This document shows, one piece after another, positions 1 through 64,000 of a stretch of DNA of 64,000 nt. This DNA is from Fulvivirga maritima (lineage in GTDB: Bacteria; Bacteroidota; Bacteroidia; Cytophagales; Cyclobacteriaceae), in the NCBI RefSeq assembly GCF_021389955.1, contig NZ_CP089980.1, positions 3,653,001-3,717,000 of the forward strand, in the 5' to 3' direction. Position 1 is the first letter of the stretch; every line of letters begins with the position of its first letter. The notes under the pieces are model-generated. The model did no database searches. It saw nothing but the letters and a program-made list of their open reading frames with translations, and was not told where the DNA came from. The translations under genes and the position numbers were made by a program.

Positions 1-1442
1 AGATTCATCCTTATAATAATGCCCCAGAACTTACAGATGATGTAAAAGGGGTGATTTTTTCAGGAAGCCCCTGTTCAGTAAGGCAGGAAAATGCACCTGA
101 GGTAGACATAGATGCTTATTGTGGAAACGTGCCTGTATTGGGCGTTTGCTACGGAGCACAACTTATGGCTCAAAAAGGAGGAGGTAACGTATTACCTTCT
201 GAAATACGTGAATACGGAAGAGCTAAGCTCAGTAAGGTAGATCAACATAACGAGTTGATGAAAGAAATCTCTATAGACTCTCAAGTGTGGATGTCTCATG
301 GCGATACTATTTCAGAACTGCCAGAAAATTTTTCAATTATTGCCAGTACCCCTTCAGTAAAAGTAGCAGCTTTTAAGAAGGAAGGTGAGCAGACCTATGG
401 CATACAATTCCACCCAGAAGTAACGCACAGTACTGATGGGAAAAGAGTGTTAAGAAACTTTGTAGTTCATATTTGTGGATGCGAGCAAAGTTGGACCCCT
501 GATATCTTTGTGGAGAGCACAGTAACCTCTTTAAAAGAAAAACTCGGTGATGATAAGGTAGTGTTAGGCCTTTCTGGTGGAGTGGATTCATCAGTGGCGG
601 CTGTACTTATACATCAAGCTATTGGTAGTAATCTGCATTGTATTTTTGTAGATAATGGATTGCTTAGAAAGAATGAGTTTGAAGACGTATTGGACTCTTA
701 TAAGCACATGGGGCTAAACGTAAAGGGAGTTGATGCCAAAGATAAATTTTACACGGCCTTAGAAGGGCTCACAGATCCTGAAGCTAAAAGAAAGGCCATT
801 GGTAAAGTGTTTATTGATGTTTTTGATGAAGAAGCACATAAAATACAGGATGTAAAATGGCTCGGTCAGGGTACTATTTATCCTGATGTGATAGAGTCAG
901 TATCAGTAAATGGCCCTTCAGTAACTATAAAATCACACCATAACGTAGGAGGCTTACCTGATTATATGAAACTCAAGGTGGTAGAGCCTCTCAATACACT
1001 ATTTAAAGATGAAGTACGTTTGGTAGGTAAGACCTTGGAGATTGATCAATCTATTTTGGGGAGACACCCTTTCCCTGGGCCAGGATTAGGTATCCGTATT
1101 CTTGGGGACATCACTCCGGAAAAGGTACACATTTTGCAGGAAGTTGATCATATTTTTGTCAATGGTCTTAAAAAGGCCGGTTTATATGATGATGTATGGC
1201 AGGCAGGAGCCATGTTATTACCTATTCAATCTGTAGGGGTAATGGGAGATGAGCGTACCTATGAACGTGTAGTAAGCCTTCGTGCTGTAACCAGCGTAGA
1301 TGGTATGACTGCCGACTGGTGCCATTTGCCTTATGAGTTTCTTGCAGATGTATCAAATGAGATAATTAATACCGTGAAAGGTGTTAATAGAGTAGTGTAT
1401 GATATTAGTTCTAAACCCCCAGCCACTATTGAGTGGGAATAA
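1..1442 (+). CDS. guaA: GMP synthase (glutamine-hydrolysing), 5' end outside window
   Basis: Converts XMP to GMP using ATP and glutamine, the last step of guanine nucleotide synthesis in the cytoplasm. The reading frame is open from the first bases of the window, so the true start lies upstream; the first in-frame ATG at 51 is internal. Class I glutamine amidotransferase domain: nucleophile Cys in GVCYGAQ (codon 148-150) and the His/Glu pair in QFHPEV near 410-425. The ATP-pyrophosphatase P-loop SGGVDSS sits near 574-594, and the C-terminal dimerisation domain ends with the usual KPPATIEWE. All catalytic motifs inside the window are intact. The next gene starts 7 bp after the stop, so the two are probably cotranscribed. 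Confidence 0.97.
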
Positions 1443-1449
1443 GCAAACA

Positions 1450-3189
1450 ATGAATTATAAAAAACTATTACTTGTAGTCGGGCTTTTACTATCGATTAAT
1501 TTCCTCTATGCGCAGGAAAGTAAGCAGCAGCAATACCTGAATGCTAAAAGCCTCTTTAACCAGGAAAGTTACAACCTGGCTATGGAAGCTTTTAAGCCGC
1601 TGATGAAAAGATCAGAGGATAATCCTTTTGCTGAATATGCTTCCTTTTATTATGCTCTAGCAGCTTATAACCAGGGGTATGTGCCCATGGCTAAAAACAT
1701 GTTATTGCAGATAAAAGAACGCTTTCCTAAATGGTCTAAAACCAATGAGGTGAAATATTGGTTAGGCAAAATCTATATGGAGAGTAAAGAATATAATCAA
1801 GCTATCACCATTCTTGATGATATTAATGATCGCTCTTTTAATGAAGATATAGATAACCTTAAGTTCTATTATTTAGAGCAGATTGAAGAGGTAGAAAATG
1901 TAAAGCAGCTTCACGAAAATCATAAAGATGATAAAGTACTGGGAGAGGTGCTGGCAAAAAAGATTGCAGCACAGTCATTAGTCAATCAGGATCAGAAGCT
2001 TCTGGCCGAGCTGGTTAAAAAGTTTGATCTCAATGCCGCTGATTACCAGACTATCATAGATGAGAAGCCGGTGTTCAAAGAAAAATATAGAGTAGCAGTG
2101 CTTTTCCCATTTTTAATGGATAGGCTTGCTCCTAATGACAGACCGAAAGTTAATCAGTTAGTACTTGACCTTTATGATGGCATAAGGTTCGCCTTAGATA
2201 CACTGCGAGAGCAAGGAATAAAAGTAGAAGTTTACGCATATGATACAGAGCGCAGTAAAGCATCAACCAAAAAGATTCTGGAAAAGGAAGAACTAAAAAG
2301 CATGGACTTAATTATAGGGCCATTGTTTGCTGAGCCTAGAGAGTTAGTGCAAGAGTTCTCTTTTCAATATAAAATCAATATGATCAATCCGCTATCATCA
2401 GAGGCAGATGTAGTGGGTAAAAATCCTTATTCTTTCTTATTTAATCCTAGTAATGAGACTATAGGAAGAAAAACGGCTGAGTATGTAAGCAAACATGCAC
2501 GCAATAATACAGGTTTGATTATATATGGTGAAACATCACAAGATTCTGCTGTAGCCATGGCTTATAAGCAAAAAATTCAAAGTGAAGGTTTCAATATTAT
2601 AGCTACTAAAAGGGTAGAGAAAGATGATACCAGGCAAATATTAGATATGCTGGTAAATAGAGGTAAAATAGGTGGTGGCCCTGAAGAAGAAGCTATTTAT
2701 AGAATTAAGGAAGATAGTGTAGGGCACATATTTGTAGCTTCTACCAATGAACTGATTTCTTCTAAAGTAATTAGTGCAGTACAAACCAGGGGTGATTCTA
2801 TAATGGTTGTAGCTTCTGCTGATTGGTTGAAAATGTCAGTAGTAGGATATGATGTTTATGAGAAACTAGGAGCAGCTTTATTTGCCCCATTATATGTAAA
2901 TACTGATAAGCCTGAGTACATCAGGTTTAGAGAAGATTATATTTCAAAACACAGAGTAGTTCCTTCTCAATATGCCAGCATAGGTTATGAGATGATGTTA
3001 TTCCTGGGTGAAAGCCTTAATAAATACGGGAGGTATTTTCAAACAGGATGGGATAAAAACGAGTTTATACCAGGTTATCTGACTCCTGGTTTTAGTTATT
3101 CTAACACTCAGGATAATAGTATAGTACCTATATTAAACTTTGGCCCGGAAGGAGTAGATGTAATATACGAACTAGACGAAAAAGAATGA
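1450..3189 (+). CDS. LpoA-like TPR plus type 1 periplasmic-binding protein
   Basis: About 579 residues, exported. The ATG at 1450 is chosen because it is followed at once by a Sec signal peptide ([22 protein letters not shown]); an in-frame ATG further upstream lies inside guaA and would bury the signal. Residues about 25-190 look like TPR-type helical repeats ([16 protein letters not shown]). Residues about 210-570 resemble the type 1 periplasmic ligand-binding fold ([14 protein letters not shown], then INPLSSEA). This combination is the layout of LpoA, a penicillin-binding-protein activator, and of branched-chain amino-acid binding proteins; an envelope role is more likely than transport because no ABC genes are nearby. 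Its stop overlaps the hemL start by 4 bp (ATGA), so translation is probably coupled. Confidence 0.75.
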
Positions 3190-4475
3190 AGATAGAAACT
3201 AGCAAATCACTATTTAATAAAGCACAAAATTTTATACCCGGAGGGGTAAACTCTCCGGTAAGAGCATTTAAATCAGTAGGAGGAGATCCTCTATTCATCA
3301 AGTCTGCAAAAGGCGCTTACATGTATGATGCTGATGGTAATGGCTATATAGACATGATTAACTCATGGGGGCCTATGATTCTTGGGCACGCTCATGAAGA
3401 AATAGGAGCCGCAGTGGTAGAAGCTGTTAAAACTTCTCTATCATTCGGAGCGCCTACTAAAGCGGAAATAGATATAGCTGAGCTTATTTGTGAATTGTTT
3501 CCTTCAGTAGAAAAAGTGCGAATGGTAAACTCAGGTACTGAAGCTACCATGTCAGCCATACGCCTTGCCAGGGGCTATACTGATAGAGAGAAGATTATCA
3601 AGTTCGAAGGGTGTTATCACGGCCATGGTGATTCTTTTTTGATAGCTGCCGGAAGTGGTGCAGCTACTATGGGGGTACCTAACAGCCCCGGAGTAACTGA
3701 GGGAGTGGCTAAGGATACACTTACAGCTCCTTATAATGATTTGGAAGCGGTTAAAAACCTTATAGAAAGTAATATTGATAACATAGCGGCTATTATATTA
3801 GAACCTGTAGCGGGCAATATGGGCTGTATTACGCCTAAAGAAGGTTATCTTCAAGGTCTAAGACAGCTATGTGATGAACATGGTATTATTCTGATCTTTG
3901 ATGAAGTAATGACTGGCTTCAGGCTGTCTCAAGGGGGTGCGCAAGAGCTTTTTAACGTATCAGCTGACCTTACCACTATGGGAAAAATCATAGGAGGAGG
4001 AATGCCTGTAGGTGCTTATGGCGGTAAAAAGGAAATAATGGAGTACGTCTCGCCAGTGGGGCCGGTTTACCAGGCAGGTACGCTGTCAGGTAATCCTGTG
4101 GCTATGGCTGCTGGTTATGCCATGCTTAGCCATCTTAAGTCGCACCCAGAGCTGTATACGCAATTGGAAAATACCACCAAGCAGATAAAAGAAGGTTTTG
4201 AAGCTAATCTCTCTAAGCTGGGATTAAATTATACTATCAACCAGATAGGCTCTATGATTAGCCTGTTTTTCTCTGATAAAGAAATTACAGACTTTGAAAC
4301 GGCTAAAACATCTGATACTGAGCTTTTTGGTAAGTACTTCAGAGGTATGTTAAATGAAGGTATTTACCTGGCTCCATCTCAGTTTGAAACCTTATTTGTT
4401 TCAGCCGTTATTACTGATGATTTAGTGGATAAAATAGTGGAAGCTAACTTTAAAGTGCTTCAGGCTATTCACTAA
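3186..4475 (+). CDS. hemL: Glutamate-1-semialdehyde 2,1-aminomutase
   Basis: PLP enzyme that converts glutamate-1-semialdehyde to 5-aminolevulinate in the C5 route to haem. 429 residues, the usual family length. Motifs: N-terminal [29 protein letters not shown] around the PLP phosphate site, DEVMTGFR, and the Schiff-base lysine in [10 protein letters not shown] (Lys267), followed by [13 protein letters not shown]. Start overlaps the previous stop by 4 bp. The 3' end overlaps the convergent DUF3667 gene by 4 bp, so no separate terminator is present. No other haem genes are in the window. Confidence 0.97.
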
Positions 4476-5695
4476 AATAGTAATAGAGAGATTAAAGCTT
4501 CGGATGTTAAAAACAAGCATATGAAAGTGCAGTACATCCAGCCTGTAATTATAAATTTCATAAAGGTCTTAGCCCAGTGTTGTTTATAGACTCTTAGATA
4601 TGAAATATAGGCATATACTGCCATCCACACAAAGCTAATTGTTATCAGTATATTATCAGTGCTACTTGGCATATCTGTACTGATAACAATTAGTATCACT
4701 ATCCCATAAATAAAATAAGCGAAAGCATGCAGGTAAAGGCTGAGAATCAGGTGTTTGATGTATAGCTGATGCCTTCTTATGTAAAGCAATTTTAAGATAG
4801 CCGCGAAAATAGGTACCAATAATAACATCATTATAGGCAAATTGCTAAGTATATATAAATAGGCTCCTTCCGGGTTTCTTTTAAACCTTATGGTTTGTAT
4901 AGAAATACGTCTCTGGAAGCCAGATAAGTTATCAAGCTTCATAGAGTCTAAAATTGCTTCATCAGAATATTGCTTTTCGTATTTAAGGTCTTCTATAAGC
5001 TTCCAGTCCAGTGGAGGTATGATAAAAGATTTATTTTTTCTGGATTTGCGCGAAGTGGAGTCAGCTAAAGTTGTAGTAGACTCAGTAATCAGAGAATCCA
5101 AAGAGGTGTTTGAAGAATCAGGAGATATAAGGCCAAGTTTTTGTTGAGCATCTTCACTCAGCTTACTCTTTAAAGTAGATATCTGCTCTGCTGTTAGCCC
5201 CTGATTAATTGCATCCTTAAAGTCTTCCAAGTCGTCAGATTTTACTTTACTCAATATGGAGTCTATTTCTTGTTCAGATAAATTATCCTGAAGCGCCTTT
5301 CGCGTAGTTCTGCCTAAATCTTCTACATCCCTAAGAGCTATTTTTGAGTCCCCACTATCAAAATCACCAATTCCTTCTTTTTTTGCAGCTTTGGTAAGTA
5401 CAAAAAAGAAAAATATGCTCAGGATAAGATAAAGCCTTAGTGGGTGAGAATAAGAAGCCCTTTTTCCTTCAATGTACTTGGTTGTAAGTTTACCAGGTTT
5501 AATGAAAAATGGTATAATGGTCTTTACAAACTTAGAATCTAGCGCAAAATAGGTGTTGAAGAAATCGCCTAAAAGTGTTTTTAAAGATACACTGTTGTTA
5601 GTGTTTTCTTGCCCACATTGAGGGCAATAATTATATACCTGATCTAAAGATGCTCCGCAATTCGGACACTGGCTCGTCTTTCTTCTTATTCTCAT
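4472..5695 (-). CDS. DUF3667-type zinc-ribbon membrane protein
   Basis: 407 residues. An N-terminal zinc ribbon with two Cys pairs (CPNCG and CPQCG, residues about 10-29) is followed by a conserved stretch ([27 protein letters not shown] cut here into its core [14 protein letters not shown]), then a first membrane segment near residues 85-105. A long acidic, Ser/Leu-rich soluble stretch (about 115-260) comes next, and a cluster of hydrophobic segments fills the C-terminal third. This is the pattern of DUF3667 proteins, common in Bacteroidota and of unknown function. Monocistronic on the minus strand, convergent with hemL. Confidence 0.75.
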
Positions 5696-5938
5696 GTTTC
5701 CAAGTTTGCCGGAAAACTATTAAAAAATACATATTAAACATATATTTGAGCGGTTAAAATGTGTTTTACTTGTTACCTTTTACGTGCTTTTTACTATTAA
5801 TGCTTATATTGTTGTCTGGTAGGAGGTTACAAGGGCGCGTTTTTAATTATTGTTATAGGAGCTAAGACAATTTTTGTTATTTTTATAACTTTATTTTAAT
5901 TGCCATTTCGAAGAGCTATTTTTTTAATACTATTAACC

Positions 5939-6979
5939 GTGAAGAAATTCCATATTTTTTTAGTGCTTTTTGTTTTCTGTGTGGTTAGTCAGAACTATGC
6001 TCAGAGCAGAAAGGATAACCAACCTGTAACGTATGAAGAGTTATATGATGAACCTTATGCAATAAACAAGTTATTCGTACAATTTCAGCCTGTTTATGGG
6101 GAATTATGGAAAGCTAATATCAATGCCGGTTTCGGATTAGAAGCTACCTATTTCTGGAAGGAAAAGATGACCTTTAGAGCTCATGCCAGAAAAACATACG
6201 CTCAGTCATTTGATCTTACTAGAGATATTGCTGAAAACATGATTGAAGATAATAGTAATCTTCGAGCAGTTCCTAGAATTCATAATTTTTATGAGGTTGG
6301 AGCTACTTATCATATTAAAGATTTTGAAGAAAGCTCTAAGACCAAAATGTTCCTTTATAGAAAAAGTTATAAAGGAGATAAATGGGCGGCCAGAGTGCCT
6401 TTGAATGCTGAAATTCCCTGTAAAGTAAGAAAAATATACGGAGCCAGATTAGGTGGGATGTTTTTTGATACTGCAGTAGATATTAATAGAGTGCTAGATG
6501 CTCAGGATATGACTATAAATGAAGCTTTCGGAGAAGAATTTCCGGCCCAACGTGAGAATGACATGGGCGAAATGGAGGAGACTTCAATTTTCTCTGGAGT
6601 AGATGTTAAAGGCGCATACATAGGAGGGTCCATGACTTGGATTAGAAATGTGGCTGTAGACTTTGATAATAAATATCAGGAAGGGGTGGATGATTTAATA
6701 TTAACAGCCTTTTTTGATATACTGATAGCTCCTGCTATTACTGTAGATGATATTGTATACGGTGCCAATTCTTATTCTGCTGATAACTTAGAAACCTCTA
6801 TGCTTGGCTGGAGATTAGGTATTGACGGTAAATTTAACAGAACTTTAAGCTGGGGATACGGCGGTGAAGTAGGGATGAGACCAGGTCTTAAAGGTCAAGG
6901 ATTCTATGCGCTTATAAAAGTGAGTTTCCCTGTGTTCAGTACTAACCTTGAATATTCAGTAGAAGCATTCGGTAAGTAA
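5939..6979 (+). CDS. Secreted, probably outer-membrane beta-rich protein of unknown function
   Basis: About 346 residues from the GTG at 5939, chosen because it opens a clean signal peptide (MKKFHIFLVLFVFCVVSQNYAQ); an in-frame TTG at 5900 would only add a second hydrophobic stretch. The mature part has alternating aromatic/hydrophobic strands (ANINAGFGLEATYFW, FYEVGATYHI, WGYGGEVGMRPG) suggestive of a small beta-barrel or beta-sandwich. I do not recognise a named family, and the C-terminus lacks a classical final Phe. It stands alone, preceded by about 240 bp of AT-rich intergenic DNA and followed by a strong terminator. Confidence 0.6.
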   Translation: MKKFHIFLVLFVFCVVSQNYAQSRKDNQPVTYEELYDEPYAINKLFVQFQPVYGELWKANINAGFGLEATYFWKEKMTFRAHARKTYAQSFDLTRDIAENMIEDNSNLRAVPRIHNFYEVGATYHIKDFEESSKTKMFLYRKSYKGDKWAARVPLNAEIPCKVRKIYGARLGGMFFDTAVDINRVLDAQDMTINEAFGEEFPAQRENDMGEMEETSIFSGVDVKGAYIGGSMTWIRNVAVDFDNKYQEGVDDLILTAFFDILIAPAITVDDIVYGANSYSADNLETSMLGWRLGIDGKFNRTLSWGYGGEVGMRPGLKGQGFYALIKVSFPVFSTNLEYSVEAFGK

Positions 6980-7000
6980 TTTCAAAAAAATATTATTATA

Positions 7001-7032
7001 AAAAAACCGATACGTGAGTATCGGTTTTTTTT
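7001..7032 (+). terminator. Rho-independent terminator
   Basis: Perfect hairpin AAAAACCGATAC / GTATCGGTTTTT with a GTGA loop and a run of T, 21 bp after the stop of the secreted-protein gene that ends at 6979. Confidence 0.9.
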
Positions 7033-7106
7033 ATGCCCTCTTTTTGCTAGGAAATATTTGAAAATTTATTTACCCTGCATTTCAATGTGCTTTAAATTAA
7101 TGAGTT

Positions 7107-7427
7107 ATGGAGAGACTGGCTTCATGGTTAAATGTTAGAGCTATAAGGAAGAGTGCTCTGATAGGTGCAGTAATAGGCTTTTTAGTAATCACAGTATTTT
7201 TTGTAGTAGGTGGTGGCTGGGAACTGACTTTTAGGGTTTGGTTTCCAACACTCACAGTTACTATAGGAGGCCTTTCCGGAGGGATATTTTATGGTTTAAT
7301 GTACTTTATTAGAAGGAAAGGAGGCTGGATTATGGTATTCATTAATATCCTCAGTGTCATTGTGTTTGTAATTGCCCTATGGCTTAGTTCAGTAGCGGGT
7401 TTTGCAGTAACAGGAGATTGGAATTAA
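7107..7427 (+). CDS. Small three-helix membrane protein
   Basis: 106 residues, unknown. Three hydrophobic segments (about residues 18-36, 46-68 and 75-98) separated by short basic loops (YFIRRKGGW). The N-terminus is basic (MERLASWLNVRAIRKS), which fits a cytoplasmic N-terminus. It lies between a terminator and hutI, 79 bp before the hutI start, and could share a transcript with it. No family is recognised. Confidence 0.5.
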   Translation: MERLASWLNVRAIRKSALIGAVIGFLVITVFFVVGGGWELTFRVWFPTLTVTIGGLSGGIFYGLMYFIRRKGGWIMVFINILSVIVFVIALWLSSVAGFAVTGDWN

Positions 7428-7506
7428 TACCATTTATTAGTCATGGATGGTTATAAGATTTTCTTATGATTCGGCAGGTTATGTTTTTACTGTTATTTTT
7501 ACATTC

Positions 7507-8751
7507 ATGGATATTTTAATAAAGAACATAAAGCAATTGGTACAGATACGGTCTCAGAGTCCGAAATGGGTGGCTGGTAAGGATATGGCTGAGCTTCCTG
7601 TGTTAGATAATGCCTATTTATATATTAAAAATGGCCTTATTTCTGATTATGGAGTGATGAGTGATCTGCCTCAATTGACTCCGGATAAGGAGATAGATGC
7701 TACTAATAAGTTTGTGTTTCCCTCTTTTGTTGATTCTCATACTCATTTGGTGTATGCGGCCAGTAGAGAAGAAGAATTTGTAGATAAAATTAAGGGGTTA
7801 AGTTATCAGGAGATCGCCGCAAAAGGTGGGGGCATTTTAAATTCAGCCAAAAAATTACAGCAGACAAGTGAAGAAGAGCTACTGGAGCGTGCTTTGAAAC
7901 GTGCTTGGGAAGTGATTGGTTTTGGTACCGGAGCTATAGAAATAAAAAGTGGTTACGGCCTTACACTGAATGATGAGCTGAAAATGCTGAGAGTAGCTAA
8001 GCGCATTGGAGAAGAGACTCCACTTACGGTTAAAACCACTTTTCTCGGTGCTCATGCCTTTCCAAAAGAATATAGCCGTAAAGAATACATCAAGCTGATT
8101 AAAGAGGAAATGATACCGGCTGTGGCGGAGGAGCGTTTGGCTGATTATATAGATGCATTTTGTGAAGAGGGCTTTTTTACCGTAGAGGAAACGGAAGATA
8201 TCATGGAAGCGGGTAAGGCTTATGGCTTAGTACCTAAAATACATGCTAACCAGCTGAGTATCTCTGGTGGAGTGCAGGTAGGTGTTAAAACTGGAGCTAT
8301 TAGTGTAGATCACCTGGAGGCTATGGGTGATGCTGAAATTGATGCCCTTAAAGGAACTGAGGTAATGCCTACCTTATTGCCGGGAGCCGCTTTTTATTTA
8401 GGAACCAGTTTTCCGCCAGCAAGAGATATGCTTAAGGCTGGTCTTCCGTTAGCTTTAGCTACTGATTATAACCCGGGGAGTGCTCCTTGTGGTAAAATGC
8501 CTTTTATGCTTTCTTTAGCCTGCATTAAAATGAAAATGACTCCTGAAGAAGCCATTAATGCAGCTACCATAAACACCGCTTATGCCATTGATCTGGCAGA
8601 TACACATGGCTCTATTACTAAAGGAAAAATAGCCAATGTATTTATTTCATCAGAAATGCCGTCATACAGTTATATGCCTTATTCTTTCGGTGCTAACCTT
8701 ATAGAGCAGGTAATATTGAATGGCGAAGTAATAGAACCGGGACAAAAGTAG
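7507..8751 (+). CDS. hutI: Imidazolonepropionase
   Basis: Hydrolyses 4-imidazolone-5-propanoate to N-formimidoyl-glutamate, third step of histidine degradation. The ATG at 7507 gives 414 residues, matching the family; earlier in-frame codons add an unconserved hydrophobic leader. Amidohydrolase metal and substrate motifs are present: DSHTHLVYA, EIKSGYGLT, TFLGAHAFP, KIHANQLS, SVDHLEAM, and ATDYNPGSAPC. No hutH, hutU or hutG is visible beside it, so the pathway genes are scattered. Confidence 0.95.
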   Translation: MDILIKNIKQLVQIRSQSPKWVAGKDMAELPVLDNAYLYIKNGLISDYGVMSDLPQLTPDKEIDATNKFVFPSFVDSHTHLVYAASREEEFVDKIKGLSYQEIAAKGGGILNSAKKLQQTSEEELLERALKRAWEVIGFGTGAIEIKSGYGLTLNDELKMLRVAKRIGEETPLTVKTTFLGAHAFPKEYSRKEYIKLIKEEMIPAVAEERLADYIDAFCEEGFFTVEETEDIMEAGKAYGLVPKIHANQLSISGGVQVGVKTGAISVDHLEAMGDAEIDALKGTEVMPTLLPGAAFYLGTSFPPARDMLKAGLPLALATDYNPGSAPCGKMPFMLSLACIKMKMTPEEAINAATINTAYAIDLADTHGSITKGKIANVFISSEMPSYSYMPYSFGANLIEQVILNGEVIEPGQK

Positions 8752-8763
8752 ATTTTAAGTCAG

Positions 8764-8821
8764 ATTGAGGTATCTCGAAACCTTAATATTTTGTATAAGT
8801 ACAAATTTCGAGTGCCTCAAT
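8764..8821. repeat. Imperfect inverted repeat between hutI and osmC-like gene
   Basis: Arms ATTGAGG-TAT-CTCGAAA and TTTCGAG-TG-CCTCAAT pair over 14 bp with a small internal loop and a 25-base AT-rich centre. It sits between two convergent genes and may act as a bidirectional terminator, although no T-run follows on either strand; an operator is the alternative. Confidence 0.4.
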
Positions 8822-8849
8822 GTGACATTCAATAATTACGTAACTACTT

Positions 8850-9254
8850 TTAAGACTGCTCAATTACTTTAGTGTCAAATGTAATATCTGCTTTTAGCGA
8901 AGAGGCAACAGAGCAGTATTTCTCAAGGCTCAGTTTGGTAGCTTTATATAATTCTTCGTTATTGGCATCAGGAGAAACTAATGTAAACAGCAAGTGAATG
9001 TTAGTGAAGTACTTTGGTGCTTCTTCTCTTCTTGTACCTTCGGCTTCTATAATAAGATCAACCAATGTTTTTCTACGTTTCTTTATTACTAAAGCAATTT
9101 CTACTGCTATGCATCCTGTTAAAGCAGAGAGAACTAACTGCATAGGTGATTGGTCAGTTTTTCCACTATCTTTCATATCTATTTTTACTTTCTGACCCTC
9201 TTCAGTAGAGGCTTCATATTCGTAATCAGAGATATATTTGGTTGTTATTTTCAT
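8850..9254 (-). CDS. OsmC family peroxiredoxin-like protein
   Basis: 134 residues. OsmC/Ohr fold with both redox cysteines in the expected contexts: LSALTGCIAVEIALVIKKRR region (written here as TGCIAVEIAL) and LEKYCSVASSL near the C-terminus. Such proteins reduce organic hydroperoxides by a thiol mechanism. The sequence is of the general OsmC/YhfA type rather than Ohr; a clear Ohr is found at 60966. Monocistronic, convergent with hutI. Confidence 0.85.
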   Translation of the reverse strand: MKITTKYISDYEYEASTEEGQKVKIDMKDSGKTDQSPMQLVLSALTGCIAVEIALVIKKRRKTLVDLIIEAEGTRREEAPKYFTNIHLLFTLVSPDANNEELYKATKLSLEKYCSVASSLKADITFDTKVIEQS

Positions 9255-9337
9255 AATTATTTAGCTTTTAAGCTCACAAAGATGCTAAAAAATGAGGATT
9301 GACCAGCAAGATCTGAGCAGTAAAACATCTTCAAGGC

Positions 9338-11974
9338 TTAAGAGGAAGATTCATTTTCTGATGCTGTTGCTGAGTTAAAAAATACCGTGAAGGTAGAGCC
9401 TTTACCAAGAGCACTTTCTACCTCTATATTTCCACCCATAGATTCTACCTGTGATTTTATGATGTATAGACCTAAACCTTTGCCTTCAGTGTTTTCATGA
9501 AACCGCTGATACATGCCGAAAAGGCGATCTTTATTTTTAGCGAGGTCCATACCTAAACCATTATCCTTTACCGATAAAAACACCTTGCCTTCGTGCGTAG
9601 AGCCTGTTTTTATTGTTATGTGTGGAGCATCCATATTTCGATATTTGATAGCATTAGATAGTAAGTTGAGTAGTATACTTTCCATGAGTGCTCGCTTAAA
9701 CATCACAGTCTGTACATTAAACGCAGTTTCTATTTCTACGTTGGTTGATTTTATCTGTGTTTCTATACTATCATAAACGATATGAAAAACCTTGTTGAAA
9801 GATACTTCTTCATTGGCTTCATACTTTTGGTCTCTAAGTGTGACTAACTGTATCAGGTCATTGAGGCTAGATTTCAGCTGGGTGAACGACTTACCAATTC
9901 TATCTATTATCTCAGCATTGCCAGTGGCGCCTGTATCTTCTTTATTAATGAAACTTATAAGTGTGTCTATATTAACAATAGGAGCACGGAGATTATGAGA
10001 GGTGATGTAGGCAAATTGCTTCAACTCCTGATTAGACGTGGTAAGTTTTTCAGTGAGTTTTAGCAATTCTTTTTCGTTTTTCTTCCTTTCAGAAATATCT
10101 GATAACATGAGAAGCAGACATGATTTTTCTTCAATAGATATCACTTCAGCTGAAATAAGTACGTCAATTATAGAGCCATCTGAAATGCGAATTTCTTCTT
10201 CATATTCATACACTTTTCCTTCTACAGAGATTTTCTCTATAAAACGGTTACGAGCCGCCAGATCAGGCCAAAAGTTGAGTTCTGTGGTAGTTTTGCCTAT
10301 TACATCCTCTTTTTTAAGTTTTACTAATTCGCAAAATCGGCTGTTTACATCTATTAATGTACCATCAGCCAGTTGACTGATAGTAACCGGCACGGGACTA
10401 ATATAAAAGGCACTATAGAAACTTTTTAAAGACTGTAAGGCTTTATATTCTTCTCTTTTAGCTTTAGTAATGTCTCTTACAATGCATAAAATCTGATCGG
10501 AGTTTCGAGTAATTACCCTGGCTTCGCAGTATAACAGACCTTTGCTTGTTGGTAACTCAAACTCATGGGTTTGTAATTCATTCTCTTCATAGGCCTTTTT
10601 AAAAACTTCTAACAGTTCATTAGCTACCGAAGGTGGATAAAGACTATCTAGCTTTTTGCCTATTATACTTTTATCAATGGAAAAGGGAGAATTTTTTGGT
10701 AGCTCAAAGTCCAGGATTGTGCCATTTATATTATGAATGAACATGCAATCAGGAAGAGCTTTTATTAAAGACTTATTCCTTTCTTCACTTTCTTTTAAAG
10801 CTTGGTCCCCTTTCTTACGATCAGTGATGTCTTGAATAGTGCCAATGAGCTTTTTTGCTTGTTCATCTTTTTCATTCCTGATAATAACATTCCTGATAGA
10901 ACCGTCTTTTCTCAATATCCTATATTCAAGTGATAAATCATTACTTCCTGAAAGCGTCTTTCTTATTCCTTCCTTGGCTTTATGATGGTCATCGGGGTGT
11001 AAATAATCCAGGCCTTTTTCAAAAGTAGGTACCACTTCATTATCTTCAAGCCCGAGGATTTTGAAAAGTTGTTCTGACCAGTACACATCTCCGGTTTCTA
11101 AATCCATCTCCCAGTTACCAAGGTTAGCTAATTTTTGGGCCTTGAGTAATACGGCCTGACTTTGCTTCAGCTCCTCTTCAAGCAATTTTTGCTTAGTTAC
11201 ATCCAGCAAAATACCCTCAATAGATATCAGCTCATCTCTTTCAGAAAATACACCCTGTCCTCTTTCAAATATGTATTTAATTTCTCCATACCTGGTTCTG
11301 ATACGATAATGGATTTCAAAGGCTTCTTTTTTATTAATATACTCTTCTCTGGTTTTCCAAACACGATCTTTATCTTCTGGCACAATCAGCTTTACAAAAC
11401 TGATGCTGGCCTTTTTAATAAAGTCTTCCTTGTGGTAGCCCGTAAGGTCTTCTACAGCATTACTTACAAATAGTATGGTTCTATTACTATCATGATTACA
11501 GCTGTAAGGAACCCCGGGAATGTTTTCTACCAGCTTAGAAAGCCGGGCCCTGCTTTTTTTGAGTAGTTCTTCGTTCTTTTTTCGCTCTGTAATAAATTCA
11601 GTGTGAACTATAATACCACCAATCTTATTTTGGTCATCTCGCCACGGACGGGCATCCCACCGGAGAATTTCCTTCTGGCCGTTTTCTTTTATGAACTCAT
11701 CGTTTTCATTGAATTCCATAGCCCCTTTAAGGGCTCTTTTATGCACACTTTTCCAGTAGGGGATTACATCAGGAAATACTTCATAGTGGTTTTGCCCAAT
11801 AAGGTCATCTATGTGAATAGGAGTGCTCTTTACCCACCAGTCGGTAAGCCATTTATGACTACAGGCTATGTAGTTCATGTGCCTGTCAAACATAGCTATT
11901 GACACAGGGGCATACCTAACAAATTGCATAAAGTGAGTGTATGCCGAATGGGTATGGGATGATTGCGTTGTCAT
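9338..11974 (-). CDS. Multi-PAS hybrid-type sensor histidine kinase (no receiver)
   Basis: 878 residues, no membrane segment, so probably a cytoplasmic sensor. About five PAS/PAC units fill residues 10-635, marked by repeated PAC endings (HTEFITERKKNEE, LLDVTKQKLLEEEL, IQDITDRKKGDQ, VRDITKAKREE, LSDISERKKNE). The kinase core follows: H-box SHNLRAPI with phospho-acceptor His660, N-box NLLSNAIKYRN, G1 VKDNGLGMD, G2 GKGLGLYIIK. It stops after the ATPase domain. No response regulator is adjacent, so the partner is encoded elsewhere. The SHNLRAP variant of the H-box is frequent in Bacteroidota kinases. Confidence 0.92.
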   Translation of the reverse strand: MTTQSSHTHSAYTHFMQFVRYAPVSIAMFDRHMNYIACSHKWLTDWWVKSTPIHIDDLIGQNHYEVFPDVIPYWKSVHKRALKGAMEFNENDEFIKENGQKEILRWDARPWRDDQNKIGGIIVHTEFITERKKNEELLKKSRARLSKLVENIPGVPYSCNHDSNRTILFVSNAVEDLTGYHKEDFIKKASISFVKLIVPEDKDRVWKTREEYINKKEAFEIHYRIRTRYGEIKYIFERGQGVFSERDELISIEGILLDVTKQKLLEEELKQSQAVLLKAQKLANLGNWEMDLETGDVYWSEQLFKILGLEDNEVVPTFEKGLDYLHPDDHHKAKEGIRKTLSGSNDLSLEYRILRKDGSIRNVIIRNEKDEQAKKLIGTIQDITDRKKGDQALKESEERNKSLIKALPDCMFIHNINGTILDFELPKNSPFSIDKSIIGKKLDSLYPPSVANELLEVFKKAYEENELQTHEFELPTSKGLLYCEARVITRNSDQILCIVRDITKAKREEYKALQSLKSFYSAFYISPVPVTISQLADGTLIDVNSRFCELVKLKKEDVIGKTTTELNFWPDLAARNRFIEKISVEGKVYEYEEEIRISDGSIIDVLISAEVISIEEKSCLLLMLSDISERKKNEKELLKLTEKLTTSNQELKQFAYITSHNLRAPIVNIDTLISFINKEDTGATGNAEIIDRIGKSFTQLKSSLNDLIQLVTLRDQKYEANEEVSFNKVFHIVYDSIETQIKSTNVEIETAFNVQTVMFKRALMESILLNLLSNAIKYRNMDAPHITIKTGSTHEGKVFLSVKDNGLGMDLAKNKDRLFGMYQRFHENTEGKGLGLYIIKSQVESMGGNIEVESALGKGSTFTVFFNSATASENESSS

Positions 11975-12153
11975 TAAGAATTCTCTACTTCAATATCTCT
12001 ACTGCTTATTCCTAACAGTTTATAATAAGTTAAGCAATAAATCTGATAAATATGATAGATTTTATTTTGAATATGTTTGATAACCAGAGAGAAACATCAT
12101 TGGGGTGGGGGCTGCATGTAAACATTACTTGGGGAGATCTGTTAATTTAATCG

Positions 12154-12744
12154 ATGGAGCAATTCTATGAAATACCTATATTTCCTTTAGCCATATTGCC
12201 TTTGCCTCATGAGCTGGTACCTCTTCATATTTTCGAGCCTCGTTTTCAGGAGATGCTGAGAGATGTAGAGGAGAAAAAGATCACATTTGGTATATATTAC
12301 AGTCATGGGCAAAATAAAGATAGGCTAGGAGGCGTAATGGAGCTAGACAGCGTTTTAAAGCGATATGAAACCGGTGAAACTGATATAGTAGCCAAATGTG
12401 TAGATGTTTTTCTAATGGCCGAGTTTTATAGTCAGTGGAAAAAGAAATTGTACCCTGGAGGTAAGGTGTATCCGCTAAATATGTTGGAGCCTGAGCCTAT
12501 GAGCAAAGGTTTTGTGGCTGATTTTAAGCGTTATATGAAGATGAAGGATGTCACTGATATCGATGACGACTTTGATATTCATGACATTGCTAACGAGCTT
12601 AATCTGGATGAAGTAGATAGAATAAAATACCTTAGATTACTTAGCAACCCTAAAAGAGAACGTTTTTTAAAGGAAAGACTGAAGTATCAAAAATTTATTC
12701 TTAATCAAGAGCAAAAAAATAAGGATACCTTTTTCCTTAATTAG
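12154..12744 (+). CDS. LON substrate-binding domain protein
   Basis: 196 residues that correspond to the N-terminal substrate-recognition domain of Lon protease without the ATPase and peptidase parts: IPIFPLAILPLP, then LHIFEPRFQEML, the hallmark start of the family. The C-terminal half is charged and helical. Such stand-alone LON-N proteins are common in bacteria; a chaperone or adaptor role is assumed, not shown. Overlaps the convergent membrane-protein gene by 4 bp. Confidence 0.85.
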   Translation: MEQFYEIPIFPLAILPLPHELVPLHIFEPRFQEMLRDVEEKKITFGIYYSHGQNKDRLGGVMELDSVLKRYETGETDIVAKCVDVFLMAEFYSQWKKKLYPGGKVYPLNMLEPEPMSKGFVADFKRYMKMKDVTDIDDDFDIHDIANELNLDEVDRIKYLRLLSNPKRERFLKERLKYQKFILNQEQKNKDTFFLN

Positions 12745-13250
12745 TGAATAGAATTTAGCTTTCTAGTGGCTCTTAAGATTTGAACTACGGGTGATATGGT
12801 GAAAATTACAGCCATAGCACCTGCCATAGACGTGAGGACGACCATCACCAAGACACTGTTAAACATCATGTTTTTAGGTGATAGTAAAAATACTGATACC
12901 AGTATTATTGAAAATACCAATAACGACCAGCCAGCGTTTTTAAGACCGAGAATTAGGCGAAACTTGAGCGTTTTGTACTTCTTTGGCACTGAATAAGGAA
13001 CGTTTTTCTGACAAGTTTTATCATAAAACCGCTTTACAGAGTCCATAGTTACAAATAGCGGGAGGAAAAAGGCCAGAGGTAAAAATACTCGTAAAATGGA
13101 CTGCTCTCCTGAAGAAAAACTGATTTGCTCAAAATTATGCAAGCCCCAATATTGCACTCCAAAATTAAGTAATAAGTTGATTATCAAGTTTATAGATGCC
13201 CTTTTGATGATGAATTGCTTTATGGGCTCAATATTCAGGATATTCATCAT
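12741..13250 (-). CDS. Four-helix membrane protein at the end of the PKS operon
   Basis: 169 residues with four hydrophobic segments (about residues 18-36, 50-68, 104-126, 133-155) separated by a basic loop (SVPKKYKTLKFR). No family recognised. Its ATG is 6 bp after the stop of the preceding alpha/beta hydrolase, so it is very probably the last gene of the polyketide operon; it could anchor the pathway or help move its lipid product, but nothing in the sequence proves that. Confidence 0.55.
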   Translation of the reverse strand: MMNILNIEPIKQFIIKRASINLIINLLLNFGVQYWGLHNFEQISFSSGEQSILRVFLPLAFFLPLFVTMDSVKRFYDKTCQKNVPYSVPKKYKTLKFRLILGLKNAGWSLLVFSIILVSVFLLSPKNMMFNSVLVMVVLTSMAGAMAVIFTISPVVQILRATRKLNSIH

Positions 13251-13256
13251 GGTAAC

Positions 13257-13994
13257 TCAAGCGTATACTGGTTCTGATAAAAACTTTTTCAGCTCTAAAG
13301 ATACCAGGCTTGGTTTGGTCATAATGAAATAATGATCTCCATCAATTTCTTTTAAAGTGGTATTGGGTGCGTGAGTAATAAGTCTGGTGGCCATATCATA
13401 ACAATCAGAATGCGTGCCATATAGTAAAAGTGTAGAGGGTTTTAATTGGCTAATGGATTCATTGTCAATGTCTTTATCGGCATCAATATCTTGAGTGATG
13501 GTAGTGGTATTCATTAATTTAAGCGTTCTCTGCTTAAGCCTGTCTTTAAATTTATCAGTCGGATTTTTACTGTTCTCATCTTCTTTCATGTGTTCCTGGG
13601 CCGTTTCGAAGGTGGGACGTATGGGGTTTGGGCATTCAATAATGCCTAGTTTATGAATCCTTTTAGGGTATTTAAAAGCAAATTTTAGTGCGATTAGCCC
13701 ACCGAAGCTAAAGCCTATGATATGTGCTTTTTTGATTTTTAAGACTGACATCAATAAAAGCAAATCCTCATTGAAATCATCAATTTTATAGTTGGAGGCA
13801 GGCATATCGGTTTTACCATGGCCTCTGATATCATATAAAATTACACGATAAGATGAAGATAGTTCTGGAGCAATGGTCAGGTAAAATTGAGCCAGGTTAG
13901 CAATAATACCATGGATCATAATTATGGTTTCTTTCCCGGATGGGTTAAGTTCCTGGTAGTGGGTTCTAAGTCCGTTTATATCAATAAATGGCAT
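13257..13994 (-). CDS. Alpha/beta hydrolase 2 of the PKS operon
   Basis: 245 residues, soluble. Alpha/beta hydrolase fold: IMIHGI oxyanion region, YDIRGHGKTD, nucleophile elbow GFSFGG (Ser near residue 93), and a late His in DGDHYFIM. It is clearly a paralogue of the operon's other hydrolase at 17833-18633 (same MPxI start, same RGHGK and SFGGLIALK blocks). Family members act as thioesterases, lipases or esterases; in this setting product release from ACP or trimming of acyl groups is the natural guess. Start overlaps the acyltransferase stop by 14 bp. Confidence 0.8.
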   Translation of the reverse strand: MPFIDINGLRTHYQELNPSGKETIIMIHGIIANLAQFYLTIAPELSSSYRVILYDIRGHGKTDMPASNYKIDDFNEDLLLLMSVLKIKKAHIIGFSFGGLIALKFAFKYPKRIHKLGIIECPNPIRPTFETAQEHMKEDENSKNPTDKFKDRLKQRTLKLMNTTTITQDIDADKDIDNESISQLKPSTLLLYGTHSDCYDMATRLITHAPNTTLKEIDGDHYFIMTKPSLVSLELKKFLSEPVYA

Positions 13995-15369
13995 ATTTTT
14001 TCACTTTTTTATTGTGCGAAGTATATAAATCAATTGTTCGAGTCTCCTTTTTCTCCAGCGTAAGGGCTTGCGAAAGTGCATCATAAGGTTTCCAGCGGCA
14101 TGCCATTTGGAGCTCGTTCATGCTTAAAGAGGCTATTTCACGCATCTGCTGGCAGGTAAGGGTATAATGGTTAGCCATAAAAGCAAAGCTCATGATTCCG
14201 TTAAGTGTGTTCACAATTACCGTATTGGCATTATACCAAGGTAAACCTACTATGGTGCCAAGCATTCGCTCAGCTTTAAAGTTTTTATATTCTAAGGGTA
14301 TGGGTATTTTTCCTAAGTTGGACAAGGTAAGGCAATGGCTCCCCTTAGTATTTTGCATGAATCGGGAAATGGCTGGTACCAAAGGATGAATAATCTCGTC
14401 CTTTGAAAGCATTTTATAGATCTTTTCTTCAGTGGTGTTAATTTTAAGATCATCCAAAACTTTTCTGGTAGTGCTCCAGAAATCAAGGTTTCGATCTCCG
14501 TTTATGGCTATTCTCACGGCAGGGGCGAAAGAAAATAGCATGTCTGGTTTAAGGTCAGGTAAGAATTTTCGGATATCAATAGGAGAGATAACTTTTAATT
14601 CCTTTTTCTTCTTTTTATTTATTACCTGATGAAACCCTCTCATGAATGCTACACAAAGAGCCGCATGTACGGTGGTATTATTTTCTTTGCAGGCAGCAAT
14701 AAGAGCTTTGGTTTGTGTTTCAGGTAGAGTCCATTTAATAGCCTGCATGGCGAATTGCTTTTTTTTGGTGAGCATATTCGCCACTTTCAGTATGTTGCCT
14801 CCTAATTTCAGGCCTAGTTTTGCATAAAATGCTTTATTTCCTTTAAGGAGATGCTTTTCGGGGATCATGCCGGCTAGATCCCCACATAAAGAATAGTTTT
14901 CCAGCTTAGTGTCAGGGTTATCTATTAAACTGAGCAGCTCTTTAATGATTACTACAAAAGAAGCACCGTCGCAGATAGCATGGGGGCTGATTATGAGCAA
15001 GTCAGACTTCTCTTTTCCTTTCACCCACAATAGCCGGATAGAGGCTCCTCGCTCCAGGTCAAAGGGTGTAGACCATTCATAATCTATCTGATCCCACCAG
15101 CTTTGTTCGTTTTTCCATGGAACAATCCGGATGGGAATGGACTTATACTTCTTGAGCACATGGTAACATGGAGAGCCATTTTTGTCTTGGCGTATAACTG
15201 ATCTGAGCAAAGGATGCTTGGTCTGCACTACCTGGAGCGCATGTTCCAATTGTCGCAGCTCAATTGTGCCGGCTATCCGGATTCCGAAATATATATTGAA
15301 TGGTTTTTTGCCATCCAGATACATGAGCCGTTCGCCAACAGAGAGCTTTCTTATGTTAATTTCATCCAT
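13981..15369 (-). CDS. PapA5-like acyltransferase (condensation-domain superfamily)
   Basis: 462 residues. The active-site motif HxxxDG is present as SPHAICDG (His130, Asp134), within the chloramphenicol acetyltransferase/condensation fold. The N-terminal LSVGERLMYLDG and the single, free-standing domain with no adenylation or carrier partner resemble PapA5-type polyketide-associated acyltransferases and WS/DGAT-like enzymes, which esterify hydroxyl groups of lipids with acyl chains carried on ACP or CoA. A C-terminal block (LSNLGKIPIP) matches the DFGWG-region equivalent, somewhat divergent. In the operon it lies between a glycosyltransferase (8 bp overlap) and hydrolase 2 (14 bp overlap), so it likely decorates the synthase product or its sugar. 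Confidence 0.75.
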   Translation of the reverse strand: MDEINIRKLSVGERLMYLDGKKPFNIYFGIRIAGTIELRQLEHALQVVQTKHPLLRSVIRQDKNGSPCYHVLKKYKSIPIRIVPWKNEQSWWDQIDYEWSTPFDLERGASIRLLWVKGKEKSDLLIISPHAICDGASFVVIIKELLSLIDNPDTKLENYSLCGDLAGMIPEKHLLKGNKAFYAKLGLKLGGNILKVANMLTKKKQFAMQAIKWTLPETQTKALIAACKENNTTVHAALCVAFMRGFHQVINKKKKKELKVISPIDIRKFLPDLKPDMLFSFAPAVRIAINGDRNLDFWSTTRKVLDDLKINTTEEKIYKMLSKDEIIHPLVPAISRFMQNTKGSHCLTLSNLGKIPIPLEYKNFKAERMLGTIVGLPWYNANTVIVNTLNGIMSFAFMANHYTLTCQQMREIASLSMNELQMACRWKPYDALSQALTLEKKETRTIDLYTSHNKKVKKYAIY

Positions 15370-16558
15370 AAACAGAAGTGTGTTGTGGTACTACATCTTC
15401 TAATAATTCTACCGCTCTTTTTTCACCTCCGGCTGCAGTAAACGAGTTACTTATAAATTTTGAGGCTTCTTTATAAGATGGGTTATTAAGTATATCCTGT
15501 ACGGCAGTTTTAAGTTGAGTGGCTTTAAACCTTTTGAAATTTAGTCGGATACCACAACCCGATTCAGCTACCTGAGAAGATACATGCGATTGATCGTAGG
15601 CAATGGGGATGGTTATGAGTGGCAATCCGTGTGTGAGAGATTCACAAACGGTATTATGGCCGCCATGGCAGACTACAGCATCCAGGTATTTTAATAATTC
15701 TAATTGTGGGATGCGAGGCTGAACGATAAAGTTTTTTGGCCATGAAGGGAATAGCTTCTCTTCTGAAACTACTACCACAGTCATAGGTTCATCGCCTAAG
15801 GCTTCTATCACTTTTGCGAAGAAGTCTTTTTTATATTGCATATCAAAAGTAGTGCCTATCGATACCAAAACCCTTGGTCCTCTGGTATTTTGAAAACGAG
15901 CCCAATTAAAAGAAAAGGCCACTGGTCGGCCTACCGTGATAGGACCTACAAACTGATAATATTCTGGGTATGTCTCGTCGCCTAAAAATTCTTTAGAGGT
16001 AAAAACGAGTGTAAGCAGTTCTGAGCAGGCGAGCGAGCTGTTTCCGGCTATGCCTAACTCTTGCTGTAATCCTACTATTTGTTCTGTTTCCCATTCTAAT
16101 ATTTTAGGCATGTCTTTCATGGCCTTGAGTGCGGTAGGAGCTGTAACTGAAGTAACATAGGGAATTCTTTTTTTCACAGCTGCAATAGCTCCGGCATACA
16201 CCTGATGGTCCGTAATTACTACATCTGCCCGCCAGCTATCAATAAACTTGCAAATGCCCGGAAACATAAACCGAGACATGGGAATGAGCACATCTTCATA
16301 CAAAAACTTAATGCTTTCTATGCCAAATGCTGTATGACCTTTTTCGGTAATCTGGTCGAAGTATTCTTTTCCGCTGGTGCCATCATCACCACTTTGGATT
16401 AGGAGTAATTCTCCTCCATCAGGAATTTGTCCGTTAAAATTGTCGGTTAAGCTTATCCAGGCTACTTTATGACCTGCCTGCAGCAGTTGTTTTCCTAAGC
16501 TTAAAGTAGGGTTAATATGCCCTGTAAAAGGAGGTACAATAAATACGAATCTTGCCAT
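15362..16558 (-). CDS. GT1/MGT-type glycosyltransferase 2
   Basis: 398 residues, GT-B fold. N-terminal FIVPPFTGHINPTLSLG carries the catalytic His of family GT1, and the C-terminal nucleotide-sugar site reads CHGGHNTVCESLTHG, then PIAYDQ. The family transfers glucose, rhamnose or related sugars to lipids, carotenoids, polyketides and macrolides. It is paralogous to the glycosyltransferase 22 bp upstream, so two sugars, or two positions, may be modified. No membrane anchor is seen; action on the cytoplasmic face is likely. Confidence 0.87.
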   Translation of the reverse strand: MARFVFIVPPFTGHINPTLSLGKQLLQAGHKVAWISLTDNFNGQIPDGGELLLIQSGDDGTSGKEYFDQITEKGHTAFGIESIKFLYEDVLIPMSRFMFPGICKFIDSWRADVVITDHQVYAGAIAAVKKRIPYVTSVTAPTALKAMKDMPKILEWETEQIVGLQQELGIAGNSSLACSELLTLVFTSKEFLGDETYPEYYQFVGPITVGRPVAFSFNWARFQNTRGPRVLVSIGTTFDMQYKKDFFAKVIEALGDEPMTVVVVSEEKLFPSWPKNFIVQPRIPQLELLKYLDAVVCHGGHNTVCESLTHGLPLITIPIAYDQSHVSSQVAESGCGIRLNFKRFKATQLKTAVQDILNNPSYKEASKFISNSFTAAGGEKRAVELLEDVVPQHTSVYG

Positions 16559-16580
16559 ATGGGTAGGTTTAGGTTAAGGG

Positions 16581-17780
16581 TTATAATACGGTAGCGGGTC
16601 TTTTATCAGCAGCAAACTGTTCTACATGGCTGGCTGCTGCCTCAGCTCCACCACAGTCTTTTAAGGATGCTTGTATCTTTAAGGCCTCTTTTTTATAGGA
16701 ATTTCCTGGTTCCAGAATTTGATCCAGTGCTTGTTTTAAAGCATCTATGCGTAGCCTTTTATACCTTATATCTATGCCGCAACCCGCTTCTTTTACTAAT
16801 GAGGCGATATAAAACTGATCATAAGCAATAGGGGTGATCACCATGGGTAATCCGTGGTAAAAGGTTTCATTTACCGTGTTAAATCCACCATGACAGATAA
16901 CGGCATTCATTTTAGGAATGATTTCACTCTGAGGTACGTATGATTGGACTATGAAATTATCTGGCCATTCTTCTATTATATCCGGATTGGTAGCACAAAC
17001 AAAGGTGTATGGCGAATCAGCAAAGGCTTCCACTACTTTAGAGAAGAATTTCTTTCTGATGTCTTCCAGCAAAGTGCCTATAGAAACATAGATTTTAGGG
17101 CTTGAAGCTTTATCCAGTCGTTCCCAGTCGAAGGTTACGGAGTTGGGTCTTCCTTTTATCAGTGGACCTACAAATTTATATTGCTTACCCAGTCCGCTGG
17201 CATCAGCAAACTCAGGAGAGGTAGATACTATGCAGAGCTCTTCAGACCTTAAAATGGGCTTGTCTAAGTCTATTCCATAAGCCTTTTGAACACCGAAAGT
17301 ATGCCCTTTTACCCAATTCTCAATTTTAGGAATATGAAAGCGGTCTATCACTTTTGGGGGTACGGCTATGGTGGTAACATAAGGAATGCCTTTGTTCACC
17401 GCCAAAATAGGAGCAGCAAAGATCAGCTCATCATGAATGATAACATCGGGTTCCCATTCTTCTACCAAACGGGTAAGGCCCGGCATGAGTAGGTGACAAA
17501 AGGGGACATAAGTCTCTTCCAATGCTAGCTTTAAGGTTTCTAGTTTGGATAGGGAAGGGCCTTTATCCTGCTTTCCCAGAATTTCAAGGAGCTCTTCCTG
17601 ATGGTCTTCTAGTTCTTCAGGCACCAGAAAGCGGCCTTTTTCAGGTACTTGTTTTTGATCTATTGGTTTTAATCCTACCCACACTACCTCATGCCCACGG
17701 GAAATAAGTTCAGCCCCCAGACTTAGTGTAGGACTTATATGTCCGAAAAAAGGAGGGACTACTATCATGAATTTGTGCAT
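16581..17780 (-). CDS. GT1/MGT-type glycosyltransferase 1
   Basis: 399 residues with the same layout as its neighbour: IVVPPFFGHISPTLSLGAEL at the N-terminus with the GT1 His, a central VSIGTL strand, and the donor-binding block CHGGFNTVNETFYHG followed by TPIAYDQ. The two copies differ widely outside these motifs, so the duplication is old and they probably have different acceptors or donors. Located 52 bp after hydrolase 1 in the operon. Confidence 0.87.
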   Translation of the reverse strand: MHKFMIVVPPFFGHISPTLSLGAELISRGHEVVWVGLKPIDQKQVPEKGRFLVPEELEDHQEELLEILGKQDKGPSLSKLETLKLALEETYVPFCHLLMPGLTRLVEEWEPDVIIHDELIFAAPILAVNKGIPYVTTIAVPPKVIDRFHIPKIENWVKGHTFGVQKAYGIDLDKPILRSEELCIVSTSPEFADASGLGKQYKFVGPLIKGRPNSVTFDWERLDKASSPKIYVSIGTLLEDIRKKFFSKVVEAFADSPYTFVCATNPDIIEEWPDNFIVQSYVPQSEIIPKMNAVICHGGFNTVNETFYHGLPMVITPIAYDQFYIASLVKEAGCGIDIRYKRLRIDALKQALDQILEPGNSYKKEALKIQASLKDCGGAEAAASHVEQFAADKRPATVL

Positions 17781-17832
17781 AAGCTCTTTGTTTGAGGCAT
17801 AGCGCCTGATGAATATTTTATTATGTTAGCAT

Positions 17833-18633
17833 TTATTGCTCCTCTAAGGCAAGGGTTTGCTCGCTCCGTTCTCTTAAAAACATAGAAAGTTCAAGCCCTA
17901 CCTGGCGGCCAGATACCATGGGCATACTATGATTGCCATCCAGATATTTCAGGCTGGAAGAGGGTAAAATGGCTGACAGCGTTTTCCCGTCTTCAGCAAA
18001 GCTTGAAGATCTGGCATATAGTAATAAAGTGTCGTTCGTAATGTGTTTTAAATCAGGATGATAAAAGAAATTTTCTTCCATTTTTAAGTCTACAGGTAAG
18101 GTGGTTTCCCGAGTAAGAAAGTGATAAGAAGAAATGCTTTTATCTACCTTTTTTCTAATGAAAGCAGCGGCACCTTCTTTTGCATTAGCATGCTGCTGCA
18201 TGTATGGTGTGATAAACTCTCGTTCATACATCTGAGCAAAACCTTCTTCGCTTATAGCCGATAAATCAGGAGCATCTATGATCATGAGTTTATCTATTTT
18301 TTCAGGGGCTATCATTGCCATTTTTAAGGCTATGAGGCCGCCAAAGCTATATCCTGCCAGGTGAACTTTTTCTAATTCATAGTGATCTATAAGGGCTTCC
18401 AAATCCTGAGTCATTTGATTCAGGTGGTAGCCGCTTTCTTCTTTACTATTCTTGCCATGGCCGCGCAGGTCATACATGAGCACCCGGTAGTTTTCGCTAA
18501 GCAGAGGAGCTATGTTGAAATAGTAAAGAGAGAGGTTCCCGAAGAGACCATGAATTAATATCACAGTGTCTTCGGAGTTACCTTCCAGCTCTTGCACATG
18601 CAGTTTTCCTGATGGTATATTGATTACTGGCAT
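17833..18633 (-). CDS. Alpha/beta hydrolase 1 of the PKS operon
   Basis: 266 residues. Alpha/beta hydrolase motifs ILIHGLFG, YDLRGHGKNS, nucleophile elbow GYSFGG and a late catalytic His in GNHSMPM. Its start overlaps the free ACP gene by 10 bp, so its product is made together with the ACP; a thioesterase acting on that ACP is a reasonable hypothesis. No thioesterase domain exists inside the two PKS proteins, so at least one of the two stand-alone hydrolases may release the chain. Confidence 0.8.
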   Translation of the reverse strand: MPVINIPSGKLHVQELEGNSEDTVILIHGLFGNLSLYYFNIAPLLSENYRVLMYDLRGHGKNSKEESGYHLNQMTQDLEALIDHYELEKVHLAGYSFGGLIALKMAMIAPEKIDKLMIIDAPDLSAISEEGFAQMYEREFITPYMQQHANAKEGAAAFIRKKVDKSISSYHFLTRETTLPVDLKMEENFFYHPDLKHITNDTLLLYARSSSFAEDGKTLSAILPSSSLKYLDGNHSMPMVSGRQVGLELSMFLRERSEQTLALEEQ

Positions 18634-18917
18634 GATTGTATAAAGTCAATTACATCTTTCAATTTCATTTCTATGATCTCTTCCAGGTTTTTATTGGTAA
18701 GCCAGCCTGTAAAGTCTATGTCCTTACCAAAGCTCTCCTTCACCTTTTCTGAGAATGAGACTATTTCAATGCTGTCCATCTCCAGGTCTGAGGTAAATGA
18801 ACTTTCTTCGGTGATATCCATATCTTCCACAAATTCTTCCCCAATGACATCGGCTATAATTGATTTCATTTCCTCGAGAATTTCATTTCTTCCGGTAAGT
18901 GTTTTTACTATATCCAT
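18624..18917 (-). CDS. Free-standing acyl carrier protein
   Basis: 97 residues, acidic, helical. The phosphopantetheine site is Ser49 in LEMDSIEI, preceded by FTSDLEMDS as in carrier proteins. It overlaps the PKS-B stop by 10 bp and the following hydrolase by 10 bp. Its linker-free sequence differs from the three PKS-A carriers (which share LSIDSIKRM), suggesting a distinct partner: loading a starter, or presenting an acyl chain to the PapA5-like enzyme. Confidence 0.9.
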   Translation of the reverse strand: MDIVKTLTGRNEILEEMKSIIADVIGEEFVEDMDITEESSFTSDLEMDSIEIVSFSEKVKESFGKDIDFTGWLTNKNLEEIIEMKLKDVIDFIQSCQ

Positions 18918-21900
18918 CCTATTACGTAGTTATTAATTAAGGTTGATTTAATCCATTTGTCTTTAATGCGGACGCTGGTGCCGTCCACGGCTTCTATTTC
19001 ATAATTTTTAGGATTGCCTTGCAGGCCTTTACCTATGCTTTTGCCGTAAGCTTCTTTGGCTGCCCAAAGCCTTGTAGCCCACTCCCAGGTGTCTTCATTT
19101 TCCGGAATAAGCGCCAGCTCACTTTCGTGGAATGACAGTTTCAGAAAGCCTTCACCTCGGTCTTCTATAATTTCTATGTCAATGCCTGGCTCACTGCTTT
19201 GAGATGCAATAGCCACGGCTATTTTGTCTTTATGAGCCAGAGATACATTGATAGGTTCAAGTTTAGTATGCTCCCCTGAAATAGTGGGTTTGCCATATTG
19301 ATCTTTCTGTACTCTTATTTCGCAAGGGTAAAGGGCACTGTCTCTCTGGTCATCGAGCTTAGCCTTAACGGCATCTTTTATGACTACTCTCCCCATGAGC
19401 CATTTCTTTCTTCTTGGCAGAGGCAAACTCTCCATGTAGTCTTTTTCAGGCTTATTAAGGTATCTTTTGTTAATAAAATCCCAAGCCGTGCTTCTTCGGT
19501 AGATGTCTTTAAAGATGAATATCCCTTCAGGAAGCTGCTCACTAAGCGGATGATCTAATACATGGCGAGAAGTACCCCATAATTTGCGATCGAAACCGAG
19601 TCTGCGGTTCGTCCAGCCATTAATGGTGGCCCAGGTTTTACCGTTTCTGTTCACCGTCATATTACAGGTGAGCAAGTCATCAGTCATTTGAGTCAGCTGG
19701 CTGGTACATTCAAAATCACCTTCCTGATCCATAAAGTCTCCAGGGAAGTTGATTTCTTTAATCCTTACGGGAAAAGCTACATGGTCTACTTCTACCGTCA
19801 TGTGAGTCCAAAGGCCAAATAACTGACCTGCATTATCTAAGAGTGATCCTTTGCCTGAGCTACCAGAAATAGTAGCAATAATGCCTTTGTCACCCATTTT
19901 TATAAAATTCTTAATACCCTGATAGGCTGGGCCATGGAACATATGGTTATCCTTATAGATATCTTCTGGCTTGATGGGCGGTGTGAGTATCTTACCTAAA
20001 TCCTCCAAAGTTGAGAGGTAAGAAGATCCATTGCCAGTTCTGACGGTAATGAGTGCGGTTGCATAATCACCAAGCGTTACGTTTACCTTTTTGCTATCTT
20101 GCCAGCTGCCTTTTAAAACCAAATGGATAGGATCAGAAACATGGGTCCATTTAAATGCTTGAATGTTTTCAATTTTCTCTATTTGCATGCCTGGCACCTG
20201 CTCTAATACGGCATCAGCCATAAGCTCTATGAGCATGGTCATAGGCACCACAGGGAAAAGGTCTTCCATATAAGGCCAACCTTCTTTTTGCTCATACATG
20301 GAGTGGTCTATCAAATACGGATACTTGTTTAATGACAGCTCCATGGCTTTTTCAAAGTCATTTGGCGTAACCTTTTCCTCCGGCTGATAAGTATAAGGTG
20401 GCGATGGAGGTGTTTCTATAGCTACTGAAGAAGAACCCATGGTGAGCTTCTGTTTCAGTACACTGCTGATTTCCTTTTGAGCACTGTTGATAGCATTAAA
20501 ATTATGATGCAATGACTGAAGTAATGGATGACCATCTTCAGCAATATATTCTTCTACTACCGTGTTTTCCGGTTTAGCAGGAGCGATAGGAGTGCTATCA
20601 AACTCATTTACCAAAGGAAAGCCTAATGATAACTTCATACTTCTGGCAGCCTTTACGGGCATGCGTAGATTGAGGAAATCAAGATCGATTTCTTTTCCTT
20701 CTACGAAAAGAGAGGCAAGCACACGCTGCAGCTGGTTGAGTGCTGTTCTTTTCGGTGAGCTGGCTGAGATAGTTTGAAAAGCTTTTCCTTTCAAGGTATC
20801 ATCAGCAAAGCCAACTAAGCCGCCAGCGCCGATTTGTAAGAAATATTTGACTTCTTCTTGTTCATGTAGCTTCTCTATCAGTTCACGAAACCGTACCGGT
20901 TGGGTTAAATGGTGAAGCGTGAGCTCTTTGATTTCTTCTATACTGTTAGGATAAAGGTCGGTAGTGGTGGCTGACCATAAAGGAATAGAAGGTTCTTTTT
21001 GAATGATAAATAGCTTATCGCGAAGCTGACTGATATAGCCTTCAAAAAACGGCGAATGAAAGCCTGATTGGAAGGGCAGTAACTGATGGAATATCTGCTT
21101 TTCATTTAAAATCTCCTTACATTTCTCTATAGCTGTAATATGCCCACAAACTATTACCTGATGAGGACAATTGTCATGGGAGAGATACAGGTTGTCAAGG
21201 TCTTTTATAATAGGTTCTATCTCGTCTATTCCGGTACCAATGACCAAAAAGTGAACGTCAGGAACGCTGATAGAATGCGGATCGAGCTGAGTGAGCATCT
21301 TTAGCACAAACTTTTCATCGCATATGCCAGAAGAGTAGCAGCCTAGCCATTCTCCCAGGCTATGACCAGCAATCAGGTCAGGAGCCACACCTAGCTTTTT
21401 AAGTGCCTGATCCAGTATCATACTGGTTTCAAATACTTTAATACTGGATTCTATTAATTCAGAGGCTTCTGCATGTTCCATCCTGGGTATGTCGAAGTAT
21501 TCAGAAACACTTTCTATATCGCTTTTTTCAAGGGCGTCTAAGCCGGGGAATAGAAAGCATATTTTATCATTTGTCTTTAGCAGAGGGTCATTTACATACC
21601 ATATATCATTTCTATTTCTCCATGATTTGCCTTTGTTAATAATTTTAATGGCCTTTTCTATTCTGTCGGGTGTAGGATCGAACAAGGCCAGCTTATGATC
21701 TCCACTACCTGCAGAGGTATCCCCTTTCTTGAGGGCATCAATAAGTGCGGCTGCAGTAGGGCGAGCCATGAGCATTACCTGGTCTTTAGATAGGTTCACT
21801 GAGCTGCCCGGAAATGATTTGGTGGATTTGTTCTCAGGAGAATTGAAGCCTTCTAAAACTACATGGGCGTTTATTCCTCCAAAGCCGAAAGCATTTACAC

Positions 21901-23221
21901 CTGCCTTTCTTGGTAATTCGGTCTGATCCCAATCTATGGCTTCATTGATAGTCATAAAGCGAGAGTTACCTAATGCCTCCAAAGGAGAATCACAATGCAA
22001 GGTGGGAGGAATTTCGCCATGATAAAGCGCCAGAGCTGTTTTTATGAGTCCGGCCATACCAGCAGCGGGCATGGTGTGGCCAATCATAGACTTCACTGAT
22101 CCCAAGCCAGCCAGAGGGGCATCTGTACGGCTACCAAAGCATTTGATCAGGGTTTCTGTCTCTGTTTTATCTCCTAGCTGTGTTCCTGTGCCGTGAGCTT
22201 CTATGTAGCCCACTTCTCTTTCCATTTGAGCCATATCCCAGGCATGCTCTATGGCTTGTGACTGTCCTTTTACAGAAGGACTCATCAAGCTGCTTTGAGC
22301 ACCATCGCTGGCTACACCTACGCCTTTTACTACGGCATATATGCGATCATCATCAGCTAGGGCATCTTCTAACCTTTTGAGGACTACCATGCCACAACCT
22401 TCACCTATTAGCAAGCCATCAGCATTTTTATCAAAAGGCCTTATTTGTTGACTTCGGGATAGTGCTCCCAATTGAGTGAAAACGCTGTAGAAAGTGGCGT
22501 TTTGGCATAAGTGAATACCTCCGGCCAGTACCATATTGCACCTTCCGGTTTGCAGTTCTTTCACAGCATGATCTATGGCTATCAGTGAGCTGGCACAAGC
22601 CGCATCAATGGTGTAGGCAGTTCCGCCAAGGTTGAGTCTGTTAGCTACCAATGAGGCCGCCAGGTTAGGAATAAGCCCCATGGCAGTATCAGGACCATAA
22701 CGGCCTGTGCTTTTCTGGAAGCCTTTTCTGATTTTATCTATTTCGGTAGGAGTAAGGTCAGGCACCAAAGTGCTGAGCAGGTTCACAATATGCTCACCGG
22801 TACGCATTTTTTCTACTAAGCGAATAGTACCAGTACCGGTATAGTTACCTTTGCCTAAAATTATACCGGTTTTATCCAGACCTATTTTTTTATCAAAAAC
22901 ACCAGCATCAGCAAGGGCTCGCTTCGCCATTTTTAATGTGATAAGATGATCGGGTTCAGTTCCTTCTACTGCTATCGGCACTATGCCGAATTCAATTGGG
23001 TCGAAGTCAGCAAAATCATCTATAAAGCCGCCTCTTTTACAGTAAAATCTGTCAATTTCTGAAGAAGCAGGATCGTAATAACGACTTTCCCACCTGTTCT
23101 CAGGAACATCTGTAATTGCATCGACCTTATTTTTTATATTGTTCCAGTAAGTATCTATGTCTCCAGCGCCAGGGTAGACACATGACATGCCCACAATAGC
23201 AAAATTATTGGTATTGGTCAT
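18908..23221 (-). CDS. Polyketide synthase B: KS-AT-DH-PPTase
   Basis: 1437 residues. KS (about 5-455) has the complete triad: Cys209 in DAACASS, HGTGT and SMIGHTMPAAG, so it is not a chain-length-factor type domain. AT (about 540-850) has Ser621 in AGHSLGE and SGFHSP at the specificity position. A double hot-dog DH (about 960-1200) carries His973 in LIDHSMYE, unusually followed by a longer spacing before PVVPMT, and Asp1129 in LLDNAGQ. The C-terminal 140 residues are an Sfp/AcpS-type phosphopantetheinyl transferase: GIDIEIIED near 1347 and WAAKEAYGK near 1388. There is no carrier domain in this protein, so it must work on carriers of PKS-A or the free ACP. A fused PPTase recalls enediyne PKSs; the lack of ACP and KR does not. 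Starts 46 bp after PKS-A. Confidence 0.92.
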   Translation of the reverse strand: MTNTNNFAIVGMSCVYPGAGDIDTYWNNIKNKVDAITDVPENRWESRYYDPASSEIDRFYCKRGGFIDDFADFDPIEFGIVPIAVEGTEPDHLITLKMAKRALADAGVFDKKIGLDKTGIILGKGNYTGTGTIRLVEKMRTGEHIVNLLSTLVPDLTPTEIDKIRKGFQKSTGRYGPDTAMGLIPNLAASLVANRLNLGGTAYTIDAACASSLIAIDHAVKELQTGRCNMVLAGGIHLCQNATFYSVFTQLGALSRSQQIRPFDKNADGLLIGEGCGMVVLKRLEDALADDDRIYAVVKGVGVASDGAQSSLMSPSVKGQSQAIEHAWDMAQMEREVGYIEAHGTGTQLGDKTETETLIKCFGSRTDAPLAGLGSVKSMIGHTMPAAGMAGLIKTALALYHGEIPPTLHCDSPLEALGNSRFMTINEAIDWDQTELPRKAGVNAFGFGGINAHVVLEGFNSPENKSTKSFPGSSVNLSKDQVMLMARPTAAALIDALKKGDTSAGSGDHKLALFDPTPDRIEKAIKIINKGKSWRNRNDIWYVNDPLLKTNDKICFLFPGLDALEKSDIESVSEYFDIPRMEHAEASELIESSIKVFETSMILDQALKKLGVAPDLIAGHSLGEWLGCYSSGICDEKFVLKMLTQLDPHSISVPDVHFLVIGTGIDEIEPIIKDLDNLYLSHDNCPHQVIVCGHITAIEKCKEILNEKQIFHQLLPFQSGFHSPFFEGYISQLRDKLFIIQKEPSIPLWSATTTDLYPNSIEEIKELTLHHLTQPVRFRELIEKLHEQEEVKYFLQIGAGGLVGFADDTLKGKAFQTISASSPKRTALNQLQRVLASLFVEGKEIDLDFLNLRMPVKAARSMKLSLGFPLVNEFDSTPIAPAKPENTVVEEYIAEDGHPLLQSLHHNFNAINSAQKEISSVLKQKLTMGSSSVAIETPPSPPYTYQPEEKVTPNDFEKAMELSLNKYPYLIDHSMYEQKEGWPYMEDLFPVVPMTMLIELMADAVLEQVPGMQIEKIENIQAFKWTHVSDPIHLVLKGSWQDSKKVNVTLGDYATALITVRTGNGSSYLSTLEDLGKILTPPIKPEDIYKDNHMFHGPAYQGIKNFIKMGDKGIIATISGSSGKGSLLDNAGQLFGLWTHMTVEVDHVAFPVRIKEINFPGDFMDQEGDFECTSQLTQMTDDLLTCNMTVNRNGKTWATINGWTNRRLGFDRKLWGTSRHVLDHPLSEQLPEGIFIFKDIYRRSTAWDFINKRYLNKPEKDYMESLPLPRRKKWLMGRVVIKDAVKAKLDDQRDSALYPCEIRVQKDQYGKPTISGEHTKLEPINVSLAHKDKIAVAIASQSSEPGIDIEIIEDRGEGFLKLSFHESELALIPENEDTWEWATRLWAAKEAYGKSIGKGLQGNPKNYEIEAVDGTSVRIKDKWIKSTLINNYVIGWI

Positions 23222-23267
23222 ATTGAATTAGGTTGTAGGTTGAAGAGGAAAAGGACAGAGTATTTTA

Positions 23268-26200
23268 CTACTCTGCCATAATCAGCACCTGACTGTCTTT
23301 TCCATATTTGATTTCGTTGACAAAGGACTCCATGCCTTCTTCTAAAGGAATGAGTGCAATGCCTCTGCGTTCGTACTCTCTGGCCAATGTAGGAGATACC
23401 ATACCGGCTCCTTTCCACGGTCCCCAGTTGATAGAGATAGTTTTGCCTTTGAATTTCTCCTTAAGTTCCCAGGCGTAAATATCTAACACACTATTGGCTG
23501 CTGCGTAGTCAGTTTGTCCTCTGTTTCCATACACGGAAGCCACACTGGAGAATAGCACTAGAAATTGAACATCATCCTTCAGTTTTTCTGCCATTACCCG
23601 TATAGGTGTTACTTTGGTTGAAAATACACGCTCGAATGACTCGGGAGTTTTGTCCTGGAAAAGCTTGTCTTCCAAAAGTCCGGCACCATGCACTACGCCG
23701 TCTATTCTTCCGTATTGATTATACAGATCATCAATAAGACCAGATAAGGCTGCTTCATTTCTGAGATCCAGAGCCTTATAGTTTACCTTAGCTCCGTTAG
23801 CTTCTAAAGAGCGAATAGTTGCCAAGATCTGGTTTCGCTTATAGATTCTGTTGGTTTTAGCTTCAATTTCGGCAGGTTTTTTCAATGAGCCTTCTTTTAT
23901 AATGGCTTTCTTGAGTTCATCTTTATCTAGCATGAAAGTGTAAGCGTCTTCAGCTTCTTCTCTAGGATCTGCAGACCTACCCACCAGCACATAATTACAG
24001 GCATATTCACGGCTGAATCGTATCATCATCTCCGCTGTAATGCCCTGCGCGCCACCCAGAACAAGTACTACTGATTCACTGTCAAGCGTAACCTCGGGGG
24101 CAGTGCCGCTGGCCAATTCTGTAGGCACCAACTCATAAGTCTGACGTTGATTGCCTTTGTAGAATACTTCTATGTGGTTGTCTTGTAAGAAAAGCTCATG
24201 AAGCATAATGTTGGCTATATCATTGTCTGGTAGCGGATTCTCCAGGTTAATAGTACGACAGTGTGTATGGGGCAACTCTTTGTTAAGACTTTTTAAGAAG
24301 CCTGAGTAGCCCTGAAAGTTCCTTAGCATACTGATGTCTTTAGACATTTTGAAGTGTGCTTTCAGATCAGAGATCACATAAATCCATTGTGCTTTTTGTG
24401 GATCTAACCGCTTGATTAATGACACAAAGTCGATGATCTGAGGCCGCTTGGAAGATTCGAAAATATCCAAAAGGATGAGTCCGTCATATCCTTTTAAGTC
24501 AGTGACTTCAGAGACTATGTCTACTTGTGCTCCGCTATTTTCTAGAAGTGATTTAGCAGATTCAGCTATTTTTCCTCCATCATTGGTAATGGCAAACTTT
24601 TTATTTTGAATAATCGATTGATTGCTGTCAATGTCCTTAGAGTTGGTTAGTTTGAACATGAGTCGAACCAATCGTTCTTTCAGCCCAGTTTTTTTAGGGA
24701 TATCTGCAGCAGGAGTTATACCATTTGTTGCTGCAGTTGTGGTAGAAGGCTCAGCTGCTGGTGCTGAGGCACTGCAAATCCAATTTACCAGACCTTGCAA
24801 CGTTTTTATTGATGCCAATTCTTCTATCAGTGCTTCCTCTGACTTGCCATTGCTTTTAAAACCACCCAATTGATTTTTCAAGTCATTGATAATCTCCATT
24901 CGTTTAATAGAGTCAATGCTTAGATCGGCTTCCATATCCAGATCCATGCCCAGCATATCTTCAGGGTACCCTGTCTTTTCACTAATAATATTGGTGAGCA
25001 TTTTTTTAACTTCTTCCTGGCTGGGTGCTCCACCACTGGTGCTGGCAGCAGGTGCCGCTTGTGTTGTCGCTGTAGGTGCAGAAGTAGTGGCAGCAGGTGG
25101 CTGAATTCTGTTTTCTAACCAGCTGATAAGTCCGCTTAAGGTTTTTATGGCAGAAAGTTCTTCAACCAGTTGCTCCTCAGACTTGTCTGTAGCTCCGAAT
25201 CCACCGAGTTTATTCTTCAGCTCTCCGATAATCTCCATTCTTTTGATAGAGTCTATGCTCAGGTCGGCCTCAAGGTCCATTTCCAGTCCTAACATATCAT
25301 CAGGATATCCCGTTTTTTCGCTTACTATTGATATTAACATGCCTTTAATGTCAATATTAGCTGTAGGGGCAGGTGCGGCTGCAGGTTGAGCTGCAGGAGT
25401 GGCTGCAGGTTGTGGAGCGTTAGCCAGGACCCAATCTACCAACCCGTTGAGTGTTTTAATGGATGCTAATTGCTCTACTACTTGTTCTTCATTTTTTCCG
25501 TTAAGGTTAAAGCCTCCCAATTTATTTTTTAACTCAGCGGTGATCTCCATTCTTTTAATAGAGTCTATGCTCAAATCTGCCTCCATATCCATATCCATGC
25601 CCAGCATGTCTTCAGGGTAGCCCGTTTTATCACTGACTATGGCCATTAAAGTGCTTTTTATGGAAGCAGCAGTTAAGGCAGGAGCTTGAGCCGGCTGTGG
25701 GGTAGAGGCCGGAATGGCTTGCTGCGTAGTGTTGGTTTTTGGCTGCTCTTGCGGTAAAGGATAATTAACAGGAGCTTTAGGAGCATGACCTAAGTAACTC
25801 AAAATAACATCTCTCTGTGCATCTACCATGGTTTTAACATTGGTGAGATAATCTTGCACTAACTTTTCAGTCTGATGATCATTAGTAGGCGTAGGAGTAA
25901 AGCTGCCATTGCTCGATAGCTTTATTTGCTTAGTGATTGGCTTGGCACCGTGCGCTGGTAATTTACCAAAAGCAGGATAAGAGTAGTGGCCGTTAACATA
26001 CCACATGGTTTTTCTTTTGGCATACTGAGCAGGGTTATCCAAATCAAGTTTTTCTACATCTCTGTCATTAAATAATTTGCTTAGTTCTACTGATCTTCCG
26101 GTAGATAGATAGGCAGCGATGCTATTCAATAAATAGGCTATACCAGAACCCGCCCTTTCGGTGGTTATAATTACTTTTTCATCATCAATTATACTTTTGG

Positions 26201-29200
26201 TTAATGAAGTGAGTACAGATCCTGGTCCTGCTTCTATAAATATTCTAGCTCCATCTGCGTACATATTAGCTACTTGCTCGGAGAATTTCACAGGATTCAC
26301 CAGGTGATCGGATAGCCTTTCTTTAATGTCCGCAGCCTCTGTAGGGTAAATAGCGGCTGTAGTGTTAGACCATACATCTACAGATGGTTTACCGAAGGCA
26401 TAATCTTCTAGTACCTTGCTGTATAGGCCCTTGGCTCCGGCCAATAGAGGACTATGAAATGCACATGCCACCGGAATAAGCTTGCAACTAACGCCTTGTG
26501 CTTTTATTTTTTCAGCGAAAGCGGTAATGGTATCTGTGGCGCCTGCCAATACCTGCTGCTTAGGAGCATTCAGATTAACCGGATATACGCCTTCTTCATC
26601 TTTTAATAAATCTTCTAGCTCATCGGTTGTAATGCTTACCGCTAACATGGTACCCGGATCACCATCAATAGCATTAAGAATAGACTGTGCCCTGGTAATA
26701 CTTAGGTCTACCAAATCATATTCATCTATAACTCCGGCAAAGCATAGAGCAGGTAGTTCTCCGTAACTGTGACCAGCCACCATATCAGGCATAATGCCCA
26801 GCTGCTTTAGGTAGGAAGCTATAGCATAATCTACCACACCCAGCAGTGGCTGAGCGTTACGAGTGTCTTTAATATTTTCCGTTTGTTCTTTTACAAGGTC
26901 ACTATCAAAGGCCGCTGAAGGAAAAAGGATTTTTTGTAAATCAGGTCTGTCTTTAAGTAACTTCCTCATTTCGGGGAAAGCAACGAACAGATCACGAGCC
27001 ATATTCACTTTTTGACTTCCCTGCCCCGGGAACATAAAGGCCACTTTACCTTCTTTAGTTTCGGTTTTGTAAATGCCTTGTTCAGAAACTCCACGACTGG
27101 TGAGTTCCAGTTTTTCCATTAGGTCATGGTAGTCATTAGCTACTATGGTAAGCTGTACAGGCTCATCATTATAGGTTGCAAGGCTATAGGCCAGGTTTTT
27201 TAATGGTGTTTTGTCATTACCTGTAAGCAGTTCTTTTACCTGATTGATCATTCTTAGGGCGTCTTCATATGACTTACCTCTAAATGCGAAAAGCTCAGCA
27301 GGCCAATGCTTCATAGTGGAGGCCTTTTGGGCTGTTTGCTCAGCAGACTGTAGAACAGCATGAAAGTTAGTACCTCCAAAACCAAAGGCGCTTACTCCGG
27401 CAGTTCGTTTGTCATCAGTCCAGATGCCCGCCTGAGTATTAAAACCGAACGGGCTGGTTAGAGCATTATAGAACGGGTTAGGGTTCTTGAGCTGTATAGT
27501 AGGAGGCTTCACGCCATGGTAAATAGATAAAGCTGCTTTAATAAGCCCCGCCAGGCCAGCGGCACATTTGGTATGGCCTATTTGCGTTTTTACTGATCCC
27601 AAGTGGGTTTGGTTAATAGTTGCGCCAGCCTGAAGCATGAGATCTGTGAGAGCACTAATTTCTGTTTTATCACCCACTACGGTGCCGGTACCATGAGCTT
27701 CTATGAGTCCGGCTTCAGCAGGGGAGATGCCTGCGTTTTCATAAGCACGTTCCAGTGCTTTTACCTGTCCACTTCTGCGAGGAGCTGTTAAGCCCAGGCT
27801 TTTGCCATCGCTGCTGCCTCCAACGCCTTTGATAACAGCATAAATTTTATCTCCATCAGCCTGGGCATCGGTAAGCCGTTTGAGAGCTACTACGGCTATT
27901 CCTTCACCCAATGCTATGCCATCGGCATCTTTATCGAAGGTCTGACAGCGGCCTTTTCTTGATAAGGCATGGGTGCTGGAGAACATCAGATAATCATTAA
28001 TGCCATTGTGGAGGTCGGCTCCACCCGCCAGCACTAATTCAGAGCGACCTAGTATCAGTTCCTGACAAGCTAGGTCTACCGCTGCAATAGAGCTGGCACA
28101 GGCTGCATCTACGGTGTAGTTTCTGCCTCCCAGATCCAGGCGGTTACTGATTCTGCCTGATATTACGTTAGCCAGTACACCAGGGAATGAATCTTCAGTG
28201 AGTTTAGGGAGCGCTTCGTCTACCTCTTTTGGTATTTCTCCAAACAGCTGAGGAAAGAAGCAGCGGAAGCCATAGCTATTGGCTAAGTCATTACCTCCTT
28301 CTGCTCCAAATATTACAGATATGTCTTCTTTATTCACTTCTTCACCTGCGTAGCCAGCATCTTCAAGTGCCTTTTTTGCTACCATTAGGCTTAGTAATTG
28401 TGTAGGCTCTATGGCTGCTAGTGATTGTGGAGGGATACCATATTCTAGCGGGTCGAAGTCAATCTGAGGAATGAAACCACCCCACTTAGAAGGCGTTTTT
28501 TCTCCGTTCATAGAGTTAGGATCATAGTATAAATCCTTGTTCCAGCGCTCGTCTGGCACTTCGGTAACACAGTCTTTACCTTCTAAGATGTTTTTCCAAT
28601 ATTCATCAATATCAGAAGCGCCTGGGTAGATACATGCCATACCTACTATGGCTACATCCAGAGATTTTTGGGTAGAAGATGGGTAATCTGGAAGTAATGC
28701 TTTTTCTATGACTGACTGATTGTTCACAGCTACATCATGGTGAAGCTCAGCCATTGGCACTATTTTATTTCTGAGCGCAGCTACTTCACCGATCATGTAC
28801 ATGCCGGAGGTGAGTTGCTCATCAGTTTTTATTTCCACTAGCCCTGCTGCTTGTCTTTCAATGCCTTTAGAGGCGATTCTCAGTCTGCCCACATTGAGTT
28901 CTTCCAGCTTCATCCAGATCTCTTTCTTATCGAGGCCTTCTTCTATCATGCGCTTTTTCTCATTATTGAAAAAGTCTGCAAAAGGAGTATTGAGGCAACG
29001 TGTTTCATGACCTGGAGCGGTTTCCAGCAGCACGGTGTCGGTATGTTCTATTGCCTGATCCTGGAATTCCTGTAAAATGGCTCCGCAGGAAACGGCCTCT
29101 TCAGTAAACAGATAACTGGTGCCCATTAATACTCCAATTTTTGCGCCTTTGGCAGCTAACGGCGCGGCCATAGTGGCTATCATGGAAGCGGAAAGGGCAT

Positions 29201-30590
29201 CATGTATGCCTCCCGCAAATATGATGTTGAAGTCTTCCGCTTTATCTTCTTCTAGCAGTCGATCGATTTGTCTTTCCCATAAAACTAGGCTGGAGAGTGG
29301 GCCTACGTGTCCACCACATTCTCTTCCTTCGAAAACAAAACCTTTGGCTCCTTCTTTCAGATACATGTCTAGCAGGCTGGTTGAGGGCACATGAAGAAAG
29401 GTTTTAATTCCTAATTCTTCTAAGGGCTTGGCTTGAGAGGGTCTGCCGCCAGCAATAAGTACTACCGGGGGCTTCGCGTCTTTGATATACTTCATTTGCT
29501 CATCTCTGAGTTCCTGAGGGGCAAAGCCAAGAATACCCACTCCCCAGGTTTTATCGCCAGCCAGCTTTTTGGTGTTTTCTATCATGTCAATAGCTTTCTG
29601 TCCTTTTACCAGGGACAGGGCGATAAAGGGTAAACCTCCGGCCTCAGCTACAGCATTGGCAAACTCAGGTTCATCACTCACCCGGGTCATAGGTCCCTGG
29701 GCGATAGGATATTTTATATTGAAGGTGCTGGCGAAAGCATTGCCAGGAGCAAGGACAGGGATGGATTTGGCTTGTTTAATATGAGCGTGAATAGCTTCCT
29801 GAAGACCTCGAACCATTTTTTTGATGGTGTTGAATTTAGCCTTTAGGTTTCTGGCTATATTAATATCCTGACCTATAGTTATGATAGATTCGCTAATATC
29901 TAAGCCACCAAGTAAGGGCTCCAGATCCTTAAAAGTAGGAGCTTCTGGTAGTTTAGGTGAGTTAGGCCTAATCAATACACGGTGACCGTCTATGAGCTTG
30001 GTATCAGTGCCATCTACTTTGCTTAGTGTGTCTTTTAATGCTTGTGGCAGTTTACTTTCGCTGAAGAGAGCCAGCTGACTGTCTAATACTACACCCGAGG
30101 CTCCTGCCATAATGAGAGCCGGAGAGGTATGTAAACCAGCACCACCCTGAATTAAAATGGGTAAAGAAATAACCTCTTTAATCCTTTGGAATAAAATGAA
30201 ACTAGACTCATAGGCTACTTTGCCAGCACTTTCATTACCTTTTATAATGATAGCATCGGCTTGTTTATCCTGCGCTTCTTTGGCCTCTGTAGCATTAGTA
30301 ACTTGTATATACCACTCCTTGCCTTTAGGGAGGGTAAGGTTTACTGTGCTGGAAGAGATGACAGAAGTGACTTGCTCTGGAAGTTCCAGATCAGCTAATT
30401 CTTGTGTTTCAATACAAACGCCGAATGGTTTGTAAGTTTTTTCAGTAAGTAGATTTAGAGCCTCTATGGCTTTTTCTTTGTTTCTACCCAGATGTAATAC
30501 TGGATAGGCAGCGGTTTTCAAAATAGAGAGTACAAGGCTTACATCTGGATACTCACATGGAGTAACCATAAAAATTTTATACATGCTCAT
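23268..30590 (-). CDS. Polyketide synthase A: ER(NPD)-KS-AT-ACP-ACP-ACP-KR
   Basis: 2440 residues, first gene of the operon. Residues 1-620 form the 2-nitropropane-dioxygenase/PfaD-type flavin enoyl reductase region: a degenerate TIM-barrel half (ILIQGGAGLHTSPALIMAG) precedes a full one (PIAQGPMTRVSDEP near 295, EGRECGGHVGP near 423). KS is at about 640-1075 with Cys831 in DAACASS, HGTGT and QIGHTKCAAG. AT has Ser1275 in GHSYGE and CAFHSP, a malonyl-type signature. Three tandem carriers joined by Ala/Pro linkers have Ser1677, Ser1781 and Ser1894 in LSIDSIKRM. The KR (about 2010-2440, including its structural part) has LVLGGAQGITA and Tyr2362 in YAAANS. Domain order resembles PUFA-synthase-like secondary-lipid synthases, but the ER is fused at the N-terminus and DH is supplied by PKS-B. 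Probably iterative. Confidence 0.93.
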   Translation of the reverse strand: MSMYKIFMVTPCEYPDVSLVLSILKTAAYPVLHLGRNKEKAIEALNLLTEKTYKPFGVCIETQELADLELPEQVTSVISSSTVNLTLPKGKEWYIQVTNATEAKEAQDKQADAIIIKGNESAGKVAYESSFILFQRIKEVISLPILIQGGAGLHTSPALIMAGASGVVLDSQLALFSESKLPQALKDTLSKVDGTDTKLIDGHRVLIRPNSPKLPEAPTFKDLEPLLGGLDISESIITIGQDINIARNLKAKFNTIKKMVRGLQEAIHAHIKQAKSIPVLAPGNAFASTFNIKYPIAQGPMTRVSDEPEFANAVAEAGGLPFIALSLVKGQKAIDMIENTKKLAGDKTWGVGILGFAPQELRDEQMKYIKDAKPPVVLIAGGRPSQAKPLEELGIKTFLHVPSTSLLDMYLKEGAKGFVFEGRECGGHVGPLSSLVLWERQIDRLLEEDKAEDFNIIFAGGIHDALSASMIATMAAPLAAKGAKIGVLMGTSYLFTEEAVSCGAILQEFQDQAIEHTDTVLLETAPGHETRCLNTPFADFFNNEKKRMIEEGLDKKEIWMKLEELNVGRLRIASKGIERQAAGLVEIKTDEQLTSGMYMIGEVAALRNKIVPMAELHHDVAVNNQSVIEKALLPDYPSSTQKSLDVAIVGMACIYPGASDIDEYWKNILEGKDCVTEVPDERWNKDLYYDPNSMNGEKTPSKWGGFIPQIDFDPLEYGIPPQSLAAIEPTQLLSLMVAKKALEDAGYAGEEVNKEDISVIFGAEGGNDLANSYGFRCFFPQLFGEIPKEVDEALPKLTEDSFPGVLANVISGRISNRLDLGGRNYTVDAACASSIAAVDLACQELILGRSELVLAGGADLHNGINDYLMFSSTHALSRKGRCQTFDKDADGIALGEGIAVVALKRLTDAQADGDKIYAVIKGVGGSSDGKSLGLTAPRRSGQVKALERAYENAGISPAEAGLIEAHGTGTVVGDKTEISALTDLMLQAGATINQTHLGSVKTQIGHTKCAAGLAGLIKAALSIYHGVKPPTIQLKNPNPFYNALTSPFGFNTQAGIWTDDKRTAGVSAFGFGGTNFHAVLQSAEQTAQKASTMKHWPAELFAFRGKSYEDALRMINQVKELLTGNDKTPLKNLAYSLATYNDEPVQLTIVANDYHDLMEKLELTSRGVSEQGIYKTETKEGKVAFMFPGQGSQKVNMARDLFVAFPEMRKLLKDRPDLQKILFPSAAFDSDLVKEQTENIKDTRNAQPLLGVVDYAIASYLKQLGIMPDMVAGHSYGELPALCFAGVIDEYDLVDLSITRAQSILNAIDGDPGTMLAVSITTDELEDLLKDEEGVYPVNLNAPKQQVLAGATDTITAFAEKIKAQGVSCKLIPVACAFHSPLLAGAKGLYSKVLEDYAFGKPSVDVWSNTTAAIYPTEAADIKERLSDHLVNPVKFSEQVANMYADGARIFIEAGPGSVLTSLTKSIIDDEKVIITTERAGSGIAYLLNSIAAYLSTGRSVELSKLFNDRDVEKLDLDNPAQYAKRKTMWYVNGHYSYPAFGKLPAHGAKPITKQIKLSSNGSFTPTPTNDHQTEKLVQDYLTNVKTMVDAQRDVILSYLGHAPKAPVNYPLPQEQPKTNTTQQAIPASTPQPAQAPALTAASIKSTLMAIVSDKTGYPEDMLGMDMDMEADLSIDSIKRMEITAELKNKLGGFNLNGKNEEQVVEQLASIKTLNGLVDWVLANAPQPAATPAAQPAAAPAPTANIDIKGMLISIVSEKTGYPDDMLGLEMDLEADLSIDSIKRMEIIGELKNKLGGFGATDKSEEQLVEELSAIKTLSGLISWLENRIQPPAATTSAPTATTQAAPAASTSGGAPSQEEVKKMLTNIISEKTGYPEDMLGMDLDMEADLSIDSIKRMEIINDLKNQLGGFKSNGKSEEALIEELASIKTLQGLVNWICSASAPAAEPSTTTAATNGITPAADIPKKTGLKERLVRLMFKLTNSKDIDSNQSIIQNKKFAITNDGGKIAESAKSLLENSGAQVDIVSEVTDLKGYDGLILLDIFESSKRPQIIDFVSLIKRLDPQKAQWIYVISDLKAHFKMSKDISMLRNFQGYSGFLKSLNKELPHTHCRTINLENPLPDNDIANIMLHELFLQDNHIEVFYKGNQRQTYELVPTELASGTAPEVTLDSESVVLVLGGAQGITAEMMIRFSREYACNYVLVGRSADPREEAEDAYTFMLDKDELKKAIIKEGSLKKPAEIEAKTNRIYKRNQILATIRSLEANGAKVNYKALDLRNEAALSGLIDDLYNQYGRIDGVVHGAGLLEDKLFQDKTPESFERVFSTKVTPIRVMAEKLKDDVQFLVLFSSVASVYGNRGQTDYAAANSVLDIYAWELKEKFKGKTISINWGPWKGAGMVSPTLAREYERRGIALIPLEEGMESFVNEIKYGKDSQVLIMAE

Positions 30591-30932
30591 AGGTCAGGTG
30601 GTTTAGGTGAATAAGTTTTGAGTAACTCTAATACGTAAGGGTTTTTACAACCTTAAATATTAAAGTAAGTAGCAGTAGTGAGTAGCATGAGTTGTATAAA
30701 ATCAAATTCTATACTTTCAAGTAAGGATAAATTCCTTAGAAAAAATAGGACTAAATGGAGTGACTCTGTAAAATGTAAGCTTTAGTTTTATAATTAACAT
30801 CAGTTTCTTGCTATCGAGGATAGAAAACGATTTAAATGGAGGCTTATTTATGGTTTAATAATAATTGTAAACTTGTATTAATGTAAGAAACCATATACTT
30901 TTTTAATAAACCGTAGCTTTTACGTTTTGGAA

Positions 30933-31031
30933 ATGAGTAATGAATTAGAATACTTACTTGAGATGAATGGTAAGGGAGTAAAATCTATGGTTATTCAATT
31001 ATTTACCGATGTTATTCTTAACAATATTTAA
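30933..31031 (+). CDS. Possible 32-residue small protein
   Basis: A plus-strand ATG opens 32 codons starting MSNELEYLLEMNGKG and ending VILNNI. A TACGTTTTG element lies just upstream and resembles a -7 box with one extra T, and a hairpin with a T-rich tail follows about 75 bp later on the same strand, so a short transcription unit divergent from the PKS operon is conceivable. No homologue is known to me; chance is a serious alternative. Confidence 0.2.
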   Translation: MSNELEYLLEMNGKGVKSMVIQLFTDVILNNI

Positions 31032-31107
31032 ATATTCAAATAATATCCATTGTTATATACGGTTGTTTGTTTTGTGAAAGAACTAAAATTCAGGCACTTA
31101 AATAATT

Positions 31108-31143
31108 ACGGGCTCATATAAATTGTTAATATGAGCCCGTTTT
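31108..31143. terminator. Terminator hairpin downstream of icmF
   Basis: Perfect 12-bp stem ACGGGCTCATAT / ATATGAGCCCGT with a 9-base loop. It lies about 110 bp beyond the icmF stop on the minus strand; the plus strand has the better T tail (TTTTATCTT), so it may work in both directions. It separates icmF from the PKS operon. Confidence 0.75.
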
Positions 31144-31248
31144 ATCTTCAATAGTAAATCATGATGTTTTCACTGACTGGGATTCATATTATAGAATGGA
31201 TCCAAAGTGTCTCGTAGCCATTTGGTGCGATAACCCATTTGTGAAACC

Positions 31249-34200
31249 TTACATATTTCTTCTATATTCTCCGCCTACTTCAAACAAAGCATGTGTTATT
31301 TGCCCAAGTGAACAAACTTTAGAGGCTTCCATTAAAGCAGTGAATATATTTTCATTCTCAATGGCCACTTTTTTAATGGTTTCTAACTCTTGTTCAGCTT
31401 TAGAAGAATAGTGTTTATGTAGATTATTCAACATGTCTATTTGATATTCCTTTTCTTCTTTAGTGGCTCTTATCACTTCTTGGGGTATGATAGTTGGAGA
31501 TCCTTGTGCACTTAAAAAGGTGTTTACTCCTATAATAGGGTAGTTTCCTGTGTGTTTAAGTGTTTCATAGTGGAGACTTTCTTCTTGTATTTTACTGCGC
31601 TGATACATGGTTTCCATAGCACCAAGTACACCTCCGCGTTCTGTAATACGATCAAACTCGGTAAGTACGGCTTCTTCTACCAGATCAGTGAGTTCTTCTA
31701 TTATGAATGAACCTTGAAGCGGATTTTCATTTTTAGCCAGACCCAATTCTTTGTTAATGATGAGCTGTATGGCCATCGCCCTTCTTACTGACGCTTCAGT
31801 AGGAGTGGTAATTGCTTCATCATAGGCATTGGTATGTAATGAATTACAGTTGTCATAAATAGCATATAGAGCCTGTAACGTGGTTCTAATATCATTAAAG
31901 TCAATTTCCTGAGCATGTAAAGATCGTCCCGAGGTTTGAATATGGTATTTGAGCATTTGTGACCTGGCATTAGCTCCATATTTTTCTTTCATAGCTTTGG
32001 CCCAAATGCGGCGGGCTACTCTACCTATTACTGCATATTCTGGGTCTATTCCATTAGAAAAGAAGAAAGATAAGTTAGGAGCGAACTTATTGATGTCCAT
32101 ACCACGACTCAGGTAATATTCCACGTAAGTGAAACCATTGGCTAATGTAAAGGCTAGTTGGGTAATGGGGTTGGCACCGGCCTCAGCAATATGATAGCCA
32201 GAGATAGACACAGAGTAGAAATTTCTCACATTTTCATTGATGAAATACTCTTGGACATCACCCATCAGTTTAAGCGCGAATTCGGTAGAGAAAATGCAGG
32301 TGTTTTGCGCCTGATCTTCTTTTAGTATGTCGGCCTGTACGGTGCCTCTTACCGTAAAGAGTGTCTTTTGTTTGATCTCATTATATACTTCGGCAGGCAG
32401 TACCTGATCTCCGGTAACCCCGAGGAGCATAGTGCCTAAGCCATCATTCCCTGCTGGGAGTGGGCCTTGATAGGCTGGCCTTTCCTGTTCGCGACCTTTA
32501 TAGATAGCCTTTATTTTTTGTTCTACTTCTTTTTCGAGGCCATTTTCTTTGATGTAAATCTCACATTGCTGGTCAATAGCCGCATTCATAAAGAAACCGA
32601 GTAGGATAGGAGCTGGGCCATTGATAGTCATAGAAACTGAGGTGTACGGATCGGCCAGGTTAAAGCCAGAGTATAGCTTTTTAGCATCATCGAGGCAGCA
32701 GATTGAGACTCCGGCATTACCGATTTTACCATAGATATCTGGTCGGCAATCAGGATCATTACCATATAGCGTAACGGAATCAAAGGCCGTTGATAGTCGT
32801 TTGGCTGGCATATCTTTGCTCACATAATGGAAGCGTCTGTTCGTTCTTTCAGGCCCACCTTCTCCGGCAAACATACGGGTAGGATCTTCTCCTTCTCTTT
32901 TAAAAGGATAGATTCCCGCGGTATAAGGAAATTCACCAGGAACATTTTCCTGCAAAAGCCATTTTAGTCTATCTCCCCAGCCTTCATACTTAGGAAGGGA
33001 AATTTTGGGTATCTGAGTATGAGACAAGCTCTCGGTATGCGTTTTTATGGATATAGTTTTATCTCTAACGCTAAAGGTGTACAGTTCATTTACATATTTT
33101 TCTCGCAGAGCATCCCAATCTTCCAGCAGCTTGTTGTTTTTAGGGTCTAGATTAAGAGCAAGCTGATCATAAGTGTCTTGCAAGCCTTGGGTTACGGTGG
33201 TTTTATCTTCAATGATACTGGCTGCAATAGTTTCTATAGACTTATTGAGGGCATAGAGCTGCTGAGCTATTTCACCTTGTTCCTGTGTTCGTTGATTATA
33301 ACTTCTATTACTATCAGCAATTTCTGAGAGATATCGCGTACGGTTGGGAGGTATCACAAATATTTTTTCAGACATCTCATCTGATATTTCGAAGGAGGAG
33401 TGGAGGTCCGCTTCCGTTTGGTTGGCTATGATGTCCATCACTTCTTTATAGAGCCTGTTCATACCAGGATCGTTAAACTGCGAAGCAATGGTGCCGTACA
33501 CCGGCAGATCATCATCAGCAGTTTCCCATAGGCCGTGATTACGTTTATATTGCTTTTTTACATCTCTTAATGCATCTAGAGAGCCTCTTTTATCAAACTT
33601 GTTTACCGCTATAATATCAGCGAAATCCAGCATGTCGATTTTTTCCAGCTGCGTAGCAGCACCATACTCAGGAGTCATAACATACAGGCTCACATCAGAA
33701 TGGTCGGTAATTTCTGTGTCTGACTGACCAATGCCGGATGTCTCCAGTATAATCAAATCAAAATTGCTGGCTTTAAGAATTTGAATGGCTTCTTTAATAT
33801 GCTTAGACAAGGCCAAATTCGATTGCCTGGTAGCCAGAGAGCGCATGTATACTCTTGGGCTTTTAATAGCATTCATTCTAATTCTATCACCCAAGAGTGC
33901 ACCTCCTGTTTTTCTTTTTGAAGGATCTACAGATATGATAGCTATGGTTTTATCATCAAAATCCATTAGGAATCTTCTCACCAGTTCATCTACTAATGAG
34001 GACTTACCAGCACCGCCTGTTCCGGTTATTCCCAGTACAGGAATCTTTACTTTTTCAGCTTGCTGGTGTATGTCATCTAGTTGCTTTTGGTGTTTATCTG
34101 GGTAGTTTTCTGCTGCTGAAATAAGCCTGGCAATAGCTGATGGAGATTTTTCTACCAGATGCGAAGCTTCGCCGTTGAGGTTTTCGCCAGTAGCAAAATC

Positions 34201-34629
34201 ACATTGCTCTATCATGTCATTGATCATACCTTGCAGACCCATAGAGCGCCCGTCATCAGGTGAGTAGATTCTGCTGATGCCGTAGTCATGCAGTTCTTTG
34301 ATCTCTTCAGGTAAGATAACACCACCACCGCCACCAAATATCTTGATGTGTCCGGCACCTTTTTCTTTGAGGAGGTCATGCATGTATTTGAAGTATTCTG
34401 TATGACCACCCTGGTATGAGGTCATGGCTATGGCCTGAGCATCTTCTTGAATGGCGGTGTTGACCACTTCTTCAACACTTCGGTCGTGGCCTAGATGTAT
34501 TACTTCGCAGCCGGTAGATTGTATAATACGGCGCATGATGTTAATAGCTGCATCATGACCATCGAACAGGCTAGCTGCCGTGACTATTCTAATTTTATGC
34601 TTTGGTTTATAAGGAGTTGCTTGCTTCAT
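31249..34629 (-). CDS. icmF: Fused isobutyryl-CoA mutase (IcmF)
   Basis: 1126 residues, three parts in the IcmF order. A B12-binding domain (about 8-145) has DGHDAAIN at residues 23-30, with Ala where the usual DxHxxG has Gly. A MeaB-like G3E GTPase chaperone follows (about 165-430; Walker [10 protein letters not shown] near 206). The C-terminal acyl-CoA mutase domain (about 560-1126) has [29 protein letters not shown] and [11 protein letters not shown]. The enzyme interconverts isobutyryl-CoA and n-butyryl-CoA (some members also isovaleryl/pivalyl-CoA) with adenosylcobalamin; ordinary methylmalonyl-CoA mutase is not fused this way. Substrate choice is inferred from architecture and the ICM-like sequence. 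Separate from the PKS operon by 658 bp and a terminator but on the same strand. Confidence 0.9.
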
Positions 34630-34732
34630 GAGGGCATTCGTTTATTATCAAAAATAAAGAATTATTCATGATTAAGCTAACAAGCATTAGTTAGGAGGAG
34701 GATGTGAAAGGAAAACGTTTAGCCTTTAAACG

Positions 34733-34768
34733 AAAAAAGCCTTGATGCGGCTGCACCAAGGCTTTTCT
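34733..34768 (-). terminator. Rho-independent terminator of the rpsF-rpsR-rplI operon
   Basis: Minus strand: AAAAGCCTTG, loop, CAAGGCTTTTTT, starting about 17 bp after the rplI stop. Confidence 0.88.
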
Positions 34769-34784
34769 TATAGTCTTCTGAAGC

Positions 34785-35228
34785 TTATTCAGCTACTACT
34801 TTAATGCTAATTTCATGCTTCACATCTCTGTGTAAGTCGATAGTAGCAGTGTACTCTCCAAGATCTTTGATATTTTCGTTGAAAGAGATTCTCTTTTTAT
34901 CGATATCAAAACCTTTAGATTTTAACTTCTCAGCTACCTGATTAGCAGTAATAGCACCGAAAATTTTACCGCTTTCACCAGCTTTAGTTCCTAACTCAAT
35001 AGTTAGATCACCAATGCTAGCAGCAATGTCTTCAGCATCTTTCTTAATTTTCTCTGCTTTGTGAGCCGCTTGTTTGATGTTTTCAGCGATCATTTTAGCA
35101 TTAGACTTGCTGGCAATGATAGCAAACCCCTGAGGGATCAAATAATTACGACCGTAACCTGGTTTCACCTCTACAGTGTCATTCTTGTAACCAAGTCCTT
35201 GTATATCTTGTTTTAATATTACTTCCAT
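34785..35228 (-). CDS. rplI: Ribosomal protein bL9
   Basis: 147 residues, the usual length. N-terminal 23S rRNA-binding domain begins MEVILKQDIQGLGYKND and contains GYGRNYLIPQGFA, the bL9 signature; a long central helix (Lys/Glu/Ala-rich) leads to the C-terminal domain with SGKIFGAIT. Third gene of a conserved rpsF-rpsR-rplI operon, 18 bp after rpsR, followed by a strong terminator. Confidence 0.98.
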   Translation of the reverse strand: MEVILKQDIQGLGYKNDTVEVKPGYGRNYLIPQGFAIIASKSNAKMIAENIKQAAHKAEKIKKDAEDIAASIGDLTIELGTKAGESGKIFGAITANQVAEKLKSKGFDIDKKRISFNENIKDLGEYTATIDLHRDVKHEISIKVVAE

Positions 35229-35246
35229 GATAAATAAAGTCTTTTC

Positions 35247-35498
35247 TTATTTTAAAGAATCGGTTACATAAGGTAATAAAGCTAAATGTCTTGCTCTTTT
35301 TACAGCTTGAGACACTTTCTTTTGGAATTTCAGGCTAGTACCAGTAATTCTTCTAGGCAATATTTTACCTTGCTCGTTTACAAACTTCAACAAGAAATCA
35401 GGATCCTTGTAGTCTATATATTTAATACCGTTCTTTTTGAAACGACAGTATTTGTTTTTATTCTCGTTCCTGTTTACAGGTTCGTTCATTAATGTCAT
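35247..35498 (-). CDS. rpsR: Ribosomal protein bS18
   Basis: 83 residues. Small-subunit protein that binds next to bS6; motifs [25 protein letters not shown] and [11 protein letters not shown] are diagnostic. The start at 35498 gives an ATGA overlap with the rpsF stop, indicating coupled translation; a second ATG three codons in is a possible alternative. Confidence 0.98.
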
Positions 35499-35863
35499 GA
35501 TGCAGCCTCCTCTTTAGCTTTTTTCTTATCTTTTCTAAATGCTCCTTTTCTACGCTTTTCGTTGTACTCAATAGCGTGTTTGTCTAATGAAACTGTAAGA
35601 AATCTCATTATAGCTTCATCTCTTCTGAATTCAGTCTCTAGTTTATCTACAAGCTCAGGATTCGCCTCAAATTCAACCAGGTTATAGAAGCCAGTAGATT
35701 TATGCTGGATAGGATAAGCCAGCTTTTTAAGTCCCCACTGTTCTTCGTTGATGATGTTTGCTTCACCATCTTTCAATACCTGTACGAATTTTGCGACAGT
35801 ATCCTTCATCTGCTCCTCAGATAAAACGGGATTTAAAATGAATACCGTCTCGTAATTTTTCAT
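35495..35863 (-). CDS. rpsF: Ribosomal protein bS6
   Basis: 122 residues from the ATG at 35863, chosen because family alignment begins at [18 protein letters not shown]; an ATG 60 bp upstream would add an unconserved leader and overlap the promoter. Contains the bS6 core ([17 protein letters not shown]) and a Lys/Ala-rich tail typical of Bacteroidota. First gene of the operon. Confidence 0.97.
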
Positions 35864-35902
35864 AAAACTAAGTATTTTATAATTGTTTAAAATTTTGGTT
35901 TG

Positions 35903-35933
35903 CAAAACTAGATAATTTTTCAATAAATAAAAA
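35903..35933 (-). promoter_or_regulatory. Bacteroidota-type promoter of the rpsF operon
   Basis: Minus strand shows TAGTTTTG (35910-35903), a full match to the TAnnTTTG -7 box, preceded at 19 bp by TTTT where the -33 box is TTTG. Predicted leader is about 34 bases before the bS6 start. Confidence 0.5.
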
Positions 35934-35973
35934 CTTACTATGCATTTTAGTCTCGAGTATTTACTTTTAAAAA

Positions 35974-37041
35974 ATGAGGTTATGCTTTGTATTAATATTA
36001 TGTATCATTCTGGGGGGTGAAAATACCTTTTCTCAGTCACCTAATGATAATATGGCCAATGCTCAGCTATTGGAGATAGGCACATCAGTAGACTCACATA
36101 CCCGAAATAATACGGTAGAACAAGCCTGTATAGATGAATCTTTGACAGATAAGTGTATAAAATATCATAATGATCAATGGTATTTTTTTAAAACTGAAGA
36201 GCAGACTCACCTTTATATCAACCTCCAGGGGCAGCAGTGCAGAGATTTGCTAGGTGTGCAGCTAGTGGTGTTAGAAGGCGAACTGTGCTCGCCTGATACT
36301 TATAGTATAATAGATTGTGTTTCTTTAGCTACGCAAGATGATATCTATGTGGAGCTAGACCATTTGGAACCTTTTCACCAGTATTGGATAAATGTGGATG
36401 GCTACCTGCATGACTTCTGTAGTTTTGAAATAGAGGTAAACCCTACGCCGAAAGGATTTTCTGCACAACAAATCAATATTCTTGAAAAATATGAGGCATC
36501 AAAGCAGGGTAGCCATGTTACGCTGCAATGGGCTATTCCTGATAGTATTTTAAGCACTAGCTCTTCTACCTTAATCTATAGGAGAACAGATGATCAGTTT
36601 CGTTATTCATTATTGGCAGAAGTACCGGTACAGTATAATGCTTTTGGTAGTGCTCAGCAGCAGTATGAGTATATCGATTCTCTGAAAAGGCCTGATTATT
36701 ATTATTATCGAATGGTGCTTCAAAATAATGCGGGAAAACAATATTTTGTAGCAGAGTCTTCTTTTAGAATTTCAGATAGCATCGATAAATTATCAATTAA
36801 CCTGGAATGTAGTAGGGATGATGAAATAGTGTTGGAAGTACGCGACGAGCAAGGAGGAGCTCCGCTTGATGTATATGAATTTTACTATAATCCTACGTTA
36901 CATCAGCCTTTCATTTTGTTTACATCAGCCTACAAGGCTAAGGACATTCGTTACCTGGAAATAAAAGTGATGAATAAAGATGATGACTATTTACAGACTT
37001 ATTATGCCGATTTGGCAACAGGGCTGGTGAAAAAGTTTTAG
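35974..37041 (+). CDS. Secreted protein with possible fibronectin-like C-terminal part
   Basis: 355 residues. Signal peptide [21 protein letters not shown]. The N-terminal 140 mature residues have several cysteines ([41 protein letters not shown]) in a beta-rich pattern like the pre-peptidase/secreted Gly-Asp domains of gliding bacteria. The second half has [19 protein letters not shown] and YYYRMVLQN, reminiscent of an FN3-like fold. No membrane-anchoring or sorting domain is seen. Its stop overlaps a possible GTG of the next gene, so the pair may be an operon. Confidence 0.6.
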
Positions 37042-37049
37042 TGTTTCAG

Positions 37050-37829
37050 ATGGATAAAGCGATGATGAAAATAATTTACACTCACATACTTCTTATAGTG
37101 GCCATGGTGGTGGCCTGCAATGCCTCTGAGCGTGAAACTAGTAAGGTGGCACCCAGCCATGATATGTGGGATACACTTGTTAAAAAGCATGTAGACGACC
37201 AAGGCTGGGTAGATTACAAAGGATTTATTTCTGACAAAGCCCTTTTGGAAGAATACTTGAACCTCTTGAGCAATCATGCTCCTGATAAAGCCAAATGGAG
37301 CAGAGAGGAGCAGCTAGCCTATTGGATCAATGCTTACAATGCTTTTACTGTAAAACTGATTGTAGATAACTATCCTGTAAAAAGTATTAAGGACCTGAAG
37401 CCTACTTTAAATATACCCGGAGTAAATACAGTTTGGCATAAGCAGTTTTTTACCATAGGTGGAGTGGCCAGTAGTCTTGATGAAATAGAACATGATATTT
37501 TAAGAAAGCAGTTTGATGAACCCAGGATTCACTTTGCTATCAATTGTGCTTCTTATTCTTGCCCTCCATTAAGAAATGAAGCTTATAAGGCCTCGTTAAT
37601 AGATGAGCAACTACAAGCTCAGGCAGAATGGTTTATAAATGACGAGAAGCGGAACCTAATAGCCGAAAATCATATCCGCATCTCAAGTATATTTAGTTGG
37701 TTTAGCGGAGACTTTACCAAGAAGGGAGATCTTATTGATTATTTAAATCAATATAGTAAAGTGAAAATTTCAAAAGACGCTGAGATCAAATATTTGGAAT
37801 ATGATTGGCAATTAAATGAGCAGCATTAG
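37050..37829 (+). CDS. DUF547 lipoprotein
   Basis: About 259 residues. A hydrophobic leader ends in the lipobox VVAC followed by NAS, so a lipid-anchored periplasmic or surface protein is likely. The body matches DUF547: YWINAYNAFTVKLIVDNYP, FTIGG, DEIEHDILR, IHFAINCASYSCPPLRNEAY. The function of the family is not established; the conserved Cys/His pattern suggests a catalytic or redox role. The ATG at 37050 is taken; internal ATGs at 37062/37065 would keep the lipobox and are possible. Overlaps the next, convergent gene by 4 bp. Confidence 0.82.
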   Translation: MDKAMMKIIYTHILLIVAMVVACNASERETSKVAPSHDMWDTLVKKHVDDQGWVDYKGFISDKALLEEYLNLLSNHAPDKAKWSREEQLAYWINAYNAFTVKLIVDNYPVKSIKDLKPTLNIPGVNTVWHKQFFTIGGVASSLDEIEHDILRKQFDEPRIHFAINCASYSCPPLRNEAYKASLIDEQLQAQAEWFINDEKRNLIAENHIRISSIFSWFSGDFTKKGDLIDYLNQYSKVKISKDAEIKYLEYDWQLNEQH

Positions 37830-38287
37830 ACTGTAGAGGTGAATCTGCCTTTTAATTTTTCTTTAAGTAACGCTTCTAGCGTTTTTAGTTTATTCTCCTT
37901 TTCTATAAGCTCTAGAGGATATTTGTGTTTATTTTTTTTAAGCGTTTTTAAGCGCAATATTGTTCCGGATTTTGTAGAGGCGTAAATGCAATAACCTCCA
38001 AATAAAAATGGGATTATTGGTATCAGAATCTGTTCTATATATATGGTAACGTAAATATTATTCTGAATAGCAAGGTACAGTTTTACAGAATAGTAAATAG
38101 AAAAAACTACAAGGCTAATTCCTATAGCAAGAATGATAGTCCAGTTTTTTAGCTCTTTGCCTGTTTCTATCCTTATTTCATCTATTTCGGAATAAGGATA
38201 TGTTTTATAGTTAAATCTATCTCGAAGAAGATGAAACCCTTCTTGGGACAGCCCGAATTCGTTAGTTTCGAAAAGGAAGTCAGACAT
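37826..38287 (-). CDS. Two-helix membrane protein of unknown function
   Basis: 153 residues. Soluble N-terminal 48 residues with a PH-like beginning (FNYKTYPYSEIDEIRIETG), two hydrophobic segments (about 50-72 and 84-104), then a Lys/Glu-rich helical tail. No family identified. Convergent with the DUF547 gene. Confidence 0.5.
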   Translation of the reverse strand: MSDFLFETNEFGLSQEGFHLLRDRFNYKTYPYSEIDEIRIETGKELKNWTIILAIGISLVVFSIYYSVKLYLAIQNNIYVTIYIEQILIPIIPFLFGGYCIYASTKSGTILRLKTLKKNKHKYPLELIEKENKLKTLEALLKEKLKGRFTSTV

Positions 38288-38406
38288 GTGTTGGTGCTTT
38301 ATTTCACTAAATGTATAAAATAATACTGATGTTTAATGTGAATATTACATCAAAACGCATGAAGAAAGGTATGAGTATTTGTTTTAAAATCAACTTGATT
38401 CAAAAA

Positions 38407-38742
38407 TTACACTTCTTCCAAAACAGACTCTCCTGAGGATTGATCTCCAGAAGTCCATTGCCATTTTTCATGTAGTCTTATTTTGCCTGTAGGCATTATC
38501 TCAGGTGTAGAATGACAAATTCCAGTCATTAGTTCTCCCTGGCTGTTCACCTGATGATACCTCATATTAATATGACCGTTTTCATCTACTAACCCAATTA
38601 AATGGCCTTTTACAATTTGTGACCCACTGTACTCACAGGTTAGAATATTGCCTTCTTGTTTGTAATGAAAACGCGTATCTTCAGAAACTTCTCCATTTTC
38701 TGAATTACTTAATGGCCGGAATTGCTTGTTATGATAGTTCAC
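38407..38742 (-). CDS. Small conserved beta-rich protein
   Basis: 111 residues. Recognisable conserved core: GNILTCEYSGSQIVKGHLIG, INMRYHQVN, GELMTGICHSTPE, LHEKWQWTSGD. Proteins of this type are sometimes named n-acetylglutamate synthase in databases, but there is no GNAT or kinase motif here and the name should not be trusted. It sits between two minus-strand genes, 43 bp after the methyltransferase. Confidence 0.65.
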   Translation of the reverse strand: MNYHNKQFRPLSNSENGEVSEDTRFHYKQEGNILTCEYSGSQIVKGHLIGLVDENGHINMRYHQVNSQGELMTGICHSTPEIMPTGKIRLHEKWQWTSGDQSSGESVLEEV

Positions 38743-38785
38743 AGTTATTTATTGGTTGTTACCAAGTTACTATTTTATCATTTCT

Positions 38786-39400
38786 TTACTGCTTTATACC
38801 CACAAATCTGATTACAGAACCTTGTCCGTTATGATATTTACCTTCACTAAGTAAGACTAACTCTTCATGAAAATAAAGAGGTTTATAATTGGCGAAATCA
38901 GAAGCTACTTCTTCTTTAGAAAACAATGATTCTAAGTCTTTAGGGCCACCTACTTTTGGATTTTTCATTCTTAGTTCCAAATGAGTTTTGCTGAAGGCTT
39001 CAAATATAATTAATCCACCAGGCTTGAGAGTTTGGTCTAGTTTTTTGTGCATAGCAGACTTAATGGAAGCAGGAAAGTGAGCATAAATAAGGCCTATGGC
39101 ATCAAAGCTGTTTTTTTCGAAAGAGAGGTTTTGGAGATCGCCAACCATATAGTTTAGGCTTACCTTTCTGTCCTTTGCTAACTGTAATGCTTTGGTTCTG
39201 CCAGCTTCGCTAAGGTCGCATGAGGTAACTTGCCAGCCTTGTTCGGCAGCGTAAACGCCATTTCTTCCTTCTCCATCGGCAGGCATTAGTATTTGGCCTG
39301 GTATCGCAGTTTTCAACCATCGTTCGAAAAATAAATTAGGTCCCGCTCCATAGGCAAACCCTACTTCCTGGTATCTTTCATCCCATTTTTGTGTCATCAT
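38786..39400 (-). CDS. Class I SAM-dependent methyltransferase
   Basis: 204 residues. Motif I is LMPADGEGRNGVYAA (about 38-52), followed by VTSCDLSEAG (acidic end of strand 2) and LKPGGLIIFEAF (post-motif). The start WDERYQEVGFAYGAGPN is shared with TehB/small-molecule methyltransferases. Substrate unknown. It lies 51 bp downstream of the AraC regulator on the same strand, so it could belong to its regulon. Confidence 0.85.
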   Translation of the reverse strand: MMTQKWDERYQEVGFAYGAGPNLFFERWLKTAIPGQILMPADGEGRNGVYAAEQGWQVTSCDLSEAGRTKALQLAKDRKVSLNYMVGDLQNLSFEKNSFDAIGLIYAHFPASIKSAMHKKLDQTLKPGGLIIFEAFSKTHLELRMKNPKVGGPKDLESLFSKEEVASDFANYKPLYFHEELVLLSEGKYHNGQGSVIRFVGIKQ

Positions 39401-39451
39401 CTTTTTGCGTAAAGCTAAGATTCCGCATCATGTTTATGATAGGACTAATTT

Positions 39452-40315
39452 TTAATATGGTAGCACTTCTGGGTAGTTCTTTCTAAACATTTCAGGCGAA
39501 TGGTTGGTGTGCTTTTTAAAGAACCTGATGAAGTAGGAAGGATCCTGGTAACCTAGCAGGTAGGCTATTTCGTTCACCTGCATTGGTGTAGTAACCAGGT
39601 ACTTTTTGGCTTCCAATATAATATGTTCATTGATAAGCTCAGAGGCTGTTTTATTAAGCATTTTTTTGGTGATGTGATTGAGCTGGTAATTACTTAAGTG
39701 TAGCCTGTCAGCATAGTAAGATACCTGTTTGTGCTCATGAATATGCGATTCTATTAATTCTATAAATTCATCTAGTTGAGTAGAATAGGAGAGTGGCTGA
39801 GACTCTTGAGGTTGAAGTCTGTAAAGTGAAATAAGCAAAATAGAGAGGTTGGCCTTAATTATTTCACTATATTCTTCTGGTTTTTCACTGTTTTCAGTGT
39901 ATGAGTGGGCACATGAGTATATTACCTTTGATAAAACATTAGCTGGTGGCATGTACAAATTATGTTGTGCTACCTTGCGCAGAATGTGATAACTGGTGTG
40001 TTCAGTTTTAGCGAAGTAATTTTTATGGAATTGAAATATGTAGCCTGTGCAGTTGGCATTTAGTTCTAACTGGTGCACCTGTCCTGGTTTTAAAACAAAG
40101 ATGCAGCCGCTGGTAATGTTGTAATGATGGAAATCTATAACATGGCTGCCAGTACCAGACTCTATGATTAATAAATAATAAAAATCATGTCTGTGAAGCG
40201 GTTCTGAGTGAGGCTGGCCATTGGTTAATTGTTGGATAGAAAGAATTTTAACAGGGTGCAGTTCATTATGAGCAGTGGTTTTTGATTCTATTTTTCTTAC
40301 GGGAATATCCTGCAT
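39452..40315 (-). CDS. AraC family transcriptional regulator
   Basis: 287 residues. An N-terminal cupin-like sensing domain (LHRHDFYYLLIIESG, FVLKPGQVHQL) is followed by two helix-turn-helix units in the last 100 residues: LSNYQLNHITKK and MQVNEIAYLLGYQDPSYFIRFFKK, the AraC signature. Ligand unknown. The likely target is the neighbouring methyltransferase or its own promoter. Confidence 0.92.
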   Translation of the reverse strand: MQDIPVRKIESKTTAHNELHPVKILSIQQLTNGQPHSEPLHRHDFYYLLIIESGTGSHVIDFHHYNITSGCIFVLKPGQVHQLELNANCTGYIFQFHKNYFAKTEHTSYHILRKVAQHNLYMPPANVLSKVIYSCAHSYTENSEKPEEYSEIIKANLSILLISLYRLQPQESQPLSYSTQLDEFIELIESHIHEHKQVSYYADRLHLSNYQLNHITKKMLNKTASELINEHIILEAKKYLVTTPMQVNEIAYLLGYQDPSYFIRFFKKHTNHSPEMFRKNYPEVLPY

Positions 40316-40410
40316 AGCCGGTTTCTTTTGCGCTTAGGCTAAGTTAATGGATTAAAATTAATTGGGCATTCTATGCACTTTGCTCATCTACCGAATTTAA
40401 AATAAATGTT

Positions 40411-41307
40411 ATGACTCCATTTGAAGAAGAAGTATATGGCTATGTAGATAACTGGGAACTAGATAAGTTAGATGCCCTTTTTGAAGAAGTGAAAGATGGT
40501 TCTTTGGAAAAAAGAGAGGTTTTGTCAGATGCTTACTTGTCATGTTTTGGGCAATGTCATTATGATTTCTACAGTCAGAAGTTTACCAAGATGGAGGAAG
40601 TTTCACAACTATTTGACTGGGCTGAGAAGGCTTATGTTTTGAGCCCACAAGATAATGGATTACATGAACTAAGAGCCAGGGTGTATGAGATGCTGTCTTT
40701 AGCGGAAGATACGGATGATCCTGTAAAGTATAATGCTCAATGCATAGAAGAGCTGAGAAAGCAGATCGAAATAGAAGAATCAGCGGCCTTATTGGTATAT
40801 CTGAGTGAAAAGTTATTTCAACATATTGAGTTCTCAGGAGTCTGTGAAGATGCTCAGGTAGCAGAGATCAAGCGGTTGTTAGTGAGAGTCTTCGCTCTAA
40901 AGCCAATATACATTGGCAGCATGCTGGCAGAAGGAGGGTATCACATTGGCCTTTGTATAAGAATAACTTATGCCTGGCTTAAGACCACTTACCCTGATAG
41001 AACAAAATGGCATCTTGATTATTTAAGCACTTTTAGTACTGAGCTTCAGTTAAGTGCGGAGAGCGAGCCTAAAGACTATTACTACTGGGCCAATGAACTT
41101 TTTCAGCAGATGCAATGTATGCAGCCAGAGCGGCAGGAAGTAATATTGATGGAGATTAAAAGGTTACTTAAAACTATGCCTGAAATTTACCTGGAAGAGG
41201 CCGTAGATTACAACTCTTTAGGACATTTATATGCGAATCTGGCATATAGACTTGAAGATGTGTCTTTGTATAAAACAGCATTAAACCCGGATTATTCATT
41301 AGAATAA
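40411..41307 (+). CDS. Unknown helical protein, 3' end replaced by IS1380 element
   Basis: 298 codons, but only the first 291 precede the left end of the insertion sequence at 41286; the last residues (NPDYSLE) and the stop codon come from the IS terminal repeat. The visible part is acidic and all-helical with a Trp/Tyr-rich N-terminus (YVDNWELDKLDALF, YLSCFGQCHYDFYS, LFDWAEKAYVLSPQDNGLHEL), suggesting TPR-like repeats. No family recognised. The protein may still be made with a slightly altered C-terminus; how much was lost is uncertain, because the sequence beyond the IS has no clearly related continuation. Confidence 0.6.
   Translation: MTPFEEEVYGYVDNWELDKLDALFEEVKDGSLEKREVLSDAYLSCFGQCHYDFYSQKFTKMEEVSQLFDWAEKAYVLSPQDNGLHELRARVYEMLSLAEDTDDPVKYNAQCIEELRKQIEIEESAALLVYLSEKLFQHIEFSGVCEDAQVAEIKRLLVRVFALKPIYIGSMLAEGGYHIGLCIRITYAWLKTTYPDRTKWHLDYLSTFSTELQLSAESEPKDYYYWANELFQQMQCMQPERQEVILMEIKRLLKTMPEIYLEEAVDYNSLGHLYANLAYRLEDVSLYKTALNPDYSLE
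41286..41304 (+). repeat. IS1380 left terminal inverted repeat
   Basis: CCCGGATTATTCATTAGAA; it also encodes the last residues of the truncated upstream gene and contains the transposase stop codon. Confidence 0.85.
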
Positions 41308-42611
41308 TCAAAAGGAGGACTAGTAGACGATATGTTCAAGAATATTCCCTCCATCCAGGGTCTTCTTTTGGAGGGTAATGAGATTTTTAAAACCTTTTTA
41401 TTAGCATGGTTTGCTGTCCAGGCTCCTAATGCAAAGCAATAGGATCTGAGGGTTGATAGGGTTGCTTTTCGATGATGGTTCAACGCAAAATGCCTGAATA
41501 AACTCATCAAATTGTAAGCCACCATGATAAAGCGAAAGGAGGCTTCTGTTGCCCAAAAATCTTGTAAACAAAAATTTTCAAGCCCAAAATCTTGTTTCAA
41601 TTCCTTAATTCTGTTCTCACAATCGGCGCGGGTGTTGTACATGTTCCAAATCTGATCCAGAGGTAAATCCATATTGGTCACATAGCAACTATATCGATAG
41701 CCAGGCTGATCTTCAAAAAGTTCCTTGCCTCCTGCATGTGGCCTGATGTCAACTTGCTTTTTTACAATAATGTATCGTCTTGGCTTACCGTTTTCATGAC
41801 TGAAAACCATCTCGTTCAGCTCTATTCCCTTTGCCAGTTTGACCCAATCTTTAAGCCCCCAAACTTCGCTTTTTACATTGGGGTACATGCGTACAGCCAT
41901 AATGTAATTGAGGAGTTCTTCATCTAGATATGACATGATTTCTTCGTTGTAAAAACCACTATCGGCCCTTACCAGACCTACTTTTTGTCCTGCCAAGGCG
42001 TGCTTAAAGGTTTCTTCCATGAACTCCCTGCAACTACTACTGGCCGCTGTGTTGCCTGGCCTGAGCCATGCATTGGCCACCATTCTGGTTTGACTCACAA
42101 AGGCCATCAAGGGGTGATGTGAATTTCTCCCTCTTTTGTTGGGGTTATAACCTTTACTACTCCCTTGTTGATCTCCATATCGAGTGATCACAGTACTATC
42201 AAAATCAATGGTGAGTGCTCCTAAACGGAGCTGGTCAAAGAACCATTGTTGAAGCTCTGGAAATACTTCGTTGTTTAGGGATTGAGAGAATTTTCCAAAA
42301 AAACGACTGTAGGTACTTTGGCTAGGCATACCATCCCATCCAAAAATTGACTGTAAAACAGTATCATATCTCAACCAGTCACAATGGATGTATCTACTAG
42401 CCCCTGTCCAGATACTCAGCCAAAAACTCTCTACGATTTGCTTGGGGTCATACCCTCGGTTAGAACCAGGAGATGGAAGTGCCAGTTCGGCTAATTTTTC
42501 TCGTATCCCTACCTGATCGATAAATCGTTTCATTAAACTCATCCCTCCAAAGGGTGTCACTGGCTTGGAGGAATATTCAATGGGTAAAGACCCTATATTT
42601 TGAGTAACCAT
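41292..42611 (-). CDS. IS1380-family transposase
   Basis: 439 residues, full length and uninterrupted, so the element may still be active. DDE_Tnp_1-type catalytic core: TIDFDSTVI (first Asp), VRADSGFYNEE (second Asp) and the NTRADCENRIKELKQDFG block that carries the Glu (Y-2-R-3-E-6-K-like). IS1380 identity is based on length, N-terminal FGGMSLMKRF and overall motif order. Its stop lies within the left terminal repeat. Confidence 0.92.
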   Translation of the reverse strand: MVTQNIGSLPIEYSSKPVTPFGGMSLMKRFIDQVGIREKLAELALPSPGSNRGYDPKQIVESFWLSIWTGASRYIHCDWLRYDTVLQSIFGWDGMPSQSTYSRFFGKFSQSLNNEVFPELQQWFFDQLRLGALTIDFDSTVITRYGDQQGSSKGYNPNKRGRNSHHPLMAFVSQTRMVANAWLRPGNTAASSSCREFMEETFKHALAGQKVGLVRADSGFYNEEIMSYLDEELLNYIMAVRMYPNVKSEVWGLKDWVKLAKGIELNEMVFSHENGKPRRYIIVKKQVDIRPHAGGKELFEDQPGYRYSCYVTNMDLPLDQIWNMYNTRADCENRIKELKQDFGLENFCLQDFWATEASFRFIMVAYNLMSLFRHFALNHHRKATLSTLRSYCFALGAWTANHANKKVLKISLPSKRRPWMEGIFLNISSTSPPFDYSNE

Positions 42612-42684
42612 TCTGGTGATTTTTATACCTCATCAAAATCGATCTTTTTACACAATTATCGAAGGATTTTCTAAACTTTTAGTT

Positions 42685-42703
42685 TTCTAATGCATAATCA
42701 GGG
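42685..42703 (-). repeat. IS1380 right terminal inverted repeat
   Basis: Reverse complement of CCCTGATTATGCATTAGAA; differs from the left copy at two positions. Confidence 0.85.
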
Positions 42704-42859
42704 TTGAATTTTGAGGTGTATTTCTTTCTTGTCATATCAGTAAATTTAAGTTTCTTTTTTGAACTTAAAATGCTGACCTAATTTTTGGGGTATGATCAGA
42801 AATGAATTCAATGTGCTGAAATGGGCGGAATTTGAAATTGAGAGTGAATAAAGTATAGA

Positions 42860-42892
42860 AAGAAAAGCCCATGAGGTTTTACAACCTCATGG
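42860..42892 (-). terminator. Terminator of the GH114-like gene
   Basis: Perfect 10-bp stem CCATGAGGTT / AACCTCATGG with a 4-base loop, followed on the minus strand by a T-rich tail (GGGCTTTTCTTTC), about 11 bp after the stop. Confidence 0.85.
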
Positions 42893-42902
42893 AGCAGTTA
42901 TT

Positions 42903-43910
42903 TTATTCAAAATATTCAAAGGCATCTATAATATCCAGGTATACGCCATCAAAGCCTGCGTCAAGTATTTTTTTAAGGTATGAGTCATCATTACCATAAA
43001 TAACAGCTTGCCACTCAGGCTGCCAGTATTTTACTTTATAATTACCTTCCCAATCCGGGTTTTCATTTTCTATCCAATCAGGAGATCCAACGGTCCATTC
43101 TGGTTGCCAGTAGTAGCGGTAATCTTCAGCTTCACCTATACTCATATAGCAGATTACCAACCTTTCACCGCCATTTTGTTTCTGTTTTAATTGCTGTATT
43201 TCATCATTAGAGAAAGAGGATTCGTTATGAAATAAATCCATAATAATAGCATCATAGTTAGTAGCAGCTACGGCAGCTATGAAGTCTGATTTGGAATCAA
43301 AGTTCTCGCTATTAATGAGGTATAAGAAGTTCTTTGCCTCAGAAATGGTGGTAATATCATTATCATTGACCTCGTAAGGTGTTGCTGGGTAGTCTGGTAT
43401 TACATTTAAGTCCCGCTCAGGGGCTGCGAAAGATATAAAATCATTTTGCTCATTGAGCTGGTAGGAGTTGTCCATTTTTGCATGGGTATAGCAGTAGTCT
43501 GTTACAAGCACTTCTACTCCGGCATTTTCACATACATTACAGAGACCCAGAAGGTAGCTCATTTCAGACTCAGGAGTGGCTTCATCGTCATTATCATAAC
43601 CATAAAACAGGTCTTTGCGGCCTACAGCATCTATAGCATTAAGGTAAGCACTTTGAGGTGTTCCGTTAGGATCTCCACTATCTGTGGCCAGCTCTTGTCC
43701 GTTTTGAGGTATTATTATAAAATCACTGTCATTACTTTTGGCGTAAGTACTTATTCCTTGCACAAAAGTCCGCATAGCTTCGCGGTAATCTTGTATTTCA
43801 TTATTTGTGGGCGTGGTATCGGCCGCGTTGTCATCGTCAGAGTCACAAGCTGTAAACAAAATAAGTAAGCCCCAAACGGTAATTGATAGTATTCTCTTCA
43901 TTGCTTTCAT
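42903..43910 (-). CDS. GH114/TM1410-like putative glycosidase lipoprotein
   Basis: 335 residues. N-terminal lipoprotein signal with lipobox FTAC followed by an Asp-rich, Thr-rich linker, typical of surface lipoproteins in Bacteroidota. The body has the TIM-barrel motifs of the TM1410/endo-alpha-1,4-polygalactosaminidase (GH114) superfamily: DAIIMDLFHNE, VICYMSIGEAEDYRYYW, VKYWQPEW, and AGFDGVYLDIIDAFEYF near the end. Such enzymes act on amino-sugar polysaccharides such as Pel-type matrices; substrate here is unknown. No SusC/SusD pair lies next to it. An ATG three codons downstream is an alternative start. Confidence 0.78.
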   Translation of the reverse strand: MKAMKRILSITVWGLLILFTACDSDDDNAADTTPTNNEIQDYREAMRTFVQGISTYAKSNDSDFIIIPQNGQELATDSGDPNGTPQSAYLNAIDAVGRKDLFYGYDNDDEATPESEMSYLLGLCNVCENAGVEVLVTDYCYTHAKMDNSYQLNEQNDFISFAAPERDLNVIPDYPATPYEVNDNDITTISEAKNFLYLINSENFDSKSDFIAAVAATNYDAIIMDLFHNESSFSNDEIQQLKQKQNGGERLVICYMSIGEAEDYRYYWQPEWTVGSPDWIENENPDWEGNYKVKYWQPEWQAVIYGNDDSYLKKILDAGFDGVYLDIIDAFEYFE

Positions 43911-43955
43911 TCTTTATCAATTATAAACGGAATAAGTGAGTAAAATATTGGGTAT

Positions 43956-43987
43956 AAAAAAAGGTTACACCGTAGTGCAACCTTTAA
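43956..43987 (-). terminator. Terminator of the coiled-coil membrane protein gene
   Basis: Minus strand: AAAGGTTGCAC / GTGTAACCTTT with a TACG loop and a long T run, 28 bp after the stop at 44016. Confidence 0.87.
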
Positions 43988-44015
43988 TAGCTTTATAAGA
44001 CCAAATAGTGACCTT

Positions 44016-44954
44016 TTATTTCACTTCAAATTGTTTAGTTCCCATTTTATACTCGTCAGTATATACTTCCATAGTATAAATTCCTTCTTCCCACTCAGAG
44101 CCTTTCTGGTATTCAAAAGTGAGCTGTTGCTTGGTGTTATCAAATAGTATTTCCTGACTGGCCGTGTAAAATACCTCTTTGCCATCTATCATAAAAGTGC
44201 CAGATCCTTTCGCTACATCAAATATCACCTGACCATTTTCATCTACTATTCTTACTATAATGTCTTTACCTTCAATTGGAGCTACTTTGTTTTCAGCAAT
44301 ATTAAAAACCACTTTTAGTTTATCAATATGTCTGCTTTTGAAAGGAGAATCTCTTTCTTTACCTCGACTGTTTACAGCAAAAATACCTATGTTTTCAGCT
44401 TTAAGCTGTGAGGCTACTGCTACTTTATCAGCTAGTTTTTCACTAGACTCTTTTATTCTGTTTATAGAGTCAGACAGTTGGTTTTTTTCTGTTTTTAATG
44501 AAGTGTTTTCATTAAGTAGCTCATCATTAAGACTCTTCAGATGGGCTATTTCTTCATCTTTTTGCTTAAGCAATTCTTCATAACCACCTACTTTGTCGCT
44601 TAGGTTTCTGATAGTGCTTCGGTTGGCTCTTTGCTGGCGAGCAAGTTCTTGTTCTATGTCAGCTTTCGCTTTTTCTAACTCATCTACGTTACCGCCTAAT
44701 TCCTGTATCTGAGCAATTTTATCTTCAAGTTCAGCTTTTATATCGCTAAGCTTTTGCATGGTAGAGGCCAGCTCTTCTTCTGTATCAGTAAGTTCTGTTT
44801 CTCTGGCTACACTCTCCTGATGATCCAGATAAATTTTCACACCTTGTAAAATGATAATTACAGCTAGGATAGCTACCACTATTGCCGTCTTTTTGTTGCT
44901 TTTCTTTTGCGGTGTGGCAGGAGTGTTGTCTTGGTTGGTTTTATTTTCGGTCAT
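44016..44954 (-). CDS. Membrane-anchored coiled-coil protein
   Basis: 312 residues. Basic cytoplasmic N-terminus, one membrane segment (about 25-42, AIVVAILAVIIILQG), then a long coiled coil (about 50-185) with heptads such as LEKAKADIEQELARQ and LNDELLNENTSLKTEK. A C-terminal beta-rich domain (about 200-312) ends IYTMEVYTDEYKMG. The topology places coiled coil and tail outside the cytoplasm. Function unknown; a structural or spacer role in the envelope is the mild inference. Monocistronic with its own terminator. Confidence 0.65.
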   Translation of the reverse strand: MTENKTNQDNTPATPQKKSNKKTAIVVAILAVIIILQGVKIYLDHQESVARETELTDTEEELASTMQKLSDIKAELEDKIAQIQELGGNVDELEKAKADIEQELARQQRANRSTIRNLSDKVGGYEELLKQKDEEIAHLKSLNDELLNENTSLKTEKNQLSDSINRIKESSEKLADKVAVASQLKAENIGIFAVNSRGKERDSPFKSRHIDKLKVVFNIAENKVAPIEGKDIIVRIVDENGQVIFDVAKGSGTFMIDGKEVFYTASQEILFDNTKQQLTFEYQKGSEWEEGIYTMEVYTDEYKMGTKQFEVK

Positions 44955-45064
44955 ACGGTTCGTACAGTTTTTGCAATTTTGATCGTAAAATTATTCTTTA
45001 TTTCATATAATTCAATGATTTTCACGTCATTTGTGGGATATAACGCTTTTATATTACTACTGTT

Positions 45065-45643
45065 ATGTTACTTGATGAAAATTACTGGACAAACAGGTAT
45101 AATCATAATGATACTCCTTGGGATGCAAATTCAATAACCACTCCTCTAAAAACATATTTTGATCAGCTGCAAGATACGTCCATCAAAATACTAATACCAG
45201 GAGCCGGAAATGCCCATGAAGCCGCGTATCTCTATGAAAAAGGTTTTAAAAACGTTTATATAGCTGATATTTCGTCAGCACCACTAATGCAATTTCAGTC
45301 TCGCTACCCCTCATTTCCTAAGAGCCAATTACTGCATCAGGACTTTTTTAACCTTATGGGAAACTATGATCTGATAGTAGAACAAACTTTTTTCTGTGCT
45401 CTTGATCCTTCATTAAGAGAACCTTATGCACACAAATGTGCCGAACTGCTAACAAGAGGAGGAAAACTAATGGGAGTATTATTTAATACAGAATTTCATC
45501 ATGAAGGCCCTCCCTTTGGTGGAAGCAAAGAAGAATATGTCTCCTATTTCGAGCCTTATTTTAATTTGAAGTATTTTGAAGTCTGTTATAATTCCATAAA
45601 ACCGAGGCAAGGGAGAGAATTATTCATCTTATGTGAGAAATAA
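45065..45643 (+). CDS. Thiopurine S-methyltransferase (TPMT) family methyltransferase
   Basis: 192 residues. Begins ENYWTNRYNHNDTPWD, the TPMT-family opening, with SAM-binding motif I ILIPGAGNAHEAAYL (about 43-57), EQTFFCALDP and FGGSKEEYVSYFEP near the end. Family members methylate thiols, halides or selenium compounds; some make methyl halides (HOL type). Substrate not decidable. Divergent from the coiled-coil gene. Confidence 0.88.
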   Translation: MLLDENYWTNRYNHNDTPWDANSITTPLKTYFDQLQDTSIKILIPGAGNAHEAAYLYEKGFKNVYIADISSAPLMQFQSRYPSFPKSQLLHQDFFNLMGNYDLIVEQTFFCALDPSLREPYAHKCAELLTRGGKLMGVLFNTEFHHEGPPFGGSKEEYVSYFEPYFNLKYFEVCYNSIKPRQGRELFILCEK

Positions 45644-45723
45644 CTGGTAATCAGATACACATACTGCTTCACATATTCAACATAATTTATTAGTAAAACC
45701 CTGTAAATGACCATTTCAGCTGC

Positions 45724-45740
45724 TTGGAATAGTTTATGCA
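45724..45740 (+). promoter_or_regulatory. Sigma-54-like -24/-12 element upstream of the DUF2383 gene
   Basis: TTGGAATAGTTTATGCA has GG and GC separated by exactly 10 bases, as in sigma-54 promoters (YTGGCAYR-N4-TTGCA); the start codon is 33 bp further on. The same place also fits TTG, 19 bases, TATC as a vegetative promoter, so the assignment is tentative. Confidence 0.4.
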
Positions 45741-45773
45741 AATCATATCTGTAGAAACCAAAAACTATTGATT

Positions 45774-46211
45774 ATGAATACTGAAAGAAAAGCAATACAA
45801 GACGTAGTAGATATTTGTCATGACGGGATGAAGGGGTACGAAAAAGCTGCTTCAGAAATCCATAATGATGAGTTTAAAACTATTTTCAACAGGCTGGCTC
45901 AGCAGAGAAAACTATTTATAGAAGATCTTAAAGCAGATGTTAGAGATCAGGGAATTGAGCTTAATGATTCTGGTACGGTGAAAGGTTATTTTCATAGAAA
46001 TTGGCTAGATATCAAATCTTCATTTGCGAATAAAGAAGACCGCGAAATTATTGAAGAAGCTAAATTTGGAGAGAAAGAAGCTGTGAACGTATACAATGAA
46101 GCCTTAAACGCTGATGTGCCACAGTATATTAAAGAAAAACTAGAGAAGCAGAGACATTTAATAGCTGGTTCTATTGAGCAACTTAATGAGTTCGAAAAAG
46201 AAACCGTTTGA
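45774..46211 (+). CDS. PA2169-family four-helix-bundle stress protein (DUF2383)
   Basis: 145 residues from the ATG at 45774; a TTG two codons upstream is less likely. Ferritin-like four-helix pattern: AIQDVVDICHDGMKGYEKAA, IFNRLAQQRKLFIEDL, YFHRNWLDIKSSF, GEKEAVNVYNEAL, LEKQRHLIAGSIEQL. Family members are induced in stress conditions in other bacteria; the biochemical role is unknown. Followed by a strong terminator shared with the convergent gene. Confidence 0.82.
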   Translation: MNTERKAIQDVVDICHDGMKGYEKAASEIHNDEFKTIFNRLAQQRKLFIEDLKADVRDQGIELNDSGTVKGYFHRNWLDIKSSFANKEDREIIEEAKFGEKEAVNVYNEALNADVPQYIKEKLEKQRHLIAGSIEQLNEFEKETV

Positions 46212-46235
46212 GTAATAATTGGCTGTTGATGACAA

Positions 46236-46270
46236 GGGTGTCCGAATAATTTGGACACCCTATTTTTTTA
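46236..46270. terminator. Bidirectional terminator
   Basis: Stem GGGTGTCC / GGACACCC with a 9-base loop and T-run TATTTTTTTA on the plus strand; A-rich on the other side, so it can serve both convergent genes. Confidence 0.87.
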
Positions 46271-46549
46271 TTCTTCTATTTTCTTTTGCATAATATCCGT
46301 AGCCATAAGTTTCACCATGCCTGCCAGGGCACTGGTAGCTACAGTCCACAAAATCACATGGGTGATGTTATGATCATTATGACGTAATGTTTTGGGCGGG
46401 TCTTGCTTTCTGACTTTCTGATAGCCTATGTCAAATAATCTTTTCAGTGCAAAGCTACTGGCTATTGCTATACCGGGCAGTACTACTGAACTCAGCACGG
46501 ATTGTTTGTCGGCCGGTATTACAGATGTATTAGAGTTCTTTTTAGACAT
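46268..46549 (-). CDS. Small DUF4235-like membrane protein
   Basis: 93 residues with two hydrophobic segments (VLPGIAIASSFALKRLF and ILWTVATSALAGMVKLM), separated by a basic hydrophilic loop. The layout and the closing ALAGMVKLMATD resemble DUF4235 proteins; match is weak. Convergent with the DUF2383 gene and divergent from the GNAT gene. Confidence 0.55.
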   Translation of the reverse strand: MSKKNSNTSVIPADKQSVLSSVVLPGIAIASSFALKRLFDIGYQKVRKQDPPKTLRHNDHNITHVILWTVATSALAGMVKLMATDIMQKKIEE

Positions 46550-46644
46550 TTTGAATTTATTTATAGGATGAGAATTATCAGATAAGGGTCAAATAATATT
46601 CCAATACACCTACAACGAGGATTGAGGCATTATCAGGTTTTTAA

Positions 46645-46660
46645 TGGGGAAATTATGCCA
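46645..46660 (-). promoter_or_regulatory. Degenerate TGGCA element upstream of the DUF4235-like gene
   Basis: Minus strand TGGCATAATTTCCCCA: GG, 10 bases, CC, then A; the -12 G is replaced by C. About 96 bp before the start codon. Confidence 0.25.
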
Positions 46661-46713
46661 CACTGTCAGGCGTATAATACCTATTGTCTATTATAATTTC
46701 ATTGATTAACGTC

Positions 46714-46731
46714 TTTGGCATGCTTTTTACA
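46714..46731 (+). promoter_or_regulatory. Degenerate TGGCA element upstream of the GNAT gene
   Basis: TTTGGCATGCTTTTTACA: GG, 10 bases, AC, then A. Resembles a sigma-54 site with the -12 G changed; also contains TTTG as a possible -33 box. 33 bp before the start. Confidence 0.3.
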
Positions 46732-46763
46732 TACGCTAACTAATCAATCTAACTTAAATTGTT

Positions 46764-47054
46764 ATGAACTATACCGTAAGATTAGATATGGCAGGTAAAA
46801 GGTTTACCACCATAGTAGATGGTAAAGAATGTTATCTTCAATTTAAACAAATGGCGCCACAGGTGCTAGATTTTGAATATATATTCGTTCCAGAAGAAGT
46901 CAGATCTAGAGGCATAGGCAGTAATTTGGTGTACAATGCGCTCATTTTTGCGCAGAAGGAACATTTAGAAATTATAGCTGGCTGTGCATTCGTTCAAGAC
47001 TATATGACTAAACATCCTGAGTTTAGATGTGTTTCTTGGAAAGAAGCGGTTTAG
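46764..47054 (+). CDS. Small GNAT-like N-acetyltransferase (YjdJ type)
   Basis: 96 residues, the shortened GNAT fold. Acetyl-CoA pyrophosphate loop is VPEEVRSRGIGSNLV, and the C-terminal AGCAFVQDYMTKHPEF is the characteristic CxFvxxYixxHPEy motif of this subgroup. Acceptor unknown. The end overlaps a possible upstream start of the next gene; the two may be cotranscribed (25 bp apart). Confidence 0.85.
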   Translation: MNYTVRLDMAGKRFTTIVDGKECYLQFKQMAPQVLDFEYIFVPEEVRSRGIGSNLVYNALIFAQKEHLEIIAGCAFVQDYMTKHPEFRCVSWKEAV

Positions 47055-47079
47055 CTTTAAAAATAGGCCAACTTATTGT

Positions 47080-48285
47080 ATGATAGAAGAAGAAACACCT
47101 ATCCAAGAGAAATCAGAAATTTTAATTAAGACAGAGCAATATATCAAGCAACTTTTCAAAGAGAAGTTGTCTGATCAATTGCTCTATCATAGCTTATCAC
47201 ACACTACAGAAGTAGCTGAGGCTGCTGTGGCATTGGGTTTTGATACCGGTCTGAATGATGAAGAGCAGGAGCTACTAGAGTTAGCCGCCTGGTTTCACGA
47301 TACGGGTTATATCAAAAAATATAACGGCCATGAAGCAGAGAGTGTAGAGTTTGCCAAAGATTTTCTTTCTAAAGAGGGGTATCCTGAAGAGAAAATAGAA
47401 AAGGTAAGCGAACTCATCATGAGTACTGTGGTAGGCCATGATCCTCAAAATCAGCTTGAAGAGCTCTTGCATGATGCCGACATGTCTCACATGGGCAGAA
47501 AGCGCTTTTTTAGAAAAGGAGAGTTGCTTAGAGTAGAGCTGGAAAACTACCAGGATAAAACTTATACCGAGCTAGAATGGGAGAAGCACCAGTACAACTT
47601 TTTGGTGTGTCATTCCTTTTATACTCCGGCTGCCCGCGCTCAATTTGAAAGGCGAAGAGTTAAAAATATAAAGAAGCAGCGCAAGAACATTCTCAAAGCA
47701 CGTAAAGTAACCGTAAGGCAAAACACGGGTAAAGACTTTGGTAGAGGAATAGATACACTTTACCGTGCTAACTACCGTAACCATATTAACCTTAGTGCCA
47801 TTGCTGATGGAAAGGCTAACATGATGATTAGCATCAACACGATCATGATTTCTGTGATTGTGACCCTTTCTGGAGCCAGTCTGTCATTAAGTAAAGGATT
47901 TGCTGTAGAGAGCTTAAGGTTCACTATTCCTATCCTTATTCTTTTAGTAGGCGCACTAGTGTCAGTAGTGTTTGCAGTATTATCTGCAAGACCTAAGGTT
48001 ACAGAGAAAGATGTGGATCTTGAAAAGGTGAAAAAGGATAAAATAAGCCTATTGTACTTTGGTAATTTCCTTGGAGTGCCCAAAGAGGAATTTGTTCAAT
48101 ATTTAAATAACCTTAAAGAAGACCAAAAAAGACTATATGATAGTATGTCTGTAGACATTTATCATTTAGGTATAGTTTTAAAAGAAAAATACAGATTACT
48201 CAGTATCTCGTATAACATATTTGTAGCAGGGCTAAGCCTTACAGTGGTGGCGTTCATAATTATATTTTTTTATACGAACGGCTGA
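47080..48285 (+). CDS. HD-domain hydrolase fused to Pycsar-effector-like membrane domain
   Basis: About 401 residues from the ATG at 47080; an ATG at 47029 lies inside the GNAT gene and is unlikely. N-terminal HD phosphohydrolase (about 15-200) with all metal ligands: LYHSLSHT, WFHDTGY, NGHEAESV and DADMSHMG. The C-terminal half has three hydrophobic segments (about 245-270, 283-303, 380-400) with NLSAIADGKANMMISINTI, the start of the Pycsar effector membrane domain (PycTM). Pycsar effectors respond to cyclic pyrimidine nucleotides and depolarise the membrane, but no pyrimidine cyclase is found nearby, so this could be a stand-alone HD enzyme with a related membrane module. Confidence 0.78.
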   Translation: MIEEETPIQEKSEILIKTEQYIKQLFKEKLSDQLLYHSLSHTTEVAEAAVALGFDTGLNDEEQELLELAAWFHDTGYIKKYNGHEAESVEFAKDFLSKEGYPEEKIEKVSELIMSTVVGHDPQNQLEELLHDADMSHMGRKRFFRKGELLRVELENYQDKTYTELEWEKHQYNFLVCHSFYTPAARAQFERRRVKNIKKQRKNILKARKVTVRQNTGKDFGRGIDTLYRANYRNHINLSAIADGKANMMISINTIMISVIVTLSGASLSLSKGFAVESLRFTIPILILLVGALVSVVFAVLSARPKVTEKDVDLEKVKKDKISLLYFGNFLGVPKEEFVQYLNNLKEDQKRLYDSMSVDIYHLGIVLKEKYRLLSISYNIFVAGLSLTVVAFIIIFFYTNG

Positions 48286-48302
48286 TAATTTTTTAAAAAC
48301 AC

Positions 48303-50969
48303 ATGCAACAACAATACTTACATAAAAGCAGGGCTAAAGCTTATTTAGCTGTAGTATTTATCGCTTTACTGGCATCTTGTAAAGTTTCTAAAGTTACAAC
48401 ACATAATGACTCCGTGAAGCAGGAGGTGGTAGAAACACATGGAAAAGATTCCGTTACGGTGGTGGCCGGGGAGTTATATCAGGCAGGAAAGTTTAAGAGG
48501 TTTATGCTGGGAGATCATTACAGAGATGTATGGTTAGCTCCTGTAAAAGTGCCTGTTATTAATCTGGATACTGTAAAAGGTGGTTTAGAAATTAACCATA
48601 AAGGTGGAGGTATGCAGACCTATTCTTTAAAGGCTAAAGGAGGTGATGGCAAGCTCTATTCTTTACGCTCTTTACAAAAGGATCCTACACCTGCATTGCC
48701 ATTTGGCTTGCGTTATTCTTTTGCTGATGATGTTGTGCAAGATCAGATTTCAGCATCTAATCCTTATGCTGCTTTTATTCTACCTCCATTAGGAGATGCC
48801 GCCGGTATTTATCATACTAATCCTGAATTATACTACATTCCTGATACTCCCAAGCTAGGAGAGTATCAAGAGACTTTTGGTGGTGTTTTGGCTATGCTTG
48901 AAGAAGATGCCGATGAAAACTGGGAAAACAAAGACAGTTTTGGTAACACTAAAAATGCCGTAGGCACTGATAAGGTAAGAGAGAAGCTTTTGGAAGATAA
49001 TGACGATTATATTGATGAGCCTAATTTATTGAGAAACAGGCTTTTTGATATGTGGATAGGCGACTGGGACAGGCATGACGGACAGTTTAGATGGGCAGAG
49101 CTTAAAGATGATGATGGAGATAAGTATTACAGACCTATCCCGGAAGACAGAGATAACATGTTCTTCAAATTCGATGGCTTTTTACCGTGGTGGGCAAGCA
49201 GAAAATGGGCTCTAAGAAAGTTTCAGGATTTTCAACCCGAAGTAAGAGATATTGCTGGTCTTAACTTTAATGCACGGTACCTTGATAGAAGATTTCTAAC
49301 AGGTATGTCAGAAGAAGAGTGGGTAGAGGTAGCTAAAGACATGCAAAAAAGACTCACAGATGATATTATAGAAAAATCTATAAGGCAAATGCCTGATACG
49401 GTTTTTCAGCTTACTGGTGAGAGAACAATTGAGATACTTAAAAAACGAAGAGATAATCTGGATGATTTTGCCAGAAGATATTATAAGGTGCTTGCCAAGC
49501 AGGTAGATATTTTAGGAACAGACCAGGAAGAGGCCTTTGAGGTTATACGTCATCCTAATAATGATACAGAAGTAAATGTATACGAATCTAATGATGATGG
49601 TAAGAAAAAAAGAAGGTACTATCACAGGGTATTTCATAATGATGAAACCAAAGAAATTAGAATTTATGGCCTTGGAGATGATGATTACTTCTACTTGTCT
49701 GGTGAAAGTAATGATGGACCGCTGGTACGTATAATTGGAGGTGAAGGAGATGATATTTTGATGGATTCTTCAAAAGTTTCCGGGCTTAGAAGAAAAAATA
49801 TCTATTATGATGATATAGCTGAAGAAAATGAAATTGAAAGTGGCAAAGAAACCAAACTGATGCTTTCTGATGATAGAAATGCTAACAGCTATGATTTCAA
49901 AGAATTTAAGTATGATTACTTAGGCCCAGCACTTTACTTTGGTTTAAATAATGATGATGGCTTATTCCTGGGAGGTGGTGTGGTTATTAAAACCCAAGGT
50001 TTCAGGAAAGATCCTTATGCCAGCATGCACAAAATTATGGCTAACTATGCTCCTAGTAGTTCTGCATGGAACTTTCAATATGAAGGTGATTTTAAAAAGC
50101 TATTTGGAGATATAGGTATGAACATAGATGCCTTTGCTCGTGCTCCTAACTTTTTCACTAACTTCTATGGATATGGAAATAGCTCAGAAGAGGTTAATGA
50201 TGATGAAGACTATTACAGAGTACGCTATGAAGAGGTGTGGGTAGCACCAGGCTTAACTTATGATCTGGGCAAAAATTCGTCAGTGAAATTTGGTCCGGCC
50301 TATCAATACGCAAAAGTGCACAATGGAGATGATAATTTCTTTACTGAAAATGCAGACAGCTTTGGGCCTGATGCTTTAGACGCCAGTCATTTTGGAGGTT
50401 TTTACTTTAAAGCGGACGTTAATACCACTAAGATATTAGCCAAACCAGAAAAAGGTGTAAGGTGGCTTACGGAGAGCAGATGGCTGGCCGAGTTAAATAA
50501 TGACAACAGCCGAATGAGTAAAATAAGCAGTGAACTGAGAGCATATTATACTGTAGATATTCCTTTCGAAACCACCTTTGCGGTGCGTATAGGAGGATCT
50601 AGTGTTTCAGGAGATTATAACTTTTACCAGGCCAGTACCATAGGTGGTAATGCCGGGCTTAGTAGGTTAGGTACAGTGAGAGGTTATGGCAGAGACAGGT
50701 TTGCTGGGCGAAGCAGTATCTACCAGAATAATGAGATCCGTATGAGATTATTGAAAGTGCCGTTTTACTATATGCCTTTTGAGTTTGGTATTTCCGGTCA
50801 CTTTGATCAGGGCCGTGTGTGGTCTGATCAGCCTGAGGAAGATACCTGGCATACCGGTGTAGGTGGTGGCGTATGGATTGCTCCGCTGGGCCGTTGGGTA
50901 TTTACCGCAGTGTACACCGTAGGTGATTATGATAACATGTGGAACGTTAACTTAGGATTTCTTTTCTAA
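48303..50969 (+). CDS. Omp85-like outer-membrane lipoprotein with kinase-like region
   Basis: 888 residues. Signal with lipobox LLASCK, so probably lipid-modified. Residues about 60-540 are periplasmic: an unusual block LFDMWIGDWDRHDGQFRW (Asp-His near 255) and PIPEDRDNMFF (near 282) recalls the catalytic loop and metal-binding Asp of kinase-like folds such as HipA/CotH. A short IIGGEGDDILM near 480 is RTX-like. Residues about 545-888 form a beta-barrel with alternating aromatic strands ending VNLGFLF, a classical outer-membrane C-terminal Phe; GTVRGYGRDRFAGRS resembles the VRGY/F motif of Omp85 proteins. In related Bacteroidota proteins a metallophosphoesterase precedes this region; it is absent here. 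17 bp after the HD gene. Confidence 0.75.
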   Translation: MQQQYLHKSRAKAYLAVVFIALLASCKVSKVTTHNDSVKQEVVETHGKDSVTVVAGELYQAGKFKRFMLGDHYRDVWLAPVKVPVINLDTVKGGLEINHKGGGMQTYSLKAKGGDGKLYSLRSLQKDPTPALPFGLRYSFADDVVQDQISASNPYAAFILPPLGDAAGIYHTNPELYYIPDTPKLGEYQETFGGVLAMLEEDADENWENKDSFGNTKNAVGTDKVREKLLEDNDDYIDEPNLLRNRLFDMWIGDWDRHDGQFRWAELKDDDGDKYYRPIPEDRDNMFFKFDGFLPWWASRKWALRKFQDFQPEVRDIAGLNFNARYLDRRFLTGMSEEEWVEVAKDMQKRLTDDIIEKSIRQMPDTVFQLTGERTIEILKKRRDNLDDFARRYYKVLAKQVDILGTDQEEAFEVIRHPNNDTEVNVYESNDDGKKKRRYYHRVFHNDETKEIRIYGLGDDDYFYLSGESNDGPLVRIIGGEGDDILMDSSKVSGLRRKNIYYDDIAEENEIESGKETKLMLSDDRNANSYDFKEFKYDYLGPALYFGLNNDDGLFLGGGVVIKTQGFRKDPYASMHKIMANYAPSSSAWNFQYEGDFKKLFGDIGMNIDAFARAPNFFTNFYGYGNSSEEVNDDEDYYRVRYEEVWVAPGLTYDLGKNSSVKFGPAYQYAKVHNGDDNFFTENADSFGPDALDASHFGGFYFKADVNTTKILAKPEKGVRWLTESRWLAELNNDNSRMSKISSELRAYYTVDIPFETTFAVRIGGSSVSGDYNFYQASTIGGNAGLSRLGTVRGYGRDRFAGRSSIYQNNEIRMRLLKVPFYYMPFEFGISGHFDQGRVWSDQPEEDTWHTGVGGGVWIAPLGRWVFTAVYTVGDYDNMWNVNLGFLF

Positions 50970-50988
50970 TATAGTTTAATATATAATT

Positions 50989-51022
50989 AAAAAGGGCTGT
51001 CTCATTTGAAACAGCCCTTTTG
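50989..51022. terminator. Bidirectional terminator
   Basis: AAAAAGGGCTGT / ACAGCCCTTTT with a 10-base loop; A-run and T-run on both sides, serving the barrel gene and the convergent small gene. Confidence 0.87.
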
Positions 51023-51076
51023 CTTTTAGTAGAGTCTTGTACTTAGGATCTTTCCTTTCTAATTTCTGAAAAGGGA

Positions 51077-51403
51077 TTAAGATTTATTATACTCATGATC
51101 TTCGTGGTGTGCTTCATTTAGAAATTCTTCCATTTCTACATTAGCATCTGCTCCATAAGCATTGATGAGCGTACCCTTATCTCCTGAAGTAGTTTCAATA
51201 ACGTATAGGATGTTAGCATCTCCAGGATTAGTATCTCCCTCAAATCTGTACTCTTCTTTTACAGTAACTTCAGTGGGTTTATAAACAGTGCCGTTGTCAT
51301 CATTATGAAGCTCATTTTTTCTGAAATTAAAGTCAGTAGAATAACCTTGATTCTTAAGATCATCCATTACTTCTGACATTGGTTTTAAATTATGAATAGC
51401 CAT
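51077..51403 (-). CDS. Small conserved acidic protein (family often mislabelled PRPP synthetase)
   Basis: 108 residues. Core pattern VMDDLKNQGYSTDFNF, EEYRFEGDTNPGDANILYVIE, GTLINAYGADAN is recognisable as a small Bacteroidota family that some databases call phosphoribosylpyrophosphate synthetase; no PRPP-binding loop is present, so that name is wrong. Preceded by a good sigma-54-like element, so stress or nitrogen control is possible. Confidence 0.65.
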   Translation of the reverse strand: MAIHNLKPMSEVMDDLKNQGYSTDFNFRKNELHNDDNGTVYKPTEVTVKEEYRFEGDTNPGDANILYVIETTSGDKGTLINAYGADANVEMEEFLNEAHHEDHEYNKS

Positions 51404-51731
51404 TTTTTATCTAGTTTAAGTTCTTATATCAATTTTCATTACATATAGTGCTAAAGCCATGCCACTACCCGCATATGCTCTGTGAAGTAGGCCTGAGCTG
51501 ATGTAATGCTTAGATGGATTATTTGCTCCGTGTTTTGTTCTACAAACTGTGGAAAAAATTATACACAAGAAGCCCGAGTTTACTATTCATTTCATATCTA
51601 ATAAAATTATAAAACACTGATAATCAATTAATTATATTTAATTGGCTGATTTGGTATATCTTTTTCATGGTATAAAGTAAATAAGTCTTAAAACAGACAG
51701 CTAATTATTACGAAACTTAAATATTACAATC
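51404..51731. other. Intergenic region between divergent stress-type genes
   Basis: 328 bp, AT-rich, no gene seen. It holds the sigma-54-like element for the minus-strand gene (51449-51464) and a degenerate TTTGGTATATCTTTTTCA element (51650-51667) about 65 bp before the ytxH-like start. Confidence 0.5.
51449..51464 (-). promoter_or_regulatory. Sigma-54-like -24/-12 element
   Basis: Minus strand TGGCATGGCTTTAGCA: GG and GC exactly 10 bases apart, matching TGGCAYR-N4-TTGCA at all but one of the fixed positions. The start codon is 46 bp downstream. The best such match in the window. Confidence 0.5.
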
Positions 51732-52001
51732 ATGAACAATACCAACATTAAAATCATAGCAGGATTTGCAGCGGGTGCCATAGCTGGTGCATTAACAGGA
51801 TTATTATTAGCTCCAGAAAGTGGAGATAGAACCAGAAAGAAACTGGGTAAGGAGTCTGATAAACTAAGAGAATCTTTGAGCAAATCAATTGCAGAGTCTT
51901 TTGATGCCGCTAAAAGTAAATATGGCAGCCTGATAGATGAATATGTTGCTGAAGGTAAAAAACAACTAGATAAAGCTAAAGAGACTGCTAAGCTTAATTA
52001 A
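51732..52001 (+). CDS. YtxH domain protein
   Basis: 89 residues. One glycine-rich membrane helix (IIAGFAAGAIAGALTGLLLAP) immediately followed by ESGDRTRKKLG, the YtxH signature, then a charged amphipathic helix. Family is associated with general stress in Firmicutes and is common in Bacteroidota. Followed 52 bp later by a CsbD gene, another general-stress marker. Confidence 0.88.
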   Translation: MNNTNIKIIAGFAAGAIAGALTGLLLAPESGDRTRKKLGKESDKLRESLSKSIAESFDAAKSKYGSLIDEYVAEGKKQLDKAKETAKLN

Positions 52002-52053
52002 AACTAAGCCGAGCACATTTTAAAATAGATTTAAAAACTAAAACCATAAGACC

Positions 52054-52239
52054 ATGTCAGAATTAGAAGTAAAAGGAAACTGGAATGAAATAAAAGGTAA
52101 GCTTAAGCAAAAATATGGTGAGCTTACAGATGATGATCTGACTTTTGCAGAAGGTAAGTATGACGAGATGCTAGGAAGAGTGCAAAAGAAAACAGGTAAG
52201 TCTAAAGACGAATTGAAAAAAGAAATTGCTGAACTATAA
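52054..52239 (+). CDS. CsbD family stress protein
   Basis: 61 residues, highly charged. Complete CsbD motif: [40 protein letters not shown]. Family members are controlled by the general stress sigma factor in Bacillus; molecular role unknown. Own terminator follows. Confidence 0.93.
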
Positions 52240-52257
52240 TTCACATTTCAAAAAAGA

Positions 52258-52297
52258 ATAACCTGTAGTTCTTAACGGAGCGCAGGTTATTTTTTTA
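52258..52297 (+). terminator. Rho-independent terminator of the ytxH-csbD unit
   Basis: ATAACCTG / CAGGTTAT stem with a 17-base loop and seven T. Confidence 0.8.
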
Positions 52298-52319
52298 TAA
52301 GCAAAAGCAACAAGAATAT

Positions 52320-53228
52320 ATGGAATTTGACTTTGAATCAGCCTTAGACAAAGTACTTGGTAAGCTAGACAGCTGGCTGGAAACGCTACTCACCATGTTG
52401 CCCAATATGGCGGTATCGGTTTTATTGTTTGTAGTGTTTATGGTACTAGCTAAGCTGGCACAGAAATTACTGGTTAGAATTTTTGAAAGGGCTTCTGATA
52501 ATAAACTTTTAGAGAACCTTTTCTCTACCATGGTTTATTACAGTGTATTGGGCATAGGGATATTCATTATTCTTGGAATTTTAAAACTAGATAGAGCGGT
52601 AACATCGCTGCTGGCAGGTGTAGGAGTTGTAGGGTTGGCCTTAGGGTTTGCTTTTCAAGATATAGCAGCAAATTTTGTTTCAGGGATCATACTAGCCTTT
52701 CGCAGGCCTTCTAAAATTGGAGATGTGATCTCAGTAAAAGATTTTATGGGCACTGTAACTAAAACTAATTTAAGAGTAACAGTGCTAAAGACATTTCAGG
52801 GGCAAGAGGTGTACATACCCAACAAAGATGTGTTGCAGAGCCCCATTATTAATTACACCGTCTTAGGGCAAAGAAGAATAGACCTGGGGGTAGGTATCTC
52901 TTATGGAGATGACTTAGAAAAGGTACAGCAGGTGGTATTAGACGCCATAAAAGGGCTTGACGGCATATTAAGGCCAGATGATACCATCTTCGATTATTAT
53001 GAATTTGGTAGTAGCTCTATCAATTTTAACATCCGGTTCTGGATAGAATATCCGGATCAGCCGGGCTTCCTGGCCATGAGAAATGCTGCCGTTATGGCTA
53101 TTAAAAAGGCCTTTGATGAAAATGATATTACTATACCATTCCCTATTAGAACACTGGATTTTGGTATAAAAGGAGGAGAAAAGTTATCAGAGATGCCCCT
53201 ACAAATGGCATCTAATGAAACTACATAA
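52320..53228 (+). CDS. MscS-type mechanosensitive channel 1
   Basis: 302 residues. Three N-terminal hydrophobic segments (about 24-48, 62-84, 92-128) with the pore helix LLAGVGVVGLALGFAFQDIAANFVSG cut to its core GLALGFAFQD, then the MscS beta domain (FRRPSKIGDVISV, VYIPNKDVLQSPIINYT). Gates on membrane tension to release solutes in hypo-osmotic shock. A short form with no extra domains. Downstream genes follow within 20 bp to 120 bp. Confidence 0.94.
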   Translation: MEFDFESALDKVLGKLDSWLETLLTMLPNMAVSVLLFVVFMVLAKLAQKLLVRIFERASDNKLLENLFSTMVYYSVLGIGIFIILGILKLDRAVTSLLAGVGVVGLALGFAFQDIAANFVSGIILAFRRPSKIGDVISVKDFMGTVTKTNLRVTVLKTFQGQEVYIPNKDVLQSPIINYTVLGQRRIDLGVGISYGDDLEKVQQVVLDAIKGLDGILRPDDTIFDYYEFGSSSINFNIRFWIEYPDQPGFLAMRNAAVMAIKKAFDENDITIPFPIRTLDFGIKGGEKLSEMPLQMASNETT

Positions 53229-53247
53229 ATAAAAAACGATTAAGATT

Positions 53248-53670
53248 ATGAAAGCTGAAAATAATGAAATATTGTTTTTCTTCAATTCAGAAAAACAACA
53301 AGACCGAAAGGCGAGAGGATATGCAGATACGGTTGAAAACCATCAACTAAATGAAAAGGAAATCAATAAAGATCACCTTACAGAAACCCAGATAGCTGAA
53401 ATAGCTGATGATATGGGGGTAAGAATGGTAGATCTTATTGATAAGAATTCAGGATATTATCTGGATGAGCTTAAAGATAAAGATATTTCTGATAGTGAAT
53501 TAGCTACTATTATGGCTAAAAATCCTGAGGTAATAAAAACACCTATTGCTTATATGGGTAGCAAGGCATTTTTTGTAGAGGATGCTTACAGCCTGGTGCA
53601 GCAAGGATTAGAGATGAAAGGTGTGCAGTCTGATAAAGGAAATGTTTTTGAGAAATCAGTAAAACATTAA
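53248..53670 (+). CDS. ArsC/Spx-like thioredoxin-fold protein lacking cysteines
   Basis: 140 residues. The order LTETQIAEIADDMG, then LSD-type DSELATIMAKNPEVIKTPIAYMGSKAFF follows the ArsC/Spx/MgsR family (KNPxxIxxPI). The N-terminal FFFNSEKQQDRKARGYA occupies the place of the CxxC strand, but the protein contains no Cys at all, so no arsenate reductase or redox switch chemistry is possible by the classical mechanism. It may be a regulatory or binding relative. Lies between two MscS genes, 19 bp after the first. Confidence 0.65.
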   Translation: MKAENNEILFFFNSEKQQDRKARGYADTVENHQLNEKEINKDHLTETQIAEIADDMGVRMVDLIDKNSGYYLDELKDKDISDSELATIMAKNPEVIKTPIAYMGSKAFFVEDAYSLVQQGLEMKGVQSDKGNVFEKSVKH

Positions 53671-53740
53671 TATGTCTGATGCGAAGTGCATATAAGCAAT
53701 CAGCTAATCACCTCAGCAAAGAACGAGGATATATTTTAAG

Positions 53741-53788
53741 GGCATTAAATACTCCGAAAGATCTATGAAAGAGAGAGTATTTAATGCC
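53741..53788 (+). repeat. 14-bp perfect inverted repeat around the mscS2 start codon
   Basis: GGCATTAAATACTC (53741-53754) pairs perfectly with GAGTATTTAATGCC (53775-53788); further pairing including G-T pairs extends the stem to about 18. The 20-base loop holds the ATG at 53765. In the mRNA this places the start codon in an exposed hairpin loop; a translational control element is plausible. Confidence 0.75.
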
Positions 53789-54643
53789 TTTGCGCATTTC
53801 TGGGAGTCAATAATAGATCGGGTACCTGAAATTAGTATAGGCGTAATCATGCTGGTGTTTTTTACTATCACCGGCGTTATGCTGCGTCGTTTTACCCAGC
53901 GTAGGTTGCTTAAGAGGTTAGGAGACCAGCTACTGGCTAATTTCATAGGGCGAATTATATTTCTTGTTTTTCTGGTAATAGGTATAGTGATTTTTCGAAA
54001 TCAACTAGGGCTTAGCAGAGCAGCAGGCGGTTTACTGGCAGGAGCCGGCGTTTCTGCTTTAATCATAGGCTTTGCTTTTAAAGATATAGGTGAGAATTTC
54101 CTATCGGGTTTCTTCCTGGCGTTTAGCAGACCTTTTCGCATAGGAGATATTATACAGGTAGATAGCTTCACAGGTACAGTAAGAGCTCTGAGTTTTAGAA
54201 ATACGCATATACGCACTTTTGATGGGCGAGATATATTTATTCCTAACTCCATTTTAATAAAGCAACCGCTTACCAATTTTACCCGAGATGGGCTAATGAG
54301 GCATGATTTTATAGTAGGGTTAGACTATGGAGATGATATAGCCAGGGCTACAACGGTTATTTTAGATGAACTTTCTAAAATGCAAAATATTACCACTGCT
54401 GAAGGAGTGGAGCCTTTCGTTATTATTAATGATTTTGGTACCAGCACTATTAATTTAAAAATCCATTTCTGGATTAATACATATGATTTTCTGGGCTCTA
54501 CCACGGTACTGAAAAGCACAGTAATGCACCAGGTGGTAAACAGACTCATTAGCGAAGGTTTCAATATGCCTGCAGATATTATAGAGTTAAAAATTTATCA
54601 GGAAGGTCAGCCGATTCCTGTAGCAGTGAAGGGAAGGCCATGA
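53765..54643 (+). CDS. MscS-type mechanosensitive channel 2
   Basis: 292 residues, divergent paralogue of channel 1. Membrane segments at about 16-40, 58-78 and 82-118 with pore helix AGGLLAGAGVSALIIGFAFK; beta domain FSRPFRIGDIIQVD, GRDIFIPNSILIKQPLTNFT. The start codon lies in a strong hairpin loop. The next gene starts 10 bp after the stop, so it heads a small operon with the oxidoreductase, topoisomerase IB and DUF2254 genes. Confidence 0.93.
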   Translation: MKERVFNAFAHFWESIIDRVPEISIGVIMLVFFTITGVMLRRFTQRRLLKRLGDQLLANFIGRIIFLVFLVIGIVIFRNQLGLSRAAGGLLAGAGVSALIIGFAFKDIGENFLSGFFLAFSRPFRIGDIIQVDSFTGTVRALSFRNTHIRTFDGRDIFIPNSILIKQPLTNFTRDGLMRHDFIVGLDYGDDIARATTVILDELSKMQNITTAEGVEPFVIINDFGTSTINLKIHFWINTYDFLGSTTVLKSTVMHQVVNRLISEGFNMPADIIELKIYQEGQPIPVAVKGRP

Positions 54644-54653
54644 AGAAAAAATA

Positions 54654-55994
54654 ATGAAAAAGTTTGAAGTAATAATAATAGGTAGTGGGCCGGCAGGATC
54701 TGGCATAGCGCATAAATGTGCAGGAGAAGGTAAACAAGTGGCGGTGATAGACAAGGAATTTGGAGGGACCTGTGCTTTAAAAGGCTGTACTCCTAAAAAA
54801 GTGTTGGCTGTATCATCAGAAATACTAAGGTATGCCTGCCATTTAAATGGAAAAGGGGTGAAAGATGTAAATGTAGAGCTGGATTGGGCATCGCTGATGC
54901 ACTTTAAAAGATCATTTACAGAGTTGATACCTATGCATACCAAAGAGGGCTTTAAGAAGGAAGGTATAGAAGTGATAGAAGGTGAGGCCCAGTTTGTAAG
55001 TGAAAACACATTAGAAGTAAATGGTGAGCAGTATCAGGCGGACTATATAGCTATAGCTACCGGAGCCGTGGCTACCGAGCTGCCGATAGAAGGGTGTGAG
55101 CACCTCATTACCAGTGATGAACTGCTGGAGTTAAATGAAGTGCCTAAACGAGTAACTTTTGTAGGTGGAGGTTATATCGCTTTTGAATTTGCTCAGATAT
55201 TGAATAAATGTGGCTGCCAAGTAACCTTACTTGAAGCCGCAGATCAGCCGCTGTCAGGCTTTGACCCCTTTTTAGCCTCGAGGCTGATTGAGTCTTTTCA
55301 GATGGAAGGTGTGGAGGTAAGAACGGGTATAAAAGTAGAGAAAATTGAAAAGCATGATAATGAATTTGCCATATCAGGTAAGCATGCGGAGGGGGAATTA
55401 GAAGTCCGTTGTGACTTGGCCATTCATGGAGCAGGCCGAATGCCTAATATCTCATCACTGCATCTGGAGAATGCTAATATTGCTTTTTCAAAAAGCGGTA
55501 TTACGGTAAATGACCACATGCAAAGTGTGAGTAACAGTAAAATATACGCTGCTGGAGATGTAGCGGATACTGGCTATCCTTTTACCCTGGTGGCCGATTA
55601 TGAAGGCAGAATAGTGGCTAATAATATTTTTGAAGAGGATAAAGAAAAATCATCATACCTAGGCGTTCCATTTGTTTTGTTTACTAACCCTAAAATGGCA
55701 TCTGTAGGTCAGTCAGAAGCGGAACTGATAGAGAAAAATATTAAATACGAAAAGAAACAGGCCGATACCAGTCATTGGCTAATCTCCAGAAGTATGCAGG
55801 AGAATGTGAGTGGTTATAAGGTGCTCATAGGTGAAAAAGGGCAAATACTTGGTGCACATCTGGTAGGTCCTAAAGCCGATGAGGTGATCAATGGTTTTGC
55901 TATGGCCATACAACATAAGCTCTCCGTTATTGATCTTAAGAAAACTTTTGTGAGTTACCCTAGTGCTTTTGCTGAGCTTCGCAAAATGATATAG
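54654..55994 (+). CDS. FAD pyridine-nucleotide-disulfide oxidoreductase (glutathione-reductase-like)
   Basis: 446 residues. FAD site GSGPAGSG (10-17); redox disulfide Cys40-x4-Cys45 in TCALKGCTPKK; NAD(P) site FVGGGYIAFEFAQIL; second FAD site IYAAGDVADTG. The C-terminal dimer domain ends SYPSAFAELRKMI, where glutathione reductase and related enzymes have HPTxxE; the catalytic His is thus replaced, so electron transfer to a classical disulfide substrate is uncertain. No substrate protein is nearby. Starts 10 bp after mscS2. Confidence 0.85.
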   Translation: MKKFEVIIIGSGPAGSGIAHKCAGEGKQVAVIDKEFGGTCALKGCTPKKVLAVSSEILRYACHLNGKGVKDVNVELDWASLMHFKRSFTELIPMHTKEGFKKEGIEVIEGEAQFVSENTLEVNGEQYQADYIAIATGAVATELPIEGCEHLITSDELLELNEVPKRVTFVGGGYIAFEFAQILNKCGCQVTLLEAADQPLSGFDPFLASRLIESFQMEGVEVRTGIKVEKIEKHDNEFAISGKHAEGELEVRCDLAIHGAGRMPNISSLHLENANIAFSKSGITVNDHMQSVSNSKIYAAGDVADTGYPFTLVADYEGRIVANNIFEEDKEKSSYLGVPFVLFTNPKMASVGQSEAELIEKNIKYEKKQADTSHWLISRSMQENVSGYKVLIGEKGQILGAHLVGPKADEVINGFAMAIQHKLSVIDLKKTFVSYPSAFAELRKMI

Positions 55995-55996
55995 TC

Positions 55997-57016
55997 ATGA
56001 CAGATCAGAAGAGTAACTGCCCTCATGGCATCCATTATATAGCTGATGATTGCCCCGGCTTTACCAGAAAGAAAAGGGGTAGAGGCTTTTCTTATTATGA
56101 TTGCGATGGAAAGAAAATTAGTGACAAAAATATAATTAAGAGGATCCAGAGCCTGGTAATACCACCTATGTGGCAAGATGTATGGATCTGTGAAGATGAA
56201 AGCGGTCACTTACAGGTAACGGGTTATGACCAGAAAGGGAGGAAGCAGTACATCTATCATCCTAAGTGGACCGAATACCAACAGAAGAATAAGTTTAACC
56301 GTCTGAAGGAGTTTGGCTTTAAGCTCCCTGATATAAGAAGGCAGCTGGAAAGGGATATCCGAAAGAAAGGATGGCCTAAGCAAAAAATCCTAGCGCTGAT
56401 AGTGATGATGCTGGATGAATACTACATCAGAATTGGCAATAAGCGCTATGAGCAGGAAAATAAAACCTATGGACTAACCACGCTGAGAAGAAAGCATATT
56501 AATGAAAAAGATGGCCATTTGGTTATCAGCTTTAAGGCGAAGAGTGGAAAAGAAAGAGAAATAGATATCGGCAGTAAAAAGCTTATCAGACTGATTAAAG
56601 CAACCTCAGAACTTCCGGGCTATGAAATCTTCAGGTATCTGGATGATAGTAAACAAAGCCATAGATTAGATTCTCATGATGTAAATGAATACCTGGTGGA
56701 AATTGCCGGCGAATACTTTACCGCCAAAGATTTCAGAACCTGGGGTGGAACTATGCTGGCTCTTGAAAATTATGAGGAATCAAAAAAGGAAGTAGAAGAA
56801 AACCCCAGGCAAAAGCTGGAAACTACCATAGTGAAGAAGGTGGCCGCTGTGTTAGGGAATACAGTGGCGGTATGTCGTGAGTATTACATTCACCCAAAAG
56901 TAATGGATGTACTGCTTAAAAATAGCTTAGGCCACTATACCAAAAAGAATTTAGGAAAGCTTGAAGATGAAAAGGAATTATCCGAAGCAGAAAAGCTGGT
57001 TCTAAAAATCATTTAA
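55997..57016 (+). CDS. DNA topoisomerase IB (poxvirus/bacterial type)
   Basis: 339 residues. Relaxes supercoils through a 3'-phosphotyrosyl intermediate without ATP. The catalytic core shows TYGLTTLRRKHI (Arg and Lys), FRTWGGTMLAL, and the nucleophile Tyr297 in CREYYIHPKV. Bacterial TopIB genes are accessory and often lie with stress or repair genes. Starts 2 bp after the oxidoreductase stop and is followed directly by the DUF2254 gene. Confidence 0.95.
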   Translation: MTDQKSNCPHGIHYIADDCPGFTRKKRGRGFSYYDCDGKKISDKNIIKRIQSLVIPPMWQDVWICEDESGHLQVTGYDQKGRKQYIYHPKWTEYQQKNKFNRLKEFGFKLPDIRRQLERDIRKKGWPKQKILALIVMMLDEYYIRIGNKRYEQENKTYGLTTLRRKHINEKDGHLVISFKAKSGKEREIDIGSKKLIRLIKATSELPGYEIFRYLDDSKQSHRLDSHDVNEYLVEIAGEYFTAKDFRTWGGTMLALENYEESKKEVEENPRQKLETTIVKKVAAVLGNTVAVCREYYIHPKVMDVLLKNSLGHYTKKNLGKLEDEKELSEAEKLVLKII

Positions 57017-57017
57017 C

Positions 57018-58337
57018 ATGAAAAAGATCAGACGGATACTGTATAAGGTTTCTTTTGAAGTTACCAGTAGCATTGCTTTTTACCCTACACTTATAGCAGT
57101 AGGTTTTCTGCTGTTTTCCTTTCTGGTGATGTCAGTAGAGTATGATGCTTTCATAGTTGATTTTAAGGAAGATATCCAGATTTTACTAGTACAGGGTGGA
57201 GATAATGCCAGACTAATTCTGGGCACCGCAGTGGGCAGTATTATTTCTTTAATGGTATTTAGCTTTTCCATGGTAATGGTGGTACTCAACAGGGCATCAT
57301 CTACACTTTCTCCAAGAGTAATACCCGGTCTTATTACTAATAAAGCCCATCAAGTAGTGTTGGGAGTCTATCTGGGTACCATTATTTATAGCCTTATACT
57401 CACCATTAATATACAATCTGCAGATGCAGAATATCAGATTCCCTCTTTAGGCATTTTATTTTCAATGGTATTTGTAATAAGCTGTCTGGGGCTGTTCGTC
57501 TATTTTATTCATTCCATCTCCAGGGCCATTCAGGTAGATAATATTTTAGATAGCATTTATAGACAAACCGAAGAGCAATTAGAAAAAGTAGAGATAGAGG
57601 ATGATTATAAAGATATACCGAATACTGATGATTGGCAGGTGCTGTATACCAAGCGAGCGGGTTATTTTAAGCAGATGAAAGAAAAAGCCCTTATGAAGAT
57701 TTGCGCTAAGCATGATGTAGCTATAGAAGTGATAGAACAAAGCGGGTTTTTCATGGTAAAAGGTTATCCTTTCCTTAAAATAAGTAGAAAAATAGATGAG
57801 GAAGTAGAAGAAGATATTCGTAGCTGCTTTATCTTCTATGCAGAAGAGCATGTTTCAGATCATTATCTTTTTGGCTTTAAGCAAATATCAGAAATAGCGG
57901 TGAAAGCCCTATCGCCAGGCATAAATGATCCGGGAACTGCTATTAAGGCTATTGACCTGTTGTCTATTTTATACATTAAAAAAATGACGCATAAAGAAAG
58001 GCGATATCTGCAAAATGATGGAGGAGAACCATTGGTCATTATAAGGCAGCTATCACTAGATAGGCTTTTGTATTTTAATCTCACACCCATTAGAGAGTAT
58101 GGTAAAGAAGATGCTACCGTTATGCTCAACTTGCTAGAGAGTATGAAAAATCTCGCTTATGCTGATAAAGATTTGTTGGAGCATCAGCAAATTCTTGAGA
58201 AATACACTAAGAGTATAGTGGCCTCTTGCCAAAAGCATATACATAATTCCCTTGATGTAGAGCAGATCAATGCTATGATAAAAAGGGTAAATGAATTTCT
58301 CCAAGAACAGCATCAGGTGAGGTTTATTAGCGGGTAA
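57018..58337 (+). CDS. DUF2254 membrane protein
   Basis: 439 residues. Four N-terminal hydrophobic segments (about 17-38, 66-92, 112-132, 143-165), with SSTLSPRVIPGLI between the second and third, then a soluble half with ALSPGINDPGTAIKAIDLL, the diagnostic DUF2254 block. Function unknown. Starts 1 bp after the topIB stop, so it belongs to the same operon. Confidence 0.9.
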   Translation: MKKIRRILYKVSFEVTSSIAFYPTLIAVGFLLFSFLVMSVEYDAFIVDFKEDIQILLVQGGDNARLILGTAVGSIISLMVFSFSMVMVVLNRASSTLSPRVIPGLITNKAHQVVLGVYLGTIIYSLILTINIQSADAEYQIPSLGILFSMVFVISCLGLFVYFIHSISRAIQVDNILDSIYRQTEEQLEKVEIEDDYKDIPNTDDWQVLYTKRAGYFKQMKEKALMKICAKHDVAIEVIEQSGFFMVKGYPFLKISRKIDEEVEEDIRSCFIFYAEEHVSDHYLFGFKQISEIAVKALSPGINDPGTAIKAIDLLSILYIKKMTHKERRYLQNDGGEPLVIIRQLSLDRLLYFNLTPIREYGKEDATVMLNLLESMKNLAYADKDLLEHQQILEKYTKSIVASCQKHIHNSLDVEQINAMIKRVNEFLQEQHQVRFISG

Positions 58338-58478
58338 TTATGTCCTCAAAAGTAGAATTTCATGCTCACGCAATCGGAGACCGGTGAGTCTGCGGCCTCT
58401 GATTAGCGATTATTTTATAAAATTTATTGGCACAGTATTGATACTTGAATAAAAACAACTAACCTAATAACTTTTGCT

Positions 58479-58841
58479 ATGAAAAAACTAACAGATCAAA
58501 TTCACCTTAAAAATATCCTGGCTTGTATAGAAGATATTGAAGACTACTGTCCTGATATTACGCCACAAGAATTAAGGGAAGAAGAGGTCATTATGCCTAT
58601 TTACCGCAACTTTACTATGCTAGGGATAGAAGCTAACCTTGTATATGGATCTCATGAGGCATTAACCACTCTTAAAAGTTTTAAAAAGGCCGACTTTATT
58701 GAAGGTATAGGTCGTGACATTTATGCCCTTTACAATTTTATAGTGAATGAGTTAAGCAAGCTAAAATCTGAGGTAATGAGCCTTATTTCTTCAAGAGAAA
58801 AATCACAATCCACCCCCAGGCTATCTCGGATGAGCGCCTAA
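58479..58841 (+). CDS. Unknown helical protein
   Basis: 120 residues, all-alpha, no membrane segment. Two amphipathic helices (LKNILACIEDIEDYCPD, ALYNFIVNELSKLKSEVMSL) and a Ser/Arg tail. No family recognised. Upstream lies ATTGGCACAGTATTGATAC, which shares the TGGCA start with other elements of this region but lacks the -12 GC. Confidence 0.5.
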   Translation: MKKLTDQIHLKNILACIEDIEDYCPDITPQELREEEVIMPIYRNFTMLGIEANLVYGSHEALTTLKSFKKADFIEGIGRDIYALYNFIVNELSKLKSEVMSLISSREKSQSTPRLSRMSA

Positions 58842-58888
58842 GGTATGCTTTTTGGATTGTCTTAGATATAACCACAAAATTAAGAGAC

Positions 58889-60055
58889 ATGGATATATTT
58901 AAGAGATCAACATTTTTAAAACTTTCTGAAATTCACCAGCCACATTGTGTGTCTATTTATATCCCTACTGAGAGGGCCGGAGGTGAAGAAGGACGTTATA
59001 AAAATAAAACCAAATTAAAGAATCAGTTAAAAGAGGCAGCTAATCAACTAAAGGTATTTGGCCTCTCCAAAACTGAGATAGATGAATATTTGCAGCCAGC
59101 ACAACAGTTGTTAGACGATGAACGTAATTTCTGGTCTGAGCAGTCTGATGCGTTGGCTTTATTTATTTATGGTAATGAAATAGAGTATTTTACTTTACCA
59201 TTAGAAGTACAAGAGTACACTTACGTTTCTAACCATCTGTATTTACAACCTTTGGCTAATATGCTTCATGGTTCTGGTCGTCATTTTATTATGATGCTTA
59301 GCCTTAATGAAGTGAAATTTTATGAGGCAACCCGTCATACACTTACTCCTGTAGTAGTGGAGGGCCTCATTCCGCAGGCTTTGGAAGAGACAGTAGGAGG
59401 AGACTATGAAGAAAATAGTCTGCAATTCCGTTCTGGTCAGGGAGAACAAGGGCAAGCTATGTATCACGGTCATGGCTCAGGCAACGAAACAGAAAAGAAA
59501 GAGGAAGCCGCTAAATTCTTTAAAGAAGTAAATGACGGACTCATGGAAATGCTGCACGATGAAGATGCTCCATTGGTAGTAGCTTGTGTAGACTATCTTT
59601 TCCCAATTTATATGGAGGCCAACACCTATTCTAATTTGTGCCCTAACTTTATTCAGGGAAACCATGAGCATACAGAACCTATAAAGCTCAAAGAAATGGC
59701 CTGGGATCTGGTAAAAGAAAGATTCGAAAAGGATCAACAGAAAGGCGTAGATCGTTATAATGAGTTGTTGGATGATGGAAAAGCCTCTTATAATCCGGAG
59801 CAAGCCATACCTGCGGCTATCATAGGCCAGGCAGATACCTTATTTATCCAAAAAGGACAGCATGTATGGGGTACCTACCAGCAAGATGACAATAAAGTAA
59901 AAATTAATGCTACCCACCAGGTAGGCAATGCTGACTTACTCAATAAAGCAGCAGCGGAAACCATAAAGCACGGCGGTAAAGTCTATGAATTGGAGGCGGA
60001 TCAGATGCCTGATGCCGGTTCTTTAATTAATGCTGTGCTACGCTATAAAATGTAA
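58889..60055 (+). CDS. baeRF-family (archaeo-eukaryotic release-factor-like) protein
   Basis: 388 residues. Opens FLKLSEIHQPHCVSIYIPTERAG, with a central VEGLIPQALEETVGGDYE and a C-terminal eL8-like part containing AAAETIKHGGKVYELEADQMP. This is the layout of the bacterial baeRF proteins, thought to act on ribosomes or tRNA under stress; release-factor GGQ is not conserved here. Own terminator. Confidence 0.8.
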   Translation: MDIFKRSTFLKLSEIHQPHCVSIYIPTERAGGEEGRYKNKTKLKNQLKEAANQLKVFGLSKTEIDEYLQPAQQLLDDERNFWSEQSDALALFIYGNEIEYFTLPLEVQEYTYVSNHLYLQPLANMLHGSGRHFIMMLSLNEVKFYEATRHTLTPVVVEGLIPQALEETVGGDYEENSLQFRSGQGEQGQAMYHGHGSGNETEKKEEAAKFFKEVNDGLMEMLHDEDAPLVVACVDYLFPIYMEANTYSNLCPNFIQGNHEHTEPIKLKEMAWDLVKERFEKDQQKGVDRYNELLDDGKASYNPEQAIPAAIIGQADTLFIQKGQHVWGTYQQDDNKVKINATHQVGNADLLNKAAAETIKHGGKVYELEADQMPDAGSLINAVLRYKM

Positions 60056-60110
60056 TTTTCGCCTCACATTTGTACATTCTGTGTATAGGATTTCACAGTG
60101 TTAGGCCTTG

Positions 60111-60152
60111 AAAACCAGTGCTAAGCATATATAGCGGCTTGGCACTGTTTTT
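60111..60152 (+). terminator. Rho-independent terminator of the baeRF gene
   Basis: AAAACCAGTGCTAAGC pairs with GCTTGGCACTGTTTTT (14 of 16, one G-T). Ends in a run of T. Confidence 0.85.
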
Positions 60153-60205
60153 CCACTAATTACAGTATAAAACAATAATCAACTAAACAAAAATAAAGAA
60201 GAGTT

Positions 60206-60769
60206 ATGGATTTATTAAAAGATAAAAAAGTAGCCATTTTGGTTGCTGACGGATTTGAAGAAGTTGAGTTTACAGAACCTAAAAAAGCATTAGAAAGAGC
60301 GGGAGCTACTGTAGAGGTGATCTCGCCTAATGATGATAAAGTAAAAGCTTGGGACAGCACTGACTGGGGTAACAGCTATGATGTAGATAAAACATTAGAT
60401 GCCGCATTAGCCAGTGATTATAATTCACTACTACTGCCTGGTGGTGTGCTAAACCCTGATCAGCTAAGAGCAAATGACAAAGCAGTGGAGTTTGTAACCC
60501 ACTTCTTTGAAGCAGGAAAACCTATTGCAGCTATTTGCCACGGACCTTGGACGCTAATAGAGACAGGTGCTCTGGAAGGTAGAAAAGTTACTTCTTATAA
60601 GTCTATCAAAACAGACCTTATTAACGCAGGTGCTGAATGGGTAAATGAAGAAGTAGTAACAGATCAAGGGCTAGTAACCAGTAGAAACCCTGATGATATT
60701 CCTGCCTTCTGCAAAAAAATGATTGAAGAGTTCTGCGAAGGAGTACACGAAGGACAAAAAACAGTGTAA
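60206..60769 (+). CDS. PfpI/DJ-1 family protein (general stress protein 18 type)
   Basis: 187 residues. DJ-1/PfpI fold with FEEVEFTEP near the N-terminus (Glu of the site) and nucleophile Cys111 in AAICHGPW, followed by TSYKSIKTDLINAGAEWV as in YhbO/YraA. Proposed to remove glyoxal adducts or act as chaperone/protease; the exact reaction is debated. Located in the stress gene block. Confidence 0.9.
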   Translation: MDLLKDKKVAILVADGFEEVEFTEPKKALERAGATVEVISPNDDKVKAWDSTDWGNSYDVDKTLDAALASDYNSLLLPGGVLNPDQLRANDKAVEFVTHFFEAGKPIAAICHGPWTLIETGALEGRKVTSYKSIKTDLINAGAEWVNEEVVTDQGLVTSRNPDDIPAFCKKMIEEFCEGVHEGQKTV

Positions 60770-60795
60770 TCTGTAGCTAAGAGATAAGATATAAT

Positions 60796-60927
60796 AAGAG
60801 GTTGTATCAAAAGTAATTACTTCATGGGCGAATGTAACCTTTAGTCACTCGTAACAAAACCATTCATAACAATGGAAATGTACAGAAATTGGAGCTGACT
60901 ACTAAGAGACTTTTGATACAATCTTTT
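60796..60927. repeat. 132-bp inverted-repeat element (MITE-like)
   Basis: TTGTATCAAAAGT (60802-60814) and its complement ACTTTTGATACAA (60909-60921) are perfect over 13 bp; G-T pairs extend the stem to about 19. The 94-base middle contains a smaller CCATT/AATGG hairpin. It ends in CTTTTTG. Could be a small mobile element or a long terminator. Confidence 0.55.
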
Positions 60928-60965
60928 TGTTTACAACGGACCTACTAACTAAATAATAGATAAAA

Positions 60966-61397
60966 ATGAAAACCTTATATACAGCGGAAGTTACGGCACA
61001 AGGCGGTCGTGATGGACATATAAAATCTCAAGATGGAATATTAAACATGGAGCTAGCCACGCCAGAATCAATGGGTGGTAATGGAGCTCAAGGCACTAAC
61101 CCTGAGCAGCTTTTTGCGGCAGCATGGGGACCTTGCTTTTTGGGTGCACTGGGCACTGTGGCTAAAAAAGAGAATGTAGAACTGGGAGATACTAAAATAG
61201 TAGTAAAAGTTTCTTTTAACGAAGAAGGTAACGGTTATGACCTTTCTGCAGCACTTAATGTGATAGATGAAAGCGTAGAAGATGATGTGCTGAACCAACT
61301 GGTAGAAAAAACACAGAAAGTTTGTCCTTATTCTAAGGCTACCGCTGGGAATATTGATGTAACTGTAACTGCAAATAAAATAGAAGTGGAGGTATGA
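60966..61397 (+). CDS. ohr: Organic hydroperoxide resistance protein
   Basis: 143 residues, the usual Ohr length. Thiol peroxidase that reduces organic hydroperoxides using reduced lipoyl groups. Both redox cysteines are in place: Cys57 in AWGPCFLGAL and Cys120 in VCPYSKATAG; GGRDGHIKSQDG near the N-terminus is the family signature. No OhrR repressor is visible beside it. The stop overlaps the next start as ATGA. Confidence 0.95.
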   Translation: MKTLYTAEVTAQGGRDGHIKSQDGILNMELATPESMGGNGAQGTNPEQLFAAAWGPCFLGALGTVAKKENVELGDTKIVVKVSFNEEGNGYDLSAALNVIDESVEDDVLNQLVEKTQKVCPYSKATAGNIDVTVTANKIEVEV

Positions 61398-61831
61398 TGA
61401 TTAATGGAGTAGATAAATTAAAGGAGACTATAGCTTCTATTGAAGTAGCTATGTTGGCCACTAAAACTGAAGACTCAGAGCTGGTAAGCCGCCCTATGTA
61501 CACTTTGCATATGGATAAAGATGGCTATCTGTGGTTTTTCACTTCTAAAGGCTCTCCTAAAATGGATGATATAGAAGAGAATAATCATGTTAACGTAAGT
61601 TATGCAGATACACATTCTCATACTTACGCATCAGTAAGTGGTACTGCCATCTGTGTAGATGACCAAGAGCTTAAATCAAAATTATGGAATGACAGCCACA
61701 AGGCATGGTATCCTAAAGGAGTAGATGATCCTAATCTGTGCCTGCTGAGGGTAAGTGTTCAGTCAGCAGAAGTGTGGGATCAGGATACAGCTACAATGGT
61801 TTCTGTATTGACTAAACAACATGCGCTATAA
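61394..61831 (+). CDS. PNPOx-like general stress protein 26
   Basis: 145 residues. Split-barrel FMN-binding fold: AMLATKTEDSELVSRPMYT, GYLWFFTSKGSPK, SYADTHSHTYASVSGTA, then KAWYPKGVDDPNLCLLRV, the general-stress-protein-26 pattern. Members bind flavin and are tied to oxidative stress; the reaction is unknown. Translationally coupled to ohr. Confidence 0.9.
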   Translation: MMINGVDKLKETIASIEVAMLATKTEDSELVSRPMYTLHMDKDGYLWFFTSKGSPKMDDIEENNHVNVSYADTHSHTYASVSGTAICVDDQELKSKLWNDSHKAWYPKGVDDPNLCLLRVSVQSAEVWDQDTATMVSVLTKQHAL

Positions 61832-61870
61832 TTTGTTAGTAATCACAGTAGTAAAGTAAAAGTTAAAACT

Positions 61871-61904
61871 GAACCGTCTTAGTAAAATAAGATGGTTCTT
61901 TTTT
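61871..61904 (+). terminator. Rho-independent terminator of ohr operon
   Basis: GAACCGTCTTA / TAAGATGGTTC (one G-T pair) followed by six T, 40 bp after the stop. Confidence 0.88.
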
Positions 61905-61962
61905 ATTTAGATATTCATAACACTTATTAATATATGGCCGTTATTTTGGCAAGGCTACATAT

Positions 61963-64000
61963 ATGGGGCAGAAGAAATTAACAAAAATTTTAAAAAAAAT
62001 ACTGAAGGTAACAATCTGGTTTATAATCAGTTTAGTGCTATTGCTTGTGGTTGTTATTTTTTCGCTTCGTATACCAAAAGTGCAAGAGTTTGTAACGGGG
62101 AAAGCTTTAGACTTTTTTAAAAGTAAGGTAAATACAGAGGCCAGTATAGGCCGGCTATATGTGGGCTTTCCTAAAAGTATAATAATAGAAGACATTTACG
62201 TAGAAGATCAGCAGCAAGATACCTTGCTGTATTCTCATTATATAGAGGTCAATACAGATTTAAGGGGCCTTCTGGATAATAAATTTCAAATCAATGATCT
62301 GGAAGTAGATAAGCTGGTGGCCAATATTTACAACACTTCATCAGATAGCACCTTTAACTATCAGTTTATTGCCGATGCCTTTACCAGCCAGGATACCACA
62401 CAAGCTCCGGCAGATACCACGCAGAGCAAACCCTTTGAATTTTCTATTAAAGAAATAAGCATTAAAAAAGCGAATGTTGTGTATGATGATCTTTTTAACG
62501 GATCCAGCTTACAGGTAAATGTAGGTGACTTATACACTTTTATCTCCACTTTCGATCTTATTAATTCTCAAATTATAGTTGATGATATTGAGCTCAAAAA
62601 TAGTGAAGGCAGTTTCAAAATTTTAAAATCTACCGTAGATGAGCCTGATACTACCAGTACTGAAATTTTTGACATACAGGGCAAATCATTACTAGTCAAT
62701 AATGTGAAGTTTACTTTTGAAGATCATCCTGGTAATTTAAAACTGCTTACAGACATAGGTGAAGCAGGAATTGAAGTGGATAGCATGAGCCTGGAGCGTC
62801 AGGTTTATGTGGCTAAAAAAATTGATCTTAAAAAATCCTTTGTATCTATTGATCAGTTTACGTCTTCAGATTCCACAGCTCAGTCACCAACTGATACCAC
62901 GTCCACAGCCAGTGATACCACTTCTCTGGAAATATTAGCTGGTACTGCTCAGGCTACCGTGGCAGATGTAGATTTTAGACTATACAATCACAATTATGAA
63001 AAGGCAGAAGGTTTTGATCCTAATCATATGTGGTTTCAAAAGCTCAATGCAGATCTTAAAGATATTGTTTTTGAAAATGGCTACGCTAACGGTACGGTAA
63101 AAAGCATGTCAGGGATAGAGAATGGAGGTTTTCATCTCAAGGAATTTGAGACAGAATTTAAATATGCTGCTGAAGAATCTCTGGTGAAGAACCTACATTT
63201 GGTGACCGAACACAGCCAGATAGACGGAGAATTGGCCATAGGCTATCCTTCGTTAGAAGCCTTGCAAACTAACCTCAACCAGTTGCAAATAGACGCTTCT
63301 ATTCAAAGATCAAGAATAGATTTTGAAGATGTATTTTATTTTCAGCCGGCCCTCAAGCAGAGTATGTCCTATTTTACAGGATCTGCCAGTCAGGTGATCT
63401 TTCAAGGAGATATTCAAGGCTCATTAGATAACTTAAAAGTGAATGGCGTAAAAGCGGAAGCTTTGAGAGATACTCGTTTAGCCGTAAATGGAACTATCAA
63501 AGGTCTGCCAGATATAAATAATACTTCCGTAGATCTGAAATTAAGAAATCTGTCTACTTCATCTGATGATATTGCTACCGTAGTGCCAGATACACTGCTG
63601 CCGCAGAATTTAACCATCCCCGAAGAAATTACCTTGCAAGGAAATGTAGAAGGGAGCATGAATAATTTTAGCTCTAAAATTAATATAAAAACCTCCTTAG
63701 GAGAGGCACTTGCCGATGTGAGTATGCAGCTAAAAGATGATAGCCTTTATCATTATAATGGAGCCGTGGAGGTAGATAGTTTTAACATAGGTAAGCTACT
63801 GCAGCAAGAGCAGACTATAGGCCATGTAACCTTTAATATGAAGGCTGAAGGGAAAGGGTTTTCTATACAGGATCTTGATACCCAGCTCAAAGGAGAAGTA
63901 TCTTCTTTGCAATATAATAGCTATAACTATCAAAACATCTCTGTTAATGGTGTAGTAAAGTCCGAAGAATTTAATGGTGAGTTAGGAATGGATGACCCTA
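61963..64000 (+). CDS. TamB-like translocation and assembly protein, 3' end outside window
   Basis: At least 679 residues; the frame is open to the end of the window. One N-terminal membrane anchor (about 17-38, TIWFIISLVLLLVVVIF) is followed by RIPKVQEFVTGKALDFFKSK and VNTEASIGRLYVGFPKSI, then repeating beta-strand segments typical of the AsmA/TamB beta-helix; DTLLYSHYIEVNTDLRGLL is a familiar Bacteroidota TamB start. Two Thr/Asp/Ser-rich linkers (DTTQAPADTT, TDTTSTASDTT) break the repeats. TamB proteins form a bridge for lipids or barrel proteins between the membranes. In this phylum the gene is very long, so roughly half is probably missing. Confidence 0.85.
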   Translation, partial: MGQKKLTKILKKILKVTIWFIISLVLLLVVVIFSLRIPKVQEFVTGKALDFFKSKVNTEASIGRLYVGFPKSIIIEDIYVEDQQQDTLLYSHYIEVNTDLRGLLDNKFQINDLEVDKLVANIYNTSSDSTFNYQFIADAFTSQDTTQAPADTTQSKPFEFSIKEISIKKANVVYDDLFNGSSLQVNVGDLYTFISTFDLINSQIIVDDIELKNSEGSFKILKSTVDEPDTTSTEIFDIQGKSLLVNNVKFTFEDHPGNLKLLTDIGEAGIEVDSMSLERQVYVAKKIDLKKSFVSIDQFTSSDSTAQSPTDTTSTASDTTSLEILAGTAQATVADVDFRLYNHNYEKAEGFDPNHMWFQKLNADLKDIVFENGYANGTVKSMSGIENGGFHLKEFETEFKYAAEESLVKNLHLVTEHSQIDGELAIGYPSLEALQTNLNQLQIDASIQRSRIDFEDVFYFQPALKQSMSYFTGSASQVIFQGDIQGSLDNLKVNGVKAEALRDTRLAVNGTIKGLPDINNTSVDLKLRNLSTSSDDIATVVPDTLLPQNLTIPEEITLQGNVEGSMNNFSSKINIKTSLGEALADVSMQLKDDSLYHYNGAVEVDSFNIGKLLQQEQTIGHVTFNMKAEGKGFSIQDLDTQLKGEVSSLQYNSYNYQNISVNGVVKSEEFNGELGMDDP

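Follow-up and report, generated by a model that had tools for sequence, protein, structure and literature searches.

A Bacteroidota gene cluster that probably makes a diglycosylated, ester-acylated long-chain lipid

The window, a stretch of 64,000 nucleotides from Fulvivirga maritima (contig NZ_CP089980.1), carries a nine-gene operon that is probably a Bacteroidota secondary-lipid cluster making a diglycosylated, ester-acylated long-chain lipid. Domains, active-site motifs and synteny lend good support to its predicted core, an iterative PUFA-synthase-like pair feeding glycosyltransferases (GTs) and a PapA-type acyltransferase; this part of the glycolipid proposed in the initial annotation is well founded, whereas the glycosylated, acylated product itself is one that we infer. 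If the reading is right, some Bacteroidota genera share a conserved pathway to a glycolipid for which we found no description in the open-licence literature. The same body of papers yielded no account of the product of the cluster or its relatives, of the order of the tailoring steps, of a FabK-like enoyl reductase (ER) behind a degenerate barrel, or of gain of the operon as a unit and an empty site.

Results

Operon and promoter context

The operon spans positions 12741-30590, with all genes on the minus strand and no overlap or gap longer than 52 bp (Table 1). This agrees with the initial annotation in extent, strand and spacing, as well as in the functions named for the free ACP, the hydrolases, the GTs, the PapA5-like acyltransferase and the membrane protein, but ten genes had been claimed and we count nine. 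A Pfam domain search recovered the architecture except for the dehydratase (DH) of PKS-B. The pattern that we took to represent Bacteroidetes promoters did not occur upstream of PKS-A; its sole match in the window (3.63 expected) lies inside the membrane-protein gene. Sigma-70-like sites in the window numbered 35 versus 43.0 expected, and terminator-like sites 21 versus 17.9. The G+C content is 0.405-0.437 at 16-32 kb, as compared to 0.362-0.399 in the remaining 4-kb blocks, which by itself is too weak as an argument for transfer.

Table 1. Positions in the window of the operon genes and of the PKS-A domains, with the basis of each assignment
Feature	Position	Strand	Basis
PKS-A, 2440 aa, (pseudo-ER)-ER-KS-AT-3xACP-KR	23268..30590	-	Pfam, NCBIfam, model
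PKS-A degenerate FabK-like TIM barrel without catalytic His, residues 1-206	29973..30590	-	AlphaFold, hhalign
PKS-A FabK-like ER barrel and lid, residues ~285-630, GRECGGHVG with H428	28701..29738	-	NCBIfam, Foldseek
PKS-A ketosynthase (KS)	27342..28667	-	PF00109/PF02801; DAACASS, EAHGTGT
PKS-A acyltransferase (AT)	26187..27038	-	PF00698 E 1.5e-33; GHSYGE
PKS-A three tandem ACPs	24771..25673	-	PF00550, three stretches; LSIDSI x3
PKS-A ketoreductase (KR)	23412..24071	-	PF08659 E 2.7e-36; YAAAN
PKS-B, 1437 aa, KS-AT-DH-PPTase	18908..23221	-	Pfam; DH/PPTase folds by model and Foldseek
Free acyl carrier protein (ACP)	18624..18917	-	PF00550
Alpha/beta hydrolase hyd1, nucleophile motif GYSFGG	17833..18633	-	PF00561
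Glycosyltransferase, orthogroup GT1 (GT1 family, MGT-like)	16581..17780	-	PF00201; TIGR01426 below cut-off; quick tree
Glycosyltransferase, orthogroup GT2 (GT1 family, MGT-like)	15362..16558	-	PF00201; quick tree
PapA5-like acyltransferase, PHAICDG	13981..15369	-	PF00668, PF16911 over cut-off
Second alpha/beta hydrolase hyd2	13257..13994	-	PF00561
Small membrane protein with four hydrophobic segments, outside any Pfam family	12741..13250	-	Sequence

The synthase pair

PKS-A had been read as ER-KS-AT-3xACP-KR, and Pfam retrieves these domains; the N-terminus, however, holds two TIM barrels and not one, as seen in an AlphaFold model of residues 1-640 (pLDDT 87.7). The two barrels match each other by profile (hhalign, E 2e-8), and residues 40-200, within the first, match the FabK model (E 2.9e-9). 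In the column equivalent to the catalytic His, barrel 1 has His in none of 29 aligned rows and the second barrel in all 29. Pfam names the ER region NMO/FabK; over the N-terminal 640 residues the NCBIfam FabK model reaches 148.5 bits, under its cut-off of 453.1, and Foldseek relates the second barrel to FabK/NMO at E of about 1e-14, the best PfaD hit being at E 3.3e-7 and 11% identity. Of the five models listed at E up to 0.1, FabK was the only one for an enoyl reductase, in a library that presumably contains a PfaD model. The ER of PKS-A is thus FabK-like, not the PfaD-type enzyme of a PUFA synthase (PfaABCD), and is preceded by a degenerate barrel that lacks the catalytic histidine. Tandem FabK-like barrels also occur in Streptomyces, Hydrocarboniphaga, Beijerinckia and Methylosinus, and partly in a member of the Rhodobacteraceae. 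The second His motif of the PKS-A KS, located by eye in the translation, is KTQIGHTKCAAG.

For PKS-B, the proposed KS-AT-DH-PPTase order was confirmed by Pfam for the KS, AT and PPTase, and by an AlphaFold model with Foldseek for the DH. The KS Cys/His motifs and the AT Ser are kept, the AT match being the weaker one (40.2 bits, Pfam cut-off 32.7). The DH has no Pfam match; in the model of residues 860-1437 it forms a single double hotdog (residues ~956-1210) that resembles PKS dehydratases (best hit 5hst, E 9.8e-13), and all 28 aligned rows conserve its His and Asp/Gln positions. A PUFA synthase (PfaABCD) would carry two DH/isomerase domains in its PfaC homologue. The PPTase displays motifs P1a (YGKP) and P1b' (VSLAH) and has no P0 (hRxhLS); a P1b'-like string is present in all 28 alignment rows and a P0-like one in a single row. 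Pfam detects no clear release domain in either protein. Among the matches listed, the closest PKS-B relative is on an uncultured Aquimarina contig (53%).

PKS-A and PKS-B together make up one fully reducing iterative set of two KS, two AT, three ACP, a KR, one DH and one FabK-like ER, with its own PPTase; the catalytic motifs checked are intact, in sequence or in model.

Tailoring genes

A quick tree of the cluster GTs resolves two orthogroups, GT1 and GT2, and the solved relatives of the GT2-type enzyme include YjiC. No solved structure matched hyd1 at E up to 1e-15. In the acyltransferase, PapA_C (PF16911) scores 34.2 bits (cut-off 30), the HxxxDG motif is present as PHAICDG (147 of 155 PapA rows carry the motif), and the nearest solved structure is phthiocerol/phthiodiolone dimycocerosyl transferase (E 6.5e-20), in line with the earlier PapA5-like assignment. 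The NCBIfam PapA5 model gives 31.2 bits against a cut-off of 396; on the strength of that model, the enzyme is best called PapA5-like and not PapA5. In place of a second PapA, the window cluster carries an additional hydrolase, which counts against the glycolipid reading; hyd2 sits at the same position in the sister genome G286.

Recurrence and distribution

Scanning genome contigs returned at least 593 stretches and at least 478 relatives, of which the best 80 were analysed; these 80 loci, to which the following counts refer, are therefore the closest ones and not a random sample. The ACP directly follows PKS-B in 79 of 80, both GTs are present in 75 (fused in 25), one to three PapA genes occur in the same gene order in 71, and 58 have a membrane-protein homologue within the run; a second hydrolase inside the run is found in none. 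The exact order PKSA-PKSB-ACP-hydrolase-GT-GT-papA-papA-membrane protein recurs in 50 loci (two GT genes in 28, a fused GT in 22), and the other loci differ slightly. Gene order is thus conserved beyond chance, and the neighbourhood check suggested in the initial annotation returned the same order in other Bacteroidota. Its statement that the combination matches no characterised system needs qualifying, since the combination recurs in Bacteroidota and its architecture is that of published, uncharacterised synthases.

In relatives, the view of the flanks extended ~1 kb ahead of PKS-A and a few kb past the end of the run. In these fetched stretches no further family recurs beside the cluster in more than 9 of the 80 loci; no shared exporter or regulator is therefore seen there, and a transporter or regulator was rejected as part of the unit. 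Viral contigs scanned for relatives gave no match.

Carriers among the matches listed include other Chitinophaga and Chryseobacterium species, Dyadobacter and Siphonobacter, the last two usually being placed in Cytophagales. In an even phylum-wide sample, the DH-PPTase query matched 18 of 395 genomes and was covered whole in four only (the window's own, G590, G644 and G625), the remaining 14 matching the PPTase part or little more. An order-level sample of 390 genomes gave two carriers, each belonging to the window's genus; for a broadly drawn Cytophagales, the presence of the cluster in Dyadobacter and Siphonobacter would have led one to expect more. Within the genus of G590 the cluster is carried by 56 of 98 genomes, and within the genus of Chitinophaga sp. 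CF118 by 16 of 60. Its distribution across Bacteroidota is patchy. The flanking genes adjoin each other in 9 of 13 genomes of the genus that lack the cluster, so that the operon was probably gained as a unit.

In a KS tree built without C. pinensis and C. gleum sequences or any verified HglE, the nearest neighbours of PKS-A and of PKS-B from the window are in both cases G286 and the Aquimarina locus L038, and the other Bacteroidota join next. Species of Chitinophaga and Chryseobacterium other than these two cluster with the window, and Beijerinckia and Methylosinus fall inside the same wider PKS-A clade.

Relation to known systems

By shared motifs and genera, the operon fits the 'Type N secondary lipid synthase' (Shulse & Allen 2011, PMC3098273), which was described in Chitinophaga pinensis and Chryseobacterium gleum with an uncharacterised product; we find the window-type cluster in other species of both genera. 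According to the part of that paper available to us, P1a (xGxP) is common to all types, and P1b' (hShxH) is present and P0 absent in Types M, N, O, P, R, S and T. The PKS-B motifs agree with this and do not separate N from M, O and P. No word beginning 'glycosyl' is used anywhere in the paper, and the same part offers neither ER nor tailoring detail for Type N.

The phenolic lipid system ArsABCD (Type P; Azotobacter and, per the same excerpt of PMC3098273, Beijerinckia) is related in that the Beijerinckia PKS-A homologue has the same tandem FabK-like barrels and a DH-PPTase partner. The window synthase, in contrast, has no adjacent type III PKS, its PKS-B has an added KS-AT, and the two GTs, PapA, ACP and hydrolases are features of the window cluster. 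Indeed, with no type III PKS among the nine genes, an Ars-type phenolic lipid cluster was rejected. Fused pfaDA and pfaBC-PPTase genes in Aquimarina sp. TRL1, Flavobacterium sp. N502540 and Renibacterium follow, by text description, the same two-protein architecture (PMC13291983); the portion of that paper at hand joins the Aquimarina and Flavobacterium clusters to NRPS/PKS genes, which the window operon lacks, and names no GT/GT/PapA set for them. Heterocyst glycolipid (hgl) islands, as far as the extract of PMC11804610 goes, likewise pair a PUFA-like synthase with a glycosyltransferase, but their tailoring enzymes differ; antiSMASH labels a C. herbae region, which seemingly contains L080, 'hglE-KS, T1PKS, terpene'. 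A plasmid cluster of Streptomyces sp. NBC_01243 (L034) has PKS-A, PKS-B, ACP, hydrolase and glycosyltransferase ordered as in the window, but with one GT, a methyltransferase and no PapA or membrane-protein match.

Discussion

In the pathway that we propose, the PPTase would arm the ACPs, the AT would load malonyl units, and KS, KR, DH and ER would run repeated full cycles to give a chain that is long and mostly saturated, on the model of Ars (Type P), whose chains are given as C22-26 in Azotobacter in the excerpt of PMC3098273 and as C23-C25 in PMC4824345. Chain length and saturation may differ, because PKS-B has an active-looking KS-AT without counterpart in the DH-PPTase partners of Beijerinckia and Methylosinus. 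The free ACP and hyd1 could then receive or edit the completed chain, after which the first sugar would come from the GT2-type enzyme, the second from the GT1-type enzyme, PapA would add an acyl group last, and the membrane protein would probably place the lipid in the envelope. The weakest step is the acceptor of the first sugar, for which a retained chain hydroxyl is our guess; no gene of the operon is an evident source of the hydroxyl needed by the first GT, which counts against the glycolipid reading.

The order GT2, GT1, PapA is suggested by the nested tailoring gene content: L038 has GT2 only, without GT1 and with no PapA genome-wide at E 1e-10, and L102, L104, L110 and L114 have both GTs and no PapA in the stretch fetched. 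L038 could instead make a different, peptide-hybrid product and not represent an early stage. Through the nesting, the sequence of steps becomes explicit and testable; if the reading is right, deleting or moving the unit would be made easy by the fused GT gene and the clean empty site.

Could the synthase make a polyunsaturated fatty acid of the EPA/arachidonic type for phospholipids, with GTs and PapA as unrelated passengers? PKS-A does exceed the cut-off of the PfaA subfamily model TIGR02813 (1153.2 over 1010.1 bits; PKS-B reaches 454.6), and Type D PUFA synthases exist in Bacteroidota, as stated in the excerpt of PMC3098273. The single DH, the FabK-like rather than PfaD-like ER, the PPTase with VSLAH at P1b' and no P0, the separate KS clade, and the retention of GTs and PapA in 75 and 71 of the best 80 loci nevertheless make this highly improbable, and a plain PUFA synthase was rejected. 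A small antibiotic, aromatic or polyene polyketide, with the GTs and esterase-like hydrolases providing macrolide-type tailoring or self-resistance, is slightly less remote and still unlikely. Both GTs match the macrolide glycosyltransferase model TIGR01426 at 180.9 and 179.6 bits (cut-off 260), and the hydrolases match macrolide esterase models, also below cut-off; MGT-type enzymes glycosylate macrolides and small phenols as well, and we count the GT subfamily matches against the glycolipid reading. Such a compound is disfavoured by the iterative mode and full reduction of the synthase, by its three tandem ACPs, and by the lack, in the stretches fetched for the best 80 loci, of any additional family shared by more than 9 of them, hence of a common exporter or regulator.

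PapA5 moves mycocerosate from Mas to phthiocerol, and PapA might similarly be the releasing enzyme, transferring the PKS chain from the ACP to a sugar acceptor that the two GTs have assembled; the lipid would then be a disaccharide acyl ester with one to three chains according to PapA number. The nearest solved structure being a PapA5-type enzyme, the one to three PapA per cluster and the want of a clear release domain in the PKS proteins all agree with this. PapA is, however, absent from the fetched stretches of the four clusters with both GTs and from the whole L038 genome, and is therefore unlikely as a general release step; we regard this as a doubtful alternative to a diglycosylated lipid that PapA acylates last, if the least improbable of the three.

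More tentatively, and at somewhat less than even odds, the diglycosylated lipid might belong to an undescribed class of envelope lipids scattered through Bacteroidota, very-long-chain diglycosides with up to three PapA-set acyls, made by a synthase with a built-in asymmetric ER whose dead FabK-like barrel is fused ahead of an active one, the tandem marking a wider clade of synthases. In that same joint reading, the dead and active barrels may mirror, within a single polypeptide, the dimer of two ERs reported for thraustochytrids (PMC13311796, as excerpted). The tandem raises the question whether such synthases need a pseudo-enzyme partner, close to one recently raised for the thraustochytrid PUFA synthase in that excerpt.

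An NRPS hybrid was also considered and rejected, there being no NRPS in the operon. Separately, we note that an NRPS hybrid has been published for Aquimarina, the genus to which the nearest relative, L038, belongs.

Operon layout and domain content

The genome carrying the window, which spans its bases 3653001-3717000, comprises 6.39 Mb on one contig. The initial annotation had described ten genes on a single strand over 12741-30590, neighbours overlapping or lying apart by no more than 52 bp; strand and spacing are borne out, and the genes number nine, running on the minus strand from 30590 down to 12741. Pfam and motif searches placed in PKS-A an NMO/FabK region, a KS, an AT, three ACPs (each with LSIDSI) and a KR, for which the catalytic-residue check was limited to YAAAN, which is present. 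PKS-B carries KS (DAACASS, EAHGTGT), AT (GHSLGE) and PPTase domains, and its stretch between AT and PPTase has no Pfam match. A model of PKS-B residues 860-1437 (mean pLDDT 84.5, 28 rows) resembles PKS DH domains (best 5hst, E 9.8e-13) and the PPTase Sfp (4mrt, E 9.8e-10), and the His, Asp and Gln columns of the DH and the Asp, Glu and Lys columns of the PPTase are invariant in 28/28 rows. The Pfam-less region is, as modeled, a dehydratase.

Features of the operon and its surroundings
Feature	Position	Strand	Remark
PKS-A		minus	2440 aa
Degenerate FabK-like barrel without catalytic His	29973-30590 (PKS-A residues 1-206)	minus	precedes active-type ER
PKS-B		minus	1437 aa
ACP, alpha/beta hydrolase, two GT1-family glycosyltransferases, PapA5-like acyltransferase, second hydrolase		minus	after PKS-B
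Small membrane protein		minus	last operon gene; four hydrophobic segments
icmF (fused methylmalonyl-CoA mutase)	31249-34629		operon flank
LON-like gene	12154-12744		operon flank
Transposase, DDE_Tnp_1_4 family	41292-42611		~10.7 kb past upstream end of operon

Tandem enoyl reductase of PKS-A

The model of PKS-A residues 1-640 (pLDDT 87.7, pTM 0.89) shows two beta-alpha barrels in series (~1-206 and 285-495). Profile comparison with hhalign matches one barrel to the other at E 2e-8 (probability 95.4, 20% identity); the first 238 residues by themselves match the FabK model (E 2.9e-9). Barrel 2 carries GRECGGHVG, with the His in 29/29 rows, and the equivalent column of barrel 1 holds no His (K 13, L 6, R 3, T 2, five single others). 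FabK was the sole enoyl reductase among five models to match the PKS-A N-terminus at E up to 0.1, and the modeled ER retrieves FabK structures at E ~1e-14 and the best PfaD structure at E 3.3e-7 with 11% identity. The predicted fold is thus that of a FabK-like ER, whereas PMC13291983 names the published counterpart fused pfaDA.

Profiles of both barrels matched five of the 12 loci searched (from Streptomyces, Beijerinckia, Rhodobacteraceae, Methylosinus and Hydrocarboniphaga), barrel 1 being matched only in part in Rhodobacteraceae (L036); since the Hydrocarboniphaga locus is itself a row in the profiles, four of these matches are independent. The remaining seven loci, two of which (L001 and L004) are 3.7-kb pieces, gave no match. 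A heterodimer of two TIM-barrel ERs has been reported for thraustochytrid PUFA synthases (PMC13311796, in part), and a single-chain tandem with a dead partner was not found in the passages of that source consulted. We found no earlier description, in the open-licence literature, of the ER anatomy of PKS-A, a predicted FabK-like tandem with the dead barrel first.

Distribution and phylogeny

Using an alignment of the AT-DH-PPTase part of PKS-B as query, we kept the best 80 of at least 478 relatives. These 80 loci come from Chitinophaga, Dyadobacter, Pedobacter, Mucilaginibacter, Sphingobacterium, Chryseobacterium, Flavobacterium, Niabella, Siphonobacter, Apibacter, Aquimarina and others, and include one Hydrocarboniphaga and one Pseudonocardiales. 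Among these best 80, the order PKSA-PKSB-ACP-hyd-GT2-GT1-papA-papA-mem occurs in 28, and PKSA-PKSB-ACP-hyd-GT-papA-papA-mem, with a fused GT, in 22; both GTs are present in 75, the membrane protein in 58 and a fused GT in 25. The five without both GTs are L038 (Aquimarina), L116 (Hydrocarboniphaga), L117, and two loci truncated where their contigs end, L105 and L112. The window and its sister carrier depart from the other loci in GT gene order, a single PapA and the second hydrolase.

The cluster is recurrent but patchy, since carriers make up 56/98 genomes in the genus to which genome G590 belongs and 16/60 in that of a Chitinophaga strain (L039), as against 2/15 in the window's own genus, 2/390 genomes of its order (PKS-B C-terminus) and 4/395 of its phylum (full-length match). 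Dyadobacter and Siphonobacter carry the PKS-B C-terminus, yet only 2/390 genomes of the window's order match; either the taxonomy used places both genera in another order, or the sample missed them.

In the KS tree, both synthase proteins of the window, PKS-A and PKS-B, pair with the sister carrier and then with Aquimarina L038 (99/91 and 100/99), beside other Bacteroidota. The outer branches of PKS-A are, in order, Streptomyces/Hydrocarboniphaga, Rhodobacteraceae, Beijerinckia/Methylosinus and Persicobacter/Azospirillum/S. albogriseolus; L102 PKS-B, L120, L118 and L036 are long rows of unsure placement. In L102 (Apibacter muscae) the KS of PKS-B is strongly divergent, with 30% identity and an end branch of 2.07, and that of PKS-A keeps 70% identity; the former may now be a partner subunit devoid of condensing activity of its own. 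Sphingobacterium puteale falls with Chryseobacterium and not with Pedobacter, which suggests between-family transfer. Persicobacter sp. JZB09 (L119) has three KS stretches, one near the PKS-A clade; they lie, unannotated, on a 1.58 Mb replicon that its record designates a plasmid.

Tailoring genes and proposed product

A quick FastTree of 155 GT rows gave a GT1 clade of 76, a GT2 clade of 77 and two rows outside, and the N and C halves of fused GTs split, one into each clade. The fused GT is one protein of 798-812 aa in Chryseobacterium, Flavobacterium and Sphingobacterium (L067, L073, L077 and 22 other loci). HxxxDG is kept in 147/155 PapA rows.

Tailoring gene content is nested: L038 has a GT2-type enzyme only, plus the membrane protein, and no PapA match genome-wide at E 1e-10; L102, L104, L110 and L114 have both GTs and no PapA within the fetched stretch; and at least one PapA is found in 71 of the best 80 of at least 478 relatives. 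Because of this nesting, we propose that the chain would be assembled on the ACP, a first and then a second sugar would be added, and acylation would be the final step. Clusters without PapA within this series speak against a general role of PapA in chain release. Given that there is one DH, that an ER is present and that the synthase is related to Ars synthase, whose chains are C22-26 (PMC3098273, in part) or C23-C25 (PMC4824345), we infer a long, mainly saturated chain. PKS-B has its own KS-AT; in Beijerinckia and Methylosinus the DH-PPTase partner protein has none. The weakest point is the hydroxyl that would receive the first sugar, for which no gene accounts.

The operon is a variant of an already known kind of synthase whose product is uncharacterised. 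In PMC3098273, Type N is based on two strains, Chitinophaga pinensis and Chryseobacterium gleum; its product is given there as unknown, and a role in C. pinensis resting bodies is suggested. The window's PPTase motifs agree with Types M, N, O, P, R, S and T and do not single out N. In C. herbae pc1-10, PMC10459008 lists an antiSMASH region 'hglE-KS, T1PKS, terpene' with no known match (second contig, 495527-554653); our locus L080 from this strain (contig NODE_2, 514120-536771) would lie within it provided that the contigs are identical, as their names suggest. Known references exist for 12/306 Bacteroidetes cluster families (PMC9248904, in part), and no product of the cluster or its relatives was found in the open-licence literature. 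The cluster offers a clear experimental path.

Probable insertion site

Nine of the 13 non-carriers in the window's genus have a clean empty operon site, with icmF and the LON-like gene 8-272 bp apart (aligned ends); in the other four these genes lie on separate contigs (two) or one or both were unfound (two). An icmF tree of 14 rows groups the two carriers as sisters (100/100). A single gain of the 18.5-kb unit is the simplest reading, since losses in the other genomes would take more events. Other large KS frames in the window genome are of 2041 aa (L001, G000:C1:569661), 4575 aa (L004, G000:C1:3516898) and 812 aa (L002, G000:C1:3530870), at ~3.1 Mb, ~148 kb and ~134 kb from the operon, respectively.
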